Assembly: GCA_026225395.1 (NCBI GenBank)
Contig: JAMFSR010000031.1
Coordinates: forward strand, 1 to 64,000
Length of the DNA stretch: 64,000 nucleotides
Direction: 5' to 3'
DNA from: Granulicella sapmiensis
GTDB lineage: Bacteria > Acidobacteriota > Terriglobia > Terriglobales > Acidobacteriaceae
This document shows, piece after piece, positions 1 through 64,000 of this stretch. A program made the translations under genes and the position numbers. Numbering within the stretch: position 1 is the first letter of the stretch; every line of letters begins with the position of its first letter. Under the pieces are notes generated by a model. The model saw only the letters and a list, made by a program, of their open reading frames with translations. It made no database searches and had not been told where the DNA came from.

Positions 1-549
1 CGTCAGGCGATTACGCGTGCGATTGCCGACCAGGCGCGTACGATTCGTATCCCGGTCCACATGATCGAGACGATCAACAAGCTTATCCGCACAAGCCGTC
101 AGCTAGTGCAGGAGCTTGGTCGCGAGGCGAGCTCGGAAGAGATTGCCAAGCGCATGGATATTCCGGTGGCAAAGGTCCGCAAGGTGCTAAAGATTGCGCA
201 GGAACCGATTTCACTGGAGACGCCGATCGGTGAAGAGGAAGATTCGCATCTTGGCGACTTCATCGAAGATCGCATGGCTGTCAGCCCGTCTGACGCTGTG
301 ATCTCGGTCAACCTGAAGGAGTACACGTCGCAGGTGCTGCGCACGCTGACCCCGCGTGAAGAGCGTGTGATCAAGATGCGCTTTGGGCTTGAGGATGGAT
401 CGGAGCACACGCTGGAAGAGGTCGGGCAGAGCTTCCAGGTGACGCGTGAGCGCATTCGGCAGATAGAGGCCAAGGCGTTGCGCAAGCTGCGGCATCCGTC
501 GCGCTCGCGCAAGCTGAAGGCGTTTGTGGATGGTGTGAAAGAGATGTAG
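1..549 (+). CDS. rpoD: RNA polymerase primary sigma factor RpoD, C-terminal part (5' end outside window)
   Basis: The frame is open from base 1 and encodes the last 182 residues of a group 1 sigma-70 factor, which directs RNA polymerase to housekeeping promoters. The first residues ([18 protein letters not shown]) are the end of region 2.4, which reads the -10 element. Region 3 follows ([20 protein letters not shown]), then the region 4 helix-turn-helix ([20 protein letters not shown]), which reads the -35 element. The ATG at 61 is internal and not the true start. The product cannot be an alternative sigma factor because the region 2.4 and 4.2 signatures are those of RpoD. A terminator hairpin follows at 566-606. 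Confidence 0.95.
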
Positions 550-565
550 GTTCAGGTTTTCGCCG

Positions 566-606
566 AAAGTAAGAAGGGATGCGCTTCGGCGCGTCCCCCT
601 TACTTT
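566..606 (+). terminator. Intrinsic terminator after rpoD
   Basis: A long imperfect stem closed by a GCGC-TTCG-GCGC tetraloop (581-592) ends in CTTACTTTT. The outer arms GTAAG and CTTAC pair, and the inner GGGATGCGC arm pairs with GCGCGTCCC. It lies 17 bases after the rpoD stop codon. Confidence 0.7.
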
Positions 607-734
607 TGAAGAGAGCGAGTGTCGAGGCATGTTGTGGTTGAATATTCTCGCAGGGAAAGAGGCATCCGTTTCGTTGAGCCACTTGCAGGATCAACGGAGA
701 TGGACAAACTTGCATCAGACTCGTTCGGAGCCGC

Positions 735-1880
735 TTGACCGCACAAAGCCAAATAGCGAATCCCGATCGGCCTTATTATCCGGCGCTCGACGGTCTCCGC
801 GCTATCGCGGTTCTAATGGTCTTCGCCACGCACTATCTTTCGTTCGAGGCTGGCTGGATTGGCGTCAACCTATTCTTCGTGCTGTCTGGCTTTCTCATCA
901 CTGGCATTCTGTTTGATAGTCAAGATCGTCGCCATCGATTCCGCGACTTTTATGCTCGTCGCGCCCTGCGTATCTTCCCACTTTATTATGCGGTTTGGCT
1001 GGGCTTGCTGTTGCTGACGCCACTGGTGCATATCGATTGGAAGCCGATCAATCTGCTGTGGCCGCTGTACCTCGGCAATTTCATCGGAGTTTTAAAAACT
1101 CTTTATCCATCGCACAATTACTCTCTTGGCATCATCAGCCATCCTTTAGTGTCTCAGCCGTTACAAATCCTTTACATCAATTCGGGACATTTCTGGTCGC
1201 TTTGCCTGGAGGAGCAGTTCTACCTGATCTGGCCCCTTGTTGTTTATTCCGTGCGCAAACGTATTGCGCTTCTGCGCATCTGCATAGGTGGTGTCGTTCT
1301 CGTCACGCTGCTTCGTCTGGCCTGCCATTTCGTCTTCAGCAGCAAGTTCGTCGGTGCGGTTGTCTTACACAATCTCATCTTCTTCCGGTTCGATGAGTTC
1401 CTTGTGGGTGGCGCAGCGGCCCTCGTCCTGCGCGGCAGCAGCGCCGTCCGCCTGCGTGCTGCTGGCTCCTGGCTTTTCTGGGTCGCTACCATTCTCCTGG
1501 TTGTGTGCCGCCTCTATCCGCGACTCTTCAACCGCCTCGTCCCCAACCCGCTCGGACAAGCGACGTGGATCTTTTACTTCGGCATCACGATAGCGGACCT
1601 GCTTGCCCTGGGCATCATTCTGATGTGTCTGAACCCCCGGAACTGGCTCTCCCGCTTGTTGAAAATTTCACCCCTACGGGCGCTGGGGAAAATTAGCTAT
1701 GGATTTTATGTATTTCATGATTTGCCCAGTCACTATTACCGCTATCTGATGTTTCGCTGGACCTCCAGCCCCGGCGCTGCGGTTGCATTCGCTTTCTGCG
1801 GCACGCTCTTGCTATCCATAGCGAGCTACTTCCTGCTGGAACGGCCATTCCTTAAACTGAAGCTTCGTTACGAGGACTGA
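735..1880 (+). CDS. Membrane acyltransferase, OafA/Acyl_transf_3 family
   Basis: A 381-residue multi-pass membrane protein of the acyltransferase 3 family, which transfers acetyl or other acyl groups to surface polysaccharides. The N-terminal LDGLRAIAVLMVF helix leads to the conserved His33 (ATHY). FFVLSGFLI (about 47-55) and RRALRIFPLYY (75-85) are family hallmarks, and about ten hydrophobic segments follow. The C-terminal LLERPFLKLK motif is also typical. The start is the TTG at 735, with GGAG 6 bases upstream, because no in-frame ATG precedes the conserved N-terminus. It is the first gene of a surface polysaccharide cluster. The acyl group and acceptor cannot be told from sequence. Confidence 0.85.
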   Translation: MTAQSQIANPDRPYYPALDGLRAIAVLMVFATHYLSFEAGWIGVNLFFVLSGFLITGILFDSQDRRHRFRDFYARRALRIFPLYYAVWLGLLLLTPLVHIDWKPINLLWPLYLGNFIGVLKTLYPSHNYSLGIISHPLVSQPLQILYINSGHFWSLCLEEQFYLIWPLVVYSVRKRIALLRICIGGVVLVTLLRLACHFVFSSKFVGAVVLHNLIFFRFDEFLVGGAAALVLRGSSAVRLRAAGSWLFWVATILLVVCRLYPRLFNRLVPNPLGQATWIFYFGITIADLLALGIILMCLNPRNWLSRLLKISPLRALGKISYGFYVFHDLPSHYYRYLMFRWTSSPGAAVAFAFCGTLLLSIASYFLLERPFLKLKLRYED

Positions 1881-1995
1881 AGTCCAGAGTCAAAGGCCTT
1901 GGGTTTGCGCTCATAGACAGGGCGATTGAGGGCTCGAGAGTGTCCAGAAATCCGTTCAGTCTGCGAAAACTTCGTCGTGTCACTACACTGATGGG

Positions 1996-3039
1996 ATGCG
2001 TGCTCTTCCCAATCTGGATTTAATTCGATCCGTTGCGGTACTCTCCGTGGTTGTCGAGCACGTTCTTCTCGCCTACCAGATACAGAAAATCGGTTACTGG
2101 CAAATTGCATGGATGGGCGTGGTCGGCGTTTTCATCTTCTTTGTTCATACCTCGCTGGTGCTTATGTGGTCTCTTGAGCGCAAACCCCACACGCTTGATT
2201 TCTATATCCGCCGGATTTTTCGTATCTATCCGCTTGTTCTTTTTGCGATTGCGATCACACTGATCTTCCGCGCGCCGGTTGACGGTACCCCTGTGAGCTT
2301 CTTTCACTACGCTTCGCCACCCACCTACAAAGATGTTGTCTTCGCGGGACTGCTTCTTCCCAATCTGCACGGTAACTACCTTCCGGTAGGCGTTATGTGG
2401 AGTTTGCCCTACGAGGTGCAGATGTACCTCGGACTTCCGTTGCTGTTCTTCTTCGTGCGTCGCAACTTCAGCCTTTGGCCGCTGCTAGTTTTCTGGGGAT
2501 TTATCGTCGCAATCTGCAGGGTGACATTCCCGGGTGTGGCCCACAACTTCTTCCTCTGCATTCCATACTTTCTTCCTGGAATAATGGCATATGTAGGCTT
2601 TGGCCGCTATAAGGCAAAGCTGCCCGCTTGGGCTCTCCCGATTTTCCTCCTTCTTCTGTGGTGCGTATTCATGATCCAGCCGGGCTGGAGGCTTGCAAGT
2701 TGGCTGTGTCTCCTCGTGGGATTAGGCTTGCCGACTTTTCGTCAGATTTCAGCTCGTTGGCTCATCAAACTTAGTCACCAAGTGGCGAAATATTCTTATA
2801 GCCTGTATCTGGCGCATCCTTTTTCGCTCGTCTTGGGCCTCTATCTGCTGCCGCACCGGCCCCTCTTTCTTCAGCTTTTCGTCATTATCGGGTCGCTGAC
2901 GATTTTTTCAGCGGTGGGCTATCATCTGCTTGAAGAGCCTATGATCCGAATCGGTTCGTTCTTAGCGAACCGCGCAGAGAAACGCTACGAACAGAAGGAA
3001 GCTGAGCAGCTTCGCGTTCTTCCCACCGCGATTCAGTAA
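1996..3039 (+). CDS. Membrane acyltransferase, Acyl_transf_3 family (second copy)
   Basis: A 347-residue multi-pass protein of the same family as the gene at 735. It begins LPNLDLIRSVAVLSVVVEH with the expected catalytic His22, has RRIFRIYPL at about 72-80, and closes with HLLEEPMIRIG. The usual FFVISGFLI segment reads FFVHTSLVLM here, so it is a divergent subgroup. An ATG at 1991 is in another frame; the start at 1996 puts the catalytic helix at the extreme N-terminus as in relatives. Its upstream sequence (near 1877) resembles the sequence upstream of the decayed copy at 3114, which suggests local duplication. Confidence 0.83.
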   Translation: MRALPNLDLIRSVAVLSVVVEHVLLAYQIQKIGYWQIAWMGVVGVFIFFVHTSLVLMWSLERKPHTLDFYIRRIFRIYPLVLFAIAITLIFRAPVDGTPVSFFHYASPPTYKDVVFAGLLLPNLHGNYLPVGVMWSLPYEVQMYLGLPLLFFFVRRNFSLWPLLVFWGFIVAICRVTFPGVAHNFFLCIPYFLPGIMAYVGFGRYKAKLPAWALPIFLLLLWCVFMIQPGWRLASWLCLLVGLGLPTFRQISARWLIKLSHQVAKYSYSLYLAHPFSLVLGLYLLPHRPLFLQLFVIIGSLTIFSAVGYHLLEEPMIRIGSFLANRAEKRYEQKEAEQLRVLPTAIQ

Positions 3040-3113
3040 TACATCGCGGAGATCCCCAAATTGGAGCATTCGTTGCGAAGTCTGAAGTCCACAGCGAAGG
3101 TCTTGGCTTGTCG

Positions 3114-3641
3114 ATGAAACCTCTGAAGAAGACCGGCTATCTGCCGAGCCTGGATGGCTGGCGTGCTCTCTCGATCCTCGGCGTTCTGCTGGATCATGGA
3201 TCAACTATCTGATTTGGTTCGTGGAGTCTTCGTTCCCTGCAGGATGTGGGCGGCAGCTTCGTCATTATGTTTTTTGCGATCAGCGGCATTCTTATCTGCA
3301 CTCGCATCCTTGAAGAAGAAAGCCTGCTGGGCACGCTGAATATTCGTGGGTTCTATATTCGGCGCTTCTTTCGCATTCAGCCGGCGTCTTTTGTGTACCT
3401 CGCCGTTATTGCAGTCTTAGTCTTTGCTGGTTGGATCGTTCAACCCTGGAAGTTCTGGTTTGGCGCGCTACTGATGGTGCGCAATTATCAACTCAACGTA
3501 ACCTTTGGTTTCGCCTGTCTAAGCTTCTATCTTGTGGAGAAGCCGTTTATGCGCAGGGGTCACCGTCTGGCGCCGCCAGCAACACCTGGGCGCAAAGACC
3601 TCGCTGACGATCCCTCCATCGAGCGCGCCCTCGAAGTGTAA
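3114..3641 (+). pseudogene. Decayed third acyltransferase: in-frame stop plus large internal deletion
   Basis: From the ATG at 3114 the frame encodes a normal family N-terminus (YLPSLDGWRALSILGVLLDH). It meets TGA at 3210-3212 and then continues in the same frame as SWSLRSLQDVGGSFVIMFFAISGILICTR, the expected next block. After RRFFRIQPASFVYLAVIAVL the protein jumps from LLMVRNYQLN straight to SFYLVEKPFMRR, the motif normally found at the C-terminus of a protein about 350 residues long. About half the usual length is missing, so a read error at the stop codon alone would not restore a functional gene. Residues after the final motif are ordinary tail sequence. Confidence 0.8.
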
Positions 3642-3709
3642 TCTAGTGAGTACGGTCGATGCGAGACCAGTTCAACTGCCTTTCCAACCAGCGGAGACAA
3701 TCTTAGTCC

Positions 3710-5509
3710 ATGTCCAATAGCCAATCCTTTAGCATTCGGTTCTGGCTTTCCAGCAACCGATATCAAGTCTTGGCGTTCCTCTTCTGCTTTCTCTTTGGCG
3801 CGGCCCTTATTGCGAACGTGGAGCTGGGTGGCGAAGCGAGCTGGTTCTGGTATGCGACGCTGGTCCACCATGGCGTGAGGCTCTATGCGGATTTACATAC
3901 TCCGCTGCAGCCATTCTACGTACTGGAAACTGACGTCTGGATGATGCTGACCGGTAAGAGCGTTCTCGCTTACGAGACACTGGCGCTGATTCATGTTTTT
4001 GTGCTCTGCCTCGGGATGTTGTTGTTGCTACGCGAGTCTGCATGGCCGGATTGGCGAAAGGCCTGCATTTTCGCGATGGCCTTTTTCGTCGACATCTTCT
4101 TCGTCGCCTTTCGCTTCGACGACTTTCACGTCGTCAACGATATCTTCGTGCTCTATGCGATGGTGGTCCTGTTGCGCTTGTACCACGCCGAAACACTTCG
4201 GCGGCAGCTCACATGGGTGGCAGTTGCGGGAGTCATCGCCGGTCTCTCGTTTACGAACAGATCCACTGACGGCGGCACGCTTCTCACCGCCACTGGGTTG
4301 TGTGTGTTGTTCCTGTCACAGCGAAGTAAGACAATCTCGACAGTGCTCTATAGCCTGTGTGTGGGAGCGACGATCGCTTTAATCGTCCACCTGACAGGCG
4401 ATACGTTTCACGATTACCTGGCTAACTCGATCTTCCACGCGGCAGCGGCCAAGGGTGGCACCAGCGTGGTAATGAGGGGGCCTTATCTGGCCGTGCTGGA
4501 CAACTTGCACCGCGTTACGCATAGCAAGCGCAGTTTCTGGTTTCTCGGCCTCGTGGCTGTAGGCGCGCTGGCCAGGCGCTACTGGAAGGATACGGCGGGT
4601 GCGGTCGTTAGCGCCGAGCTGGTGGCCGCGGTGCTGGCCGCCTTTGGGTTGGCCCTGATGCCGATTCGTCGGGCCTTGTGGAACGGCGTCTTTATTACGT
4701 CTATCAATGCGACCGTGCAGACGCTGCTGTATCTGCTTTGCCTTTGGGTCGTTATTCGTCTGTTGATGGCGAAGTTCGGAAGCGAAAGGCGCAGGTGGGA
4801 CGCGCGGGAGATGCTGATCTTCATACCGGTGGCGACCCTGGTTTCGGCGGCCGTGTCACAGGCCAACGGAACTTCGAACAGCACAATCAGCATGGCGCTG
4901 CTGTTTCTACTGGCGACGTTTTGGCTACCGTTCGATGGGCGCTTTCGGTGGCTGAGCGATTCGGTGGTAGCAGTGGCGCTGGTGATAGCCGTAGCGGGAA
5001 TGGTGGACAAGGCCAACACGCCATACTGGTGGAACGCCTATCTGTACCAGCCAATGTTTCAAGGTCGTGAGTGGTATCGCCATCCCGTGTATGGGCCGAT
5101 GTATATCGAATCAAACGCACTGCGTTTCAATCAGTCCGTTTGCCGCAACATTGATCCGCAGGGACCTCAGCCTGAGTTTCTATCGCTGCCTTACTCGTAT
5201 GCCAACTATTTTTGCGCGACCCCTCCGTGGCACAACTACGTACAAACCTGGTTCGACACCACAACGCCGGAGACCGTGCAAACGCTGATGCAGCAGCTTA
5301 ATGATGCGCCACCGAAGTGGATTCTGTATGAACGCCAGATCTTTGTCCTGAGTGCCCACGAGGTGGAGTACAACGGCGGCAAACCCATCGCGCATCGCGC
5401 GCTGGACGAAATGATCATGGAGAAGCTGGCCAGCCACCAATGGAAGCTGGTGGATCGTCAGGACTATTTGGAAGGCGAGGGATGGTACCTCATCCAAACT
5501 CATCCTTAG
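3710..5509 (+). CDS. Large multi-pass membrane protein, probable GT-C type glycosyltransferase
   Basis: A 599-residue protein with roughly ten or more hydrophobic segments and a hydrophilic C-terminal third (about residues 440-599). The N-terminal pattern GGEASWFWYATLVHHG followed by LYADLHTPLQPFYVLE resembles the first periplasmic loop of the GT-C fold (ArnT/PMT-like), in which an acidic residue early in the chain acts in sugar transfer from a lipid-linked donor. That assignment is by pattern only. It sits between the acyltransferases and the sugar-nucleotide enzymes, so a role in building or modifying a surface glycan fits. The substrate is unknown; a non-enzymatic polysaccharide membrane protein is the alternative. 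Confidence 0.6.
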   Translation: MSNSQSFSIRFWLSSNRYQVLAFLFCFLFGAALIANVELGGEASWFWYATLVHHGVRLYADLHTPLQPFYVLETDVWMMLTGKSVLAYETLALIHVFVLCLGMLLLLRESAWPDWRKACIFAMAFFVDIFFVAFRFDDFHVVNDIFVLYAMVVLLRLYHAETLRRQLTWVAVAGVIAGLSFTNRSTDGGTLLTATGLCVLFLSQRSKTISTVLYSLCVGATIALIVHLTGDTFHDYLANSIFHAAAAKGGTSVVMRGPYLAVLDNLHRVTHSKRSFWFLGLVAVGALARRYWKDTAGAVVSAELVAAVLAAFGLALMPIRRALWNGVFITSINATVQTLLYLLCLWVVIRLLMAKFGSERRRWDAREMLIFIPVATLVSAAVSQANGTSNSTISMALLFLLATFWLPFDGRFRWLSDSVVAVALVIAVAGMVDKANTPYWWNAYLYQPMFQGREWYRHPVYGPMYIESNALRFNQSVCRNIDPQGPQPEFLSLPYSYANYFCATPPWHNYVQTWFDTTTPETVQTLMQQLNDAPPKWILYERQIFVLSAHEVEYNGGKPIAHRALDEMIMEKLASHQWKLVDRQDYLEGEGWYLIQTHP

Positions 5510-5553
5510 CTGGAAACTCGGCATCGTAAGATGAAGACATCCTTTGGAGGGTT

Positions 5554-6537
5554 ATGCTCGCTACTGTAGCCGGGGTCCGGCCCCATCTGGAACGTGTGCT
5601 GATTACCGGCGCTTCGGGCACGCTGGGGTATAATGTTGTCCGCCATCTGGCTTTGAACCATCCGGAGATGCGTTTGCTCCTGCTGATGCGGCGTCCTGAT
5701 CCGGAGCTGTTTGCAGGTTTCGGCAATGTGACGATAGAGCAGGTGGATATGGCCGATACGGTCCGCCTGAAGCAGGCGGTAGCGAACTTTCAGCCAAATG
5801 CCATCATTCATTCCGCGGCCAGCGGTGTTCGGCCCTCCGCTTTCAGCTACTTCGATTTTGTGGATCTCAACGTAGCGGCAACGCTGCACCTGTTCCGCGC
5901 CTCGTGCGATGTGGACCACTGTCACTTTATCAATGTGAGCACAGGGATGGTTTATGGATCGCAGGAGCGGCCCTGCCGCGAAAGCGATCCGGTGAATACG
6001 CTGCATCCGTATGGAGCGAGCAAGGCTGCTGCCGACTGCCTGCTGCGTGCCGGAGCCGAGAAACTCAACCGTCATCTGACGATCGTTCGGCCGTTCTCGT
6101 TTACTGGGCTGCATGATGGCGGCGACCGGTTGTTTCCGACGCTGCTGCGTTGCGCGCAGGAGGGCCGGCCCTTCGTGATGTCTTCAGGGACGCAGTTGCG
6201 CGACTTCTGCGCGGTGCAGGATGTTGTGGATGCGATTGCGATGATCCTCGAAGAAGGCGATCAGCCGAGCCGCGACATCTTCAACATCGGTAGCGGGCGC
6301 GCGGTTTCGCTCGGGCGCATCGTGCATTCTGTGGTGAAGCAATTGGCCCTTGACGTTGACGTGCAGATGGGCGCGCGGCCGTTTCATCCACTCGAGCCGC
6401 TGAGTCTGGTGGCGGACATCTCTCGTACGCAGAGCCTGGGTTGGCAGCCGCGGACGAACCTCGCGTATGCTGTATGGGAGCTCGCCCGAGCCTCATTCAG
6501 CCAATTACCCGTCACGGAGCCAGAGCGATACTTATGA
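5554..6537 (+). CDS. NAD-dependent sugar-nucleotide epimerase/dehydratase (extended SDR)
   Basis: A 327-residue extended short-chain dehydrogenase. The nucleotide-binding motif GASGTLG appears near residue 15, and the catalytic dyad as YGASK in HPYGASKAAADCLL. STGMVYG supplies the active-site Ser/Thr block. Such enzymes epimerise, dehydrate or reduce NDP-sugars. The start at 5554 is supported by GGAGGG just upstream. Its stop overlaps the next gene's start as ATGA (6534-6537), so the two are translationally coupled. The length is typical. The exact sugar is not identifiable. Confidence 0.85.
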   Translation: MLATVAGVRPHLERVLITGASGTLGYNVVRHLALNHPEMRLLLLMRRPDPELFAGFGNVTIEQVDMADTVRLKQAVANFQPNAIIHSAASGVRPSAFSYFDFVDLNVAATLHLFRASCDVDHCHFINVSTGMVYGSQERPCRESDPVNTLHPYGASKAAADCLLRAGAEKLNRHLTIVRPFSFTGLHDGGDRLFPTLLRCAQEGRPFVMSSGTQLRDFCAVQDVVDAIAMILEEGDQPSRDIFNIGSGRAVSLGRIVHSVVKQLALDVDVQMGARPFHPLEPLSLVADISRTQSLGWQPRTNLAYAVWELARASFSQLPVTEPERYL

Positions 6538-7295
6538 TGAACCCCCGTAGTTCTGAGGCTTCGTCTTCCACCTCGCAAGTACCCCTGCAACTCTCCATCT
6601 GCATTCCCGCTTACCGCGAAGCGGCAAGCCTTGCAATCATCTTGCCTGGGATTTTTGAAGCAGCGGCGGCGCTTACGCCGGACTTTGAAGTGTTGATCGT
6701 AGACACGCAGGAACCGATGGACGAAACAGCGGAGGTTTGCGCGGCGCATGGAGCGCGGCATGTTCGACGCAGCGGCGGCAATACGTTCGGTGATGCCGTG
6801 CGCACAATCATCACAGAAGCGCGCGGATGCTACATGCTCTGCATGGACGCGGACGGAAGCCACAGCCCGCAATACTTTGCGTCGATGTGGGCGCTGCGGG
6901 AACAGAACGATCTCACGATCGGCAGCCGCTACGTATCGGGCGGACACACGGAAAACCCAGCGGTGTTGGTGGCCATGTCCTATCTGCTGAACCTGACGTT
7001 CCGGGTGGCTTTCTCGATCAAAGCAAAGGATGTGACCAACAGCTTCCGGCTCTACCACCGCGAGATGCTCACGCCGCTGCGGCTGGAGTCCGACAACTTC
7101 GACATCCTGGAAGAGATCCTGATCAAGGCGAGCATACGCAATCCAAAACTGCGTATAGGGGAAGTACCGGTAACGTTCAGCCGGCGCAAGGCCGGTGAGT
7201 CCAAGCGAAAGCTGGTGCAGTTTGTATTTGGATACTTGAAGACGCTACGAAAGCTCCGCTCGTTTGCGGCAGCTGCGCGCAAGGAGAATGCTTAA
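6534..7295 (+). CDS. Family 2 glycosyltransferase (GT-A fold)
   Basis: A 253-residue glycosyltransferase. The core LSICIPAYREAASLAIILPG (from about residue 20) opens the GT2 fold. DADGSHSPQYFASM carries the DxD-type metal and nucleotide-sugar site, and TIGSRYVSGG is the usual following block, as in dolichyl-phosphate mannose synthase-like members. The C-terminal part (RRKAGESKRKLVQFVFGYLK) is the common membrane-proximal tail with no clear transmembrane helix. The start at 6534 gives an ATGA overlap with the epimerase upstream; an ORF can be extended further upstream but would run through the epimerase. It is flanked by two NDP-sugar epimerases, which suggests they make its donor. Confidence 0.87.
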   Translation: MMNPRSSEASSSTSQVPLQLSICIPAYREAASLAIILPGIFEAAAALTPDFEVLIVDTQEPMDETAEVCAAHGARHVRRSGGNTFGDAVRTIITEARGCYMLCMDADGSHSPQYFASMWALREQNDLTIGSRYVSGGHTENPAVLVAMSYLLNLTFRVAFSIKAKDVTNSFRLYHREMLTPLRLESDNFDILEEILIKASIRNPKLRIGEVPVTFSRRKAGESKRKLVQFVFGYLKTLRKLRSFAAAARKENA

Positions 7296-7297
7296 GC

Positions 7298-8314
7298 ATG
7301 AAGGCTTTAATTACGGGTGGTGCGGGTTTTGTGGGGTCCAATCTTGCGGCATCTCTGCTGGCAAAAGGCGAAAGCGTTGTAGTGTTCGATTCGCTGGCGC
7401 GGCATGGGGCGTCGGAGAACCTGGCATGGCTGCGTTCGCTGGGAATGGACCACTTCATCCATGGCGACATCCGCAACGCGTTCGATGTGGAACAGACCGT
7501 GAAGAGCGTAAAGCCCGATGTGATCTTCCATCTTGCAGGGCAGGTCGCAATGACGACTTCGATGGAGAGCCCGCGGCGCGACTTCGAGATCAACGTGCTG
7601 GGCTCGATCAATGTTCTGGAAGCCGTGCGGCAGTACACACCGAAGACGGCGATCGTGTATGCGTCGTCGAACAAGGTGTATGGCAACCTCGATCATCTTG
7701 ACCTGGTGGAAGCGGCCACGCGGTATCATCCGCGCGACGCGCAGAAGGGTGTGGATGAGTCGGTCGCGATTGAGTTCCATACGCCCTATGGTTGCTCGAA
7801 GGGTGCGGCCGATCAGTACATGCTGGACTACGCCCGCGGATTTGGGTTGAACACCGTGGTGTTTCGGCACTCGACGATCTATGGCGGCCGTCAGTTCGCC
7901 ACCTACGACCAGGGATGGGTGGGCTGGTTCTGCCGGCAGGCAATTGAGTCGAAGACCGATCCGGAGCGCGCGGCGTTTACGGTTTCAGGCGATGGCAAGC
8001 AGGTGCGCGATCTGCTGCACGTCTCGGACGCGGTGAATGCCTATATTTCGGCCTACAAGCACATTGACGCGGCGCGCGGGCAGGCGTTCAACATCGGTGG
8101 CGGCATAGAGAACAGCATGTCGCTTCTCGAACTGCTGCTCCATCTTGAAAAACGGTTGGGCATCAAGCTCAAGTACAAGCACCTGCCGTGGCGGCAGAGC
8201 GATCAGAAGTTCTTTGTGGCGGATAACTCGAAGGCTGAGCGGCTTATCCAGTGGGTGCCGAAGATGTCCAAGGAGCAGGGCATCGAGGACACGATCGCGT
8301 GGGAGTCACGCTAG
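7298..8314 (+). CDS. NAD-dependent epimerase similar to CDP-paratose 2-epimerase
   Basis: A 338-residue extended SDR with TGGAGFVGSNLA at the N-terminus and YGCSK as the catalytic YxxxK. The blocks HLAGQVAMTTSMESPRRDFE, YASSNKVYGNL and FRHSTIYGGRQFATYDQGW match the CDP-paratose 2-epimerase (tyvelose epimerase) subgroup rather than UDP-glucose 4-epimerases. That would make a 3,6-dideoxyhexose, an unusual surface sugar, although none of the other CDP-dideoxyhexose genes is in the window. The start lies 2 bases after the GT2 stop codon with AAGGAG ahead. Confidence is high for the superfamily and moderate for the substrate. Confidence 0.8.
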   Translation: MKALITGGAGFVGSNLAASLLAKGESVVVFDSLARHGASENLAWLRSLGMDHFIHGDIRNAFDVEQTVKSVKPDVIFHLAGQVAMTTSMESPRRDFEINVLGSINVLEAVRQYTPKTAIVYASSNKVYGNLDHLDLVEAATRYHPRDAQKGVDESVAIEFHTPYGCSKGAADQYMLDYARGFGLNTVVFRHSTIYGGRQFATYDQGWVGWFCRQAIESKTDPERAAFTVSGDGKQVRDLLHVSDAVNAYISAYKHIDAARGQAFNIGGGIENSMSLLELLLHLEKRLGIKLKYKHLPWRQSDQKFFVADNSKAERLIQWVPKMSKEQGIEDTIAWESR

Positions 8315-8452
8315 TGAATGGAACTGCTTCAAAGGGCAGTGGCGTTGCGCTGGCATGCAATCTCAGGCTGGAGTGGGGAATTGGAACAGTTTTGATGGCT
8401 TGATCGGACTTTTCCAAACGGCTATTTCGAAGCGTTGGGTTATTCTCTGCGA

Positions 8453-10714
8453 ATGAGACTCTTTTTGGGTGTGGTGATGGCGCTTGCAGGCACAGGTGTG
8501 TCCGCGGCGCAGCAAACAGGACCATCGGCGCAGCAGGCAAAGCCCTTCACGCTGCAGCAGATTCTCAGTGCGCCCTACACGCTCTCGCTCACGGATGCGC
8601 CCACCGGCAGCCAGTTCGCCTGGATCGAGCACGCCGAAGGCGCACGCAACATCTGGGTTGGCGGTGCAAAGCAGCCCTCGCGCTCCATCACCCACTACAC
8701 CGAAGACGATGGCCAGGACATCAACGGCCTCACATGGTCGCCCGACGCTTCCGCCATCGCCTACGCACTCGGAGCCGAAGCCGGCGCCAATGGCAAGCCC
8801 GCCAACCCCGCGCACGTCCAGCGTCCCACCGCCGTTGAAGTCTGGGTCCAGCCCGTCGCCGCGGGCGCACCCGCCATCGATCTCGGCGAAGGCCACGCCC
8901 CGCTCTTCACCCACGACGGCCACTCCGTCCTCTTCCTCCGCTCCGGCCAAATCTGGATCGCGGATCTACCCCCCAATCCGCTAACAGCCAAGCACACCGC
9001 ACTTCCCCAACCCTCCAAGCCTTATCAGCTCGTCTACGACAACGGCGGCTCCGCAGGCTCGCTCACGCTCTCGCACTCTGGTACCTTGCTCGCCTTCATC
9101 AGCCACCGCAAGCTCCACTCCCTGCTCGGCATCTACAACCTCACCACCAAGTCCCTCGACTTCCTCGCACCCTCCACCGGCAACGACGCCGCGCCCGTCT
9201 TCTCCTCCGACGACCAGCACATCGCCTGGCTCCGCAACTCCTTCACCTTCGTCGGCGAGTTCGATACCAACCGCGTCTCCGCCTATCCGTGGTCTATTCT
9301 GCTCGCCACCGTCAACCCCGTAACCCCCGCCAGCACCTGGCCCGCTCACCCCGTCTACACCCCCAAACCCAATCTCCCCGGCAGCGTCCCCGCGCATCTA
9401 GCCACCGGCGAACCGCACCTCTACTTCACCCCCGGCCACAAGCTCGTCTTCTTCTCGGAGTCCGACGGTTATACCCACCTCTACGAACTCGACTGGCAAG
9501 CCCCCGGCGCACCAAAGCTCCTAACCCCCGGGCACTTCGAAGTAGAAGACGTAACCCAGGGCCCCGACGGCACACTCCTCTGGGCTTCGAACCAGCAAGT
9601 CTGCAAGCCAGCCGACCCCACCGCCAGCGTCACCAAATGCGACCCCCTCGATGTAGACCGTCGTCACCTCTGGCGCTCAACCCCCGCTGGCCCCATCGCC
9701 CTGACCACCGGCACCGGCATCGAGACCAAGCCGCAAATCGCCCCCGACGGCACGATCGCCGCGCTCATCTCCAACACCCACATTCCCATGTACCCGGTCC
9801 TCGTCGCAGCAGACGGCACCACCACCGAGCTGCACCCCAACGCCGTCCCCGAAAGCTTCCCAAACGCCGCGTTAGACCTCCTCGCCCCCCACCAGGTCCT
9901 GTTCCCCGCCGACTCTACCCCCGCCGGCGTAGCCCGCAGCAAGTCTGCACCCGACGACATCCGCGCCACGCTGCACGGCCAGGTCTTCCTGCCCGCGTAC
10001 TCGCAGGCCACGGTCCACCCCGCGCTCATCTTCTTGCACGGCGGCCCTCGCCGCCAGATGCTGCTCGGCTACCCGGCCATGGAGTACTACTCCAACGCCT
10101 TCGCTATGAACCAGTACCTCGCCTCACGCGGCTTCCTCGTGCTCTCGGTCAATTACCGCTGCGGCATCGGCTACGGCATGGACTTCCGCCAATGCATCCA
10201 CGAAGGCGCCGCCGGTGCAGCCGAGTACAACGACGTCCTCGCCGCCGTTCGCTACCTTCGAACCCGCAAAGACGTCGACTCCAAACGCATCGGCCTCTGG
10301 GGCGGAAGCTACGGGGGCAACCTCACCGCCATGGGCCTCGCCCGCAACTCCGACCTCTTCGCCGCCGGCGTCGACTACCACGGCGTCCACGACTGGATCC
10401 TAGAAGACAACAACGCCGACTGGCTCGTCGGCTCAAACGCCGAAAGAGACGCCATCGCCATCAAAGCCCACGCCAGCTCTCCCATGTCTTCAGTCGATAA
10501 GTGGAAGTCTCCGGTCCTGCTCATCCACGGCGACGTCGACCCCACGGTCGCCTACGCCCAAACCCCAGCCTTAGCCGACCAGCTCCAGGCCCGCAACGTC
10601 CACGTCGAAGAGCTAATCCTCCCCGACGAAGTCCACGAGTTCCTCCTCTACAAAGACTGGCTCAAGGCCTACACCGCCGAAGACGAGTTCTTCGAACGCA
10701 TCCTCAAACCCTAG
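8453..10714 (+). CDS. Secreted S9 (prolyl oligopeptidase family) peptidase
   Basis: A 753-residue exported serine peptidase. It has a signal peptide (MRLFLGVVMALAGTGVSAAQ), an N-terminal beta-propeller-like region with WD40/DPP-type repeats (about 60-480) and a C-terminal alpha/beta-hydrolase domain. The catalytic triad can be placed as Ser619 in GGSYGG, Asp696 in HGDVDPTVAY and His728 in PDEVHEF. The family cleaves short peptides, often after proline or alanine. The ATG at 8453 is preferred to the TTG at 8435 because it places the signal peptide correctly. Third codon positions are overwhelmingly C, in sharp contrast to the genes before it. Confidence 0.9.
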   Translation: MRLFLGVVMALAGTGVSAAQQTGPSAQQAKPFTLQQILSAPYTLSLTDAPTGSQFAWIEHAEGARNIWVGGAKQPSRSITHYTEDDGQDINGLTWSPDASAIAYALGAEAGANGKPANPAHVQRPTAVEVWVQPVAAGAPAIDLGEGHAPLFTHDGHSVLFLRSGQIWIADLPPNPLTAKHTALPQPSKPYQLVYDNGGSAGSLTLSHSGTLLAFISHRKLHSLLGIYNLTTKSLDFLAPSTGNDAAPVFSSDDQHIAWLRNSFTFVGEFDTNRVSAYPWSILLATVNPVTPASTWPAHPVYTPKPNLPGSVPAHLATGEPHLYFTPGHKLVFFSESDGYTHLYELDWQAPGAPKLLTPGHFEVEDVTQGPDGTLLWASNQQVCKPADPTASVTKCDPLDVDRRHLWRSTPAGPIALTTGTGIETKPQIAPDGTIAALISNTHIPMYPVLVAADGTTTELHPNAVPESFPNAALDLLAPHQVLFPADSTPAGVARSKSAPDDIRATLHGQVFLPAYSQATVHPALIFLHGGPRRQMLLGYPAMEYYSNAFAMNQYLASRGFLVLSVNYRCGIGYGMDFRQCIHEGAAGAAEYNDVLAAVRYLRTRKDVDSKRIGLWGGSYGGNLTAMGLARNSDLFAAGVDYHGVHDWILEDNNADWLVGSNAERDAIAIKAHASSPMSSVDKWKSPVLLIHGDVDPTVAYAQTPALADQLQARNVHVEELILPDEVHEFLLYKDWLKAYTAEDEFFERILKP

Positions 10715-10776
10715 CCGTCCCGCTGCAACGGACGACACACGCAGGAGACGTCGATCCCCTGCGTGTGCCTTCAGCG

Positions 10777-11337
10777 TTATGCACTACGAAGCGGCGCGGG
10801 TGGCACCACCACCTCCGCGAGACCGGTCGCTACGTCATAGACGAGACCGGAGATCATCCACGAAGCCGGCAGAGCCGTAATCGCACGCAACGACGCAACA
10901 TCCATAACAACGGCGCTGCGAGGATCGAGAACCGTCTTCGATGCGACTTCACTCTCTTGTATCTGAAAGAAGTGCGCCAGAAGTGCGGGGTCGCCGGCAA
11001 GCCGCGTGATGCCGCAATCCGTGTGCTGAAGGATGACGATGTGGAATTCGCCGCCTCCGCCCGGAGCCGCACCGGCGACCTGTCCGATTCGCCCAAGCAG
11101 ACCAATCTGCTCAACCAGACCCGGCGTAATGCGACCACCGATATTGCGCAGTACGACAGCCTCGCCCGATTCGACCCCAAGCACATGGGCAGGATCCACG
11201 CGCATGTCGGCGCATGTAATGACGAGCGCCTTCACGTTAGGCAGCGCCGCCGGAAGAGAAGGCATCAGTGTGCCCGCAGAAGTCTCTTTGGCAGCAAAAT
11301 CTTTGTTGCGTGCCAGCATATTGTCGAAAACGCTCAT
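10777..11337 (-). CDS. Beta-class carbonic anhydrase
   Basis: A 186-residue beta-carbonic anhydrase, which interconverts CO2 and bicarbonate. The zinc ligands and catalytic dyad are visible: Cys42, Asp44 and Arg46 in CADMRVDP, and His105 and Cys108 in HTDCG. Two glycine-rich inserts (APGGGGEF) are unusual but lie in a loop. The start is supported by AAGGAG a few bases upstream. It is divergent from an AraC-type regulator across 152 bp and has no signal peptide, so it is cytoplasmic. The gene converges on the S9 peptidase. Confidence 0.88.
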   Translation of the reverse strand: MSVFDNMLARNKDFAAKETSAGTLMPSLPAALPNVKALVITCADMRVDPAHVLGVESGEAVVLRNIGGRITPGLVEQIGLLGRIGQVAGAAPGGGGEFHIVILQHTDCGITRLAGDPALLAHFFQIQESEVASKTVLDPRSAVVMDVASLRAITALPASWMISGLVYDVATGLAEVVVPPAPLRSA

Positions 11338-11489
11338 GTGAAATCTCCTTGAAAGTACCGTTGCCGTACGTTGTTTACGGATCGAATGTCATTGCCTTGC
11401 ATAAAAGCCACATGCAATAAAACCTAATCTAGTCCCCGCTGCGCTAGAATGGTATTGTCGCAAACGTCAACTTTGGGGTCATTTACGCC

Positions 11490-12455
11490 ATGAGGATTCA
11501 AGTGCTTGCTCTCGAAGGAGTCTTCGATACAGGACTCACCGTGACGCTCGATGCGTTCTCAACGGCAAACTCTCTGTCCGCCAGGCTCTTCGGCGGAACG
11601 CCACGCTTTGATGTGACTCTTGTCGGCGTTCGACGTAAGGCGCGGACGTCGCAGGGCCTCACCGTGCCGGTCCAGCCAATCAAGCCCGCTTCCAGGCCAG
11701 ACTGGGTCATCCTCCCCGCAGCCATCGCCGATACCCCTGAGGAGCTATTCGAGAAGCTTGAACGGGCAGACGTGCGTGAGGCGAAATCGCAACTGCTCAA
11801 ATGGAACAGCAGGGGGGCACGGATTGGCGCAGCCTGTATGGGCACGTTTATTCTCGCGGGAACAGGTCTCCTCGATCATCAGGAGGCCACTACCACCTGG
11901 TCGCTCGCGCCCTTCTTTCGACAATGGTTTCCGCAGGTTCAACTCGACGAGTCTCGCATGGTGGTCCCGTGCGATATCGGAATCACCGCCGGATCGGCCA
12001 TGGGGCACCTCGATCTTGCCCTTTGGATCATCCGGCAGACCAGTCCTGAACTGGCAGGCATCGTCTCTCGTTACTTGACCGCTGATCTACGCTCTTCGCA
12101 AGTGCCCTTCATCATCCCGAATCACCTGGCTCAAGCAGATCCGATGATCCTGCACTTTGAACGCTGGGCTCGGCTCAACCTTAAGGACGGCTTCTCTTTG
12201 CTGGATGCCTCGAAAGCATTAGCTACCAGTGCTCGAACGCTACAGCGGCGTTGTAACGCCGTATTGGGCAAGTCTCCCCTCGCGTACTTCCAGGATTTGC
12301 GCGTGGAGCACGCCCAATCTCTTATTCATCGCGATGGTCACGATATCGAGGCCATCGCCACACAAGTGGGGTACGCAGAAGGCGCCACATTGCGAACGCT
12401 CTTGCGCAACCGCCTCGGACGTGGCGTCAGAGAAATCCGCGCCGGCTTCGAATAG
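11490..12455 (+). CDS. GlxA/FtrA-like transcriptional regulator (DJ-1/PfpI domain plus AraC HTH)
   Basis: A 321-residue two-domain regulator. Residues 1-190 form a DJ-1/PfpI (class I glutamine amidotransferase-like) domain with an ACMGTFILAGTGLLD nucleophile-elbow block. Residues about 215-320 form an AraC-type DNA-binding domain (ARTLQRRCNAVLGKSPLAYF, then a second helix-turn-helix ending VGYAEGATLRTLLRNRLG). Family members sense metabolites such as glycine betaine or quaternary amines, or respond to stress. It is transcribed divergently from the carbonic anhydrase, which makes that gene a possible target, but no operator could be picked out with confidence. Confidence 0.87.
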   Translation: MRIQVLALEGVFDTGLTVTLDAFSTANSLSARLFGGTPRFDVTLVGVRRKARTSQGLTVPVQPIKPASRPDWVILPAAIADTPEELFEKLERADVREAKSQLLKWNSRGARIGAACMGTFILAGTGLLDHQEATTTWSLAPFFRQWFPQVQLDESRMVVPCDIGITAGSAMGHLDLALWIIRQTSPELAGIVSRYLTADLRSSQVPFIIPNHLAQADPMILHFERWARLNLKDGFSLLDASKALATSARTLQRRCNAVLGKSPLAYFQDLRVEHAQSLIHRDGHDIEAIATQVGYAEGATLRTLLRNRLGRGVREIRAGFE

Positions 12456-12520
12456 ATCAACCCGTGTGACGGAACGGACCGCACGCCAACAAAACCCTGG
12501 CACCATCCTTGCCCGGCCGC

Positions 12521-13828
12521 TCAAAGCAGCATGGCATGTTCGGCTTGCAATGCTGTGGCGAGCGCGTCGCTGTCCGCAAAAGTGTTGTAAAGCCCAGGAG
12601 CCACGCGCACCACCGCACCCTTGGCAACGCCCGCCCGCCAGATGGTATGGATCTTGTACTTGTCGAATAGCCGATGCTGCACCTTCTGCGCATCGGCGAC
12701 CGTGTGCATGCCCTTGAGCCGAAAGCTTGTGATGGCGCAGTAACGCGAAGGGTCGCGGGGAACGCAGATTTCGACGTTGGGCATGTCCTCGACCTGGTGA
12801 ACCCACCGGTCCCGCAGCGTGCGCAGATGCTTCTCCTTCGCCGCCGCGCCGACGGCAAAGTGGAAATCGACCGCGGCAGGAATAGTGAGAATCGCCGGAA
12901 AGTCCGTAACCCCACTCGGCACACGCGCGGAGATGTCAGGGTCCGGAAGCGCATGGCTGTCGTAGCTCACATCGATATCGTCGAGCCGCGACTTGCGGAT
13001 GTACATGCCTCCCAGGCCGAGCGGAGCCATCGTCCACTTGTGTACGGACCACGCAGCGAAGTCGCAATCGAGGTCGGGCAGCGTGAAGTCGAGGCACGCC
13101 ACGCCATGCGCAATATCGCAGATGCAATCCACCCCACGGCTCCGGGCCATCGCAACGATCTGCTTCATCGGCGTGATCAGCCCTGTGCGGTGCGAGACCT
13201 GCGTCACCAGCATGAGCTTCGCATTCGGCGTGGCTTTCAGCGCGTTTTCGTAAGCCTGCAGAATGTTGGCCTCGGTCGCAGGCTCCGGCATATTGAACTT
13301 CACGATCTGGACGCCACGGTGGTCGCCAAGAAAGTTCACCGCATCGAGCGTACTGTCATAGTCCAGGTCGCAGCAGATCATCGCGTCGCCGGCCTTGATC
13401 TTGCGGTAGTTCACGATCAGCGCCTGCAGTCCTTCGGAGCCGGACCGCGTCACCGCCACTTCCTCCACATCGCAGCCCATCTGCCGGGCAAGCGCCACGC
13501 GGGCTTCGCGGAAGTCCACCGCGGAGTTATCGCCCGGCAGCGCACCACGGCCCCATATGGAGTTGTACCGGTTCACATAGGCGGTTTTCTCCGCATGAAC
13601 GGCGACCGTGCGCTTCGGCATCAACCCCCAGAAGGCGTTTTCAAGATTGATGATGCCCGGCGCTACGTCGAACTCAGAGGGCCACCGTTCAGGTGGGATG
13701 GAGTTCGGCGCAAGCGGCCCAAACCCTGCGCCGTCAGCAGAGCCAGCCGACTGTCCTGCAGCTTTGCGCATGGCCGCAGCAGGCGCGCAGGCCGCGGCAG
13801 ACTTGAGGAACCTCCGTCGATCGATCAT
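12521..13828 (-). CDS. Tat-exported PLP-dependent class V aminotransferase family protein
   Basis: A 435-residue fold-type I PLP enzyme related to isopenicillin N epimerase and cysteine desulfurases. The PLP lysine is in WSVHKWTMAPLGLGGMYIR, and CDIAHGVACLDF carries the cofactor-binding Asp/His. The N-terminus MIDRRRFLKSAAACAPAAAM is a twin-arginine signal, so the protein is probably exported already folded with cofactor. The ATG at 13828 is chosen over one 21 bases upstream because it starts the Tat signal correctly. It converges on the AraC-type regulator. The substrate is unknown. Confidence 0.84.
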   Translation of the reverse strand: MIDRRRFLKSAAACAPAAAMRKAAGQSAGSADGAGFGPLAPNSIPPERWPSEFDVAPGIINLENAFWGLMPKRTVAVHAEKTAYVNRYNSIWGRGALPGDNSAVDFREARVALARQMGCDVEEVAVTRSGSEGLQALIVNYRKIKAGDAMICCDLDYDSTLDAVNFLGDHRGVQIVKFNMPEPATEANILQAYENALKATPNAKLMLVTQVSHRTGLITPMKQIVAMARSRGVDCICDIAHGVACLDFTLPDLDCDFAAWSVHKWTMAPLGLGGMYIRKSRLDDIDVSYDSHALPDPDISARVPSGVTDFPAILTIPAAVDFHFAVGAAAKEKHLRTLRDRWVHQVEDMPNVEICVPRDPSRYCAITSFRLKGMHTVADAQKVQHRLFDKYKIHTIWRAGVAKGAVVRVAPGLYNTFADSDALATALQAEHAMLL

Positions 13829-13917
13829 GACCGCAGAATACAGCAGCACAGTTAAGCCTTATTCAAGGCCGCGTTTGCGCCGGGCACAGACGCGGCCGTT
13901 GTCGAGCAACCAAACGC

Positions 13918-14847
13918 CTATGTGGAAGTCCTGCACAAAGCATCGTGCCGCTCTACACTCGCAACTACGGGCGCCACCTTCTGCTTCAGGTTCATCAGCA
14001 CGAGACCCATAATCACCACCGCAACACCCGCGCAGGTCAGCAGCCCGACAGGCTCATGCGCCACAGCACCCCACCCCACACCCCATATCGGAAGCAGGTA
14101 GGTCACGGCGACAGCGTGGGTCGCAGGCACCGTCCGCAGCAGATGGAAGAACAGCAGGTACGCCAGCCCGCTGCCCGCAAAGCCAAGCACCGCGATCGCC
14201 AGAAACGCGCTCTGGTGCAGATGACTGGGATGCGGACCAAACGCGGCCAGCGGAAGCACCACAAGTGCGCCTAGCCCCAGTTGCGAAGCAGCGATGCCAA
14301 TCGGATCAACCGTCTGTAGCTTGGCCTTCGCAATCACCGTCGCAATCGCATAGCCGAGGGCTCCCGTAGTAATCAACCCAACCCCAAGAAAGAAGGTCGC
14401 CGCCGACACGTGCACTTCCGACGCTTGCGCCTGGCTGAAGACCACAAGCAACACACCCGCAAACCCCAGCACAACGCCGAGAATCACATTCACCGCAACT
14501 CGCTTACGCTGCACGGTCATGCCGAGCAGTAGCGCGAAGATCGGCGTCGTCGCGTTCAACACTGCAGCGGTATTGCTCGGAACATACCGTTCTCCCCACG
14601 CGAAGCAGGTGAAAGGTATGGCGTTGTTAAATAGACCCACCAGCAAAAGCCACGGAAGGTGCTTGCGCGCCGGGGCTTGTTTTCCCGTCTCAAAGAGCAC
14701 GGTCCACAGCAGCAATGCACCCAGTCCGCAACGCATGAGCGCAATCCAAAAGGGCGGAAAGCTCTCCCCCGCAATGCGGATCAAGAGAAAGGAAATGCCC
14801 CAGATACCCGAAAGGAGAAAGATGAGCGCGATGGATTTCTTCTGCAT
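13918..14847 (-). CDS. EamA/DMT-family exporter
   Basis: A 309-residue membrane protein with ten hydrophobic helices in two repeated EamA halves. It starts MQKKSIALIFLLSGIWGISF, contains PSNTAAVLNATTPIFALLLG in the first half and ATHAVAVTYLLPIWGVGWGA in the second. The family exports amino acids, metabolites or drugs. The open frame extends 156 bases further upstream into the LysR gene, but the start at 14847 matches the usual N-terminus. It is divergent from a LysR regulator with 94 bp between them, a common arrangement in which the regulator controls the exporter. Confidence 0.88.
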   Translation of the reverse strand: MQKKSIALIFLLSGIWGISFLLIRIAGESFPPFWIALMRCGLGALLLWTVLFETGKQAPARKHLPWLLLVGLFNNAIPFTCFAWGERYVPSNTAAVLNATTPIFALLLGMTVQRKRVAVNVILGVVLGFAGVLLVVFSQAQASEVHVSAATFFLGVGLITTGALGYAIATVIAKAKLQTVDPIGIAASQLGLGALVVLPLAAFGPHPSHLHQSAFLAIAVLGFAGSGLAYLLFFHLLRTVPATHAVAVTYLLPIWGVGWGAVAHEPVGLLTCAGVAVVIMGLVLMNLKQKVAPVVASVERHDALCRTST

Positions 14848-14941
14848 GGCTGCTAGACTCGCACTGGACACCCATCGTGTCCAACGAATAGATTCGATGG
14901 AAGCCATCGGAAAATCCGATAGCTTTCTCCCGGAGAACGCC

Positions 14942-15898
14942 ATGCTCGATCTTCGAAATGTACGCGCCTTCTCAACCGTGGCCCGTGAAGGCAGCTTCAC
15001 CAAAGCCGCGGCAGTTCTCCACTACGCGCAGTCCAGCATAACCGCGCAGATTCAATCCCTCGAAAGCCAGCTAGGCGTCGTTCTCCTCGACCGCCTCTCT
15101 ACCGGCGTCGAACTCACCGCCGCCGGCGAAGGCTTCCTGATCTATGCCGAGCGCCTGCTCTCCCTGGCCTGTGAAGCTTGCGACTCCGTGCAGTCCGGCA
15201 CCGAGCCCGCCGGCACCCTCACCCTCAGCGCCTGTGAAAGCGTTCTCACCTATCGTCTGCCGGAAGTCCTCAAAACCTTCCAAAACCGCTATCCCAAAGT
15301 CAGAGTCGAACTGAACGCTCCCGGCATGGGCGAAGCTGGTCCTCCACTCGGCCACGGCGTGGACATAGCCGTGAGCATCAGCGAGCTGATCAAAGATCCA
15401 CAACTGATTGCAGAATCGCTCGTCATCGAACCTCTGTGTGCTTTCGTGGCGAAGGATCATCCACTCGCCCGGAAGAAATCGATCAAACCTCAAGATCTGC
15501 TTCAGGAGCAGTGGCTGCTCACCGAAGCAAGTTGCAGCTATCGAATGTTGTTCGAGAACACACTCTCGGCGGCAGGCATACGCCCTTCGCGCTCGCTTGA
15601 GTTCGCCAGCGTCGAAGCCATCAAGCACTGTGCCAAGGCCCGCATGGGCATCGCGGTCTTGCCGCAGATGGTCGTAAAGGACGATCTGGAAAACCAGACG
15701 CTGGTCCTCGTTCCATGGCCCAACCCACAGCTCAACGTCTACACCCAGCTCGTTCGCCGCAAAGAAAAATGGTTCTCCCCGGCCATGCAGGCATTCTGGG
15801 CCGTCGCCGTCGATGTCCTCGTCAAATCGAAGCCGGCATCCAGGCCTGTGAAGCAAGCCCAAAACTCCGCGGGTCGCGGCGCCAAACAGGTAAAATAA
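14942..15898 (+). CDS. LysR-family transcriptional regulator next to EamA exporter
   Basis: A 318-residue LysR-type regulator. The N-terminal winged helix-turn-helix (LRNVRAFSTVAREGSFTKAA, then QSSITAQIQSLESQLGVVLL) is followed by a type 2 periplasmic-binding fold (about 90-290) that binds the co-inducer. The frame is open well upstream, but the ATG at 14942 places the HTH at the correct position; an ATG at about 14897 would add 15 residues. The divergent exporter gene is the most likely target. The C-terminal tail is rich in Lys and Pro. Confidence 0.88.
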   Translation: MLDLRNVRAFSTVAREGSFTKAAAVLHYAQSSITAQIQSLESQLGVVLLDRLSTGVELTAAGEGFLIYAERLLSLACEACDSVQSGTEPAGTLTLSACESVLTYRLPEVLKTFQNRYPKVRVELNAPGMGEAGPPLGHGVDIAVSISELIKDPQLIAESLVIEPLCAFVAKDHPLARKKSIKPQDLLQEQWLLTEASCSYRMLFENTLSAAGIRPSRSLEFASVEAIKHCAKARMGIAVLPQMVVKDDLENQTLVLVPWPNPQLNVYTQLVRRKEKWFSPAMQAFWAVAVDVLVKSKPASRPVKQAQNSAGRGAKQVK

Positions 15899-15939
15899 AG
15901 CCTGCATATTTGCCGCGAAGAATCTGGAAGGAATCACCC

Positions 15940-16869
15940 ATGAGCACTGCCGCCACTACCCACGCTGAACAACTGGAAGCCGCCGCCAAGGCCGCCGGCC
16001 TCACCCTCACCGCCTCCGAGCCTGGCACCGACTACGCCGGCCAGGCGACGACGCGCACCATCGTAGCGCTCACCTCCGACCCCTCCAAGACCCACCTCCT
16101 CGAGCTCAGCGAAGGCTTCGACCCCAGCAATCCCAAGTTCGCCCCCGAGCTCAACACTTTCTTCACCGAGCTCGCCCTGCGCCTCCGCAACCCCGACCCC
16201 GATTTCTACCTCACGCTGCTCGGCCTTCCCCTCACCTTTGGCAAGTTCGCCTGGCCCTTCCACGGTTCCACCTCGGGCGCGGACACCTCCATCGTTCACG
16301 GCGAAGTCCACCTCGCCACCGGAGCGGACGCCGCCCTGCACGCCAAAATCTCGGCCTCACTCACACGCACCTTCGCCGACGTCGTCTCCGCCCTCGAGCA
16401 GCCTTTCGCCGAAGGCTTCATCTTCAACGCCGTCCGCAAAACGCTCGACCAGGGCCAGCTTGAGCTCGTCAAGAGCGGCAACCGCCAGCCCGTCCCCGTC
16501 ACCACGCGTTACTACTCGCTCAAGCAGTCCAAGTTCATCTTCAACGACACCGACGAGCAGAAGCGCGAGGAGTACCTCAAGGGCAAGGTCTACTGGCTCA
16601 GCGGCGTCCTCGGTGCCGGCGCTCCCGTCTGGCTCACTGACCCGCGCGACGCCCAGTACCTCAACACCACCGTCGACGAGCTCCAGAAGAACGCCGCCGC
16701 CCTGGCCTCCGAAGGCTTCGTCACCCTCAGCGAAGCCGGCGAGTGGGGCGCCATCACCGACACTCTCCGCGCCCAGAGTGCAGCTTACGAAGCCGAAGTG
16801 CAGGAAGCCCTCACCTTCATCAAGCCCAGCTTCAACGAAGACATGCGCGGCGGCCACACCAACATGTAG
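15940..16869 (+). CDS. Conserved protein of unknown function, 309 residues
   Basis: No family was recognised. The protein is soluble, has no signal peptide or membrane segment, and looks like a two-part domain. The N-terminal half (about 1-120) ends in a well-conserved-looking FYLTLLGLPLTFGKFAWPFH. The C-terminal half has VYWLSGVLGAGAPVWLTDPR, a pattern that could form a nucleotide or ligand pocket, and ends in a Met- and Gly-rich tail (EDMRGGHTNM). GGAAGGAA lies 6 bases before the ATG, and a strong terminator follows, so it is a single-gene transcript. Codon use matches the surrounding C-rich genes. Confidence 0.75.
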   Translation: MSTAATTHAEQLEAAAKAAGLTLTASEPGTDYAGQATTRTIVALTSDPSKTHLLELSEGFDPSNPKFAPELNTFFTELALRLRNPDPDFYLTLLGLPLTFGKFAWPFHGSTSGADTSIVHGEVHLATGADAALHAKISASLTRTFADVVSALEQPFAEGFIFNAVRKTLDQGQLELVKSGNRQPVPVTTRYYSLKQSKFIFNDTDEQKREEYLKGKVYWLSGVLGAGAPVWLTDPRDAQYLNTTVDELQKNAAALASEGFVTLSEAGEWGAITDTLRAQSAAYEAEVQEALTFIKPSFNEDMRGGHTNM

Positions 16870-16890
16870 TTGCAGGAACCTAAAGCAGCG

Positions 16891-16930
16891 AACGGCACGA
16901 ACCTTCAAAGCTTCGTGCCGTTTCACTTTT
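16891..16930 (+). terminator. Intrinsic terminator after the 309-residue unknown gene
   Basis: A perfect 11-bp stem, AACGGCACGAA (16891-16901) with TTCGTGCCGTT (16912-16922), is followed by TCACTTTT. It begins 22 bases after the stop codon. Confidence 0.85.
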
Positions 16931-16992
16931 GGGACAACTACCCCACCAAGCCGAAGAAACTATTGACAACCATTTCCGCCCAGCATCAAATA

Positions 16993-17026
16993 AGAAAAGC
17001 CCTCGAACGGTGGCACCGCCCGAGGG
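16993..17026 (-). terminator. Intrinsic terminator for the 43-residue membrane protein gene
   Basis: Read on the minus strand, the arms CCCTCG and CGAGGG (17000-17005 and 17021-17026) enclose a second small GC stem and are followed by CTTTTCTTA. It lies just downstream of the small gene's stop codon, so that gene is probably its own transcript. Confidence 0.75.
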
Positions 17027-17038
17027 GTTGTTGAAGCG

Positions 17039-17170
17039 CTAGAACAGCTTGACAGTCAGCAGTATGAAACCTGCAATGAGCACCACGAGCATTGCGACGA
17101 TTGCCAGGACGAGAGATCCTGACATTTCGACAGAGCTCGTAGCCTTGACTTTGCCAAACTCAAAGTTCAT
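17039..17170 (-). CDS. 43-residue single-pass membrane protein
   Basis: A short open frame with strong gene signals. GGAGG sits 7 bases before the ATG at 17170, a terminator follows the stop, and codon use is ordinary. The protein begins MNFEFGKVKATSSVEMSG and ends in a hydrophobic helix (about residues 18-40, SLVLAIVAMLVVLIAGFILL) with a positively charged cap KLF. The N-terminal tail would be cytoplasmic or periplasmic depending on insertion. No family is recognised. It could be a small regulatory membrane protein or a stress peptide. It is divergent from the terminator-like hairpin at 17193. Confidence 0.7.
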   Translation of the reverse strand: MNFEFGKVKATSSVEMSGSLVLAIVAMLVVLIAGFILLTVKLF

Positions 17171-17192
17171 AGGCTACCTCCTATAGTGAGAT

Positions 17193-17220
17193 ACCCGGCG
17201 CAAGCCGGGTTTTCGCTTTT
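17193..17220 (+). terminator. Terminator-like hairpin ahead of the small membrane gene
   Basis: ACCCGGC (17193-17199) pairs with GCCGGGT (17204-17210) around a GCAA loop, followed by TTTCGCTTTT on the + strand. On the minus strand the same hairpin lies in the 5' leader of the small gene, 22 bases from its ATG, so it could also be a leader structure. Confidence 0.6.
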
Positions 17221-17322
17221 CACGGCGAAACTCTTCGCCCCTCGCGGGTGCCGTGACAAGCAGCCATATCTACAGGCGGCCCTTCGTTTCTACAGTCGCC
17301 GTCGCGGATTATCCAAGCGAAT

Positions 17323-18333
17323 TCACCGCCCCAACTCAAACACTTTCCCCCATTGGGACTCATCCACCAAAACCCCCAGCCGCAGACTCTCCTCCCGCAC
17401 CCGCAGCGTCCCTTCCCCCGGATACCGCGGCGGATCGCTCGCATCTACCGGCGTCGCATCATGCACCGACCCAATCGCCCCACGCACCACCGCTCTCATC
17501 TCTTCAATCGTCCCCAACGCCCCCGGATCAACCGCGAGAAAAATCTGTGACACCCCCGTCTCCCTCGCTGGATCATTCGTGATCTGGTGCGTGGCCCTCC
17601 CACCCGAAAGCATCGCCCCCAGCACATCCAGCGCAAACGATAGCCCCGACCCCTTCCAGTACCCAATCGGCAGCGCGCGATACGTCTCCTCGATCGCCCC
17701 CGGGTCCGTCGTCAGCTTGCCCTGGGCGTCATACCCACCGGGCACCGGCAACTGCTGCCCCCGCTCACGATACTTCGTCAGCGTCCCATACGAAAACTGA
17801 CTCATCGCCATATCCAGCACAATCGGCTCCGCCCCATTCGGTATAGCAAGTATCAAGGGATTATTCCCCAGCGCCGGCGAGGTCGCACCCCACGGCGGCA
17901 GGTTGGGCATCGTGTTGGTCCAACACATCGCCGCGAACCCCGCATCTGCCGCCTGCCATCCATAGCTCCCTCCACGCTGCCAATGCGTAGTGTCCGCCAG
18001 CGCGACAGCACCCAGCCCATGCAACTTCGCCAGCTCCATCGCGCGAGCCATTGCCGCATAGGCGGCTACATTCCCCGGCCCACGATGCCCAGTCCATCTC
18101 TCCATCGCCCCAAAGCTTCCCACAACCTCCGGCTGATTCGCCGGAAAGATCGACCCATTCCCGATCATCTCCGCAAACCGCGGCAGCCTTGCGATGCCAT
18201 GCGTCCGCACGCCATCGCGATCGGTCTCCGCAGTCAGCCGCGCAGAAAGCTTCGCCCGCTCCGGCGCCAATCCCAGCCGCACCAGCGCCTCAAAAATCCC
18301 ACCCTCAAGTTCCGCAAACGGTATCCGCAACAT
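17323..18333 (-). CDS. Malate/L-lactate/ureidoglycolate dehydrogenase (Ldh2/MDH2 family)
   Basis: A 336-residue NAD(P)-dependent 2-hydroxyacid dehydrogenase of the Ldh2 (non-Rossmann) family. Blocks typical of the family are DRDGVRTHGIARLPRF, ADTTHWQRGGSYGWQAAD, ALGNNPLILAIP and YWKGSGLSFALDVLGAMLSG. The His of THGIAR is the usual catalytic residue. An in-frame extension to 18609 runs through the intergenic hairpin repeat and is not protein-like, so the ATG at 18333 is used; this gives the family's normal length. The substrate cannot be assigned (malate, lactate, sulfolactate and ureidoglycolate are all known in this family). Confidence 0.85.
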   Translation of the reverse strand: MLRIPFAELEGGIFEALVRLGLAPERAKLSARLTAETDRDGVRTHGIARLPRFAEMIGNGSIFPANQPEVVGSFGAMERWTGHRGPGNVAAYAAMARAMELAKLHGLGAVALADTTHWQRGGSYGWQAADAGFAAMCWTNTMPNLPPWGATSPALGNNPLILAIPNGAEPIVLDMAMSQFSYGTLTKYRERGQQLPVPGGYDAQGKLTTDPGAIEETYRALPIGYWKGSGLSFALDVLGAMLSGGRATHQITNDPARETGVSQIFLAVDPGALGTIEEMRAVVRGAIGSVHDATPVDASDPPRYPGEGTLRVREESLRLGVLVDESQWGKVFELGR

Positions 18334-18439
18334 CCTCCCATTAGACCGCAGCACCGCCGTTCCTGCCTCTGCTTTTGCCGTTGCCCTTCTTTCTGTCATC
18401 CCCGCAGGGGATCTGCTTTCATCAACCCACCCCAACCGC

Positions 18440-18490
18440 CCGGGTGGCCCATTCATCGCGCAGTACTTCGCGCGATGAGTGGGGAACACC
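18440..18490 (+). repeat. Dispersed hairpin repeat, copy A
   Basis: First of nine copies of an element running CCGGGTGGCCCATTCAT to ATGAGTGGGGAACACC. The arms CCCATTCATCGCG and CGCGATGAGTGGG form 13 pairs including one T-G wobble. A module GCCTTTGCCGTT follows about 17 bases later (18507), and a GTCATCCCCGCAGGGGATCTG module lies upstream (18396). Confidence 0.85.
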
Positions 18491-18611
18491 AACGCCCAAC
18501 CGGCAAGCCTTTGCCGTTCTCTTCCCGAGAACATCCGCTGCTCCCCAACATCCCCGTAACCCTCCCCAGTTAGACTGGATCGCAGACAACCACCGCCCCG
18601 GAGGACCACCC

Positions 18612-20057
18612 TTGCCGAACGAAACCCGCGGACTTCGCTACCTCGTCGCAGCCCTCACTATCACCCTCGCCGCCACCGCGCAAAGCAAGCCTACCCCGGC
18701 TACCGTCCCCGTCGTCATGCTCTCGGACATCCACCTCGATCCCTTCCACGACCCCGCCAAGGTCCCCCAACTCATCACCGCCCCCGTCGCCGACTGGCAC
18801 AGCATCCTCACCTCCGCCGACACCCCCACCATCGCCGCCGACTTCGCCACCCTCCAGCACACCTGCCGCTCCAAAGGCATCGATACGCCCATGCCGCTCC
18901 TCACCTCCAGCCTCGCGGCTGAACAAAAAGAAATGCCCCACCCCCTCTTCGTCACCGTCTCCGGCGACCTCATGGCCCACCAGTTCGACTGCAAGTTCAA
19001 AACCCTTGCTCCCAAAGCCACCGAAGACGACTACTCCGCCTTCGCCGCCAAGACCGTAGCCTTCATCGCCCTCGAACTCAAACACACCTTCCCCGGCACG
19101 CCCATCTACTTCGCGCTCGGCAACAACGACTCCGGCTGCAAAGACTATGCCGAAGACACCAACAGCGCCTTCCTCCAGGGCGACGGCCAAACCTTCACCA
19201 CCGACGCCCAGAACCCCGCCATCTCACAGCAGTTCTCCCAGCTCGGCGACTACAACATCGCCCTCCCCGCACCCTTCGAACACAAACGCCTCATCGTCCT
19301 CCAGGACATCTTCGAATCCAAGCGCTTCACCACCTGCGACGGCACCCCCGACAAAACCGCCGCCACCAAACAGATCGAGTGGCTCCGCACCCAGCTCGCC
19401 GCCGCCAAAGCCAAAGGCGAGCACGTCTGGGTCATGGCGCACATCCCTCCCGGCATCGACGCCTACAGCACCTTCACCAAAGGCCCCAGCGTCTGCACCA
19501 CCAGCGAGCCCGCACTCTTCCTCAACAACAGCGCTCTCGGCGACGCGCTCGCCGAATACGCCGGCACCATCTCCCTCGGCCTCTTCGGCCATACCCACAT
19601 GGACGAGATGAAGCTCCTCCACGCCGCCGCCGGCCCAGGCGTCCCCATCAAGCTCGTCCCCTCCATCACTCCGGTCAACGGCAACAACCCTGCCTTCACG
19701 GTAGCTAAGGTCGACCCCCACACCGCCACGCTCATCGACTACACCGTCTACTCCGCCAGCAACCAGACCGGCATCAACACCACCTGGAGCAAGGAGTACA
19801 CCTACTCCTCCACCTACAAGCAGCCCGACTTCTCCGCCGCCTCGGTCAACAAGCTCATGGTCGACTTCACCACCGACAAAGCCGGCACCACCGAAGCCAG
19901 CAAGTCCTACCAGACCTTCTACTTCGTCGGCGACGCCGGCATCAGCGCCAACCTAAAAGCCGCCGCCATGCAGATGATCTGGCACGGCTACGCCTGCTCC
20001 ATGACCGAAATGGACCCCACCACCTTCCGCACCTGCGCCTGCCCCGCCAAACCCTAA
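18612..20057 (+). CDS. Exported metallophosphoesterase, acid sphingomyelinase-like
   Basis: A 481-residue calcineurin-type phosphoesterase. All five metal-binding motifs are present in order: SDIHLDPFHD (38-47), VSGDLMAHQF, ALGNNDSGC, VMAHIPPGID and GLFGHTHMDE. The HLDPFHD and GNND variants, together with Cys-rich spots (HTCRSKG, FRTCACPAKP), match the acid sphingomyelinase-like phosphodiesterase group. The N-terminal helix LVAALTITLAATAQS is a signal peptide. The start is TTG at 18612 with GGAGG 7 bases ahead (18600-18604); no ATG fits. It hydrolyses phosphodiesters or phosphomonoesters outside the cytoplasm. The true substrate (lipid or nucleotide) is unknown. Confidence 0.84.
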   Translation: MPNETRGLRYLVAALTITLAATAQSKPTPATVPVVMLSDIHLDPFHDPAKVPQLITAPVADWHSILTSADTPTIAADFATLQHTCRSKGIDTPMPLLTSSLAAEQKEMPHPLFVTVSGDLMAHQFDCKFKTLAPKATEDDYSAFAAKTVAFIALELKHTFPGTPIYFALGNNDSGCKDYAEDTNSAFLQGDGQTFTTDAQNPAISQQFSQLGDYNIALPAPFEHKRLIVLQDIFESKRFTTCDGTPDKTAATKQIEWLRTQLAAAKAKGEHVWVMAHIPPGIDAYSTFTKGPSVCTTSEPALFLNNSALGDALAEYAGTISLGLFGHTHMDEMKLLHAAAGPGVPIKLVPSITPVNGNNPAFTVAKVDPHTATLIDYTVYSASNQTGINTTWSKEYTYSSTYKQPDFSAASVNKLMVDFTTDKAGTTEASKSYQTFYFVGDAGISANLKAAAMQMIWHGYACSMTEMDPTTFRTCACPAKP

Positions 20058-20146
20058 CCAAACCGACATCCCTTCGACCCCTCATCCTGACCTTGAGCAA
20101 AGCCGAAGGGGAAGGACTCCGTATTTCGGTGGCGTTCGCACCATGC

Positions 20147-20194
20147 CCGGGTGGCCCATTCATGCGCGCTCTCTGCGCATGAGTGGGGAACACC
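20147..20194 (+). repeat. Dispersed hairpin repeat, copy B
   Basis: The arms CCCATTCATGCGC and GCGCATGAGTGGG enclose GCTCTCT. The lower stem differs from copy A but both arms changed together. A CATCCTGACCTTGAGC module lies upstream (about 20085). A degraded second copy may follow at about 20198-20240. Confidence 0.85.
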
Positions 20195-20334
20195 AAAAGC
20201 CGGTTGCCCCATTCACCGCGTCGCACCTGATGCGTGGGTGAGCATCAACCTCATTCCTCACACCTCGCCTTACCCTCATCCCTCAACAGTCCCCCCAAGC
20301 CAGCCCCACACCCAAACTGCTAGCATTGCTGATT

Positions 20335-21240
20335 GTGACGGAACCCACCACCCAACCCACCCCAACCACCCCCGGCGCCCGCCTCCGCGCCGCAGTCGCC
20401 GCCGAGCACCCCCTCCAGATCCCCGGCGCGATCAACGCCTTCCACGCCCGCCTCGCCGAGCGCACCGGCTACCGCGCTCTCTACCTCAGCGGAGGAGGCG
20501 TGGCCGCCGGCTCTCTCGGTATCCCCGACCTCGGCATTTCGACGATCGACGATGTTCTGACTGATGCTCGCCGCATCACCGACGTCACCACCCTCCCACT
20601 CCTCGTCGACGCCGACACCGGCTTCGGTGGTGCCTTCAACCTCGCCCGCAGCATCAAGTCCCTCATCAAGGCCGGCGCCGCCGGCTGCCACATCGAAGAC
20701 CAGGCCCAGTCCAAGCGCTGCGGCCACCGCCCCAACAAGCAGATCGTCCCCACCGAAGAAATGACCGACCGCATCAAGGCCGCCGTCGACGCAAGAACCG
20801 ACGCCAGCTTCGTCATCATGGCCCGCACCGACGCTTTGGCGTCCGAGGGACTCAACGCAGCTTTAGACCGCGCCGCCGCCTGCATCGAAGCCGGCGCCGA
20901 CATGATCTTCCCCGAAGCCGTCACCGAACTCAGCCAGTACAAAGAGTTCTCCGCCCGCACCAGCGCGCCCATCCTCGCCAACATCACCGAGTTCGGCTCC
21001 ACGCCGCTCTTCACCCTCGACGAGCTCCGCAGCGCCAACGTCTCCATCGCGCTCTATCCACTCTCCGCCTTCCGCGCCATGAACGCCGCCGCCCTCAAGG
21101 TCTACGAAAGCATCCGCACCGAAGGCACCCAGCGCCACGTCCTCGACACCATGCAAACCCGCGCCGAACTCTACGACTTCCTCAACTACCACTCCTACGA
21201 AGAAAAGCTCGACGAACTCTTCGCCAAGAAGACCGACTAA
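20335..21240 (+). CDS. prpB: 2-methylisocitrate lyase
   Basis: A 301-residue member of the isocitrate lyase/PEP mutase family. It cleaves 2-methylisocitrate to pyruvate and succinate, the last step of the methylcitrate cycle for propionyl-CoA. The catalytic Cys129 lies in the signature KRCGHRPNK, and Mg ligands lie in DADTGFG (92-98) and HIEDQ. Length and motifs match PrpB rather than isocitrate lyase. GTG at 20335 is the likelier start (MTEPTTQP); TTG at 20326 adds three residues. No strong ribosome site was seen. prpC follows after 167 bp, so the genes form one functional cluster. Confidence 0.9.
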
Positions 21241-21257
21241 AGATTCGAAAATATTAA

Positions 21258-21289
21258 GATTTGTCATCCTGAGCAAAGCGAAGGATCTG
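21258..21289 (+). repeat. GTCATCCTGAGC-type intergenic repeat
   Basis: TGTCATCCTGAGCAAAGCG followed by AAGGATCTGCTG. Similar modules occur at about 20085, 23309 and 23378 on this strand, and reversed at about 56500. They are often found next to the hairpin repeats. Confidence 0.65.
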
Positions 21290-21334
21290 CTGTTCGCCCG
21301 CAGCGTCGACAAAACATCCAGGACCAACCAGAAC

Positions 21335-21403
21335 CGGTAGGGCACGGCTTCAGCCGTGCCATCACAGTCCAATAGAAGATGGGGCTTCAGCCCCTGAGGT
21401 ACA
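21335..21403 (+). repeat. GGGCTTCAGCCC double-hairpin repeat in the prpC leader
   Basis: Two short hairpins with CTTCAG tips: GGCACGGCTTCAGCCGTGCC (21341-21360) and GGGGCTTCAGCCCC (21381-21394). The element ends in TGAGG, which lies 8 bases before the prpC ATG and appears to act as its ribosome-binding site. Confidence 0.75.
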
Positions 21404-21407
21404 TCGA

Positions 21408-22598
21408 ATGACCGACACAGCAACCACCCCGACCTTCAAACCAAAAAAATCCGTAGCCCTCTCCGGCGTCCCCGCCGGCAACACCGCCCTCTGCACCGTC
21501 GGCCGCAACGGCAACGACCTCCACTACCGCGGCTACGACATCCTCGAGCTAGCCGCCCACTGCGAGTTCGAAGAAGTAGCCTACCTCCTCCTCTACGGCA
21601 CGCTCCCCACGGAAGAGCAACTCCTCGCCTACAAGAAAAAACTCAAAACCCTCCGCGGCCTCCCGTCGCAGGTAAAGATCGCCCTCGAGCAGCTCCCCAA
21701 AACCGCCCACCCCATGGACGTCCAGCGCGTCGGCGTCAGCGTCCTCGCCACGCTCGAGCCCGAACCCCACCTCGAAAACCTCACCCACGCCCCCGGTACC
21801 GCGCTCCCCATCGCCGACCGCCTTTTAGCCTCTCTCGGCTCCATGCTCCTCTACTGGTACCACTTCGCGAACTCCGGCCAGCGCATCGAAGTCGAAACCG
21901 ACGACGACTCCATCGGCGGCCACTTCCTCCATCTCCTCCACGGCAAACCCGCATCCGCCGAGTGGGTCCAGGCCATGCACGTCTCGCTCATCCTCTACGC
22001 CGAGCACGAATTCAACGCCAGCACCTTCACCGCCCGCGTCATCGCCGGCACCGGCAGCGATCTCTACTCCGCCATAGCCGGCGCCATCGGCGCCCTCAAA
22101 GGCCCCAAGCACGGCGGAGCCAACGAGGTAGCCCTGGAAATCCAACAACGCTACGCCACCCCCGACGAAGCAGAAGCCGACATCCGCGCCCGCGTCGAAA
22201 AGAAAGAAGTCATCATCGGCTTCGGTCACCCGGTCTACACCATCTCCGACCCCCGCAACGTAGTCATCAAAAAAGTCGCCTACGATCTCAGCGCCACCGC
22301 AAGCGCCGCGGCCCCCGAATCCGATGCCCTCAAGATGTACAACATCGCCGAGCGCCTTGAGTCCGTCATGATGGACGCAAAAAAAATGTTCCCCAACCTC
22401 GACTGGTTTTCCGCCGTCGCCTACCACGTCATGGGCATTCCCACCGCGATGTTCACCCCCATCTTCACCATCGCCCGCACCTCCGGCTGGAGCGCCCACG
22501 TCATGGAGCAACGCGCCGACGGCAAAATCATCCGCCCCAGCGCCAACTACACCGGCCCCGAAGACGTTAAATTCATCCCACTAGCCGAACGCGGCTAA
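21408..22598 (+). CDS. prpC: 2-methylcitrate synthase
   Basis: A 396-residue citrate synthase-family enzyme that condenses propionyl-CoA with oxaloacetate. The N-terminus [19 protein letters not shown] and the short length are characteristic of PrpC rather than of housekeeping citrate synthase. Active-site blocks seen are the His of [14 protein letters not shown] and the His of [14 protein letters not shown], with the C-terminal [20 protein letters not shown] also conserved. It lies between prpB and prpD, with hicAB intervening before prpD. The leader is a repeat element that also carries the ribosome site. No prpR regulator is in the window. Confidence 0.92.
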
Positions 22599-22632
22599 GA
22601 TCGAATTACCCCGCCGTCCACACGCCGAGAAG

Positions 22633-22650
22633 GTAAGCAAATTTGCTTAC
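22633..22650. promoter_or_regulatory. 18-bp perfect palindrome, probable HicB operator
   Basis: GTAAGCAAATTTGCTTAC is a perfect 18-bp dyad ending 14 bases before the hicA start. HicB antitoxins with a DNA-binding domain repress their own promoter through such palindromes, so this is the likely operator. Confidence 0.75.
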
Positions 22651-22664
22651 AGTGGAGTAAGATC

Positions 22665-22844
22665 ATGACAAGTTCTGAACTGAAGCGCTGGCTCAGCAAA
22701 CTAGGAGCCAGCTTCGAGCCGGGTAAAGGATCGCACCTGCATGTAATGCTGAACGGCAAAACGACGGTTCTGCCCATGCATCCGAGCAAAGAGCTGGGCA
22801 CCGGCATTGTGCACAGCATCAAAAAAGATCTTGGATTGAGGTAA
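22665..22844 (+). CDS. hicA: HicA-type mRNA interferase toxin
   Basis: A 59-residue toxin. The double-stranded-RNA-binding-like fold is recognisable from LKRWLSKLGASFEPGKGSHL with the catalytic His in GSHLHV, then TTVLPMHPSKELGTGIVHSI and KKDLGL. HicA cuts mRNA and tmRNA when not bound by HicB. GGAG lies about 7 bases ahead of the ATG. It is followed 8 bases later by hicB, the usual order and spacing. The pair lies inside the prp cluster on the same strand and has its own palindromic operator. Confidence 0.9.
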   Translation: MTSSELKRWLSKLGASFEPGKGSHLHVMLNGKTTVLPMHPSKELGTGIVHSIKKDLGLR

Positions 22845-22852
22845 CAGAAATT

Positions 22853-23266
22853 ATGCGCTATCCGGTTAAGTTGAAGGCTGATGGCCAGTACATCATGGCC
22901 TGGTTCCCCGATGTCCCCGGAGCTCACACGGTGGGCGATGACAAGGAAGACGCGTTGAGCCATGCACTCGACGCCTTGGAGACCGTTTTCATGTACATCT
23001 TCGGAACTGGGGAGAAAATTCCGCTTCCGTCCGCCCTCAAGCGCGGACAAACTTGGGTTGAGGTTCCTCCACCTGTCGCCGCAAAGGTTCTGCTCCACAA
23101 TGAGATGGTGCGCCAGAAGGTGCGGCCCATCGATCTCGCTCGCAAGATGGGCATTCCGCGTCAGGAGATAACGCGTGTCCTCAATCTCAAGCACAACACA
23201 AAAATAGAAACCACGGCCCAGGCACTGAACGCCCTCGGAAAACATCTGGAACTGCGGATCGCCTAG
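22853..23266 (+). CDS. hicB: HicB-type antitoxin with C-terminal HTH
   Basis: A 137-residue antitoxin. The N-terminal partially degraded RNase H-like fold reads YPVKLKADGQYIMAWFPDVP and GAHTVGDDKEDALSHALDAL, the classic HicB pattern. Residues about 80-137 form a helix-turn-helix (RPIDLARKMGIPRQEITRVL) that should bind the palindrome at 22633. It neutralises HicA by direct binding. It is longer than minimal HicB proteins because of the HTH. The ATG at 22853 follows the toxin stop by 8 bases. Confidence 0.9.
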   Translation: MRYPVKLKADGQYIMAWFPDVPGAHTVGDDKEDALSHALDALETVFMYIFGTGEKIPLPSALKRGQTWVEVPPPVAAKVLLHNEMVRQKVRPIDLARKMGIPRQEITRVLNLKHNTKIETTAQALNALGKHLELRIA

Positions 23267-23305
23267 CGGGAACATCCATCCAGGGAGCCACCCACCGCCC
23301 TCCAA

Positions 23306-23404
23306 ACTTGTCATCCTGAGCGCAGCGAAGGATCTGCTGTTGTATTTGCTGTTGCCGTTGTCCTTGCCTTTCTTTCTGTCATCCTCGAAGGGGATCTGCT
23401 GTTT
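23306..23404 (+). repeat. Two GTCATCC-type repeat modules between hicB and prpD
   Basis: CTTGTCATCCTGAGCGCAGC with GAAGGATCTGCTG (from 23306) and, after a TTGCCGTTGTCC stretch, TTTCTTTCTGTCATCCTCGA with GGGGATCTGCTG (from about 23371). These match modules near the hairpin repeats. The rest of the 221-bp gap has no recognisable gene. Confidence 0.65.
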
Positions 23405-23487
23405 GCTCGCGGCCGCAACATGCACAGCGAAGCCAGGTTCATGAATGCAGCATCATCAAACTAAGAACTAAGAACCAGAGGCATCCC

Positions 23488-24945
23488 ATGTCCGCACACA
23501 TCAGCAACATCCGCCCCCCCTTCGACCAACCCCTCATCGACATCGTCGACTACGTCCTCAACTACGAAATCACCTCGGACCTCGCCTACGAAACCGCCCG
23601 CTACTGCCTCATAGACACCCTCGGCTGCGGCCTGCAAGCCCTCGACTTCCCCGCCTGCACCAAGCTCCTCGGCCCGCTCGTCCCCGGCCTCACCATGAGC
23701 AACGGCGCCCGCGGCTCTCGAGTTCCAGGCACCAGCTACGAGCTCGACCCCGTACAGGCCGCCTTCAACATCGGCACCATCATCCGCTGGCTCGACTTCA
23801 ACGACACCTGGCTCGCCGCCGAGTGGGGCCACCCCTCCGACAACCTCGGCGGCATCCTCGCCGTTGCCGATTGGCTCAGCCGCAACGGCCAGCAGCTCAC
23901 CATGCGTGACGTCCTGACCGCCATGATCAAAGCCCACGAAATCCAGGGCTGCCTCGCACTCGAAAACTCCTTCAACAAGGTCGGCCTCGACCACGTCATC
24001 CTCGTCAAGGTCGCGTCCACCGCCGTCGTCGGCAAACTCCTCGGCCTCACCCGCGACCAACTCTTGAACGCAGTATCCCTCGCGTTTGTAGACGGCCAAT
24101 CCCTCCGCACCTATCGCCACGCCCCCAACGCCGGCTCGCGCAAGAGCTGGGCCGCAGGCGATGCCACCTCCCGCGCCGTCCGCCTCGCGCTCATCGCCCA
24201 AACCGGCGAGATGGGCTACCCCTCCGCCCTCACCGCCAAAACCTGGGGCTTCTACGACGTCAGCTTCGGCGGCAAGGAGTTCAAATTCCAGCGCCCGTAC
24301 GGCAGCTACGTCATGGAAAACGTCCTCTTCAAAATTTCCTTCCCCGCCGAGTTCCACTCGCAAACCGCCGTCGAAGCCGCCGTCCTTCTCTTCGCCGAAC
24401 TCGCCAAGCACCACAAGACCGCCGCCGACATCAAGCGCGTCACCATCCGCACCCACGAAGCCTGCATCCGCATCATCGACAAGCAGGGCCCGCTCAACAA
24501 CGAAGCCGACCGCGACCACTGCATCCAGTACATGGTCGCCGTCCCCTTGCTCAAAGGCACACTCGCCGCCGAAGACTACGAAGACGCCGCCGCCAAGGAC
24601 CCACGCATCGACGCGCTCCGCGCCAAAATTTTCTGCGCCGAAGACGCCCAGTACACCGCCGACTATCACGACCCCGAAAAGCGCTCCATCGCCAACGCCC
24701 TCACCATCGAGTTCAACGACGACACCGTCCTCCCCGAACTCGCCGTCGAGTACCCCATCGGCCATCGCCTCCGCCGCCCCGACGGCATCCCCCTCCTCAT
24801 CCAAAAATTCGAGCGCAACCTCGAACGACGCTTCGAAGACAACCAGCGCTATGCCATCCAGGACGTCACCCGCCACGCCGACGTCCTCGACCCCATGCCC
24901 GTAAACAAATTCGTCGACCTCTTCGTCGTCGAAGAGCAAGCCTGA
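23488..24945 (+). CDS. prpD: 2-methylcitrate dehydratase (MmgE/PrpD family)
   Basis: A 485-residue PrpD that dehydrates 2-methylcitrate to 2-methylaconitate. Family blocks seen are [40 protein letters not shown] followed by [15 protein letters not shown], and [20 protein letters not shown]. The length is normal. AGAGG lies 8 bases before the ATG. With prpB and prpC upstream it completes the three core enzymes of the methylcitrate cycle; the last isomerisation to methylisocitrate would need an aconitase or AcnD-PrpF elsewhere. The hicAB pair separates it from prpC. Confidence 0.92.
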
Positions 24946-24968
24946 GCCTGTTGCAGAAACGCACGAAC

Positions 24969-25034
24969 GGTAGGGCAGGGCTTCAGCCCTGCCATTAAAT
25001 CCTGCAAGACCAAGGGGCTTCAGCCCCTGAGGAG
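24969..25034 (+). repeat. GGGCTTCAGCCC double-hairpin repeat before the cytosine deaminase
   Basis: Same architecture as the element at 21335: GGCAGGGCTTCAGCCCTGCC (24974-24993), then GGGGCTTCAGCCCC (25014-25027), ending in TGAGGAG. The GAGGAG (25029-25034) is spaced 9 bases from the next ATG and serves as its ribosome site. Confidence 0.8.
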
Positions 25035-25043
25035 TCCTCACCC

Positions 25044-25490
25044 ATGCTCGACTACCAATCGATGCTCGAAGTAGCCATCGGCGAAGCCCGCGCCGGCCTC
25101 CGCGAAGGCGGCATCCCCATCGGCGCCGCCATCTTCCGTTCCGACGGCACACTCGTCTCCGCCGGCCACAACCGCCGCGTGCAGGAGTCCGACCCCTCCA
25201 TCCACGGCGAAACCGATGCCTTCCGCAAAGCCGGCCGCCAGCGCAGCTACCGCGACCTCATCATGGTCACCACGCTCGCCCCATGCTTCTACTGCTCCGG
25301 CCTCGTCCGCCAGTTCGGCTTCGGCACGGTCATCGTCGGCGAGTCCCGCACCTTCGCCGGCGGCTGCGAAGAGCTCCGCGCGCTAGGCATCGAAGTCCAC
25401 GACCTCGACTCCCCCGAATGCAAAGCCATGATGGACGACTTCATCACCGCCCGCCCCGACCTCTGGAACGAAGACATCGGCGTCGACTAA
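25044..25490 (+). CDS. Cytosine deaminase-like enzyme, yeast FCY1 type
   Basis: A 148-residue zinc deaminase. Zinc ligands are His54 with catalytic Glu56 (SIHGETDAF), and Cys81 and Cys84 (PCFYC). The C-terminal block ECKAMMDDFITARPDLWNED with IGVD resembles the end of yeast cytosine deaminase (CKKIMKQFIDERPQDWFEDI), unlike bacterial guanine deaminases or TadA. It would convert cytosine to uracil, or a related pyrimidine. Its ribosome site comes from the repeat just upstream. It lies after prpD, with no obvious functional link to the methylcitrate cycle. Confidence 0.82.
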   Translation: MLDYQSMLEVAIGEARAGLREGGIPIGAAIFRSDGTLVSAGHNRRVQESDPSIHGETDAFRKAGRQRSYRDLIMVTTLAPCFYCSGLVRQFGFGTVIVGESRTFAGGCEELRALGIEVHDLDSPECKAMMDDFITARPDLWNEDIGVD

Positions 25491-25505
25491 GCGCAGCACA
25501 GAAGC

Positions 25506-25556
25506 CCGGGTGGCCCATTCATCGCGCAGCCCTTCGCGCGATGAGTGGGGAACACC
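25506..25556 (+). repeat. Dispersed hairpin repeat, copy C
   Basis: Same sequence type as copy A: arms CCCATTCATCGCG and CGCGATGAGTGGG, ending GGGGAACACC. A GCCTTTGCCTTTG module follows from 25573. Confidence 0.85.
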
Positions 25557-25606
25557 AGCTGCTCAACCCACCGCCTTTGCCTTTGTCGTTGCTTCTACCG
25601 GATTAG

Positions 25607-25662
25607 CAGTGGGCTTCAGCCCACTGAAGAGCACCCAAAACAAAGGGGCTTTAGCCCGGGCC
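25607..25662 (+). repeat. GGGCTTCAGCCC-type repeat, third copy
   Basis: CAGTGGGCTTCAGCCCACTG (25607-25626) is a perfect hairpin, followed after 17 bases by GGGGCTTTAGCCCGGG, a diverged second hairpin. Here the element lies between convergent genes and supplies no ribosome site. Confidence 0.7.
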
Positions 25663-25686
25663 GTTGCTCCTCGACGATCACCGAAG

Positions 25687-26193
25687 CTACCCCCGCGTCA
25701 ACGCCCCAATCCTCTGCGCCTCACCCGGCCACCTCGCCACCATCTCCTCCCGCCCCATCGTCGAGTAATCCACAAACTCAAACCCCGGACTCACCGTACA
25801 CCCCAGCAACGCAAACCCCTCCGCCTTCAACAGCCGAGATCCCTGCCAAACTCCACGCTTCACCACCACCTGCGGCCGCTGCCCAGCTTCTAAATCCGTC
25901 CCGATCAGCACCACCTCACTGCTTCCATCCTCAAACAACTGCAGCATCTCCACGGCCCCACCCATGTAGTGATGAAACATCTCATCGCTCTGCAGCAGAT
26001 GCATCTCGCTAAAAGTATCCGGCTCCAGCAGATAGTAGATCGCCGTCGAAGTCCGCCGCGCCCCATCGTAGCGCCCATCCGCAAAGTTCTCCGCCGGCAC
26101 AAACTCATCCGCCTCATACGTCCGCACAAACCACCCACCCTCACGCGGGTGCGGCTGCAACCCAAGAATCCGTTTCACATCTTCAGCAGTCAT
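25687..26193 (-). CDS. Cupin-fold protein, DUF985 family
   Basis: A 168-residue small cupin of the DUF985/YML079w group. Recognisable blocks are LGLQPHPREGGWFVRTYEAD, TAIYYLLEPDTFSEMHLLQS followed by DEMFHHYMGG, and GVWQGSRLL. The His and Glu residues in SEMHLLQSDEMFHHY correspond to the cupin metal/ligand site. The biochemical role of this family is not established. It lies opposite to its neighbours, with the third GGGCTTCAGCCC element just beyond its 3' end. Confidence 0.85.
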   Translation of the reverse strand: MTAEDVKRILGLQPHPREGGWFVRTYEADEFVPAENFADGRYDGARRTSTAIYYLLEPDTFSEMHLLQSDEMFHHYMGGAVEMLQLFEDGSSEVVLIGTDLEAGQRPQVVVKRGVWQGSRLLKAEGFALLGCTVSPGFEFVDYSTMGREEMVARWPGEAQRIGALTRG

Positions 26194-26242
26194 GCCCTTA
26201 TCTTAGCCAAGCCCCCACGCCAGACCGCATAATAAGTGCTTC

Positions 26243-26401
26243 ATGTTCTCGGAGCCGATCGCCATGCCTCTGCACCTCATCACCATCTGTATAGGCTTCC
26301 TCATCGCGTTCGGCCTGCAGCAGCTGGTCGAGTTCTTCCTGCGCCGCCGTCGCATCCGCAAACAGCAGCAAGACGAAAACAAACCACGCTCCGAAGACTA
26401 G
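26243..26401 (+). CDS. 52-residue single-pass membrane protein related to the downstream gene
   Basis: A short protein MFSEPIAMPLHLITICIGFL followed by IAFGLQQLVEFFLRRRR and a charged tail. The segment HLITICIGFLIAFGLQQLVE resembles residues 20-39 of the next gene (HIATIVVGLLLAIGLEQLVE), so the two are related: one transmembrane helix ending in a conserved LxQLVE and a basic stop-transfer stretch. The long extracytoplasmic part of its relative is absent. No clear ribosome site was seen. It may be a truncated paralogue or a genuine small partner protein. Confidence 0.6.
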   Translation: MFSEPIAMPLHLITICIGFLIAFGLQQLVEFFLRRRRIRKQQQDENKPRSED

Positions 26402-26460
26402 CCTAAGCTGACCGAAAACCGGACCAGCGCCGGGTTTCTCTATCCTCTACACTCTGTCTT

Positions 26461-27087
26461 ATGCTCGACGTCCACGACCCCGAACACACGCCGCACTCCG
26501 TACGCGACTTCTTCATCCACATCGCCACCATCGTCGTCGGCCTGTTACTCGCTATCGGCCTCGAGCAGTTGGTCGAGCTCATCCACCACCACCAGGAAGT
26601 CGTCACCACCCGCCGCGAACTCGCCATCGAAGACACCAAAAACATCAAGATCTTCCACGATGACGAAGGCTACCTCCTCTCCACCGAGCAGCAGGTCAAA
26701 GCCTACCTCGTCATTCTCCAGCACGCGCTCGCCACCAAAACCCCACCGCCCACCATTCTCAACATCGACCCCAACTACGACGACTTTCAGGACGCCGTCT
26801 TCAAGGCCGCCGACCGCACCGGTGTCCTCGCTCTCATGCCGCAGGACGAAGTGGCTTCCATCTCCGACCGCTACCTGAACTTCACCCAGTCCCAGGACCG
26901 CATCACCGAGATGTTCTACAAGCTCGACCGCGCCCAGGCCATCTTCCTCGCCGACCCCGATCCCACTCACCTTACCGTCGAACAGCAGCAGCATCTCTAC
27001 AGCGAACTCACCGAAGTCCTCGGCGACCTCAACAGCTTCCACGCCAGTTTTGAAGGCCTGGTGATCCTATACCCGCAGTACAAGTAG
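26461..27087 (+). CDS. 208-residue membrane-anchored protein of unknown function
   Basis: The N-terminus has VRDFFIHIATIVVGLLLAIG, a transmembrane helix (about 17-40) ending LEQLVELIHHHQE, followed by a 165-residue helical, charged soluble domain (coiled-coil-like, EVVTTRRELAIEDTKNIKIF onward). No catalytic motif is visible. Similar helix-plus-charged-domain proteins are common hypotheticals in acidobacteria (from memory of the lineage, not checked). The upstream 20 bases (26441-26460) are nearly identical to a stretch after the gene (27120-27139), including the start codon, so the region has undergone a small duplication. Confidence 0.7.
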   Translation: MLDVHDPEHTPHSVRDFFIHIATIVVGLLLAIGLEQLVELIHHHQEVVTTRRELAIEDTKNIKIFHDDEGYLLSTEQQVKAYLVILQHALATKTPPPTILNIDPNYDDFQDAVFKAADRTGVLALMPQDEVASISDRYLNFTQSQDRITEMFYKLDRAQAIFLADPDPTHLTVEQQQHLYSELTEVLGDLNSFHASFEGLVILYPQYK

Positions 27088-27119
27088 CCATACCGGCACG
27101 CCAATTTTTCTCTACACTC

Positions 27120-27154
27120 TATCCTCTACCCTCTGTCTTATGCGCGACGACACG
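27120..27154 (+). repeat. Partial duplicate of the 26461 gene's leader and start codon
   Basis: 27120-27149 matches 26441-26470 at 28 of 30 bases, covering the leader, ATG (27140) and first codons (ATGCGCGACG against ATGCTCGACG). The copy stops after five codons and runs into hairpin repeat copy D, so it looks like a gene start whose remainder was replaced by the repeat. Confidence 0.7.
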
Positions 27155-27202
27155 CCGGGTGGCCCATTCATGACGGTTTCATCGTCATGGGTGGGGAAGC
27201 AC
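27155..27202 (+). repeat. Dispersed hairpin repeat, copy D
   Basis: The arms CCCATTCATGACG and CGTCATGGGTGGG enclose GTTTCAT. Two wobble positions pair only as T-G in this orientation. The module GCCTTTGCCGTTGCTTTTCT with TTCTGCCATCC follows from 27220. Copies D and E share their sequence well past the hairpin. Confidence 0.85.
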
Positions 27203-27263
27203 AATCCTCAACCCTCGAGCCTTTGCCGTTGCTTTTCTTTCTGCCATCCATAGAGCAGTCAGA

Positions 27264-27722
27264 TCAACCCTCACTTGCATCGGGAATCCGTGCAAGCTCC
27301 TCGACATCGGCCAGATCTCGCAGCCTTCCCACTTGCCGCTTGTTTTCCATCAAGTCGAATTTCGAGATAAACGAAACCGGCAGCTCATCCACCATCGTCT
27401 CAACCCGGTTCCGCCACACCTGGTCGAAGCCCATCTCCCCAATGGAAGCGAGTATGTCGATATGGTCCTCTTCGGGGCCAAACCGTAGGTTCTCCTCATC
27501 ATTGAGCAGATCGGCAGCCTCCAGACCCTCCAGTGGAACTCCCAGCGCCAGCAGAGCACCGAAGGCCGCGCATGCGTTCTCCAACGTCGGCCGAATGAAG
27601 ATATCCAGGTCATGGGTGGCGCGCACATAACCATGCGCGTTCACAGCCACGCCGCCCACTACGGCGTAGTCAACCTTGGCGGCGGCGAACGCGGCTAGGA
27701 GTGAAATCTGCTTTTCGTTCAT
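27264..27722 (-). CDS. Nucleotidyltransferase-fold protein, probable toxin-type partner
   Basis: A 152-residue protein with the nucleotidyltransferase core: VVGGVAVNAHG (21-31), the RATHDLDIFI block carrying the catalytic DLD (38-40), then DHIDILASIGEMGF. This pattern is found in AbiEii/MNT-type toxins and in DUF6036-like proteins. Its start overlaps the 3' end of the 74-residue gene upstream on the same strand by 53 bases, an arrangement typical of toxin-antitoxin pairs. Toxicity is inferred and not shown. Confidence 0.72.
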   Translation of the reverse strand: MNEKQISLLAAFAAAKVDYAVVGGVAVNAHGYVRATHDLDIFIRPTLENACAAFGALLALGVPLEGLEAADLLNDEENLRFGPEEDHIDILASIGEMGFDQVWRNRVETMVDELPVSFISKFDLMENKRQVGRLRDLADVEELARIPDASEG

Positions 27723-27894
27723 CGATGTCGATCCCTCGCATCCGGTACATGCGCCGCGTCAGCTCTGTCGCCGCAGCAAGCCGCTCCGGTATGCTCTTCC
27801 GGCTCCAGTAGAGCAGCTGCTCCATCCGCGCCTCGTCATGACTGAGTTTTCTCGGCCCGGAAAAAGACGCGCCTCTGATCGCCGATGAGTCCAT
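27670..27894 (-). CDS. 74-residue partner of the nucleotidyltransferase, possible antitoxin
   Basis: A small basic protein: MDSSAIRGASFSGPRKLSHD, then EARMEQLLYWSRKSIPERLA, and a C-terminal helix AAATELTRRMYRMRGIDIDE with a basic tail. The WSRKSIPERLAAATELTRRM stretch resembles short helical proteins encoded ahead of nucleotidyltransferase genes. The frame can be opened to 27951, but that extension runs into hairpin repeat copy E, so the ATG at 27894 is used. It overlaps the nucleotidyltransferase by 53 bases. No known antitoxin domain was recognised. Confidence 0.6.
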   Translation of the reverse strand: MDSSAIRGASFSGPRKLSHDEARMEQLLYWSRKSIPERLAAATELTRRMYRMRGIDIDERKADFTPSRVRRRQG

Positions 27895-27938
27895 GCAACG
27901 ATGATAGGACAAGTTGAGATAGCTCCGTGTGCCCCAGT

Positions 27939-27986
27939 CCGGGTGGCCCATTCATGACGGCTTCATCGTCATGGGTGGGGAAGCAC
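27939..27986 (+). repeat. Dispersed hairpin repeat, copy E
   Basis: The arms CCCATTCATGACG and CGTCATGGGTGGG enclose GCTTCAT. It is followed by GCCTTTGCCTCGCTTTTCTT and TCTGTCATCCTCG (from 28003). It lies in the 345-bp gap between the antitoxin-like gene and the purine permease; apart from copies E and F and their modules, nothing else was seen in that gap. Confidence 0.85.
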
Positions 27987-28069
27987 AATCCTCAACCCAC
28001 GAGCCTTTGCCTCGCTTTTCTTTCTGTCATCCTCGCAGCATTAGCTTCTTACCGACTCGCCCATACCAT

Positions 28070-28117
28070 CCGGGTGGCCCATTCATGACAGTTTCATCGT
28101 CATGAGTGGGGAACACC
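28070..28117 (+). repeat. Dispersed hairpin repeat, copy F
   Basis: The arms CCCATTCATGAC and GTCATGAGTGGG pair, with one extra A/C mismatch at the loop, then GGGGAACACC. The module GCTTTTGCCGTTGCTTGTTC follows at 28132. Confidence 0.85.
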
Positions 28118-28239
28118 AATGCCAACCCACCAGCTTTTGCCGTTGCTTGTTCTTCCCCATCACTCCAAAACCCCATTCACGCTATCCTTGAACACAACCG
28201 TTCATCATCCTGTGATCTGAAGAGGGAACCAGCAGCCTT

Positions 28240-29547
28240 ATGCGCAGCCGTCTGGAAAAGTACTTTCACTTTGAAGAGTTGCAGGCCAACTGGCGAACCG
28301 AAACCCTCGCCGGCCTCACCACCTTCATCACGATGGCGTACATCATCTTCGTGAACCCGGCCATCCTCTCGCAAACCGGCATGCCCCTCGCCGCGGTCAC
28401 CACCAGCACCTGCCTCTGCGCGGCCTTCGGCTCCATCATGATGGGCGCCCTCGCCAACTACCCACTCGCCCTCGCACCGGGCATGGGCCTGAACGCGTAC
28501 TTCACCTACACCGTCGTCAAAGGCATGGGCGTGCCGTGGCAGACGGCCCTCGGCGCAGTCTTCCTCTCCGGCGTCATCTTCCTTCTGCTCACCTTTGGAG
28601 GCATTCGCCAGAAGCTAGTCGGCGCCATCCCCTATCAGCTCCACGCATCCGTAGCTGGAGGCATCGGCCTCTTCATCGCCTTCATCGGCCTGCGCAACTC
28701 CGGCATCATCGTCCCCAGCCCCGCGACAACCGTAACGCTCGGCAACATGCACTCGCCCGCCGTGCTGCTAGCCGTCTTCGGCATCGTGCTCATCGCCATC
28801 CTGCAGGCCTACCGCATCAAGGCCTCCATGCTCATCGGCGTCCTCGTCACGCTGGTCGTCGGCATCCTCTTCCACCAGGTCAAGTGGACACCCTCCACCT
28901 TCAACCCCATGGCGATCAAGCAAACCGCCTTCCACCTCGACATCCGCGGCGCGCTCAAGATGAACGCCCTCGAAATCATCTTCGTCTTCCTCTTCGTCGA
29001 TCTCTTCGACAACATCGGCACCCTGGTCGCCGTCACCGAACGGGCTGGGTTGATAGCCGAAGACCACACCATCCCCCGCCTCGATAAGATCTTCTTCGCC
29101 GACGCCACAGCAACAGTAGTCGGCTCACTAGCCGGCACATCCACGGTCACCAGCTACATCGAAAGCTCCGCCGGCGTAGCCGCAGGCGGACGCACGGGCG
29201 TAACGGCCATCGTCACCGGCATCCTCTTCTTCCTCGCCATCTTCGTCGCTCCCATCGTCGGCGCCATCCCCGACTTCGCCACCGCTCCCGCCCTCATCCT
29301 CGTAGGCGCCTTGATGGTCGCCGGCGCCGCCCGCATCGACTGGGAAGAACCCCGCATCGCCATCCCCAGCTTCCTCACCCTCATCACCATCCCCCTCACG
29401 TACTCCATCGCCACGGGCCTCTCCTTTGGCATCATCAGCTTCGCTGTGCTCGAGCTAGCCACCGGCCGTGGCCGCAAGCAACACTGGATGCTCTACCTCC
29501 TGGCCCTCCTCTTCCTCTCCCGCTTCATCTACCTCCACGCTGGCTAA
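28240..29547 (+). CDS. Purine permease, AzgA/NCS2 family
   Basis: A 435-residue membrane protein with about twelve helices. The N-terminal NWRTETLAGLTTFITMAYII and FVNPAILSQTGMP are diagnostic of the AzgA (adenine/guanine/hypoxanthine) group. The substrate helix region reads NYPLALAPGMGLNAYFTY, and the C-terminal half has LFVDLFDNIGTLVAVTERAG and GTSTVTSYIESSAGVAAGGR. It imports purine bases by proton or sodium symport. The start is ATG at 28240 with GAAGAGGG about 12 bases ahead. It fits the purine theme of the deaminase genes in this window, but is not in an operon with them. Confidence 0.88.
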   Translation: MRSRLEKYFHFEELQANWRTETLAGLTTFITMAYIIFVNPAILSQTGMPLAAVTTSTCLCAAFGSIMMGALANYPLALAPGMGLNAYFTYTVVKGMGVPWQTALGAVFLSGVIFLLLTFGGIRQKLVGAIPYQLHASVAGGIGLFIAFIGLRNSGIIVPSPATTVTLGNMHSPAVLLAVFGIVLIAILQAYRIKASMLIGVLVTLVVGILFHQVKWTPSTFNPMAIKQTAFHLDIRGALKMNALEIIFVFLFVDLFDNIGTLVAVTERAGLIAEDHTIPRLDKIFFADATATVVGSLAGTSTVTSYIESSAGVAAGGRTGVTAIVTGILFFLAIFVAPIVGAIPDFATAPALILVGALMVAGAARIDWEEPRIAIPSFLTLITIPLTYSIATGLSFGIISFAVLELATGRGRKQHWMLYLLALLFLSRFIYLHAG

Positions 29548-29620
29548 CTCTCCCCGATGTGTCATCTCGACCGGAGCGCAGCGCAGTGGAGAGACCTGCA
29601 GCTTGTGGCCGCACAACCCT

Positions 29621-29668
29621 CCGGGTGGCCCATTCATGACGGTCTCATCGTCATGAGTGGGGAACACC
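29621..29668 (+). repeat. Dispersed hairpin repeat, copy G
   Basis: The arms CCCATTCATGACG and CGTCATGAGTGGG enclose GTCTCAT, then GGGGAACACC. A GTCATCTCGACCGGAGCGCA module lies upstream (29563) and a GCCGTTGCCGTTGC module downstream (29686). Confidence 0.85.
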
Positions 29669-29813
29669 AACTGTCCACCCCACAAGCCGTTGCCGTTGCT
29701 TCTCCACCGCGACCCTATACTGAAATGGCTTCAACTGCATCGAAACCTATTGCAAGCCGCGAGCGTCCTACTAACCGCTGGCTATAAGTTCGAATCACGA
29801 CAGGAGAAATCAG

Positions 29814-30239
29814 ATGGATCGCAGCGCATCAGCAGTTTGGCATGGCGGGTTGAAGGACGGTAAGGGCGTTATCAGCACGCAGAGCGGCACGCTGCATGAA
29901 ACCCAGTACAGCTTCAGCACGCGCTTTGAGAACGGCGTAGGCACCAACCCCGAAGAGCTCATTGCCGCAGCCCACGCCGCCTGCTTCACCATGGCGCTCA
30001 GCGGCCAGCTCACCAGCGTAGAGCGCCCGCCTGAAACCCTCGAAACCACCGCGGTCGTCACCATGGAAAAGACCGACGACGGTCCCACCATCACCAAGAT
30101 CCACCTCACCACCCGCGCCAAGGTAGCGAACATCGAAAAAGAAAAGTTCGACGAGCTCGCCAAGAAGGCCAAGGAAGGCTGCCCCATCTCCCGCCTCCTC
30201 AAAGCCGCCGAAATCACCCTCGACGCCCAACTCGTCTAA
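29814..30239 (+). CDS. OsmC-type peroxiredoxin
   Basis: A 141-residue thiol peroxidase that reduces organic hydroperoxides. The two reactive cysteines are Cys57 in AAAHAACFTM and Cys123 in KEGCPISRLL, and the N-terminal substrate-pocket block NPEELIAAAHAACF is classic. It is of the OsmC subgroup by its length and the GTNPEELIAAA motif. CAGGAG lies 8 bases before the ATG. A strong terminator follows at 30291, so it is monocistronic. Confidence 0.92.
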   Translation: MDRSASAVWHGGLKDGKGVISTQSGTLHETQYSFSTRFENGVGTNPEELIAAAHAACFTMALSGQLTSVERPPETLETTAVVTMEKTDDGPTITKIHLTTRAKVANIEKEKFDELAKKAKEGCPISRLLKAAEITLDAQLV

Positions 30240-30290
30240 CGGCTCTCCTCAAACCTCGCTCCTCGAGCTCTCAAGCCTCGACAAAAACAA

Positions 30291-30316
30291 AGACCTGCCA
30301 CCTCGGCAGGTCTTTT
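30291..30316 (+). terminator. Intrinsic terminator after OsmC
   Basis: AGACCTGCC (30291-30299) pairs with GGCAGGTCT (30305-30313), followed by TTTTCTGTC. It lies 51 bases after the stop codon. Confidence 0.88.
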
Positions 30317-30443
30317 CTGTCACGAACCAAATGTAAAGTTTGCTGGACACCGTGCCCAACCACAAACTCACCACAGCCATCCAGAAACCACCATAAATTT
30401 GCACGACAAAAACTGCCGGTAAAACCCAGCAAAACCCGAAAAG

Positions 30444-30457
30444 GTTCCACGTGGAAC
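30444..30457. other. parS-like ParB-binding palindrome
   Basis: GTTCCACGTGGAAC is a perfect 14-bp dyad. With the flanking A at 30458 it matches the widely conserved bacterial chromosomal parS consensus TGTTCCACGTGGAACA at 15 of 16 positions (the flanking G at 30443 is the one difference). In most bacteria parS sites cluster near the replication origin. It sits in the short gap between the convergent OsmC and cation transporter genes. No second copy was found in the window. Confidence 0.75.
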
Positions 30458-30469
30458 ATTGTTGGTTAA

Positions 30470-31438
30470 CTAGTGCGCATGCGCATGGTCGTGCCCGCCA
30501 GGTCCATGATGATGGTGCGAATGCCCATCGATCACATCCGGCTCCGGCGGACTGCAGCAGTCGCCAACTGTAACGCAATCAGTCACTTCCAGCTGAATCG
30601 TAGTGTGATGAATCCCAAAGTGATCCCGCAGTTGATGGTTGATCCGCTCCAGTACAGCCTCACACTCGGTCAGCGGCATCTCGACCACCTGCACATGGCT
30701 GGCCAGCGCGTGCGACTGCGACGTCAGGCTCCAAATGTGCAAATCATGCACATTAACCACACCTTCCACCTTCGTCATAGCGGCCCGTATGTCGCTAAGA
30801 TTCAACGTTTTAGGCGTTCCTTCGAGCAGAATATGCAGCGTCTCCCGCACGATCGACCACGAACTCCAAAGGATCATCGCCGCAATAATCAGCGAAAGCA
30901 GCGGATCAATCCAGTACTGATGCGTGAGCATGATCGCAAAACCACCCACAATTACAGCGGCTGTCGACAGCGTATCGCCCAGCATGTGTAAGAAAACACT
31001 GCGGATATTCACGTCACCCGAAAACTTCCAGAGCAGCGCCGCAATCAACCCATTCATCACAACACCCGCTGCCGCAACCTGCATCATCAGCTTCGGCTCA
31101 ACTGTCACCGGATGAGCAAAACGATGGATGGCCGCGAATGCAATCCAGAGCGCTAACACCATCAGGCTCAACGCGTTGACGAACCCAGCCAGCACTCCGG
31201 CACGCTGATACCCGAACGTTCTTTGGTCAGTGGCCGGCCGCGTTTGCAGGTAAACCGCCACAAAACTCAACGCTAACGCCAGAAAGTCCGACACATTATG
31301 CCCGGCCTCGGAGATCAGCGCCAACGAATGTGCGCGGAGGCCGAAGTAGAGCGTCGCGAGGATATAAAGCAGCGTCAGCGCGAGCGAAAACTTGAGGATG
31401 CGCTGCATCGAACCGGCCGGTTTGGCATGGACATGCAC
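30470..31438 (-). CDS. Cation diffusion facilitator (zinc/cobalt/cadmium exporter)
   Basis: A 322-residue CDF transporter. Six transmembrane helices carry the metal site HNVSD (47-51) in ISEAGHNVSDF and the second site in HMLGDTLS. A cytoplasmic domain follows (LLEGTPKTLNLSDIRAAMTK, then VNVHDLHIWSL). The C-terminus is His-rich (HSHHHHGPGGHDHAHAH), as in CzcD/ZitB-type exporters, and carries an upstream CCSPPEP. The start is GTG at 31438 giving MHVHAKPAGS; the alternative is ATG at 31408. It is convergent with OsmC. Confidence 0.88.
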   Translation of the reverse strand: MHVHAKPAGSMQRILKFSLALTLLYILATLYFGLRAHSLALISEAGHNVSDFLALALSFVAVYLQTRPATDQRTFGYQRAGVLAGFVNALSLMVLALWIAFAAIHRFAHPVTVEPKLMMQVAAAGVVMNGLIAALLWKFSGDVNIRSVFLHMLGDTLSTAAVIVGGFAIMLTHQYWIDPLLSLIIAAMILWSSWSIVRETLHILLEGTPKTLNLSDIRAAMTKVEGVVNVHDLHIWSLTSQSHALASHVQVVEMPLTECEAVLERINHQLRDHFGIHHTTIQLEVTDCVTVGDCCSPPEPDVIDGHSHHHHGPGGHDHAHAH

Positions 31439-31644
31439 ACCTCTATTGTATCCGTCTATCGCGACTCAAATCCGGACAGGTTTACATCGCTTTAATCACG
31501 CGGCGGTAAGTTCATCTCATGCCGTAATTTCGACAATAAAGAAACCACTCATGCCACGAGGTTTCGCGTGAGTGAAGCGACTTAAACTCACAGAAAACAA
31601 TCAGCTGATAGAGAAAAGTGCATAGAAGAATAAGCAAAAATCTT

Positions 31645-31673
31645 TTGCCTGCCCGGGTTTCTTGAGCTACATT
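31645..31673 (+). promoter_or_regulatory. Possible sigma-70 promoter ahead of the first TonB receptor
   Basis: TTGCCT and TACATT lie 17 bases apart. The 393-bp gap (31439-31831) otherwise holds an AT-rich leader, a short CGGGC/GCCCG hairpin near 31693 and an AAGG ribosome-like site before the receptor ATG. No gene was seen. The match to consensus is partial. Confidence 0.4.
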
Positions 31674-31831
31674 GGGTTATCCGACATTTTTCACGGGCTC
31701 CGCCCGGAATGAATTTAATATGTGCCGCAGAACATATCCGGCACAGAGCTCCATTTTCAATTGCGAAGGGGAACGGCCAAACCCTTGCAAGCAGTAGATC
31801 GATATCAAGATCCAATGAGGAAGGTATACAG

Positions 31832-34800
31832 ATGAAAAAGCTTTTTGGGAGGCACTTCGCACTATCCTGTTGCTTGTTGTTGCTGATGGCGCTGTCTTTC
31901 GCGACCGTCGCCAACGCACAGGGCACACTGGGTTCGATCAACGGAACCGTGCTCGATAGCTCCGGCGCGGCGGTCCCCGGTTCGACCGTGACGGTCACCG
32001 ATGCTGAGATCGGTGTGACGCGCAGCGTTACCTCCTCCTCCAACGGCTACTTCCAAGTCTTCAACCTTCCTATCGGCAACTATAAGGTCACGGTAACGCA
32101 CGACGGCTTCAGCACCGAGGACATGTCCGGTATCAGTGTCAAGGAAGCGCAGGCCAGCACTGTCACCGCGACCTTAAAGGTTGGCTCCGAGACGACCTCG
32201 GTTGATGTCACCGCGAACCCGATGTTGAACGCAACCGATACCACCAACGGCTACACGCTGGATGCGGCTCAGATCGAGCAGGCTCCTTTGGCTACCGGCA
32301 GCTTCACGCAGCTCGCCGTGCTCTCGCCTGGTGCGAACGCTGAACTGTTGAGCGGTCTGGACACGAACGCCGGTCTCGGCAACCAGCCCATCTGGGCCAA
32401 CGGCCAGCGCGACACGTCGAACACGTTCCAGGTCAACGGTGTCGATGCTACCAACCTCTTCAACGGCAAAAGCTCAAGCAGCACGACCTCGCAGCGCTAC
32501 AATTTCAACATCGGCGCAGGCGGGTCAGCCACATCGTCCTCGGGCGGCGGCACGATCGCCGGTGCGGCGCAGACCGGAACCTCGGTTTATGGATCCAACG
32601 GCAACAGCTTGCCTTCCCCTCCGCAGGAGTTCCTGCAGGAACTGCGCGTGAACACGTCGCTCTATGATGCGCAGCAGGGCGCAACAAGCGGGGCGCAGAT
32701 CGACGCGAATACTAAATCCGGCACCAACTCGCTGCACGGTGAGGTTTATGGCGCCTACGCCAACAACTATTCCAACGCAGACCCTTTCTTCTTCAAGCAG
32801 GCGTATCTCCTCTCCGGTCAAGGCATCGGCGCGTTCCCGGCCCATCTCGTAAATCCGGAGCTGCACCGTGAGTCGATGGGGGCGACTCTTGGCGGTCCCA
32901 TCAAGAAGGACAAGCTGTTCTTCTTTGTGGCCTACCAGCACCTGTATGCATCCGATGAGTCGACGGGCCTGTCGCAGTTCAACGTGCCGATCGGCCTCAC
33001 GGATGACCGCTCGACGGCAGGCATTGTCAAGGCGGCGACGAGCTACCAGCAGGGCACGGCGTACACGGTTCCGGCTGCGGGACTCGCACAGCAGGCTGTC
33101 GATCTTCTGAATGCTAAGCTGCCGAACGGCCAGTACGTGATTCCTTCCTCGCAGAGCGCACCGGGGGCCGGCTATCTTTATGGCGTTCCCAACGTGACGC
33201 TGGTCGGAGTTTCGACCTTGGCGGGCGACATGGCGAACGGTGCGCTCGACTATGACGTCACCAAGACCGATCGTCTTTCGTTCAAGTACTACTATCAGAA
33301 CGATCCCCTCACCAAGCCATTTGGATATTCCGAAACAGGCGGCTTCCCGACCAGCAGCGCTAATGGCGCTCAAGTCGGCGAAATCGACAACACGATTTCA
33401 ATCGGATCGCGCATAAACTGGGAGCAGCGCCTGGGCTACGCGCGCATGCGCACTTATAGCTACTACAACCAGAACTTCACCGATACAACGACGCCTTCCG
33501 GCGGCGCGAACTTCGGTATCGGGCTCCCAGGGGCGCCGAATTCTCCGGCCGTGCTTCCGGGCATGTACATCTCCAGCTTTGCGATCAATGTGGCGAACTC
33601 ATCGCCCGGCCTGAAGACCGGCCCCTACAGCGTTTTCGCTAACACGGGATACTTCCAGAACCGCCTGAACCCGTCCACGAACGTCATCTTCACGATCGGC
33701 AAGCACACGCTCGTTGCCGGCGGCGGCTATAGTTACACGCAGCTGAACCTTAAGAACAACCGGAACGGCCTTGGTTTTGTGACGGCCAGTTCGTTCACGA
33801 ACTTTCTTGCCGGTACCACAAGCGGTTCGAGCTATCTCAACACGACCGATGCCAACACCGGCCGTAACAATGCCGACCGTTACTACCGGACCAACGAAGT
33901 TGATGGATATGTACAGGACAAGTGGCAGGCGATGGCCAACCTGAGCATCACGGCGGGCGTGCGGTACGATTACCACGGCGGCTTGACTGAAAAGTACGGC
34001 AATATTTTCAATTTCAACCCTGCAACGTACAACGTGACCGGTAACGATCCGGTGGTTGGCGGAGCACCCTACGCGGTGGTTGGAAACGGATCGGGTTTCG
34101 TCGTGGCGGGCAACAACGTCAATGCGACTGCCAATACAACGGATTCGACCCTCACAGGCCGCCAGTGGGGTGTTTCACCGCGCGTCGGTTTTGCGTTTTC
34201 CCCCGAGATGAACGGCGGTAAGGTCGTCTTCCGCGGCGGTGTTGGTCTGTACTACGACCGCGGCGAACTATTCAGCTATCTTTCGCCTCCGGCCGGCAGC
34301 GCGGTGGGCGGCCCCTTCGGTGTTACTGAAGAGTCTCCGCTGGTGAGCTACGTGAAGGGTGTTAAGTCCGCTGCTGGGAAGGGCCTCGCGAATCCGTATC
34401 TTGGTGCGGTGGCAAGCCCGGCCACGCCAAGTTCGTCCGCGTCGGGCCCCACAACCGCACTGCAGGGCGCACTCGGGAACCTGGGAGGTACGACGGCGCT
34501 CTATAACGGCAAGGGAACCACTCTTACCTGCGGCGGCGTGAACAACCAGGCGTTGGGCACCTGCGTGTCCCCGCTCGACTTCGGCGCTTACAACTCGAAG
34601 AACGTTCTTCCCTACACGATCAACTTTGCGTTCAACATGCAGTGGCAGGCGCGTCCGGACCTCGCGGTCACGATCGGTTATTCCGGCAATCGTGGACGGC
34701 ACGCGGTAATTCCGCTTCCCTTCAATGAGCCGCAAGAAGGCACGGCTACCAATCCGACGCAGATCGGAGGTGTTTCTCCTCACTCGAGCGGCATTACCAC

Positions 34801-36076
34801 CAGCTACGGGGAAGAAGTTCTCAACGCCAACAACGTCAATGTCGACGGCGACGACAGCTTCGGTCCTATCGCGGCTGAGCCATGGGCTACTTACGATGGC
34901 GGTAACAGCGATCTTCGTGTTCCTTACGTTGGCTATAGCCCCTATGCGGCGCTGTTCACTACGGCTGGAAACTCCGCCTACGATGCGCTTGAAACGCACC
35001 TTGAAAAGCGTCTCTCGCACAACATCATGGCGGGCCTGAGCTACACCTGGAGCCATACGCTGGATGAGCAGAGCGATCTGGGTATCTTCTTCACGGGTAA
35101 CGATCCGGCTCACCTGCGGAACTCGTATGCTTCCGGTGATTTCGACCGCCGGCATGTAGCGAGCGCGAACTTCCTGGCGAAGTTTCCGGACCTCACACGG
35201 CCTCACTCGTTTGCTTCTTACTTCACCAATGACTGGAGCCTGTCTGGTATCGGCATCCTGCAGAGCGGCGAGCCGTTCTCGCTCGATGAGTTCCACGGAG
35301 CGGTTGGAAGCGCACAGTTCGGCTACTATCCTTCTTTGATCAACCCCGTGTTGCCGATCAAGAACCCGAATAATCCGAAGTCCGCTTTGACGGGCAACAG
35401 CGGTAAGTTCCGCGGTACCGGTGGTAGCTATCTACCGGCCATCGACCCGAGCCAGCTTGCTATTGTTTACCTCACGCCTGGACAGAAGGGTGTTCCCGTT
35501 TCGACTGGCACCGATCCTCAGGACGTGTATGAGACCGACTTTTCGCCCGTCAATCAGCGCAACATCTTCCGACAGGCCATGCAGAAGCGGTTGGATATCT
35601 CCATCCGTAAGAACTTCAGGGTCACCGAGAAGGTCAATGTGGAGTATGCGTTCAACGTGTTCAACGTAACGAACACGACGAGCTCAGATGTTCCTCAGAA
35701 CCAACCGCAGATTCGCCAAGGCGGCGCTTGCGCGACATCGCTGTTGTTGACTCAGTACGACTGCGAAGCGGGTCATCCGTATGCGGCTGAGTACGGCAGC
35801 ATCGTCACCAGCCAGGCTGATCAGGCGGCGTCGACCACGACCGGTGCTCCCCATGGCGGTACTGCAGGCCAAAACCTCGATCTGGTCCCCTATGCCAGCG
35901 GGACAGGCAGCCAAACGGTGCTTCCGATCACCATCCCGGTCGGTTCCAACGGTTGCGTTGCTTCAAAGGAAGTGAACACTCTCGGATGCGCGAACAACAA
36001 CGCGAACTTCGGTTCGGTGACCGGCACGATCGGTGGTAATCGAGCCATGACGATGAGCCTGCACATCCGGTACTAG
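31832..36076 (+). CDS. TonB-dependent receptor with carboxypeptidase-regulatory domain (acidobacterial type)
   Basis: A 1414-residue outer-membrane receptor. Order: signal peptide (MKKLFGRHFALSCCLLLLMA to VANAQ, about 30 residues); a carboxypeptidase-regulatory Ig-like domain (TLGSINGTVLDSSGAAVPGS to NYKVTVTHDGFS); a plug domain (QINANTKSGTNSLHGEVYGA in the GAQIDANTKSG region); then a 22-strand beta barrel ending FGSVTGTIGGNRAMTMSLHI and a final aromatic RY. There is no classical TonB box motif that I can confirm and no SusD gene beside it. It would import large or scarce nutrients. It stands alone between the cation exporter and a terminator; its substrate is unknown. Confidence 0.88.
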   Translation: MKKLFGRHFALSCCLLLLMALSFATVANAQGTLGSINGTVLDSSGAAVPGSTVTVTDAEIGVTRSVTSSSNGYFQVFNLPIGNYKVTVTHDGFSTEDMSGISVKEAQASTVTATLKVGSETTSVDVTANPMLNATDTTNGYTLDAAQIEQAPLATGSFTQLAVLSPGANAELLSGLDTNAGLGNQPIWANGQRDTSNTFQVNGVDATNLFNGKSSSSTTSQRYNFNIGAGGSATSSSGGGTIAGAAQTGTSVYGSNGNSLPSPPQEFLQELRVNTSLYDAQQGATSGAQIDANTKSGTNSLHGEVYGAYANNYSNADPFFFKQAYLLSGQGIGAFPAHLVNPELHRESMGATLGGPIKKDKLFFFVAYQHLYASDESTGLSQFNVPIGLTDDRSTAGIVKAATSYQQGTAYTVPAAGLAQQAVDLLNAKLPNGQYVIPSSQSAPGAGYLYGVPNVTLVGVSTLAGDMANGALDYDVTKTDRLSFKYYYQNDPLTKPFGYSETGGFPTSSANGAQVGEIDNTISIGSRINWEQRLGYARMRTYSYYNQNFTDTTTPSGGANFGIGLPGAPNSPAVLPGMYISSFAINVANSSPGLKTGPYSVFANTGYFQNRLNPSTNVIFTIGKHTLVAGGGYSYTQLNLKNNRNGLGFVTASSFTNFLAGTTSGSSYLNTTDANTGRNNADRYYRTNEVDGYVQDKWQAMANLSITAGVRYDYHGGLTEKYGNIFNFNPATYNVTGNDPVVGGAPYAVVGNGSGFVVAGNNVNATANTTDSTLTGRQWGVSPRVGFAFSPEMNGGKVVFRGGVGLYYDRGELFSYLSPPAGSAVGGPFGVTEESPLVSYVKGVKSAAGKGLANPYLGAVASPATPSSSASGPTTALQGALGNLGGTTALYNGKGTTLTCGGVNNQALGTCVSPLDFGAYNSKNVLPYTINFAFNMQWQARPDLAVTIGYSGNRGRHAVIPLPFNEPQEGTATNPTQIGGVSPHSSGITTSYGEEVLNANNVNVDGDDSFGPIAAEPWATYDGGNSDLRVPYVGYSPYAALFTTAGNSAYDALETHLEKRLSHNIMAGLSYTWSHTLDEQSDLGIFFTGNDPAHLRNSYASGDFDRRHVASANFLAKFPDLTRPHSFASYFTNDWSLSGIGILQSGEPFSLDEFHGAVGSAQFGYYPSLINPVLPIKNPNNPKSALTGNSGKFRGTGGSYLPAIDPSQLAIVYLTPGQKGVPVSTGTDPQDVYETDFSPVNQRNIFRQAMQKRLDISIRKNFRVTEKVNVEYAFNVFNVTNTTSSDVPQNQPQIRQGGACATSLLLTQYDCEAGHPYAAEYGSIVTSQADQAASTTTGAPHGGTAGQNLDLVPYASGTGSQTVLPITIPVGSNGCVASKEVNTLGCANNNANFGSVTGTIGGNRAMTMSLHIRY

Positions 36077-36092
36077 CAACTCATAACGGCAG

Positions 36093-36135
36093 CACGAAGA
36101 AGCGGGAAGCGCAATGCGCTTCCCGCTTCTTCGTG
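36093..36135. terminator. Strong bidirectional hairpin between convergent genes
   Basis: A perfect 20-bp stem, CACGAAGAAGCGGGAAGCGC (36093-36112) against GCGCTTCCCGCTTCTTCGTG (36116-36135), with an AAT loop. It lies between the 3' ends of the TonB receptor and the MFS gene, so it can stop transcription both ways. No T-run follows on the + strand. Confidence 0.8.
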
Positions 36136-36147
36136 TCTGGAACTTGT

Positions 36148-37356
36148 TTATACCTTCTGTGAAGATGGAGTGCGGTTGGAGATCCACCAGCCGGCAAGGA
36201 CCATCGCGCTGGCCGCTGCGGCCGGCACTATGAGTCCTGCGCGTAGGGAGCCTGCGGTAGTGGAAAGGGTTCCCGTGAGGAAGGGGATGGCGGCGGAGCC
36301 GAGGCCGGCGAGGACGAAGACGGCGGGGCCGGTGTCGTGCTCGAGGACGAGTGCCAATAGCAGTGGGTACATGGGGCCGGCGGTGAAGCCGATGAGGAAT
36401 GCGGCTGCGAGCATGACCGGTGAGGCGTGGAAGAGGATCAGCGCGGTCAGGGCGATGGCCATCAGAACGATGTTCCAGGTGAGCAGGAAGCGGCGCGCGG
36501 CGTTGCTGACGCGGGAGCTGGAGTGGAGCAGGCGGCTGACCAGCAGGCCGGCCCAGAAGCATGTAGGAGCGCCGATGGTGATGCCGAGCGAGTGTCCGCC
36601 GCGCTGCGCGTAGGTGGCGAGCCAGCCGCCGGAGGAGCTTTCGACGCCGGTGATGGAGAAGACGAGCAGCAGCAGAGGAAACGGCGCGGCCAGGTGCCAG
36701 GGGGACGGGCGGGATGTGGATGGGCTTTGCGGAGACGGCTTTGCGGGGGCGTCGCGCTCGAAGGCTGCGGTGAGACTCGCGAAGAGGCCAAAGCCGAGGG
36801 CGATGGCGAGCAGGACGTAGCGGGCGTGGGCTCCGTCGAGCAGGCCGTCGTGGAGGATGAGCCAGGGGCCGAAGCAGGCGCCGATGGCCCAGAGGAGGTT
36901 CAGGCGGGTCATCTCGGCGGCGCAGTCGGCGACGAAGCGTCGCGCTTGCAGGAGGCTGATGGAGGTCATGGTGGTGCCGAGGCCGAGGCCGTAGAGCAGG
37001 ATGGCGGCATAGGCGGTGTGGCGTGTGGCGAAGGGAAGCCAGGCCGCACCGAGGGCCGTGCAGGTTGCTCCGCGAACGATGGACCAGCGCAGGGCGCCGC
37101 GTGTGAGCAGGGCTCCGCTGGTGCCTCCGATGAAGAAGAGGAAGAGGAGGAGGCCGGCTTGCGAGTCCTGCAGCGACCAGTGGGCGAGCAGCCACGGCAT
37201 GAGCGCGCCGGGCAACGCGAGCGAGACGCCGGTTGCGGTGAAGCCGGTGTAGACGAGGGCGCGGTTGCGCAGCGTGAACCCGCTGGCTGTGTTGCCGTGT
37301 GGCTTTTCTATGGGGTCTGGGGGGTCTATGGAGTCTTTGGAGTACACAGTCGCCAT
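36148..37356 (-). CDS. Major facilitator superfamily transporter
   Basis: A 402-residue protein with twelve hydrophobic helices in two halves. It begins with a short charged tail and enters the membrane at RNRALVYTGFTATGVSLALP; ALGAAWLPFATRHTAYAAIL and AFLIGFTAGPMYPLLLALVL are further helices. The loop between halves is basic/proline-rich (AFERDAPAKPSPQSPSTSRP). The GLGTTMTSISLLQARRFVAD region resembles FucP/GGP-type sugar transporters, but that is only a hint. It is convergent with the TonB receptor. The substrate is unassigned. Confidence 0.82.
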   Translation of the reverse strand: MATVYSKDSIDPPDPIEKPHGNTASGFTLRNRALVYTGFTATGVSLALPGALMPWLLAHWSLQDSQAGLLLFLFFIGGTSGALLTRGALRWSIVRGATCTALGAAWLPFATRHTAYAAILLYGLGLGTTMTSISLLQARRFVADCAAEMTRLNLLWAIGACFGPWLILHDGLLDGAHARYVLLAIALGFGLFASLTAAFERDAPAKPSPQSPSTSRPSPWHLAAPFPLLLLVFSITGVESSSGGWLATYAQRGGHSLGITIGAPTCFWAGLLVSRLLHSSSRVSNAARRFLLTWNIVLMAIALTALILFHASPVMLAAAFLIGFTAGPMYPLLLALVLEHDTGPAVFVLAGLGSAAIPFLTGTLSTTAGSLRAGLIVPAAAASAMVLAGWWISNRTPSSQKV

Positions 37357-37552
37357 ACTATGCCAGTGCGATTGCTTAAGGCATCAGCCATCCGCTGGCC
37401 GTCTACATGAACAGAGTGTCTGCGTATGAGTTGGTGGGTTTCTTTGTCAAGATCGCGATCGATCGAGCGCATGTTCTGCGTGAGCTCCGATGGAGATCCG
37501 CGAACCGGCGAGATCTCCGCCATAGAATAGAGGTGTCTGGGGGGTTGTTTTG

Positions 37553-38356
37553 ATGCTGTTCGCGGCGGTTGTTGTACAGCCGGTTTCTATCAGTTTGGTG
37601 GCGGTCCTGTCGCTGGGTTTCTTTCTGGGTATGCGGCATGCGACCGATGCGGACCATGTTGTGGCTGTTTCGACGATCGTGAGCCGCGAGAAGCGTATTG
37701 GCAACGCGGCGATTATTGGGGCGTTATGGGGCCTGGGGCATACGATCACAATTCTGTTCGTCGGGGCCGGCATCATCCTGTTTACGCTGGTCATTCCGCC
37801 GCGGCTTGGGCTTTCGATGGAGCTCTCTGTCGGGCTGATGTTGATCCTGCTGGGCTTTGTGAACCTACGTGGCTTCAAGAAGCAGATGGACGAAAGCATG
37901 GAGCCGAAAGCTGCGGCGATGGCGGCGTTGCATCGGCATGGCGATGTCGGCCAGCCGCATTCGCATGGAGCGATGGACTCTTCTGTCGACTTTATGGACG
38001 CGCGCTTCGGGCGTTGGAAGTTTTATCAATGGGCGAGGCCGCTGGTTGTGGGGCTCGTGCATGGCATGGCTGGTTCGGCTGCTGTAGCGCTGCTGGTGTT
38101 GGCTACACTGCACAACACGCATTGGGCTGTGGCGTATCTTGCGATCTTCGACGTGGGCACGATTGCGGGCATGATGGTGATTACGATTGCGATGGCTTCG
38201 GCGCTGCGTTATGCGGGATCGCGGTCGGCGTGGATCAATCAGAGGCTGGCGTTCGCAACGGGATTGCTGAGTGTGGCGTTCGGTATGTTCATCGTGTACC
38301 AGATGGGCTTTGCGCACGGTTTGTTCACGCACCATCCGACGTGGACGCCGGAGTAA
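37553..38356 (+). CDS. Nickel/cobalt transporter-like membrane protein (NiCoT/UreH family)
   Basis: A 267-residue membrane protein. The signature HATDADH (29-35) within FFLGMRHATDADHVVAVS is the hallmark of nickel/cobalt permeases, and the second half has VGLVHGMAGSAAVALLVLAT and LAIFDVGTIAGMM. A His-rich loop (HRHGDVGQPHSHG) could bind metal before transport. It is shorter than classical NiCoT (about 340 residues) and closer to the UreH/HupE-like group. ATG at 37553 is used; TTG at 37550 adds one residue. The upstream 196 bp contain an imperfect GGAGATC/GATCTCC hairpin of unclear meaning. Confidence 0.8.
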   Translation: MLFAAVVVQPVSISLVAVLSLGFFLGMRHATDADHVVAVSTIVSREKRIGNAAIIGALWGLGHTITILFVGAGIILFTLVIPPRLGLSMELSVGLMLILLGFVNLRGFKKQMDESMEPKAAAMAALHRHGDVGQPHSHGAMDSSVDFMDARFGRWKFYQWARPLVVGLVHGMAGSAAVALLVLATLHNTHWAVAYLAIFDVGTIAGMMVITIAMASALRYAGSRSAWINQRLAFATGLLSVAFGMFIVYQMGFAHGLFTHHPTWTPE

Positions 38357-38376
38357 TTTCTGTTTGAGTAGCGCCG

Positions 38377-39717
38377 TTGGCAAGTTATGATGAACGCACC
38401 TTGACCTCCATCGCTGACCCAATCAATCAGATTGAAAGCGCGCCGCGGCTGTTGCTGTTCGGCTTGCAGCATGTGCTGGTGATGTATGCCGGAACGGTGG
38501 CTGTGCCGTTGATCCTGGGCAGCGCGCTGCATATGACGCCGGGGCAGGTCATCGCACTGATCAGCGCGGACTTGTTTACCTCCGGCCTGGCGACGATGCT
38601 GCAGACGCTGGGCTGGTGGAAGTTTGGAGCACGGCTGCCGCTGATTCAGGGGAGTTCGTTCATCTGTGTGCCGCCGATGATTTTGATCGGCAGCAACTAT
38701 GGCATCCCGACGATGTATGGCGCTGTGATCTGTTGTGGCATCTTCACGATGTTGATTGCGCCCGTGTTCAGCCGTATGCTGCGGTTCTTTCCGCCGGTGG
38801 TGATTGGGTCGGTGATTACGGTGATTGGGCTTTCGCTGATGCCGGTGGCGGGAGAGTGGATGGGCGGTGGGGATGCGTCGGCTGCGGACTTTGGGAGCTT
38901 TCGCAATCTCGCGCTGGGCTTTGCGACCGTTGTGTTGATTGTGTTGGTGCAGCGCTTTGGTCGTGGCATGATTGCGAACCTTAGCGTGCTGCTGGGGTTG
39001 ATTGCAGGTACGGGTGTTGCGGCCGTAGTGGGGATGACGAGCTTTACGCATGTGGGTGCGACGCCGTGGGTTGCGTTTGCGCATCCGCTGATGTTCGGTA
39101 TGCCGCGCTTTGCGTTGCTGCCGGCGCTGGTGTTGAGCGTGTCGATGCTGGTGGTGATGACGGAGACGACGGGCAACTGTCTGGCGATTGGTGAGATTGC
39201 AGGACGGCCTACGACCGCCGCAACGCTGACTGCGGCCTTTCGTGCGGATGGCCTTTCGACGGTGCTGGGCGGGATCTTCAACAGCTTTCCGTATAACGCG
39301 TTTTCTCAGAACACAGGGCTGCTTTCGCTTTCGAAGGTGAAGAGCCGGTATGTGGTTGCGGCTGCAGGTGGGTTGCTGGTGGTGCTGGGGTTGTTGCCGA
39401 AGATCGCTGCTGTGATTGCGGCGATTCCGAGGCCGGTGCTGGGCGGAGCGGCGATTGTGATGTTCGGCATGACGACGATGGCGGGAATTGAAGAGCTTAC
39501 GCGTGTGCGTTATCGCGGGACGAACAATGCACTGATTGTTGCGGTGTCGCTGAGTGTCGGCACGCTGCCGGTTGCTTCGCCGAAGTTGTTTGCGCATGCG
39601 CCCGATGCGGCGAAGCTATTTTTGAACAGTGGAATTTTTCTGGCTGCCGCGACGGCTGTGCTGTTGAATATCTTCTTCTCATCGCAGAAGAAGGCTGTGG
39701 AGGATGTCGATGGATGA
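38377..39717 (+). CDS. NCS2-family nucleobase permease (xanthine/uracil type)
   Basis: A 446-residue symporter of the nucleobase-cation NCS2 family. Blocks seen are LLFGLQHVLVMYAGTVAVPL, PLIQGSSFICVPPMILIG, VVMTETTGNCLAIGEIAG and GIFNSFPYNAFSQNTGLLSL, the last being the classic NCS2 signature. It imports xanthine, uracil or a related base. No in-frame ATG exists near the 5' end; the TTG at 38377 (or TTG at 38401) must be the start. It overlaps the downstream deaminase by 14 bases, so base uptake and deamination are coupled. Confidence 0.88.
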   Translation: MASYDERTLTSIADPINQIESAPRLLLFGLQHVLVMYAGTVAVPLILGSALHMTPGQVIALISADLFTSGLATMLQTLGWWKFGARLPLIQGSSFICVPPMILIGSNYGIPTMYGAVICCGIFTMLIAPVFSRMLRFFPPVVIGSVITVIGLSLMPVAGEWMGGGDASAADFGSFRNLALGFATVVLIVLVQRFGRGMIANLSVLLGLIAGTGVAAVVGMTSFTHVGATPWVAFAHPLMFGMPRFALLPALVLSVSMLVVMTETTGNCLAIGEIAGRPTTAATLTAAFRADGLSTVLGGIFNSFPYNAFSQNTGLLSLSKVKSRYVVAAAGGLLVVLGLLPKIAAVIAAIPRPVLGGAAIVMFGMTTMAGIEELTRVRYRGTNNALIVAVSLSVGTLPVASPKLFAHAPDAAKLFLNSGIFLAAATAVLLNIFFSSQKKAVEDVDG

Positions 39718-40195
39718 AGTGAGTGAGAGGGACCTGGCCTTTCTGCGGCAGGCGATTGAGTTGGCGCGTGAGGCACGGAACGATGGTCGCCATCCGTTCG
39801 GTGCGCTGATTGTGAATGAGCTTGGCGAGACTGTAGCCGCTGCGCTGAACAACGCGGTGCGGCCAAATGGTGATCCCACGCAGCATGCGGAGACATTGGC
39901 GTGTGCGGATGCGGCCAAGCGATTGAGCGATGCCGAGCTTGCGAAGTGTACGCTCTACACCAGCACGGAACCCTGCGCGATGTGTGCGGGTGCTATCTAT
40001 TGGATCGGCCTGGGGCGCGTTGTGTTTGGCTTGTCGGAGACTGGCTTGATGCGTTACACGGGGAGCCACGAGGAGAATCCGACGCTTGATCTGCCTTGCC
40101 GTGATGTCTTCGCAAAGGGGCAGAAGAAGATTGCCGTGAGTGGACCGCTGCTTGAGGAAGAAGCCGGCGCGGTACATGAGGGGTTTTGGGTGTAG
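39704..40195 (+). CDS. Nucleoside/guanine deaminase (CMP/dCMP deaminase superfamily)
   Basis: A 163-residue zinc deaminase. His61 and Glu63 (QHAETLAC) bind zinc and donate a proton; Cys91 and Cys94 (PCAMC) complete the site. The length and the C-terminal EENPTLDLPCRDVFAKGQKK block resemble bacterial guanine deaminase (GuaD/YkfB-like) rather than TadA. It overlaps the permease upstream and likely acts on the imported base, giving xanthine if guanine is the substrate. GGAGG precedes the ATG. A second deaminase of a different type lies at 25044. Confidence 0.85.
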   Translation: MSMDEVSERDLAFLRQAIELAREARNDGRHPFGALIVNELGETVAAALNNAVRPNGDPTQHAETLACADAAKRLSDAELAKCTLYTSTEPCAMCAGAIYWIGLGRVVFGLSETGLMRYTGSHEENPTLDLPCRDVFAKGQKKIAVSGPLLEEEAGAVHEGFWV

Positions 40196-40220
40196 GCTCA
40201 GAAACCCTCAAGACAAGCGC

Positions 40221-40249
40221 TTGACCATCGCCTCTCTGTAGACTAGAAC
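40221..40249 (+). promoter_or_regulatory. Candidate sigma-70 promoter for the alginate lyase gene
   Basis: TTGACC and TAGAAC are separated by 17 bases and lie 14 bases before the start codon. The -35 match is good and the -10 match is 4 of 6, so the leader would be very short. Confidence 0.5.
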
Positions 40250-40262
40250 ATCGAGTGGGGTG

Positions 40263-41477
40263 ATGAAGCGCATGGCAATGACTCGGCGAGAGTTTGTAAC
40301 GACGGTGGCAGGGGCCGCGGGTGCGCTGGCGATTCCTGAAGCGAGAGCAGCCACGGGTAGCGATGGCTATGCGTTGGTCGCAAAGGTGGATCGCGCGCGG
40401 ATTCTTGCGGATGCGCAGAAGTACCTTGCGGAGGAACCACAGACCGTGACCGTCGCGCATAGCGATCGCAGCGCGGGTGGCCTGCATGATTATTTTTCAG
40501 AAGGCGATTACTGGTGGCCCGATCCGAAGAATCCCGGTGGGCCGTATGTGCGGCGAGATGGATTTACGAATCCGAATAATTTCGTGAAGCATCGCGATGC
40601 ACTGATGCGGTTGAGCGTGATGGCTCCGGCGCTGGCCGCGGCGTGGAGACTGACGAAAGACAAGCGTTATGCGGCGCACTTCGCGAAGCATCTGCGCGCG
40701 TGGTTTGTCGACGAAGCCACGAAGATGAATCCGAACCTGAATTATGCGCAGGCCATTTCGGGAGTAACGCCGGGTCGTGGGATTGGCGTGATCGATACGC
40801 TGCAACTGGTGGAAGTGGTGCGTGCGACGCGGGTGCTGGAAGTGGAGCGCGGTATCAGCACAGCCGATGCCGATACGGTGCGTGCGTGGTTCGCGGCGTA
40901 TGTGAACTGGATGGCGACGTCAAAGAACGGCACAGATGAAGAGCATGAGAAGAACAACCACGGCACATGCTGGGTGCTGCAGGTCGCGGAGTTTTCGCAG
41001 TTTGCGAAGCGCGTTGATTTGACAGCGCGCTGTGTTGAGCACTTCAAGAACACGATTGTGCCGGGACAGATTGCGAAGGATGGAAGCCTGCCGCTGGAGC
41101 TGGCGCGGACCAAGCCTTATAGCTATAGCCTGTTCGATATCGATGTGCTGAGCGGCATCTGCCAATCGCTTTCCACCAATGCTGACAACCTGTGGGTGTT
41201 CAAAGGAGAAAACGACAAGGGCGTTGGCGATGCGGTGGCGTTCATGTTTCCGTTCCTTGCGGACAAGTCGAAGTGGCCATACCCGAAGGATGTGGAGTTC
41301 TTTGACGACATGCCGTCGCGCAGGCCGAGCTTGTTGTTTGCGGGCTTGGCGCTGCGTCGTCCGGAGTATGTGAAAGTATGGAGCAAGCTCGATGCCAACA
41401 TGACGGTGCAGGAAGTGATCCGCAATCTTCCGATTCGTCAGCCGCTGTTGTGGGTCGATCCAGCGTTGCGGGCGTAG
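40263..41477 (+). CDS. Tat-exported alginate lyase-family polysaccharide lyase
   Basis: A 404-residue exported protein. The N-terminus MKRMAMTRREFVTTVAGAAG is a twin-arginine signal. The body is an all-helical alginate lyase (Alg_Lyase, PL5-like) fold: blocks DYWWPDPKNPGGPYVRRDG, FNPNLNYAQAISGVTPGRGI (as MNPNLNYAQAIS), EKNNHGTCWVLQVAEF (with the catalytic Asn-His) and ARTKPYSYSLFDIDVLSGIC. It would depolymerise an acidic polysaccharide in the periplasm. ATG at 40263 is chosen over GTG at 40260. It precedes GH105 and GH2 genes, forming a loose glycan-degradation set. Confidence 0.85.
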   Translation: MKRMAMTRREFVTTVAGAAGALAIPEARAATGSDGYALVAKVDRARILADAQKYLAEEPQTVTVAHSDRSAGGLHDYFSEGDYWWPDPKNPGGPYVRRDGFTNPNNFVKHRDALMRLSVMAPALAAAWRLTKDKRYAAHFAKHLRAWFVDEATKMNPNLNYAQAISGVTPGRGIGVIDTLQLVEVVRATRVLEVERGISTADADTVRAWFAAYVNWMATSKNGTDEEHEKNNHGTCWVLQVAEFSQFAKRVDLTARCVEHFKNTIVPGQIAKDGSLPLELARTKPYSYSLFDIDVLSGICQSLSTNADNLWVFKGENDKGVGDAVAFMFPFLADKSKWPYPKDVEFFDDMPSRRPSLLFAGLALRRPEYVKVWSKLDANMTVQEVIRNLPIRQPLLWVDPALRA

Positions 41478-41549
41478 GTGATCTCTCAGGGGGCTTTAGG
41501 ATGACGGAGAAGAACAGACAGCTACAACGGCACGGCCGGTTGGGCTCTT

Positions 41550-41597
41550 GGTGTTCCCCACCCATGCGCAAAGAGCGCGCATGAATGGGCCACCCGG
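41550..41597 (-). repeat. Dispersed hairpin repeat, copy H (reverse orientation)
   Basis: Read on the minus strand: CCGGGTGGCCCATTCATGCG to GCGCATGGGTGGGGAACACC. The arms CCCATTCATGCGC and GCGCATGGGTGGG enclose GCTCTTT. The following GTGCCGTTGTAGCTGTCTGT and GTCATCC modules show it is the same composite as the left-hand copies. Confidence 0.85.
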
Positions 41598-41619
41598 ACG
41601 GTTGTGGTGCGTCTGCCGC

Positions 41620-42807
41620 TTACTTCTTCATGGTTGCGAGGCGATCGAGCTCAGAGCCGGCCAGCAGGAAGCCGCCTACGCCGTAGACGTAGCTTGAGGA
41701 TGCTTTGAAGGCGTCGGGTGCGGCGCCGATGGGTTGGATGAAGCCCAGGCGCCCGTCGGCGTAGATGTGCGAGACCATGCCCGCCCAGGACTTTTCAACG
41801 ACCGGCAGATACTTCTTGCGGTCGAGGATGTGCTCGTTGATGCCGTAGGCGATGGCGTAGGTGAAGAACGCCGAGCCGGAGACTTCAGGCAGGGGATAAG
41901 AATCCGCATCGAGCAGGCCGGCGCGCCACAGGCCATCGGGACTCTGGATTGCGGCGACGGAGGCAGCCATCTCACGGAGGAGTTGGATGTACTTTGGGCG
42001 TGAGGGATCGTTGGCTGGGAGGACTTGCAGGACCTTTACGAGCCCGCCCATGACCCATCCATTGCCGCGCGACCAGAAGAGCGGGCGACCGTTCTTTTCG
42101 GTCTTCTTCAGGTAGCCGTTATCGCGCCAGTAGAGATGCTCTGTGGTGTTGTAGAGGTGGGACGTTGTGATGTCCCACTCTTTATCCATATAAGTGTCGT
42201 ACTTTGGGTCGCCTGTGATGAGCGACATGCGTGCGAGTACGGGTGGCGCCATGTAGAGCGCATCGCACCACCACCAGAGGTCCTTGGCGGGATCGTCGGG
42301 GCGGTCGACGAGGCGGTCGAGGATGGTCTTGGTGTCGGCGATGCGTTCGGGTTTGCGAGCGTTGGCGGGGTCGGCGAGATAGAGCTCGGTGAAGGCTTTG
42401 CCGAAGGCCATGTCGTCGGCGTGCGGAAAGCGGTTATCGAGGAGTGTCCAGTTCATGCGCTCGGCGTAGTGGATGACGGCGTCGCGATAGGCGGGGTCGG
42501 CGGTGGTGGCGGAGGCGGCGATGAGGCCGTCGTAGAGTGCGGCGAAAGTCCATTGCTCGTTGAATTTTGGTTCGGCGACGCGGAGCTGCCAGTCGGCGAC
42601 CTTCTTCATCGCGACCTTGATGTCGGCGTCTTTGAGTTTGGGCGAGAGGTCTTTGGCGAGTGGGCCGGGATCATCAGGCGCGTCGCCCACGCTGTCGCGC
42701 TCGACTGATGGTTGAGCCGATTTGGGCGTCTGAGCGGGAGCGAGAGGAGCAGCGGCGAGCGGGAGCGAGAGGAGCAGTGAGAGGAGGGCGGAAGAGGTGC
42801 GAGACAT
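41620..42807 (-). CDS. Exported glycoside hydrolase family 105 (unsaturated uronyl hydrolase)
   Basis: A 395-residue secreted enzyme. The signal peptide is LSLLLSLPLAAAPLAPAQ. The (alpha/alpha)6 barrel of GH88/105 shows two acidic active-site blocks: RFPHADDMAFGKAFTELYL and WWWCDALYMAPPVLARMSLI, the Asp residues being the catalytic ones. WSRGNGWVMGGLVKVLQVLP is a further family block. It removes unsaturated uronic acid residues left by polysaccharide lyases, so pairing with the alginate lyase-family gene at 40263 is sensible, though GH105 usually acts on rhamnogalacturonan. The gene is divergent from the GH2 gene. Confidence 0.87.
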   Translation of the reverse strand: MSRTSSALLSLLLSLPLAAAPLAPAQTPKSAQPSVERDSVGDAPDDPGPLAKDLSPKLKDADIKVAMKKVADWQLRVAEPKFNEQWTFAALYDGLIAASATTADPAYRDAVIHYAERMNWTLLDNRFPHADDMAFGKAFTELYLADPANARKPERIADTKTILDRLVDRPDDPAKDLWWWCDALYMAPPVLARMSLITGDPKYDTYMDKEWDITTSHLYNTTEHLYWRDNGYLKKTEKNGRPLFWSRGNGWVMGGLVKVLQVLPANDPSRPKYIQLLREMAASVAAIQSPDGLWRAGLLDADSYPLPEVSGSAFFTYAIAYGINEHILDRKKYLPVVEKSWAGMVSHIYADGRLGFIQPIGAAPDAFKASSSYVYGVGGFLLAGSELDRLATMKK

Positions 42808-42874
42808 CAGGAAAAGCTCCTTCAGAACAATGGCGTGCGACTGTGAGGCGGACGGCTCTTTATATCACTTGAGC

Positions 42875-42902
42875 GCAACGTTGCAGAAGGGGTAAAACGT
42901 TT
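42875..42902. promoter_or_regulatory. Two CG-centred palindromes between divergent GH105 and GH2 genes
   Basis: GCAACGTTGC (42875-42884) and AAACGTTT (42895-42902) share the AACGTT centre typical of LacI-family operators. They lie in the 175-bp gap between divergent genes, so a sugar-responsive repressor may control both. No LacI gene is in the window. Confidence 0.45.
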
Positions 42903-42982
42903 GTCCCGGGAGAATTCTTCAACCGGGTGAATAGAATAGGATCGTTCGGGATATAGCGATTCAGCTTTCGCAGGAGATGATG

Positions 42983-45493
42983 ATGGCAACACGCAGGAGC
43001 TTTCTTAAGACCGGTGCCGGGGTGGCTGCAGGGGTGATGCTGCGTGGAAGCATGCAGGCGGCGATTGCCACGATGATGAAGGACGATGCGGCGTCGGTGC
43101 GTCGGTTGTCGGCGGGGTGGGAGTATCTGCAGGGATCGCTTGGCGGGCCGTGGGAGGTTTGGCACAGCGAGGAGACTGCGGTGTGGGGTGCGGTCGCGAT
43201 GCCTCATAGCTTCAATGCGTATGACGGATGCGATCCGGATACGCCGTACTATCGCGGCAATGGGTGGTATCGCACGCATGTGGAGATTGCGAACCCGTAT
43301 GCGGGCGGGCGGACGCTGCTGCACTTTGAGGGTGCGGGGCAGACGGCGGCGGTGTACGTGGGTGAGAAGCTTGCCGGCAAGCATGTGGGTGGGTACGACG
43401 AGTTTGTGGTGGATATTACGGAGCTTGTGGCTTCACTGCCTGCTCCGGCTGCGCCGAAGAAGGGCAAGGCAAAAGAGCCTGCGGGTGTGCCGATTGCGGT
43501 GCTTTGCGATAACTCGCGCGATCTGGATCGGATACCGAGCGATTTGAGTGACTTCTCGCTGTATGGAGGGATGTATCGGCATGTGAATCTGGTGTATGTG
43601 CCGGCTGTGTCGTTGAGCCAGGTGCATGTGCGGACGAAGCTGGATTCGCCTACGTCTACGGCGAGCATTGTCGTATTGGGGGCGATGTATGCGCCGGGAA
43701 CGACGGGTGCGGTGAAGGTTTCGGTGGAGGTTGTGGATGCGGCGGGAGCTTCGGTACACAGGTCGTCGAAGTTGGTTGCACCGGGAAGCGATGCACAGGA
43801 GCTGGCTAGCTTTACGGTGACGAAGCCGAAGCTTTGGAGTCCGAAGACTCCGCATTTGTATAGCTGTACGGTGACGGTTTCAGGCGCGGGTGGCGAGTAT
43901 GTGGCGCGGGAGACGTTTGGGCTGAAGCATACGGAGTTCATTGAGCATGGGCCGTTCAAGCTGAATGGTGAGCGGCTGTTGCTGAACGGAACGCAGCGAC
44001 ATGAGGACCATGCGGGTTATGCGAATGCGATGCCCGATGAGTTGATTGAAGAAGAGTTGAAGCTGGTGAAGGCGATGGGATGCAACTTCATACGGCTGGG
44101 GCATTATCAGCAGTCGCGTCGGGTGCTGGAGCTTTGCGACCGGTTGGGGATTCTGGTGTGGGAGGAGATTCCGTGGTGTCGCGGAGGTGTGGGTGACGAT
44201 GCGTTCAAGGAGATGTGTCGCGAGAAGCTGCGCAACATGATCGGGCAGCACTTCAACCATGCGAGTGTGTTGTTCTGGGGGTTGGGGAATGAGGATGACT
44301 GGCCGACCGAGTATCCGGAGATCAATCAGGATGCGATTCGCGAGTTCATGTCGGAGCTGAATGTGCTGGCGCATGAGCTCGATCCTTCGCGGTATACGTC
44401 GTTCCGGCGGTGCGATTTTGCGCGGGATATTCCGGATGTTTATTCGCCTTCGATCTGGGCGGGGTGGTACTCGGGGACGTATCCGGAGTATCAGAAGTCG
44501 CTGGAGACGCAGCGCGAGCGTGTGAAGCACTTGATCCATATCGAGTGGGGCGCGGACAGTCATGCGGGACGGCATTCGGAGAATCCGGATAAGGTGTTGG
44601 CGACAATTGCTACGGGACATGGAACGGCGGAAGCTGGGCTGATGTATCTGAACAGCGGCGGCGAGGCGCGAGTGTCGAAGGATGGTGATTGGTCGGAGAC
44701 GTATGCATGCAATTTGTTTGACTGGCACCTGAAGGTGCAGCAGACGTTGCCTTGGTTCGTGGGATCGGCGATGTGGGTGTTCAAGGACTTTACGACGCCG
44801 CTGCGGGTGGAGAATCCGGTGCCGCGCGTGAACCAGAAAGGCGTGCTGACACGCGATATGGGCAAGAAGGAAGGCTTCTATGTGTTTCAGTCTTACTGGA
44901 GCGAGGAGCCGATGGTGCGGCTGTATGGGCATACGTGGCCGGTTCGCTGGGGTGATGCTGGTGAAGCGAAGATGGTGAAGGTGTACTCGAACTGCGAGAC
45001 GGCGGAGTTGTTTGTGAACGGCGTTTCCGCGGGTGTGAAGAAGCGGGATGCGCAAGACTTTCCATGTGCGGGTTTGCGGTGGATGACTCCTTTTGTTTCG
45101 GGGAAGAACTTGTTGCGGGTTGTGGCGAAGAAGGGTGCTGTGACCGTTCGCGATGAGATTGAGTTTGTGTATCAGACCGAGACGTGGGACAAGCCTGTGG
45201 AGCTGCGGTTGGTGCAGGTCGGCAGTGGTGTGAGGGATGGCAAGCCGACGGTTACCGTGGAGGCGAAGCTGTATGACGCGAAGGGTGTGCTTTGCCTGGA
45301 TGCGAAGAATCCGGCGCGGTTTTCGGTTGCGGGGAGCGGGAGGTTGATCGATAACCTGGGGACGCCGACGGGGTCGCGGGTGGTGCAGCTTTATAACGGG
45401 CGGGCGGAGATCAGTTTGGTTGCGGGTGAGGGGAAGAGCTTCGTTGCGGTGGTGAGTGAGGGGATTGCGGCGGCGTTTGTTGCGGTGGGGTGA
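42983..45493 (+). CDS. Tat-exported glycoside hydrolase family 2 (beta-galactosidase-like)
   Basis: An 836-residue GH2 enzyme. MATRRSFLKTGAGVAAGVML is a twin-arginine signal; then comes a sugar-binding jelly roll (WHSEETAVWGAVAMPHSFNA, PYYRGNGWYRTHVEI), immunoglobulin-like domain and TIM barrel. The acid/base is Glu437 in GLGNEDDW and the nucleophile Glu521 in HIEWGAD. The substrate may be a beta-galactoside or other hexose, since GH2 also contains beta-mannosidases and glucuronidases. Three ATGs (42977, 42980, 42983) compete; GGAG at 42973-42976 best suits 42983. Confidence 0.86.
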   Translation: MATRRSFLKTGAGVAAGVMLRGSMQAAIATMMKDDAASVRRLSAGWEYLQGSLGGPWEVWHSEETAVWGAVAMPHSFNAYDGCDPDTPYYRGNGWYRTHVEIANPYAGGRTLLHFEGAGQTAAVYVGEKLAGKHVGGYDEFVVDITELVASLPAPAAPKKGKAKEPAGVPIAVLCDNSRDLDRIPSDLSDFSLYGGMYRHVNLVYVPAVSLSQVHVRTKLDSPTSTASIVVLGAMYAPGTTGAVKVSVEVVDAAGASVHRSSKLVAPGSDAQELASFTVTKPKLWSPKTPHLYSCTVTVSGAGGEYVARETFGLKHTEFIEHGPFKLNGERLLLNGTQRHEDHAGYANAMPDELIEEELKLVKAMGCNFIRLGHYQQSRRVLELCDRLGILVWEEIPWCRGGVGDDAFKEMCREKLRNMIGQHFNHASVLFWGLGNEDDWPTEYPEINQDAIREFMSELNVLAHELDPSRYTSFRRCDFARDIPDVYSPSIWAGWYSGTYPEYQKSLETQRERVKHLIHIEWGADSHAGRHSENPDKVLATIATGHGTAEAGLMYLNSGGEARVSKDGDWSETYACNLFDWHLKVQQTLPWFVGSAMWVFKDFTTPLRVENPVPRVNQKGVLTRDMGKKEGFYVFQSYWSEEPMVRLYGHTWPVRWGDAGEAKMVKVYSNCETAELFVNGVSAGVKKRDAQDFPCAGLRWMTPFVSGKNLLRVVAKKGAVTVRDEIEFVYQTETWDKPVELRLVQVGSGVRDGKPTVTVEAKLYDAKGVLCLDAKNPARFSVAGSGRLIDNLGTPTGSRVVQLYNGRAEISLVAGEGKSFVAVVSEGIAAAFVAVG

Positions 45494-45528
45494 TCGGGGT
45501 ACCCCCCTCCCCCTATGTAGCGGGTATC

Positions 45529-45609
45529 TTGTACGTAAGTGGTTTAGAATGTGCGGCCCCGGGGCGGGGGTATCCCGCAAGTGTGGCGTTCTAAATGGGT
45601 TACGTGCAA
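45529..45609. repeat. Large imperfect inverted repeat
   Basis: The 21-base arms at 45529-45549 and 45589-45609 match at 16 of 21 positions when one is reverse-complemented (TTTAGAA and ACGTAA are exact in both). The 39-bp middle contains a GCGGG/CCCGC hairpin. It lies in the 409-bp gap after the GH2 gene, which otherwise holds only AT-rich sequence, a reverse GAAAGAAAAGCAAG module near 45830 and the terminator at 45844. Confidence 0.55.
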
Positions 45610-45843
45610 AATATTCTTGCTAAAGGGGTTGCGGTCATTTTGGTGTCCTGTTGAGGGATGAGGGTTTGGAGGAATGAGGGTTGAGGTTTAAGGGCTGATT
45701 TAATTATAAGGATTTGCGTGGGTAAGTATGCCAGGAGAATTCGCTTTGGAATGTTGGGCTTGCAGGGGGTAGGGGCTTGACAGGATTTTTGGGCCAAGCA
45801 GGTTCCCATTCGGGAATGGAAGAAAGAAAAGCAAGGGCAAAAG

Positions 45844-45890
45844 CAAAAACGCAGGGCCGGAGAGTTTGTCTCTCCGGCCCTGCGTTTTTG
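45844..45890. terminator. Strong bidirectional terminator between GH2 and TonB receptor
   Basis: A perfect 15-bp stem, CGCAGGGCCGGAGAG (45850-45864) against CTCTCCGGCCCTGCG (45870-45884), flanked by CAAAAA on the left and TTTTTG on the right. The A-run and T-run make it act on both strands. Confidence 0.92.
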
Positions 45891-45902
45891 GTTGAGGTTG
45901 GG

Positions 45903-48900
45903 TTAGAAGGTGTAGCGGAAGGAGGCTTGTGCGCGGCGGGCGTTGGTTCCGTCGGGGAAGCCGGAAGAGGCACTGCCTGCACCGAGTCCGGTGGAACCGC
46001 CTACGGGCTGTTGCGTTAGCACGCCCGTGTTGGTAGTTGTGTTCCAGGTGGATTTGTAAGCCAGCTGAACCACGCTGGTGTAGCGGATGTGGTTCAGCGC
46101 GTTGATGGCTTCAAAGCTCAACTGGATGGACTGGCCCTTGGGCAGCGGGAAGGCCTTGGTGAGGCGGCCGTCCAGCTGTACCGTGTGCCCGAGCGGCAGG
46201 TTGGCCGTGGGCAGGAACGGAACACGGGTACCGCCCGGGGCTTCAGCACCGATACCGCTCAACGTCGGTGTGGGCACGTAGAGGCGGGGGTCGGAGCTGC
46301 TGACCGTGAGTGTGGAGTCCACATACTGCGGGGTGGCGTAGGTGAAGATTGGAGCGAGCAGCCAGCCGTTGAGGGCCTGCGACGCGAAGACCGAGCTGTA
46401 ACCAACCTTTGGCGACTCAAGCACGGCGGTCAAGACCAGGCGGTGACGCTGATCTTCGAGCGAGCGGCCCTTTTCGTACGCGTAGCCGCTTTGACCGTTG
46501 ATGGTGGAAGCGCCGTTGAAGTAGGTGTCACCCTGATCGCTGAAGTAGTAGTTGCTGGTGAACGAACCCTGACCGAGATCGAGAGAGTGTGAGTAGGTGT
46601 AGGCGAGCGTTGTCTGCAGGATCTTGGAGACGCGCTCGTGGACTTCGCCGATGAGACCGTCGTAGTAGAGGCGGCCGGCGTTGTCGATCTGGAGGATCTT
46701 GCTGTAAGCCGGGTTGTAGGTGGTGTTGCCATTGGCGGAGTTGAAGTAGACCGGTGTGCTATAGCTGCCGACGGTCTGGCCGGTGGTGTTGACGAGGGAG
46801 AAGGTGTCGGTACCCGTTGGGGGACCGGCGTTGAGATCAGAGCGCTGCAGGAACTTGAGGCCGCGCGAGCCGATGTACGACGCGTCGACGCTGGTGTTCT
46901 TGCCGATCTGCTGCTCTACACCGAGTGTCCACTCCTGAACGTACGGGGTAGCGAGGGTGGGGATTGCAAAGCCGGAGTTGATCGAGCTGGGGCTCAGAAT
47001 CGAGTTGACCTGCGCGAGTGAGGTGAAGGTGTTGGGGAAGGTTGGGGCCACAGGGAACTGGGTGGCGCTGGTGTTGGAGAGCGTAAAGGACTTACGCACG
47101 CTGCCGCCGAGCTGCTGGAGGCGAGTGATGGTTGCGCCGGGAAGGCGGTTGTAGAAGATGCCGTAGTTGCCACGGATTACGGTCTTGCCGCCGTTGAGCG
47201 TCTGCGCGAAGCCGATACGGGGAGCTACGTTGCCCTTGGGCTGATTGATCTTGCCAACCAGAGGATTGGTAACGGCGTAGGTGGGCGGCGGCGGCTGCGT
47301 GAAGGTGGCGTACTCATACCGGATACCGATATTGAGTGCGAGGGTGGGGGTCGCCTGCCAGAGGTCCTGGGCGAAGAAGTCGTAGTCGCGGATGGTGATG
47401 CGCGTCTGCGGATGTCCAACGGCCTGGGCGAAGGTGGAGTAGTGCTTGCCTGCGCTGGAGTACGGCGACACAATCGAAACCGGATCGGTCGGGGAAGGTG
47501 TGAGGTCGTAGGCGAAGTTGGTGAAGTTGGTGTAGGTGTAGGCTCCGGGACCGGAGAACACGCCGTTCTCAACGCTGCGCAGGTAAGCGAGGTCGATACC
47601 GTACTTCAACTGGTGCTTGCCCTTGCTCTGCGAGAAGTTGTCGCTGAGGTCGAAGCGCTTTTCCGTGGGCTGGATGTTGGGCAAAGCGTTCTGCGAGACA
47701 CCCAGAGTGGAGATGCCGGCGACGGTGACCGAGGAGTGAACGTTGTCGCCCGGAGCGAGGTCGGTGGGCAGGCCCTGGAAGCGGCGGTCGGCGCTGAAGC
47801 CGAAGCGAACTTCGTTAACCATGGAGTTGGACACGAGGTAGGTGTTGGAGAAGCGTGCGTTGCGGACGTGCGTGCCGATGTTGTAGTTGGAGCCGGCAGC
47901 GCCTGAGCCGTCGGTGGTGGCTGCCGAGCTGACGCCGGCGTGGGTGGCCGTATAGTTGACCAGGTTGAAGTTCGCGCTGTAGGTGCTCTTGTCGCTGGGG
48001 CGGTAGTCGAACTTCACGAAGCCAGCGTTCTGGTGCAAGTTACGGGCAACGGTGCTCGGAACCGAAACGCGATTGATGAACGTTTGAACAGCGGCGCACT
48101 GCGCGGGAGTGGCAACGGCAGTGGGGGCGAGTGCAGTAGGTGCGCCGGCTCTGGTGTCTGCCACTGAATTACAAGACCCTACGACGTCTGTAGCTGCAGT
48201 CGTTCCAATGATTTCAGGAAGCAGCTGGCCGGTGGTCGTGTTGACATAGGTGCCGTTGCTCTGGAAGCTGCTGACGAGTGGGAAGTTGCGGATGGTGCCT
48301 TCATAGCTGGAGAAGAAGAAAAGCTTGTCCTTGATGATGGGACCGCCGACCGCGCCGCCGAACTGGTGGCGATACTCGGGTGGGTTGTAGGCGTTCGAGA
48401 CGCCGTTGGTGGTGAGCTTGGAGAAGAGGTCGATGGCGTTAAGGGTACGGTTGCGGAAGAACCAGAAGGCGGTGCCGTGGAACTGGTTGGTGCCGCTCTT
48501 GGTGAGGGTGTTGACGACGCCACCCGCGCTGCGGCCGAACTCAGCGGAGTAGCCCATGACTTCGGTGCGGAACTCCTGCACGGCGTCCATGGAGATGTTG
48601 GAGAGGAGGGCGGAACCGCCGGCGTTCTGGACGAACCACTGTTGAGTGATGTCGACACCGTCCTGCAGGAAGGAGTTGCCGGAAGGAACACCGTGGAAGG
48701 AGATTTCACCGCTGGTTGCGTCGGGAACGACGCCGGGGGTGAGAAGAGCGAACTGGTCAGCACGGCGGCCGTTGATGGGCAGATTCATGATCTGCTCCTG
48801 GTTGACGAGGGCCGAGACTTCGGTCTTGGTCAAATCCATGATGGGCGCGGTGGCTTCGGAGACTTCAACCGACTGCGTGCTGGAGATGGACAGTGTGACC

Positions 48901-49268
48901 GGGAGGGTGACTTCTTCACCGACGTGGACGGTGACGCCTTCAATCTTGGAAACCGTGAAGCCGGAGAAGGTGGCGTGGACGCTGTAACCTGCCGCGGGTG
49001 GCAGCGACGGCGCTGAGAAGAGGCCGTCGGAGGTGGCCTTGAGGTGGCGATCGATGCCGAGGCTGGTGTTGATGACCTCGACGTCAGCATTGGCGATGAC
49101 AGCGCCGGAGGGATCCTTGACAGAGCCGTTGATGGCGCCGAGGCCGGCGAGCGACTGGCCGAGGGCCGCTATCGAACTACAGAGGAAGAGTGCAATCAGG
49201 AGCGCTGCCGGCAGAAAGGAAAACCTGTTGCGGCTGGCGTGCGGGCGATAAGTTGATTCAAAGGGCAT
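45903..49268 (-). CDS. TonB-dependent receptor with carboxypeptidase-regulatory domain (second)
   Basis: A 1121-residue outer-membrane receptor of the same architecture as the one at 31832. It has a signal peptide (RFSFLPAALLIALFLCSSIA to LGQ), a carboxypeptidase-regulatory Ig-like domain (INGSVKDPSGAVIANADVEV), a plug (LPINGRRADQFALLTPGVVP, FLQDGVDITQQWFVQNAGGS) and a barrel ending RRAQASFRYTF with a terminal Phe. It is not close enough to the first to call it a recent duplicate. It is divergent from a LysR regulator followed by amidohydrolase and nucleoside hydrolase genes, so it may import nucleosides. No SusD-like gene accompanies it. Confidence 0.88.
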   Translation of the reverse strand: MPFESTYRPHASRNRFSFLPAALLIALFLCSSIAALGQSLAGLGAINGSVKDPSGAVIANADVEVINTSLGIDRHLKATSDGLFSAPSLPPAAGYSVHATFSGFTVSKIEGVTVHVGEEVTLPVTLSISSTQSVEVSEATAPIMDLTKTEVSALVNQEQIMNLPINGRRADQFALLTPGVVPDATSGEISFHGVPSGNSFLQDGVDITQQWFVQNAGGSALLSNISMDAVQEFRTEVMGYSAEFGRSAGGVVNTLTKSGTNQFHGTAFWFFRNRTLNAIDLFSKLTTNGVSNAYNPPEYRHQFGGAVGGPIIKDKLFFFSSYEGTIRNFPLVSSFQSNGTYVNTTTGQLLPEIIGTTAATDVVGSCNSVADTRAGAPTALAPTAVATPAQCAAVQTFINRVSVPSTVARNLHQNAGFVKFDYRPSDKSTYSANFNLVNYTATHAGVSSAATTDGSGAAGSNYNIGTHVRNARFSNTYLVSNSMVNEVRFGFSADRRFQGLPTDLAPGDNVHSSVTVAGISTLGVSQNALPNIQPTEKRFDLSDNFSQSKGKHQLKYGIDLAYLRSVENGVFSGPGAYTYTNFTNFAYDLTPSPTDPVSIVSPYSSAGKHYSTFAQAVGHPQTRITIRDYDFFAQDLWQATPTLALNIGIRYEYATFTQPPPPTYAVTNPLVGKINQPKGNVAPRIGFAQTLNGGKTVIRGNYGIFYNRLPGATITRLQQLGGSVRKSFTLSNTSATQFPVAPTFPNTFTSLAQVNSILSPSSINSGFAIPTLATPYVQEWTLGVEQQIGKNTSVDASYIGSRGLKFLQRSDLNAGPPTGTDTFSLVNTTGQTVGSYSTPVYFNSANGNTTYNPAYSKILQIDNAGRLYYDGLIGEVHERVSKILQTTLAYTYSHSLDLGQGSFTSNYYFSDQGDTYFNGASTINGQSGYAYEKGRSLEDQRHRLVLTAVLESPKVGYSSVFASQALNGWLLAPIFTYATPQYVDSTLTVSSSDPRLYVPTPTLSGIGAEAPGGTRVPFLPTANLPLGHTVQLDGRLTKAFPLPKGQSIQLSFEAINALNHIRYTSVVQLAYKSTWNTTTNTGVLTQQPVGGSTGLGAGSASSGFPDGTNARRAQASFRYTF

Positions 49269-49531
49269 GTGTGTCGAGACCTCTCGCAGTTCGGTTCCAT
49301 GGATGTAATGCCTGGTACGGACGAAAGAGCAGCAGGCGGAAGGATGAAGAAGGGCTTCGCCAAAGGAGATGAAGATCTGTTCCCTGGGTCGAGCAATTTA
49401 CGCGGGGAATGCACAGGGTAAAGAAGGGACCGCGCGCTAAAGACACGAATCACGTTTCCGCACGGAGGCAGAAAGGTGGGTTTTGGGAGTCGTTACAAGG
49501 ACGCCTAAATTGCTAAATTGTGAATTCAATA

Positions 49532-49544
49532 TCGATTCAAGCAC
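49532..49544 (-). promoter_or_regulatory. Candidate LysR-type operator upstream of the receptor (shared motif)
   Basis: GTGCTTGAATCGA on the minus strand is repeated exactly at 50707-50719. On the + strand the spot also holds a direct repeat ATTCAA-N5-ATTCAA. The 429-bp gap (49269-49697) otherwise holds an AT-rich stretch at 49510-49580 and no gene. Confidence 0.5.
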
Positions 49545-49697
49545 GCTAAAAGCGCGCCGTCCAATCGTTTTTCTGGAATTCAGATTTTGCTGCGGCAATC
49601 ACAGGATGTGGAAAAATCGCGAGGCGATGCTTTGACTTCTTGTCAGGGATGTGAAAAGTTCTTATTTACGGGCTTTTTTGCAATTGGAGGTACTCTC

Positions 49698-50594
49698 TTG
49701 GAATTGAGAAACCTCAGTGCATTTATCGCCGTTGCGGAGAAGAAAAGCTTTGTGCAGGCGGCGACGCTGCTCAATCTCTCGCAACCGGCGATCACGGCGC
49801 AGATCCAGCGCCTGGAGCAGGACCTCGGGGTAATGCTGTTCGATCGCAACCGGCGGTCGGTAAAGATGACAGCCGCGGGCGAGGCGTTCCTGACCGGAGC
49901 GCGGGCGACGCTGGCTACGGCCGATGAAGCGGCCAAGGCGGCGCAGCGTGCAGCGAGCCTGCAGACCGAGCGGCTGAGGTTCGGATTTCCGCCTTCGGCT
50001 TCGCGAGAGATCGTGCCCAGCATTATGACGCAGTTCCATAAGCTGTATCCGCATGTGAAGCTGGACCTGTTCTCTTTCCATACGAGCATCATTGTGTCGG
50101 AGCTGCAGCGGGAGGCGATCGACCTGGGGTTTGTGCGGCTGCCGGTGGAGGCCAAGGGGCTGGACATCGTTCCGGCGCACCAGGAGCCGCTGGTGGTGTG
50201 TCTGCCGGTAAACCATCCGCTGTGTAACTCGCCGCAAGTTTCGATTGCGGACCTGCGATATGAGCGGTTCATTATGTATGGGCGGAAGTGGGCGCCTGGA
50301 TTCCATGACCGGATAACGAATCGATGTTTGGAGGCTGGGTTCTCGCCGATCGTTTCGAATGAGATTGACGAGATGTATGTGGCGCCGGCGCTGGTGGCGG
50401 CGGGTGAGGGGATTGCGATCCTGCCGAAGATGGTGGTGTCGTCGCCGACGCACAATGTGGTGGTGAAGGAATTGACGCTGCCGGACCTTTGTTCGGAGCT
50501 GGGGATTGCGACGCGGACGGTGGACCGGTCTCCGATGATCTGTGAGGCGATCTCGATTTCGAAGGCTGTTTGCGAGAGCTTTTCGATTCATTAG
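49698..50594 (+). CDS. LysR-family regulator of the nucleoside locus
   Basis: A 298-residue LysR-type regulator: winged HTH (ELRNLSAFIAVAEKKSFVQA, then QPAITAQIQRLEQDLGVMLF) and a co-inducer-binding domain (about 90-290, with FGFPPSASREIVPSIMTQFH). The start is TTG at 49698 with GGAGG 7 bases ahead (49686-49690); the longer frame from 49587 adds non-homologous residues. It lies between the divergent TonB receptor and the downstream amidohydrolase, and a shared 13-base motif flanks it on both sides, suggesting it controls both. Confidence 0.87.
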   Translation: MELRNLSAFIAVAEKKSFVQAATLLNLSQPAITAQIQRLEQDLGVMLFDRNRRSVKMTAAGEAFLTGARATLATADEAAKAAQRAASLQTERLRFGFPPSASREIVPSIMTQFHKLYPHVKLDLFSFHTSIIVSELQREAIDLGFVRLPVEAKGLDIVPAHQEPLVVCLPVNHPLCNSPQVSIADLRYERFIMYGRKWAPGFHDRITNRCLEAGFSPIVSNEIDEMYVAPALVAAGEGIAILPKMVVSSPTHNVVVKELTLPDLCSELGIATRTVDRSPMICEAISISKAVCESFSIH

Positions 50595-50706
50595 GTGACG
50601 AGCGGGAACGCGGTGGGCGCGGTGGTTTCGCAGAGGCGCGGAGTAAGGCAGATAGTGTGGGGTTATCAGGGGATTCGGAAATTTGATTTGAGTCGGTGCG
50701 TCTGAT

Positions 50707-50719
50707 GTGCTTGAATCGA
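50707..50719 (+). promoter_or_regulatory. Second copy of the shared 13-base motif, upstream of the amidohydrolase
   Basis: GTGCTTGAATCGA lies 178 bases before the amidohydrolase ATG and matches 49532-49544 exactly. The 302-bp gap (50595-50896) also holds a TTGACA at 50781 without a clear -10 partner. No gene was seen in the gap. Confidence 0.5.
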
Positions 50720-50896
50720 GGCATCGATATCATTCGCCTGGTTTGAGGCGCGGTCGTTGCGGCCGTCATGGGCTGCATTCTTGACATATATCTCTGCGCG
50801 ACGGAGTGGCCGAGCTGTCTTCTGTTGCGCCCAGGCTTTTGAACCCTTCCCAGGAACCGAACGGTTTCTTCACCCGGAAATTCGAAGGAGATCGCT

Positions 50897-52408
50897 ATGA
50901 GTGAGATGAAGGATGTTGGTGGGTTTTCACAAGGGTTTTCACGGCGGAGCTTTTTGAAAGCTGGCGCGGCTGCGGGTGCGGTGACGACTCCGGCGTTTGC
51001 GGCGGTGGAAGTGCTGGCTCCGGCTGCGCCGCCGAGGGACATCGATTTGTTGATTGCGGGCTGCGATGTGGTGACGTTCGATGACAAGAACACGGTCATT
51101 ATGGATGGCGCTATTGCGGTGAAGGGCAATGCGATTGTGTGGATCGGCAAGGCGAGCGACGCGGCGGGGATGTTTAGCGCGAAGGAGACGCTGAAGGCTT
51201 CGGGGCAGATTGCGATGCCGGGCATGACGGACACGCACTATCACACGGCGCAACAGTTTCTGCGGGGCGTGCACCGGACGACGCATCGCAAAGGGCCGAG
51301 CTGGAAGAAGATTCTGATTCCGTTTGAGAGCGGGTTGGATGAGCATGATGTGTACAACAGCGGCATGGTTGGGTACACGTCTATGATCAGCGCGGGGACG
51401 ACTTGTTTCCTCGAAGCGGGTGGGCCGCATCCGGACCAGATGGGCAAGGCGGCGGATGAGGTTGGGATTCGCGGAAGGATTTCGCTGAACACGTGTGATC
51501 TGGATGGCGATGGCGGGCCGCTGCCGAAGTCGCACATTATGACGACGAGCCAGGCGCTGAAAGAGAATGAAGCGCTGGTGAAGCGGTGGCAGGGGAACTC
51601 GCGCGTGAAGGCGTGGTTGTCGCTGCGGCAGATTCTGGTGAATACGGAAGAGCTGCGCATCAGCATGTCGAAGCTGGCCGAGGAGCTGGATACGGCGATC
51701 CATACGCATCTGTCGGAGGGGACCTATGAGGTCGACTACACGATGGAGAACTACAACATGCGTCCGCCGGAGTACTTCGAGAGCATCGGCATCTTCAACA
51801 AGCGGATGCACTGCGCGCACTCGATCTTTCTGACGCTGGACGATGTGGATTGCTATGCGAAGCACGACGCTTCGGTGGCGCACTGCGCGTTTGGCAACTA
51901 CAACGGCGGCCCGCAGCGGATGCTGGATATGGTGCGGGCGAAGATTCGTGTGGGATTGGGAACAGATGGTCCGAACTCGCGTGGATCGCTGGATTTGTTC
52001 CAGGTGAGCCACTATGCGGTGCTCGGCCAGCAGATCGGCTACGGCACGGCGTGGCATGCTCCGGCGCAGCTTACGTATAGCGACATGCTTCGGCATGCTT
52101 GTCGCGGCGGAGCGAATGCGGCGCATCTGGGCGATAAGACGGGGAGCCTTGAGGTTGGGAAGCTGGCCGATGTGGTGCTGGTTGGGCATGATGACTATGA
52201 CCAGTTCACGAGCATGGATCCGACGCTGACGCTGGCGCAGAACTGTGTGGGGCATCATGTGCGGTCGACGATTGTGGATGGCAAGGTTGTGATGAAGGAG
52301 CGTGAGTTTTTGACCGTCGACATTGAGAAGATGCGGGCGGATGTGAAACAGCGTTACCCTCGGATGATTGACCGGTATGAGAAAGCGATTCTGTTGACCA
52401 GTGGTTGA
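50897..52408 (+). CDS. Tat-exported metal-dependent amidohydrolase, nucleoside/nucleobase deaminase type
   Basis: A 503-residue exported amidohydrolase. Residues 1-35 carry a Tat signal (FSRRSFLKAGAAAG). Metal ligands are visible in order: HYHTAQ (HxH), HTHLSEGTYE (His), CAHSIFLT (His) and VGLGTDGPNS (Asp). The blocks follow the SAH/MTA deaminase and chlorohydrolase (TrzA/AtzA) subgroup. It would hydrolyse an amine off a purine, pyrimidine or triazine-like ring in the periplasm. It resembles the cytoplasmic amidohydrolase at 58992 but is longer by its signal. GAAGGAG precedes the ATG. Confidence 0.84.
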   Translation: MSEMKDVGGFSQGFSRRSFLKAGAAAGAVTTPAFAAVEVLAPAAPPRDIDLLIAGCDVVTFDDKNTVIMDGAIAVKGNAIVWIGKASDAAGMFSAKETLKASGQIAMPGMTDTHYHTAQQFLRGVHRTTHRKGPSWKKILIPFESGLDEHDVYNSGMVGYTSMISAGTTCFLEAGGPHPDQMGKAADEVGIRGRISLNTCDLDGDGGPLPKSHIMTTSQALKENEALVKRWQGNSRVKAWLSLRQILVNTEELRISMSKLAEELDTAIHTHLSEGTYEVDYTMENYNMRPPEYFESIGIFNKRMHCAHSIFLTLDDVDCYAKHDASVAHCAFGNYNGGPQRMLDMVRAKIRVGLGTDGPNSRGSLDLFQVSHYAVLGQQIGYGTAWHAPAQLTYSDMLRHACRGGANAAHLGDKTGSLEVGKLADVVLVGHDDYDQFTSMDPTLTLAQNCVGHHVRSTIVDGKVVMKEREFLTVDIEKMRADVKQRYPRMIDRYEKAILLTSG

Positions 52409-52439
52409 TGTCAAAGCAAGGAAGAGGTGTGGTTTGGGT

Positions 52440-53537
52440 ATGCGTAAGTTGCTTGCAGGTTTGTTGGTTGGCGTGGTGCTGTGTGGAGCGGGTGCGTCCG
52501 CACAGCGCTATGTAATTGCGGATCAGGATGCTTCGGGGCCGGGTGGGTCGGACATGATGTCGCTGCTGGTGTTTCTGCAGTCGCCGGATGTGCATCTGCT
52601 GGGGATTACGGTGGTGACAGGCGACTCATGGCGTGATGAAGAAGTGGCGCACACGCTGCGGTTGTTGGAGAGCGTGGGGCGCACGGATGTGAAGGTGTAT
52701 CCGGGCGCGGCATTTCCGCTGGAGCATTCGTATGAGTCGATGCAGCTTGAGGCGAAGCTGTACGGCATGCCTTCGTATCTTGGAGCGTACTCCGACTACC
52801 GGATGAAGCGGCCGTGGGATTCACTGCCGGTGATGAAGGAAGGTATGCCGACGACGAAGCCTGCGGAGGAGGATGCAGCGCATTTTATGGTGCGGATGGT
52901 GCATAAGTATCCGCACCAGGTGACGATCTATGCCGCGGGGCCTATGACGAATGTGGCGCTGGCTTGCAGGCTTGATCCGCACTTTGCGGAGCTCGCACAG
53001 GAGTTGGTGGTGATGGGTGGTGGGTTGTCTCCGCTGACGAAGGCCGATGAGTGGGTGAACAATCCGCGGCATGAGTTTAACTTCTGGTTCGATCCGGATG
53101 CGGCGAGCATTGCGCTCGAAGCGAAGTGGGCGAAGATCACGACGACGACCATTGATGTTTCGCTGAAGACGCATCCCGATCCGGAAGTGCTGGCTGGGTT
53201 GTCGAAGGCCGACAGCCCGGCGGCGAAGTACATTACGAAGTACTTCAGGCGGCCGGTGACGATCAATTATTTGTGGGATGAGTTGGCGGCTGCGGCGTGG
53301 ATCGATCCGACGATTATTACGGGGGAGCGGTATGTGTATATGGACGTCGATACACAGAAGGGCCCGACGTATGGCGACACGCTGACGTGGGATGAGAAGT
53401 ACAAGCCTGCGCTGCCGCTGAATAAGGTGCATGCGCAGGTGGATGTGGACCAGCCGAAGCTGGCGAAGTTTCTGGTGGATCTGTTGTCGAAGCCGGCGCC
53501 GAAGATGGTGCCTTCTACGGAAGAGTTGGTGAAGTAA
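52440..53537 (+). CDS. Exported nucleoside hydrolase-family protein 1, altered active site
   Basis: A 365-residue protein of the inosine-uridine nucleoside hydrolase family (N-ribosidase, releasing base and ribose). The signal peptide is MRKLLAGLLVGVVLCGAGAS. The metal loop reads DQDASGPGGSDMM instead of the usual DxDPGxDD, and the later block is WDELAAAAWIDP where HDPLAVA is usual, so the catalytic His is Trp. GPMTNVALAC and the EFNFWFDPDAASIALE block are kept. GTG at 52401 is possible, but ATG at 52440 gives a clean signal peptide. It is the first of three paralogues. Confidence 0.82.
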   Translation: MRKLLAGLLVGVVLCGAGASAQRYVIADQDASGPGGSDMMSLLVFLQSPDVHLLGITVVTGDSWRDEEVAHTLRLLESVGRTDVKVYPGAAFPLEHSYESMQLEAKLYGMPSYLGAYSDYRMKRPWDSLPVMKEGMPTTKPAEEDAAHFMVRMVHKYPHQVTIYAAGPMTNVALACRLDPHFAELAQELVVMGGGLSPLTKADEWVNNPRHEFNFWFDPDAASIALEAKWAKITTTTIDVSLKTHPDPEVLAGLSKADSPAAKYITKYFRRPVTINYLWDELAAAAWIDPTIITGERYVYMDVDTQKGPTYGDTLTWDEKYKPALPLNKVHAQVDVDQPKLAKFLVDLLSKPAPKMVPSTEELVK

Positions 53538-54736
53538 TGGTTGCAAGAGCAAAAGCTTTGACGCAAAGTTCGCAAAGTTTAAGCGCGAAGTTCGCAAAGT
53601 TTTGTGTGCGACTTCTCGCAGGATTGGTTTTGCCTGTGGGATTGGTGGCACATGCCGCTGCGCCGGATGTGAAGAAGGTGATCTATGACCAGGACTTCAA
53701 TGGGATTATTGGTGGGGATGCTGATCCGCTGGTGATGCTTTTGCAGGCGCCGAATGTGCAGGTATTGGGCGTTACGGTGATTACCGGTGATGGGTGGTTG
53801 AAGCAGGAGACTGCGGATGCGTTGAAGTTGTTGGAGGACCTGCATCGCGCGGATGTGCCGGTGTATATGGGAGCGGAGTTTCCGCTGGTGCAGTCGCCGA
53901 AGAACCTGGTGCGGTTGACGCATCTGTATGGCGGGTCGCGGACTGATCCTTTCCTGGGTGCTTATGGGGAGTTCAGTGAGCCGCCGGACACGCTGGTGGC
54001 TCCGATGGGTGGGTTTGCGATGACCAAGCCTGCGCCGGGGCCGGCGGCGGAGTTCATCATCGAGCAGGTTCACAAGTATCCGCATGAGGTGACGCTGTAT
54101 TGCGGTGGGCCGCTGACGAATGTGGCGTTGGCGATCAAGCTTGATCCTGAGGTTGTGGCGCTGACGAAAGAGATCGTGTTCATGGGCACGAGTCCGGAGA
54201 TGCAGCCGAAGACCGTTAACGTGATGTACGACCCGGAGTCCGCGCAGATAGTGCTGCATGCAGCTTGGCCGAAGCTGACGTTGATCACGGTGGATGTGGC
54301 GGAGAAGCTGCATCGCACCGTCGAGATGGCGGAAGCGATTGCGAAGGGTGGCAATCCGGCGGAAGCGAATTTGTATGAAGCGCTGGTGATGAAGCCGTAT
54401 CGCGAGAAGAAGCCGCTGCAGTGGTTTCGCATGCCGGATGAGCTGACGGCGGCGTACATCATCGATCCAACAATTGTGACGGAGATGCGTCGCTACTACG
54501 TGGACGTGGATACGATGCAGGGCATGAGCTATGGATCGTCCATTTACTGGGATGAAGTGCCGAAGGGTTATGCGGGTATTCCGTGGCCGGATAAGCCGGA
54601 GCCGAAGCGGCAGAAGCCGATTCCGCCCATGGATGCACGGGTTGCGGATGTGGTGTGGAACTTCGATGCGGTGAAGCTGCAGGCGATGTTTCTTAAAGCT
54701 ATGACGGAGCCGATGCAGGGAACGGCGAACAGATAA
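53537..54736 (+). CDS. Exported nucleoside hydrolase-family protein 2, altered active site
   Basis: A 399-residue paralogue of the gene before it, coupled by a TAATG overlap. The metal loop is DQDFNGIIGGDADP, and the later block reads PDELTAAYIIDP without the usual His. PLTNVALAIKLDPEV and MYDPESAQIVLHAAW are conserved. The N-terminal 30 residues include a direct repeat (CGCAAAGTT units at DNA level, 53562-53606) that makes an odd serine- and lysine-rich stretch before the hydrophobic signal (LLAGLVLPVGLVAHAAA). The true start could lie downstream of the repeat. Confidence 0.8.
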   Translation: MVARAKALTQSSQSLSAKFAKFCVRLLAGLVLPVGLVAHAAAPDVKKVIYDQDFNGIIGGDADPLVMLLQAPNVQVLGVTVITGDGWLKQETADALKLLEDLHRADVPVYMGAEFPLVQSPKNLVRLTHLYGGSRTDPFLGAYGEFSEPPDTLVAPMGGFAMTKPAPGPAAEFIIEQVHKYPHEVTLYCGGPLTNVALAIKLDPEVVALTKEIVFMGTSPEMQPKTVNVMYDPESAQIVLHAAWPKLTLITVDVAEKLHRTVEMAEAIAKGGNPAEANLYEALVMKPYREKKPLQWFRMPDELTAAYIIDPTIVTEMRRYYVDVDTMQGMSYGSSIYWDEVPKGYAGIPWPDKPEPKRQKPIPPMDARVADVVWNFDAVKLQAMFLKAMTEPMQGTANR

Positions 54737-54756
54737 CAGGGAACAGAGGAAGCAAG

Positions 54757-55347
54757 ATGTCAGAGAAGAAGCAGAATTATCAGAGCAAGGATGTTTGGTC
54801 GCGGACTACCAGTGTGCATGGGTATCCGATTGATGAGTTGCGGTCGGTGTTGCAGAAAAGCATTCGGCGTGGGCGGGTGGAAGAAGCGGCGATTGCGGCG
54901 TATGAGTTCTTTGCTTCCGGGCCGGAGTGCGAAGAGGTGCTTTGGCGGCGGCTGGAGATCATTGCGACAGAAGATGTTGGTTTGGGTATGCCGATGGCGC
55001 CTGCGATCATCAACTCGCTGTATGAGCAGGCGGGGCGGATGGTAGATGGCGGGGATCGCTGGATCTACTGCGCGCACGCGGTGCGGCTGCTGGCTACGGC
55101 ACCCAAGGACAATATGTCGATGGAGTTGAGCGGATGGACCAAGGAAGTGGTGGAACGCGGTGAGCGCAAGGTGTTGGTGGAAGACTTTATGGTCGACATC
55201 CATACGCGGCGCGGCAGTGAGATGGGCCGTGACGTGGCGCACTGGTGGAATGAGGGTGCGAAGCTGGAGGGCCGGATTCCGGGATATGAGCCGAAGTGGG
55301 GCAACTATCTGCGAAAGCTGGCGGGGGCGAAGACGTCCAATGAGTAA
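54757..55347 (+). CDS. Stand-alone MgsA/RarA C-terminal-like domain protein (no ATPase)
   Basis: A 196-residue protein resembling the C-terminal tetramerisation domain of RarA/MgsA recombination ATPases: PIDELRSVLQKSIRRGRVEE, then WRRLEIIATEDVGLGMP and VRLLATAPKDNMSME. The last part DIHTRRGSEMGRDVAHWWNE with GAKLE resembles C-terminal blocks of short phage proteins of this type (from memory). No Walker motifs are present, so it cannot hydrolyse ATP by itself. It overlaps the next nucleoside hydrolase by 8 bases. Its place inside a nucleoside operon is unexpected; it has no signal peptide. Confidence 0.72.
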   Translation: MSEKKQNYQSKDVWSRTTSVHGYPIDELRSVLQKSIRRGRVEEAAIAAYEFFASGPECEEVLWRRLEIIATEDVGLGMPMAPAIINSLYEQAGRMVDGGDRWIYCAHAVRLLATAPKDNMSMELSGWTKEVVERGERKVLVEDFMVDIHTRRGSEMGRDVAHWWNEGAKLEGRIPGYEPKWGNYLRKLAGAKTSNE

Positions 55348-56434
55348 ACTGCTTTGCGCGGTACTACTGCTGGCTGCTTCGGTGGCGGCATCCGCGCAGG
55401 GCGCGCGCCGGAAGGTGATTCTCGATCAAGATAGCGTGGGCCCGGGCGGGTCGAACATGCTGTCGATGCTGCTGGCGTTGCAGTCGCCGGATGTTGAGGT
55501 GCTCGGCATCACGGTCGAGAGTGGCGATGGTTGGCAGGATGAAGATGTTGCGCATGCGCTGCGAATGCTGGAGCTTGTTGGGCGTACGGATGTGCCGGTG
55601 TATCGAGGGTCTACCTATCCTCTGGTGAACTCCATGGAATCCATGGAACGCTGGGAGGGGATGTACGGCAAGATCCTTTACAAGGGCGCGTGGATGAAGG
55701 AGTGGCTGGAGAACAGCACGCAGGAGCCGCGGCGTTATCACGCGCCGGACGTGGTGCCTCCGATGAAGGAAGGCGAGCCGAAAATCAAGGCCGCGGAAGG
55801 GACGGCGGCGGAGTTCCTGGTACGCGAGGCGCGGAAGTATCCCGGCGAGATCACGATTATGGCGATGGGGCCGTTGACCAATGTGGCGCTGGCTGTGCGG
55901 CTGGATGATGCGTTTGCTGCGAACGTGAAGGACTTGTACTGGATGGGCGCGAGCTTGAATCCGATGCCGCCTAAGCGGGATGAGTATGCTCTGGAGTATC
56001 TGTTCAGTCCGCGCATGAACTTCAACGTGCGATGGGACCCGGAGGCGGCGAAGATATCGTTGCGTGCGGGTTTCAAGCGGATCGTAATTGTTCCGACCGA
56101 TGCGACGACCGAGACGAAGTTCACGCCGGAGATGTTGGAGACGTTGAAGAGGTCTGCATCGCTTGCTGCGAAGTACGCGGTGAAGTATCCGAGTGTGGGA
56201 ATGCCGCTGTGGGATGAGTTGACGGTGGCGGTGTGGCTTGATCCGAAGTTGATTGCGAACTCGGAGACGATGTCGCTGGATGTGAATACGGATTCGGGTT
56301 CGGCAGGCTATGGGGAGACGTTGACGTGGAGGCCGGGCAAGGGGCCGGGGTTGGGTGAGCCGGTGGTAGAGGCGGTGCGGACGGTGCATGTGGAGGCGTT
56401 CGACGGGATGTTTTTGGCGGGGTTGATGCGGTAG
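55340..56434 (+). CDS. Exported nucleoside hydrolase-family protein 3, most degenerate active site
   Basis: A 364-residue paralogue with signal peptide MSKLLCAVLLLAASVAASAQ. The metal loop is DQDSVGPGGSNMLSM: the final Asp of the motif is Asn here. The later block reads PLWDELTVAVWLDP, again lacking the His. GPLTNVALAVRLDD and FNVRWDPEAAKISLRAG are conserved, so the fold is kept. ATG at 55340 overlaps the MgsA-like gene. It may retain activity with altered chemistry, or act as a binding protein. A longer frame from 55160 is not supported. Confidence 0.8.
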   Translation: MSKLLCAVLLLAASVAASAQGARRKVILDQDSVGPGGSNMLSMLLALQSPDVEVLGITVESGDGWQDEDVAHALRMLELVGRTDVPVYRGSTYPLVNSMESMERWEGMYGKILYKGAWMKEWLENSTQEPRRYHAPDVVPPMKEGEPKIKAAEGTAAEFLVREARKYPGEITIMAMGPLTNVALAVRLDDAFAANVKDLYWMGASLNPMPPKRDEYALEYLFSPRMNFNVRWDPEAAKISLRAGFKRIVIVPTDATTETKFTPEMLETLKRSASLAAKYAVKYPSVGMPLWDELTVAVWLDPKLIANSETMSLDVNTDSGSAGYGETLTWRPGKGPGLGEPVVEAVRTVHVEAFDGMFLAGLMR

Positions 56435-56563
56435 GACTCCCAGCTTAAGACAGGACTTGAAAGCCTGGAGCATGTTCGAACGGCTGTAGGCATGGCGGGG
56501 CCTTCGGCTTCGCTCAGGATGACAGTTTAGTGGTGGGGTCATGGAGAGCGGTCGCGCTTTGCG

Positions 56564-56610
56564 CGATACCCCATCCTTTCGCAAAGTGCGCGAAAGGATG
56601 GGCCACCCGG
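56564..56610 (-). repeat. Dispersed hairpin repeat, copy I (reverse, divergent stem)
   Basis: Read on the minus strand: CCGGGTGGCCCATCCTTTCG to GCGAAAGGATGGGGTATCGC. The arms CCCATCCTTTCGC and GCGAAAGGATGGG are a perfect 13-bp match in which many positions differ from the other copies, yet pairing is retained. A GTCATCCTGAGCGAAGCCGA module follows on the same strand (near 56500). Confidence 0.82.
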
Positions 56611-56628
56611 TCGTCGTCGCGCTAGCTG

Positions 56629-57372
56629 CTATGTGAAGCGAAGACGTACATGTTTTTCCAGGGCGGTGGCGGCTTCGTAGAGAGCGGTTGATAGCAGCAT
56701 CGCGATGAGGCTGGCGCCGAGGGCGCGGTGCAGGTTGAACTCCTGCATGGTGACGGCGAACATGTTGCCGAGGCCGCCGGTCTGCATGAGAAACTCTGCG
56801 ACTACTGTGACGAGGATGCTGTAGGCGGTGCCTACGCGGAGAGCCACGGCTAGCTCCGGGATCGCAGCGGGAAGTGCGAGCAGTGTGAGGCGTTTGAAGC
56901 GGCCGGCGTGGAGCGTGGCGAAGAACTCTGCCGAGCGGCGCGGCAGGCGGCGCAGGCCAACGGCGGCGTAGACGAAGCTGGGAAAGAACGTCATGATGCT
57001 GACGGTGAGGAGTTCTGTGCGGCTCTGATAGCCGAAGAGGCGTGCGAGCAGCGGGATGAGGCAGACGATGGGGGTTGCAGTGAGGATGAGTGCGAAGGGC
57101 TGCAGCAGGCCGCTGAGGATAGAAGATGTCCAGCAGATGATGGCGAGCGCGAGGCCGGTGAGCATGCCGAGTGCGAGGCCGCCGAGGGCGAAGCCGAGCG
57201 TCCAGAGCGCGGGGACGAGATAGACCGGCGCGTGGAGGATGAGGTCTTTGGCAACGGAGATGGGCGAGACGACGACGATGCTGTTGTAGTTGGTGGTCAT
57301 CACCCAGGTCTGCCAGAGGATGAGGAGCAGCAGCACGGCCCAGGATTTTTTGAGGAAACGAAGCGGGTTCAT
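56629..57372 (-). CDS. ABC transporter permease (SsuC/TauC-like), second of two
   Basis: A 247-residue membrane permease with about six helices and the ABC-2/BPD permease loop (AEFFATLHAGRFKRLTLLALPA). It begins MNPLRFLKKSWAVLLLLILW. It starts at 57372, overlapping the preceding permease by 4 bases (ATGA). Two distinct permeases in one operon is typical of heterodimeric importers for small heterocycles or sulfonates. The frame extends further upstream but over the other permease, so it is rejected. Confidence 0.85.
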   Translation of the reverse strand: MNPLRFLKKSWAVLLLLILWQTWVMTTNYNSIVVVSPISVAKDLILHAPVYLVPALWTLGFALGGLALGMLTGLALAIICWTSSILSGLLQPFALILTATPIVCLIPLLARLFGYQSRTELLTVSIMTFFPSFVYAAVGLRRLPRRSAEFFATLHAGRFKRLTLLALPAAIPELAVALRVGTAYSILVTVVAEFLMQTGGLGNMFAVTMQEFNLHRALGASLIAMLLSTALYEAATALEKHVRLRFT

Positions 57373-58118
57373 GCGCGTCTCCGTTCTACGCTGCGTTCGA
57401 GCACGCCGATGAGGCCGTAGGCGGTAAGTGAGATGGTTGCGACTACGAGGACCGCTGCCCACATCAGCGGGATCTGGAAGTTCTGCATCGTGTTGAGGAT
57501 GACGATGCCGAGGCCCGTAGGTGCGCCGAACCACTCGCCGACGACCGCGCCGATCATCGCGGTGGTGACGCCGAGCTTGAGACCGCTGAGCAGCGCGGGG
57601 ATGGCGGAGGGTGTGTCGAGGTAGCGGAGGCGTTGGAAGCGGGTGGCTCCGGTGGCGGTGAAGAGCTGGGTGAGGCGGCTATCCGCTGAATGCAGGCCGG
57701 AGGTTGCGGCGACGTAGAGGAGGAAGAAGACGGGGATGGCGGCGAGGAGGATGGGTGTGGCTTGTCTGCCGGCGGTGATGATGAGCACCGGGCCGAGTGC
57801 GATGGAGGGAAGTGCGTTGACGACGACGGCGAGACGGTTGAGGCCGGGGCTTAATGCTGGGAGCAGTTGTGCGGTGAGTGCGGTTAGGCAGCCGAGTGTT
57901 GCGCCGAGAAGAAGGCCGAGGCCGGCGGAGGTGCTGGTGGCTATGGCGGAGCGGAGCAGGAGAGCTCGGCGGAAGTTGACGGTGAAGACGCTTGCTACGT
58001 CAGTGAAGGCAGGAAGTGTTTTGCCGCCGAGGTGTCGCTTGCCTGCGAGTTGCCAGAGCGCGAGCAGCAGCAGGAGGCCGAGGAGGCGGTAGGCGAGTTG
58101 TTGGAGGCGGTTGGTCAT
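57369..58118 (-). CDS. ABC transporter permease (SsuC/TauC-like), first of two
   Basis: A 249-residue permease of the NMT1/taurine/nitrate importer type, with PSIALGPVLIITAGRQATPI and LFTATGATRFQRLRYLDTPS followed by AIPALLSGLKLGVTTAMIGA, the usual EAA-like loop region (GATRFQRLR). It is followed by the second permease in an ATGA overlap and preceded by the ATPase gene 111 bp upstream on the same strand. Together they form a membrane pore dimer. Confidence 0.86.
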   Translation of the reverse strand: MTNRLQQLAYRLLGLLLLLALWQLAGKRHLGGKTLPAFTDVASVFTVNFRRALLLRSAIATSTSAGLGLLLGATLGCLTALTAQLLPALSPGLNRLAVVVNALPSIALGPVLIITAGRQATPILLAAIPVFFLLYVAATSGLHSADSRLTQLFTATGATRFQRLRYLDTPSAIPALLSGLKLGVTTAMIGAVVGEWFGAPTGLGIVILNTMQNFQIPLMWAAVLVVATISLTAYGLIGVLERSVERRRA

Positions 58119-58229
58119 GGTGTTGATATTGTGCGGCGTTTGGCGAAGAGCAACGGCAAGAACGGGAGGAAGCAGGTTCGCTCGCTGCGCTCGGAATGGA
58201 AAGCGAAGAAAAGCAAGAGCAACGGCGGA

Positions 58230-58991
58230 TTAGTCAGAGGGTTCGAGGCTTAGGGTCAGGTTGTCGACGAGGTGGTGGAAGGCTTCGAGGCGCATGGTTT
58301 CTACGGTGCGAGGGCGCGGGAAGGGTACGGTGACTTCGCGGAGGATGCGTCCCGGGCGGCCGCTCATGACGAGCACGCGGTCGGCGAGGAAGATGGCTTC
58401 TTCTACGGTGTGGGTGACGAGGATGGTGGTGATGCGCTTCTGCTGCCAGATACGTTGCAGCTCGAGGTTCATGAAGCGGCGGGTGACGGCGTCGAGCGCG
58501 CCGAAGGGTTCGTCGAGGAGAAGGAGTTTGGGGTCGAGGCAGAGGGCGCGGGCGATCGACGCCCGTTGGCGCATGCCTCCGGAAAGCTGGCTGGGGCGGG
58601 CGGTTTCGAAGCCTTTGAGGCCGACGAGTTCGATGAGCCCGGCGATATGGGCGCGGTCGGGTGTGCGGCCGGCGATTTGGAACGGCAGCTCGAGGTTGGC
58701 TTCGACGGTACGCCAGGGGAGTAGGGCGTGTTCTTGAAACGCGATGCCCAATTGTTGTTTGGCTTGTAAGTCTTTGGGTGGGAGGCCGTCGACGAGGACT
58801 GTACCGGTGGAGGGTTCGTCGAGGCCGGCGACGAGGTGCAGGATGGTGCTTTTGCCGCAGCCGGAAGGGCCGAGCAGCGCGATGAACTCGCCTTCCGCGA
58901 TGGTGAGGTCCATGGCGGAGAGTGCGAGCACGCGCTTGTCGCGGGCGAGGCGGAACTCCTTACTGACGTTGGTGAGCTGAATGGTCGCCAT
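58230..58991 (-). CDS. ABC transporter ATP-binding protein (SsuB/TauB/NitT type)
   Basis: A 253-residue ATPase. Walker A is GPSGCGKST (41-49), the Q-loop region is FQEHALLPWRTVEAN, the signature LSGGMRQRASIARALCLDP, and Walker B LLLLDEPFGALD followed by a switch His in LVTHTVEEA. The sequence is of the nitrate/sulfonate/taurine importer type. It starts one base away from the amidohydrolase stop codon, so the genes form a compact operon. It couples ATP hydrolysis to import. Confidence 0.92.
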   Translation of the reverse strand: MATIQLTNVSKEFRLARDKRVLALSAMDLTIAEGEFIALLGPSGCGKSTILHLVAGLDEPSTGTVLVDGLPPKDLQAKQQLGIAFQEHALLPWRTVEANLELPFQIAGRTPDRAHIAGLIELVGLKGFETARPSQLSGGMRQRASIARALCLDPKLLLLDEPFGALDAVTRRFMNLELQRIWQQKRITTILVTHTVEEAIFLADRVLVMSGRPGRILREVTVPFPRPRTVETMRLEAFHHLVDNLTLSLEPSD

Positions 58992-60395
58992 CTAGGCTGC
59001 GTCTCCTGGATCGCCGATGGCAAGGTCGAAGCGGCTCATGATGGTTTTGTATTGATGGCGGACGCGTTCGCGCATGGGTTCGAGATCGAGCGTTAGGAGC
59101 TCGCGGTCTTTCATGACAATGCGACCGTCGATGACGACGTCGCGGACGTCGCGGCCGACGGCGCTTTCTGCGAGCGTGATGATGGGGTCGTAGTTGGGGA
59201 ACTGATCGAGGTCGTCAGTGGCGACGAGGACGATGTCGGCCTTCATGCCGACGGCGAGCTGGCCGATATGTTGTTCGAGTCGTGCGGCGCGGGCTCCGCC
59301 GCGGAAGGCCTGCTTGAGCATCTGCTCGTGCGTTACGGGCGGATCGCAGTGGTAGGGCGTGCCGTTGACGGCTTGCTGGCCGAGGACTGCGCCGTGCATG
59401 ACCTGGAACATGTCGAGCGAGGCGCGGGTGGCGGCGCCATCGGTGCCGAGGCCGACGCGGATGTTGCGGCGCATCATTTCGAGAAGGCGTGGGCGGCCCA
59501 TGGTGTAGTTGTTCAGCGAGCAGTGGCAAGCGGAGACATCGCGTGCGGCGTAGAGGTCGAGCTCGTTGAGTGAGAGCAGAACGGAGTGTGCGGCGTGTAC
59601 GTGGTGGTCGAGACAGCCGGTCTTTTCGAGGTACTCGGCGGAGCGCATGGACCAGTTGCGGATGGCGAAGTCGACTTCGTAGGTGCCTTCGGCGAGGTGC
59701 GTGTGGATGGGTGTGTCGAGCGCGTGGGAGAGGTCGCGCATGCCGAGGCGGAGGGGCTCGGTGTTGACCATGAGCTGACGGAGCGAGAGCCAGGCGTTGA
59801 CGCGAGGATGGTCTTTCCAGCGGACGACGAGTTCTTCGCTGCGCCGGAGGGCGTCGGCGGTGTCCATGCGGGAGTGCGCGGGGAGATCGTCGGTGGTGTC
59901 CATGGTGGACATGGCGATGCGGCCGCGGATGCCAATATCGCCGGCGGCGCGGCCCATCTCGTCGGGGAATGGGCCGCCGGCTTCGAGGAAGCAGGTCGTG
60001 CCGCTGCGGATCATCGCGGAGTAAGCTGCGATGCCGCTGGCGTAGACGTCTTCGGGTTCGAGGCCGCTTTCAAACGGGATGAGATAGCGCTGCCACATGG
60101 GGCTGCGTAATTCGCCCTTGCGGCGGACTGAGGGCAGCTTGCCGTGGAGGAACTGCTGCGCGGTGTGGACGTGGCAGTCGATGAAGCCGGGCATGGCGAT
60201 CATGCCCGAGGCACGGAGGGTTTCGGCTGCGTCGAACTTGTCGCGGGCTTCGGCGGCGGTGCCGATCCAGACGATGGTGTCGCCGTCGATAGCGATGGCG
60301 CCCTGGCGGACGAGGGTGTCGTTGTCGTCGAAGGTGGCGATGTCCGCGCCGACGATGAGGAGGCTGATGGTCTGCTTGGCTTGTGCGTCGTTCAT
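58992..60395 (-). CDS. Cytoplasmic amidohydrolase, nucleobase deaminase type, in ABC operon
   Basis: A 467-residue paralogue of the exported amidohydrolase at 50897, without a signal peptide. Metal ligands: HVHTAQ (HxH), HTHLAEGTYE (His), HAAHSVLLS (His) and VGLGTDGAAT (Asp). Its neighbours are an ABC importer's ATPase and permeases and its own upstream substrate-binding gene, with a 4-base ATGA overlap to the latter. It likely processes the imported compound in the cytoplasm, perhaps the deaminated or amine-bearing ring released by the nucleoside hydrolases. The exact substrate is unknown. Confidence 0.84.
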   Translation of the reverse strand: MNDAQAKQTISLLIVGADIATFDDNDTLVRQGAIAIDGDTIVWIGTAAEARDKFDAAETLRASGMIAMPGFIDCHVHTAQQFLHGKLPSVRRKGELRSPMWQRYLIPFESGLEPEDVYASGIAAYSAMIRSGTTCFLEAGGPFPDEMGRAAGDIGIRGRIAMSTMDTTDDLPAHSRMDTADALRRSEELVVRWKDHPRVNAWLSLRQLMVNTEPLRLGMRDLSHALDTPIHTHLAEGTYEVDFAIRNWSMRSAEYLEKTGCLDHHVHAAHSVLLSLNELDLYAARDVSACHCSLNNYTMGRPRLLEMMRRNIRVGLGTDGAATRASLDMFQVMHGAVLGQQAVNGTPYHCDPPVTHEQMLKQAFRGGARAARLEQHIGQLAVGMKADIVLVATDDLDQFPNYDPIITLAESAVGRDVRDVVIDGRIVMKDRELLTLDLEPMRERVRHQYKTIMSRFDLAIGDPGDAA

Positions 60396-61420
60396 GTTGT
60401 TTGCGGGGTCCCGGTGGTTGGATTGAGTTCGCGCCAGGCTTCTTCCAGTACGCTGAGGTCGATGGTATGCGATGGCGGCGGCAGGTTGGTGCGGCCGGTG
60501 ATGGCGGCGATGTCGTACATCTTGGCGATGCTCTGCTGGCTGAACCAGAAGGGTATGTCGGTGCCGGGTTCGACTTCCACTTGCAGCTGCAGGCGGTTCA
60601 GCGTGGTTTGTTGCGGTAGCTCGAGGCCTAAGTCCGCGCCGTACTTTTCTACGGCGAGTCGCGGGGCAAGGTTGAGATTGGCGAGGTTGGCCGCGCGTGC
60701 ACGGAGCAGCGCGTTGAGGAAGCCGACCAGTTGTTTGCGCTCGCGCTGCAGGAAGCTGCGCTCTACGAAGAGTAGCGACGATGGAATTTTGTAGCCGAGG
60801 TCGTAGATGCGGGTGACGAAGAAGTCTTTATCGCGCTTGAGGCCCATGTTTTCGAGCATGGTGGGCTGGTTGGTGATGTAGCAGAAGTAGGCGTCGCCTT
60901 CACCCTGCAGCAGGGCTTCAGGGGAGAAGCCTACGGGGATGAGTTTGTAGTCCATGGGAAGGTGATTGATCTTGAAGGTCGCGATGAGCTCGTTGCGTTC
61001 GCTCGGGCCCTGGACGAGGAAGCGGCCGCCGACGAGGTCTGCGGGCTTGTGCATGGGTCGCTTGGGCAGCGTGATGAGGCCGGTGGGCAGGATGGGGAAC
61101 TGCGCGGCGAGGACGACGAAGTCGTTGCCCTGCATGACGGCGTCGAGGAACGGGAGCCACTCGGCATCGCCGAAGGTGCTTTGCTCGGAGGCGACGACGA
61201 CTACGGGTTGTGGCGCGTTGGGGCCGCCGGGAAGGTAGCTGGCGCGGACGCCTTCCTGCTTGGTGAAGCCCTGATCGAGCGCGATCCAGAGGTTGCCGTA
61301 TTCGACGTCCGGCAGCCAGCCGAGCGACCAGATGACTTCATGGCTCACCGCGCGGCGACAACCGGTGGCTGCGCCGAGCGTGGCGAGTGAGGCGAGTTGC
61401 GTGAAGCGGCGGCGATTCAA
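60392..61420 (-). CDS. ABC transporter substrate-binding lipoprotein (NMT1/THI5-like)
   Basis: A 342-residue periplasmic binding protein. MNRRRFTQLASLATLGAATG with GCRR carries both twin-arginine residues and a lipobox cysteine, so it is probably a lipoprotein. The fold is NMT1/SsuA-like (IWSLGWLPDVEYGNLWIALD, DLVGGRFLVQGPSERNELIA). This family binds small heterocycles, thiamine precursors, taurine, nitrate or riboflavin-like molecules. The start is TTG at 61420. It precedes the amidohydrolase with a 4-base overlap, so it belongs to the same operon. Confidence 0.85.
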   Translation of the reverse strand: MNRRRFTQLASLATLGAATGCRRAVSHEVIWSLGWLPDVEYGNLWIALDQGFTKQEGVRASYLPGGPNAPQPVVVVASEQSTFGDAEWLPFLDAVMQGNDFVVLAAQFPILPTGLITLPKRPMHKPADLVGGRFLVQGPSERNELIATFKINHLPMDYKLIPVGFSPEALLQGEGDAYFCYITNQPTMLENMGLKRDKDFFVTRIYDLGYKIPSSLLFVERSFLQRERKQLVGFLNALLRARAANLANLNLAPRLAVEKYGADLGLELPQQTTLNRLQLQVEVEPGTDIPFWFSQQSIAKMYDIAAITGRTNLPPPSHTIDLSVLEEAWRELNPTTGTPQTT

Positions 61421-61473
61421 AGTAAAAATTACCTTCCGAAGGAGCCGAACAATGAGCCGCTATCGCATTGCAT

Positions 61474-62094
61474 TCACTTGATGGCGGGGTTGACGTAGCC
61501 GTGCTGGAGTATCTTCTTCGGATCGACGCGCACATCGAGATAAGAGATCTCCGCATCGAGGTCTTCCCATCCATGGGGCACGCCGGGAGGGATAACGACC
61601 ACATCTCCTTCGGACACTTTCTGTCGAACGATGTTGCCAACAATCTGCCCGATGCACGATGTCCCGGTTTGGATTTTGTCGGTGTCGCTGTCGGGCGCGG
61701 ATCGGAAACCATGGAGAATGGTACCGCCTGTGACCAGCGTCCCGGTACCTTTGAGGATCACGTACATCTCCGTTACATGGTCATGCCAGATGCCGTCGCC
61801 CGGTCCAGTACCGCCGCCAGCCGGTGCAGTCGATACCCCGCAGTTCACTGACTTCGGAGTGCGGCCGGTCGCCGCGGTAGATTTGCCTCTGTTTGCTTCA
61901 TGCTTCGCGACGGCTATACCCAACTGTCCGCTGCCCGCCTCGACCACACGTAGCGTTCGATCGATCGATGTCGTCGGCAGGTTCACGCCCTGGTCGATCT
62001 GCGCCTTGGTGATGACGGTGACCTTATCCTGCTGCACCTGTGCCATGGCAGCGTAAGCGACGAATAACGTGCCTGCAAGAAATATTCTGTGCAT
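61474..62094 (-). CDS. Secreted cupin-domain protein
   Basis: A 206-residue exported cupin. Signal peptide MHRIFLAGTLFVAYAAMAQ. The metal-binding block is WHDHVTEMYVILKGTGTLVT with a later GDVVVIPPGVPHGWEDL, the two conserved cupin motifs. It has no obvious catalytic partner. It is 53 bases ahead of the ABC operon on the same strand and could be co-transcribed. Cupins of this kind bind metal and may act as isomerases, dioxygenases or binding proteins; the role is unknown. Confidence 0.82.
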   Translation of the reverse strand: MHRIFLAGTLFVAYAAMAQVQQDKVTVITKAQIDQGVNLPTTSIDRTLRVVEAGSGQLGIAVAKHEANRGKSTAATGRTPKSVNCGVSTAPAGGGTGPGDGIWHDHVTEMYVILKGTGTLVTGGTILHGFRSAPDSDTDKIQTGTSCIGQIVGNIVRQKVSEGDVVVIPPGVPHGWEDLDAEISYLDVRVDPKKILQHGYVNPAIK

Positions 62095-62367
62095 AGATGC
62101 CCCGTTTCGATGATGCGCATTTGTGTTATTGATCCTTTTCTATCACGCAATCGCCCAATACTGGCGCGGTCGGGAAGCAATAGGGAAGAGCGATCAGTTG
62201 ATCCAATAGAACTATTGGACTTTACAGATCGGGTGTGCTGAGATGAACGTAGCCTTCATCAGGCTTCTTTCCAATTTGTTGTGGTTGCAGGGTCGTCCGC
62301 GGGTTGAGTTGCAAAGGACGAATGCTACATAGGCAGTGCTGAACTCTCACATCTCTGAGGTCCGGGC

Positions 62368-64000
62368 ATGGCAGTAGTGTCACCACGAAGCTTCGCGGCA
62401 ACGGCTTGCGTCATCGCACTGGCGATGGGCGCGGTGCTGCCTGCTTCGTTCGCGCAAGATTCAACGGCTACACCGCCTTCAGCGGCGGCGACGTACGCCG
62501 CGGAAGTGAAGCCAATCGCCGACCGCAAGTGCAGCGGTTGCCACGTGAACGGCGGCCACGCGGGCGGGCTCAAGCTGGATTCTTTCGAAGCCCTGATGAA
62601 GGGCGGCGAGGATGGGCCGGTGGTGGTGCTGGGCGATCCGGCGAAGAGCATGCTGGCGACGGCCATTCATTACAACGACTCCAGTTTGCAGATGCCGCCG
62701 AAGGAGAAGCTTTCCGATGCGGACATCCTGGTGATCGATAGCTGGATTCGAAAGAGTTCCGCTCCGCTGGTTGTGCCTGAGAGTGTGCCGGCCCTTGCGG
62801 TTGCTCCATCTGCTACGGCGGTGAAGCCTGTGGGTGCGGATACGGCGGCGCTGGTGGAAGTGGCCGCGGATGCGAAGGTGACTCCGCTGCTGCTGGCTGC
62901 GCGCGAAGATTTCTTTGAGATCAACGTTCGTCCGGTGCTGGTGAACAAGTGTTACTTCTGCCATGCAAGCGCGGCCAAGGGTGGGTTGCGGCTGGACTCT
63001 CGCAGGGCGCTCCTGGAAGGTGGCAAGGATGGGCCGGTGGTTGTGGTGGGGCATCCGGAGCAGAGCATGCTGACGTCTGCGATCCACTACTCGGATGCGA
63101 AGCTGCAGATGCCACCTCGTGGCGCGCTGAAGCCGGAGCAGGTTGCTGCGATCGACAAGTGGATTGCGGAAGGGCTGGTCTGGCCGAAGGCGGATGAGTC
63201 GCCCGCGACGACCAAGGTGAGTGCCGCACAGAAGGACTTCTGGGCGTTCAAGCCGGCGGTGGCACAGGCTGTTCCGGTGATCACGGGGCCGCAGGCGAAG
63301 TGGGCCGATACAGACATCGACCGCTTTGTGCTGGCGAAGCTGGCGGAGAAGAAGCTGACCGTTGGTAGTGATGCGGAAAAGCGCACGCTGCTACGTCGCG
63401 TGACGTATGACCTTACGGGTCTGCCGCCGACGCCCGATGAGATCAATGCTTTCGTGGCGGATAAGAGTCCGCAGGCGTATGAGCATGTAGTGGATAGGCT
63501 GCTTGCCTCGAAAGCTTATGGCGAGCGCTGGGGACGTATGTGGCTCGACGTGGTGCGCTATGCGGATACGACCGGCGGCGGCGGCGACTATCCTGTGCCG
63601 CAGCTTTATAAGTACCGCAACTATGTGATCGATTCTTTCAATGAAGACAAGCCGTACGACCGCTTCATCAAGGAGCAGATCGCGGGCGACCTGCTCTCGG
63701 CTTCGACCGAAGAAGAGCATTGGAAGAGCGTGATTGCGACGGGCTATCTGGCGGGCGCTTCGACCAATGATCGCGCGCAGGTGCAGGACGCGGTTGACAA
63801 CCTCGGCTATGCGTTCCTCGGCACGACCGTTGCATGTGCGCGCTGCCACGATCACAAGTTCGATCCGATTCCGACATCCGACTACTACGCGATTGCGGGC
63901 ATCCTGAAGAGCACGCATTTTCCGAACGCGGGCAACGATGGCATCCGCTGGCAGACTGAGTTCTATGTTCGCGATCCAAAACAGCTCGACCGCCAGGACG
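62368..64000 (+). CDS. PSD1/DUF1549-type cytochrome protein, 3' end outside window
   Basis: At least 544 residues are present. A signal peptide (SFAATACVIALAMGAVLPAS) is followed by two c-type heme motifs, CSGCH (55-59) and CYFCH (195-199), each in the low-complexity cytochrome domain typical of PSD1 proteins. A DUF1549 domain begins at WADTDIDRFVLAKLAEKKLT and continues to CARCHDHKFDP, the family's final hallmark. Such proteins occur in planctomycetes and acidobacteria and may degrade sulfated or complex polysaccharides, but the mechanism is unknown. It is a single gene after a 273-bp gap. Confidence 0.88.
   Translation, partial: MAVVSPRSFAATACVIALAMGAVLPASFAQDSTATPPSAAATYAAEVKPIADRKCSGCHVNGGHAGGLKLDSFEALMKGGEDGPVVVLGDPAKSMLATAIHYNDSSLQMPPKEKLSDADILVIDSWIRKSSAPLVVPESVPALAVAPSATAVKPVGADTAALVEVAADAKVTPLLLAAREDFFEINVRPVLVNKCYFCHASAAKGGLRLDSRRALLEGGKDGPVVVVGHPEQSMLTSAIHYSDAKLQMPPRGALKPEQVAAIDKWIAEGLVWPKADESPATTKVSAAQKDFWAFKPAVAQAVPVITGPQAKWADTDIDRFVLAKLAEKKLTVGSDAEKRTLLRRVTYDLTGLPPTPDEINAFVADKSPQAYEHVVDRLLASKAYGERWGRMWLDVVRYADTTGGGGDYPVPQLYKYRNYVIDSFNEDKPYDRFIKEQIAGDLLSASTEEEHWKSVIATGYLAGASTNDRAQVQDAVDNLGYAFLGTTVACARCHDHKFDPIPTSDYYAIAGILKSTHFPNAGNDGIRWQTEFYVRDPKQLDRQD

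What the first reader, a model, noticed from the sequence alone, without database searches (positions are those of the whole stretch)
45903..61420. Putative nucleoside scavenging locus: receptor, LysR, exported nucleoside hydrolases, two amidohydrolases and an ABC importer
Gene order suggests a route: TonB receptor imports a nucleoside across the outer membrane, exported nucleoside hydrolases split it, a Tat amidohydrolase deaminates the base, an NMT1/SsuA-type ABC system imports it, and a second amidohydrolase acts in the cytoplasm. Each family is known, but I know of no described system with this combination, and three hydrolase paralogues with altered sites hint at an unusual base or a modified nucleoside. 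The ABC family fits small heterocycles. This is the best candidate for an undescribed system in the window.
Basis: inference. Interest (0 to 1): 0.8.

Follow-up and report, generated by a model that had tools for sequence, protein, structure and literature searches.

The report
Nucleoside scavenging locus with overlooked protein
A set of genes that probably lets a Granulicella-type soil bacterium import and break down nucleosides or their bases travels together with a small, uncharacterised relative of part of a DNA-repair protein, which also appears beside nucleoside-handling genes in distant bacterial groups.

Summary
The reported genes are there and form a real set, with one important omission. 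Between the second and third nucleoside hydrolases lies a 196-aa protein (54757-55347), here called MgsC: the C-terminal domain of the RarA/MgsA ATPase standing alone. In 200 sampled genomes of the order, 9 have an orthologue of the importer's binding protein; the same 9 have MgsC (plus one divergent match elsewhere); 7 of the 9, and none of the other 191, have the amidohydrolase. Close relatives of NH1 are far commoner (74 of 200 at E<=1e-100). So the core is ABC + amidohydrolase + MgsC, and the exported hydrolases are an accessory arm. In Hyphomicrobiales, MgsC (24 loci in 23 of 397 genomes) sits with a related ABC in 13 loci, abuts a deoxyribosyltransferase-family gene in 11 and lies in BMP-transporter/amidohydrolase clusters in 3; 7 show no link. 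In Cetobacterium the amidohydrolase near MgsC has a guanine-type purine riboswitch. Best reading: a patchily distributed purine/nucleoside scavenging module, related to known NMT1-type purine operons. Substrate and MgsC's role are inferred. The altered hydrolase motif is a subfamily trait (20 of 20 homologues checked outside the system) and does not point to an unusual base.

The parts
45903..49268 (-). TonB-type outer-membrane receptor with carboxypeptidase-regulatory domain
   Evidence: PF25183 3.6e-104, PF13620; a homologue (44-68%, one partial) lies in the stretches read of 6 of 8 relatives: L036, L038, L039, L042, L043 and the G141 hydrolase cluster L194; not seen in L037 or L041
49587..50594 (+). 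LysR-type regulator (start codon uncertain; 49698 or 49704 also possible)
   Evidence: PF00126, PF03466; start codons; homologue 59-79% within 6.3 kb of MgsC in G107, G053, G147 and G141
50897..52408 (+). AH1: Tat-signal TRZ/ATZ-type amidohydrolase (deaminase-like), 53% identical to AH2
   Evidence: PF01979 3.1e-41 and TAT_signal; identity; motifs HYH, HTHLSE, HCAH, GTDG read from sequence
52401..53537 (+). NH1: probably exported nucleoside hydrolase with DQDASGPGGSD motif
   Evidence: PF01156 6.1e-57; signal peptide read by eye; motif comparison
53537..54736 (+). NH2: probably exported nucleoside hydrolase paralogue
   Evidence: PF01156 1.8e-53; 42% to NH1
54757..55347 (+). MgsC: standalone RarA/MgsA C-terminal domain protein, no AAA+ domain found, no signal peptide seen by eye
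   Evidence: PF12002 7.9e-08, 32.8 bits vs cut-off 27; model pLDDT 91.8; best fold matches are RarA-type C-terminal domains; in the same 9 of 200 genomes as the SBP orthologue
55340..56434 (+). NH3: probably exported nucleoside hydrolase paralogue (second motif Asp replaced by Asn)
   Evidence: PF01156 1.4e-53 on 55160-56434; start 55340 chosen for its signal peptide, by eye; motif
56629..57534 (-). ABC permease 2 (start uncertain; the frame listed overlaps permease 1 by 166 bp)
   Evidence: PF00528
57369..58118 (-). ABC permease 1
   Evidence: PF00528
58230..58991 (-). ABC ATPase, nitrate/taurine/sulfonate-type
   Evidence: PF00005; best NCBIfam models SaoA and ntrCD, the 25 shown all below cut-off
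58992..60395 (-). AH2: amidohydrolase without a recognised signal, the core deaminase-like enzyme
   Evidence: PF01979 8.1e-38; a homologue lies between SBP and ATPase also in A. tumefaciens and Microvirga
60392..61420 (-). NMT1/THI5-type substrate-binding protein (SBP), probable lipoprotein by eye
   Evidence: PF09084 6.9e-18, 65.8 bits; 53-72% orthologues in 8 of 199 other genomes of the order

Best explanation
A patchily distributed module for scavenging nucleosides or purine-type bases. Core: an NMT1-type ABC importer (SBP, ATPase, two permeases), a cytoplasmic amidohydrolase that most likely deaminates the imported base or nucleoside (AH2), and MgsC. In this genome the core is joined by an extracytoplasmic arm: a TonB receptor for outer-membrane entry, exported nucleoside hydrolases that split the N-glycosidic bond, and a Tat-exported paralogue of the same amidohydrolase, with a LysR regulator. 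Shown: gene content, operon-like order, co-occurrence in the sample, recurrence beside nucleoside enzymes in other groups. Inferred: the substrate (most likely a purine nucleoside or base), the direction of each step, and the role of MgsC, which I take to be a soluble cytoplasmic catabolic protein, possibly an enzyme, because it recurs while the transporter and regulator families beside it change.
For: SBP orthologues (>=53%) in 9 of 200 genomes of the order (18 more genomes match only paralogues at <=30%); MgsC in the same 9; AH >=53% in 7 of those 9 and 0 of the other 191. In the window's genus 6 of 16 sampled genomes have the SBP orthologue and the same 6 have MgsC. Same SBP-AH-ATPase-permease-permease order in A. 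tumefaciens pAt15955 and Microvirga. MgsC in 23 of 397 genomes of the Pleomorphomonas order, 24 loci: 13 with an ABC whose ATPase is >=53% identical, 11 abutting a PF05014 match (of 24 PF05014 matches in those genomes), 3 in BMP-ABC/amidohydrolase clusters, one of these with adenine and cytidine deaminase. Bryobacterales MAG: NH1 divergent from MgsC-SBP-AH2-ATPase-permeases. Cetobacterium: amidohydrolase, RpiR, MgsC, EIIC, with a purine riboswitch at 68 bits just upstream of the amidohydrolase. NMT1/tauA genes with amidohydrolases are linked to purine degradation in PMC7373994.
Against: No substrate is tested. G084 and G137 keep ABC, MgsC, NH1 and NH2 but no AH1/AH2-type protein (best matches 1.2e-9 and 6.4e-10). 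7 of 24 Hyphomicrobiales MgsC loci show none of these partners. Agrobacterium and Microvirga have the ABC-AH operon with no MgsC in the 17 kb read. In Enterococcus and Subdoligranulum MgsC lies with an EIIC or a sugar-type ABC and I recognised no nucleoside enzyme beside it. Neither amidohydrolase reaches a cut-off among the 25 best NCBIfam models shown. No Rfam match at gathering level in the window. None of 76 viral MgsC loci holds a nucleoside partner from my reference set. Co-occurrence counts are not corrected for relatedness.
Confidence: 0.62

Rival explanations
1. The importer takes up a thiamine precursor or another pyrimidine (ThiXYZ/ThiY type) and the amidohydrolases trim it; the nucleoside hydrolases are incidental.
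For: SBP is NMT1/THI5 with a weak match to 3ix1, the formylaminopyrimidine-binding protein (E 0.0026; the better match, 3qsl at 0.00029, is an unnamed exported protein).
Against: No thiamine gene among the families identified at the locus; no Rfam match, TPP riboswitch included, at gathering level in the window. The neighbours of MgsC elsewhere are purine/nucleoside enzymes. PMC7373994 reports NMT1/THI5-like genes distinct from the thiamine ones and linked to purine degradation.
Confidence: 0.12
2. The module degrades another N-heterocycle or N-glycoside, such as a cytokinin, a plant nucleoside analogue or an s-triazine-like compound; AH1/AH2 act as TRZ/ATZ hydrolases.
For: AH1's PDB neighbours include 8-oxoguanine deaminase/hydroxydechloroatrazine ethylaminohydrolase, MTA/SAH deaminase, triazine hydrolases and guanine deaminases. 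SMP-30 lactonase and SDR genes in alphaproteobacterial versions suggest sugar oxidation. EIIC and sugar-type ABC partners of MgsC point to a sugar-containing substrate.
Against: Adenine deaminase, cytidine deaminase, nucleoside hydrolase, deoxyribosyltransferase-family genes and a guanine-type riboswitch near MgsC point to ordinary nucleosides.
Confidence: 0.17
3. Two unrelated convergent operons that happen to be neighbours in this genome.
For: In G107, G121, G053 and G147 no nucleoside hydrolase was found in the 20 kb around the ABC operon, and in G141 the halves are on different contigs.
Against: MgsC sits with the hydrolases in G141 and with the ABC in the other eight, always in genomes with the SBP orthologue. 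AH1 and AH2 are paralogues (53%) confined to ABC-bearing genomes in the sample. Adjacency recurs in G083, G084, G137 and, for NH1, in a Bryobacterales MAG.
Confidence: 0.08

Closest known systems
NMT1-motif (xanthine riboswitch) purine-degradation operons of Proteobacteria (PMC7373994; abstract start, passages and section 5 seen)
   Same: NMT1/THI5-like and tauA-type ABC transport genes with amidohydrolases like guanine/8-hydroxyguanine deaminases, assigned to purine degradation
   Different: No such riboswitch found here; exported nucleoside hydrolases, TonB receptor and MgsC are not among the associated genes listed in the passages read; the paper reports the motif only in Proteobacteria
RarA/MgsA (replication-associated recombination protein A), C-terminal domain PF12002
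   Same: MgsC matches PF12002 over cut-off and its model resembles 3pvs/2r9g C-terminal domains
   Different: No AAA+ domain, 196 aa; RRG in place of RG after QKxx, Trp63, and DxHTxxGxxxGR (37 of 38 sequences); found in catabolic operons
IUNH-family nucleoside hydrolases (PF01156)
   Same: Family match over cut-off for all three; EFN and WDE-type sites kept in NH1
   Different: Signal peptide by eye; N-terminal motif differs from DTDPGxDD; none of the NCBIfam equivalog cut-offs shown is met
Alphaproteobacterial RpiR-SBP-amidohydrolase-ATPase-permease-permease operon (A. tumefaciens pAt15955)
   Same: Same order of the five core genes; 40-64% identities
   Different: RpiR instead of LysR; no MgsC, NH or TonB receptor found in the 17 kb read; I know of no study of it and saw none in the listings

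Membership tests
IUNH nucleoside hydrolase (PF01156) | Profile match over gathering score | tested here: met
   194, 182.6, 182.9 bits vs 34.2
IUNH nucleoside hydrolase (PF01156) | DTDPGxDD calcium/ribose motif (motif recalled) | tested here: not met
   NH1 DQDASGPGGSD, NH2 DQDFNGIIGGDAD, NH3 DQDSVGPGGSN; first two Asp kept; 20 of 20 NH1-type homologues from other genomes also lack it
Specific deaminase families: 5'-deoxyadenosine, 8-oxoguanine, guanine deaminase (NCBIfam) | Score over curated cut-off | tested here: not met
   AH1 229.7 vs 522, 212.2 vs 532, 123.7 vs 375.4; AH2 243.6, 200.5, 122
Amidohydrolase TRZ/ATZ-type | PF01979 match and metal ligands HxH, H, H, D (recalled) | tested here: met
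   142 and 131 bits vs 25; motifs read by eye in both sequences
NMT1/THI5-type ABC importer | PF09084 binding protein with BPD permeases and ABC ATPase in one operon | tested here: met
   65.8 bits vs 20.5; PF00528 x2, PF00005
NMT1-motif riboswitch purine operon | Riboswitch upstream of the operon | tested here: not met
   No Rfam match at gathering in the window; at E<=1 in 45000-62500 only three unrelated families below gathering score
NMT1-motif riboswitch purine operon | Transporter carries purines or their oxidised products | not testable with these tools
   Needs a binding assay
RarA/MgsA | AAA+ ATPase domain | tested here: not met
   PF12002 is the only Pfam match at E<=0.001 in the 196 aa
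RarA/MgsA | C-terminal domain fold | tested here: met
   Foldseek E 4.8e-06 to 3pvs_D, TMq 0.55; 2r9g_L TMq 0.63

The most novel reading that the evidence does not exclude
MgsC founds an undescribed family of metabolic proteins: the RarA C-terminal domain, freed from its ATPase, has become a soluble enzyme (invariant Q33, K34, R37, R38, W63, R65, E72, D143, H149, T150, G153, R158) of nucleoside or N-glycoside catabolism, spread between Acidobacteriota, Hyphomicrobiales, Fusobacteriota and Bacillota and found with at least five kinds of transporter (two NMT1-type ABCs, BMP-type ABC, sugar-type ABC, lactose/cellobiose-type EIIC), with related proteins in phages.
Probability: 0.32. Interest if true: 0.75.

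Novelty: new variant of a known kind. Interest (0 to 1): 0.56.

Why it matters
Nucleic-acid debris is a nitrogen, carbon and phosphorus source in soil. A defined module (importer, deaminase, MgsC) that recurs across phyla gives a testable gene set for its uptake in Acidobacteriota. More unusually, a domain known from a replication-repair ATPase turns up alone as a recurring partner of nucleoside transport and cleavage genes; if it is an enzyme, a 'hypothetical protein' found in several phyla would gain a function.

Tried and rejected
Altered hydrolase sites as a sign of an unusual base: rejected as a specific clue. Riboswitches: nothing at gathering in the window or in L171, L172, L174, L175, L177, L178, L184, L079; of the eight loci (L191, L192, L193, L078, L071, L073, L271, L041) only L071 matched. 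I did not scan the other MgsC loci (L173, L176, L179-L183, L185-L190, L036-L039, L042, L043, L194, L072) nor L040, L274-L276. SBP structure: model poor (pLDDT 56, 6 sequences), so no fold search was run on it. Phage MgsC homologues: 76 viral loci hold none of the reference hydrolases, amidohydrolases, deoxyribosyltransferase or transporters at E<=1e-3, so phages give no support to the nucleoside link. The cupin at 61474-62094 gave no match at E<=1e-5 in the relatives' loci and is left out. Literature searches, papers listed of papers found: 7 of 7; 15 of 92; 1 of 1; 10 of 1,241; 1 of 1; 10 of 18; 10 of 36; 12 of 35; 3 of 3. In those listings I saw no paper on a standalone MgsA_C protein or on this gene set; the library lacks most subscription journals, so this is not proof of absence.
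Full report
Observation. The region holds the reported genes. On the + strand LysR, AH1, NH1, NH2, MgsC and NH3 follow one another, with AH1-NH1, NH1-NH2 and MgsC-NH3 overlapping by 8, 1 and 8 bp. On the - strand SBP, AH2, ATPase, permease 1 and permease 2 follow, convergent with the first set and 194 bp away.

The genome. The window is G000:C10, 4.98 Mb in 43 contigs. So the window is from Granulicella or a near relative (inference).

Conservation in the order. Of 200 genomes, 27 match the SBP at E<=0.001; 9, this one included, hold an orthologue at 53-100%, the other 18 only paralogues at <=30%. With the MgsC profile at E<=1e-10, 10 of 200 match: the same 9 at E<=2.9e-95 and G182 at 2.6e-18, where the 20 kb read shows no other locus protein. 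An AH1-type protein (E<=1e-60, >=53%) is in 7 of 200, all among the 9; G084 and G137 lack it. Within genus g1, 6 of 16 sampled genomes have the SBP orthologue and the same 6 have MgsC. These counts are not corrected for phylogeny. A sample of the phylum gave 1 of 297 at E<=1e-12: the Bryobacterales genome G261 used as its centre.

Layouts. G083: ABC-AH2, MgsC, NH2, NH1, AH1 and a second AH1-like gene adjacent. G084 and G137: NH1-NH2-MgsC, then a gene I read as AraC-like and an M28 peptidase gene, then the ABC without AH. G107: LysR-MgsC, the same AraC-like and M28 genes, then ABC-AH2. G053 and G147: LysR-MgsC beside ABC-AH2. G107, G053 and G147 also have a TonB receptor there. G121: ABC-AH2-MgsC. 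G141: AH1'-AH1-NH1-NH2-MgsC-NH3 on one contig and ABC-AH2 on another. Bryobacterales MAG L078: NH1 divergent from MgsC-SBP-AH2-ATPase-permeases. MgsC thus stays with either half.

Nucleoside hydrolases. 126 of 200 genomes of the order match NH1 at E<=0.001, 74 of them at E<=1e-100 by my count of the table, so NH1-type proteins are not specific to the module. Of 32 copies compared, all from the 11 genomes (two of them loci), 17 align best to NH1 or NH3 at >=47%; 15 of these carry GP(G/A)GS(D/N), two (L088, L089) another form; four NH2-like copies have their own variant; eleven distant ones (<=31%) show DxD followed by DD. In 20 NH1-type genes that I chose from the list, in 20 genomes without the ABC system, all 20 have GP(G/A)G(S/T)(D/N): 13 by pattern, 7 by eye. 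NH1 and NH3 have Trp before the Asp of the WDE site; I recall Trp at the equivalent place in purine-preferring (IAG-type) hydrolases but did not test it.

Hyphomicrobiales. In the order of the Pleomorphomonas MAG (G262; order name), 27 of 397 genomes matched at E<=1e-12; 4 are weak RarA-like matches, leaving 23 genomes with 24 loci, G262 included. I read all 24. Within about 9 kb: 13 have an ABC with ATPase 53-65% identical to the window's; L174 has one at 44%; 11 have a PF05014 protein directly beside MgsC (in L174 a short one, below the family cut-off); 3 (L175, L185, L193) have a BMP-type ABC and an amidohydrolase divergent from MgsC, with a nucleoside hydrolase in L175 and L193, adenine deaminase in L193 and L185 and cytidine deaminase in L193; 7 (L173, L176, L186-L190) have none of these. 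The 11 loci with PF05014 overlap the 13 with the ABC in 10. In the same 23 genomes PF05014 gives 24 matches in 19 genomes, 11 of them abutting MgsC; in genomes of 3.4-5.9 Mb chance would give well under one (estimate). PF01156 is found in all 23, so its presence alone says nothing there. MgsC goes with two NMT1-type transporters: window-like (SBP 40-45%, MgsC 39-42%) and a divergent one (SBP 23-24%, MgsC 53-61%; L079, L171, L172). So it is not a fixed subunit of one transporter.

Other phyla. A plasmid search gave 18 records. Cetobacterium: amidohydrolase, RpiR, MgsC, EIIC, with a purine riboswitch (RF00167, 68.1 bits vs 37) just upstream of the amidohydrolase. The switching base reads C (ACUA), which I recall as the guanine type; the link to MgsC is proximity only. 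Enterococcus: RpiR/SIS gene, MgsC, EIIC, no enzyme recognised. Subdoligranulum: MgsC right after genes that read as a sugar-type ABC (my reading, no family search). Bradyrhizobium: a 31% homologue, no partner seen.

Core operon without MgsC. A. tumefaciens pAt15955 has RpiR, SBP (41%), AH (48%), ATPase (64%) and permeases (40-41%) in the same order, Microvirga likewise (40-60%), and Kozakia baliensis RpiR, SMP-30, permeases, SBP and AH. Plasmid location and patchy spread suggest horizontal transfer (inference).

MgsC. The model has pLDDT 91.8; the 18 matches at E<=0.001 are all RarA-type proteins or their C-terminal domains. Over 38 bacterial MgsC sequences (window plus 37 loci) D12, D26, Q33, K34, R37, R38, E50, W63, R65, E72, G75, G77, L88, A108, R110, K117, D143, H149, T150, G153, G157 and R158 are invariant, and 37 of 38 match D-x-H-[TS]-x-x-G-x3-G-[RK] (L190 does not). 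In an alignment of the window's and five other bacterial MgsC with 28 of the 76 viral homologues D147, H149 and G153 are invariant, and 22 of the 28 match the motif; the viral set was found with patterns around LQKxIRRG and EExLWRRL, so its invariance there is partly built in. RarA structures show D-x-H-Y-x-G or weaker forms, and RG instead of RRG. Conserved charged residues without an ATPase suggest ligand binding or catalysis; this is inference.

Mechanism. Inferred route here: the TonB receptor admits a nucleoside; NH1-NH3 split it in the periplasm; AH1 may deaminate there; the ABC imports base or nucleoside; AH2 deaminates in the cytoplasm; MgsC acts on an intermediate. In Hyphomicrobiales a deoxyribosyltransferase-family protein would do the N-glycosidic step inside; SDR and SMP-30 genes (L079 both, L177 SMP-30, L192 SDR) suggest oxidation of the sugar. 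The published NMT1-motif operons (PMC7373994, section 5 and passages read) make purines the most likely substrate. No riboswitch was found in this window.

Verdict. A new variant of a known kind: an NMT1-type purine/nucleoside scavenging locus with an exported arm and a recurrent, uncharacterised partner protein.

Noticed in passing
window 62368 onward and L044 1-4505: A PSCyt1/PSCyt2 (DUF1549) gene and a DUF1501 gene (81-87% to that of L036) lie beside the SBP end of the ABC operon in 6 of 9 genomes (window, L036, L040-L043), with an alpha/beta hydrolase gene in four of the six; L037 has the hydrolase gene alone. Role unknown.
   Followed up: partly
L071 7113-7210 (-): Purine riboswitch (RF00167, 68 bits) upstream of an amidohydrolase on a Cetobacterium somerae plasmid.
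   Followed up: yes
L195-L270: 76 viral contigs encode MgsC-like standalone proteins with none of the reference nucleoside genes nearby.
   Followed up: partly
G168:C17, G157:C106, G067:C18: Clusters of four to six nucleoside hydrolase paralogues within about 10-25 kb in some genomes of the order.
   Followed up: no
L174 8568-8855 (-): The deoxyribosyltransferase-family gene beside MgsC is short and below the family cut-off, possibly decayed.
   Followed up: no
L193 9251-10003 (-), L175, L185: A GATase1_like (PF07090) gene of unknown substrate and a LacI-like gene accompany MgsC in all three BMP-type clusters.
   Followed up: no
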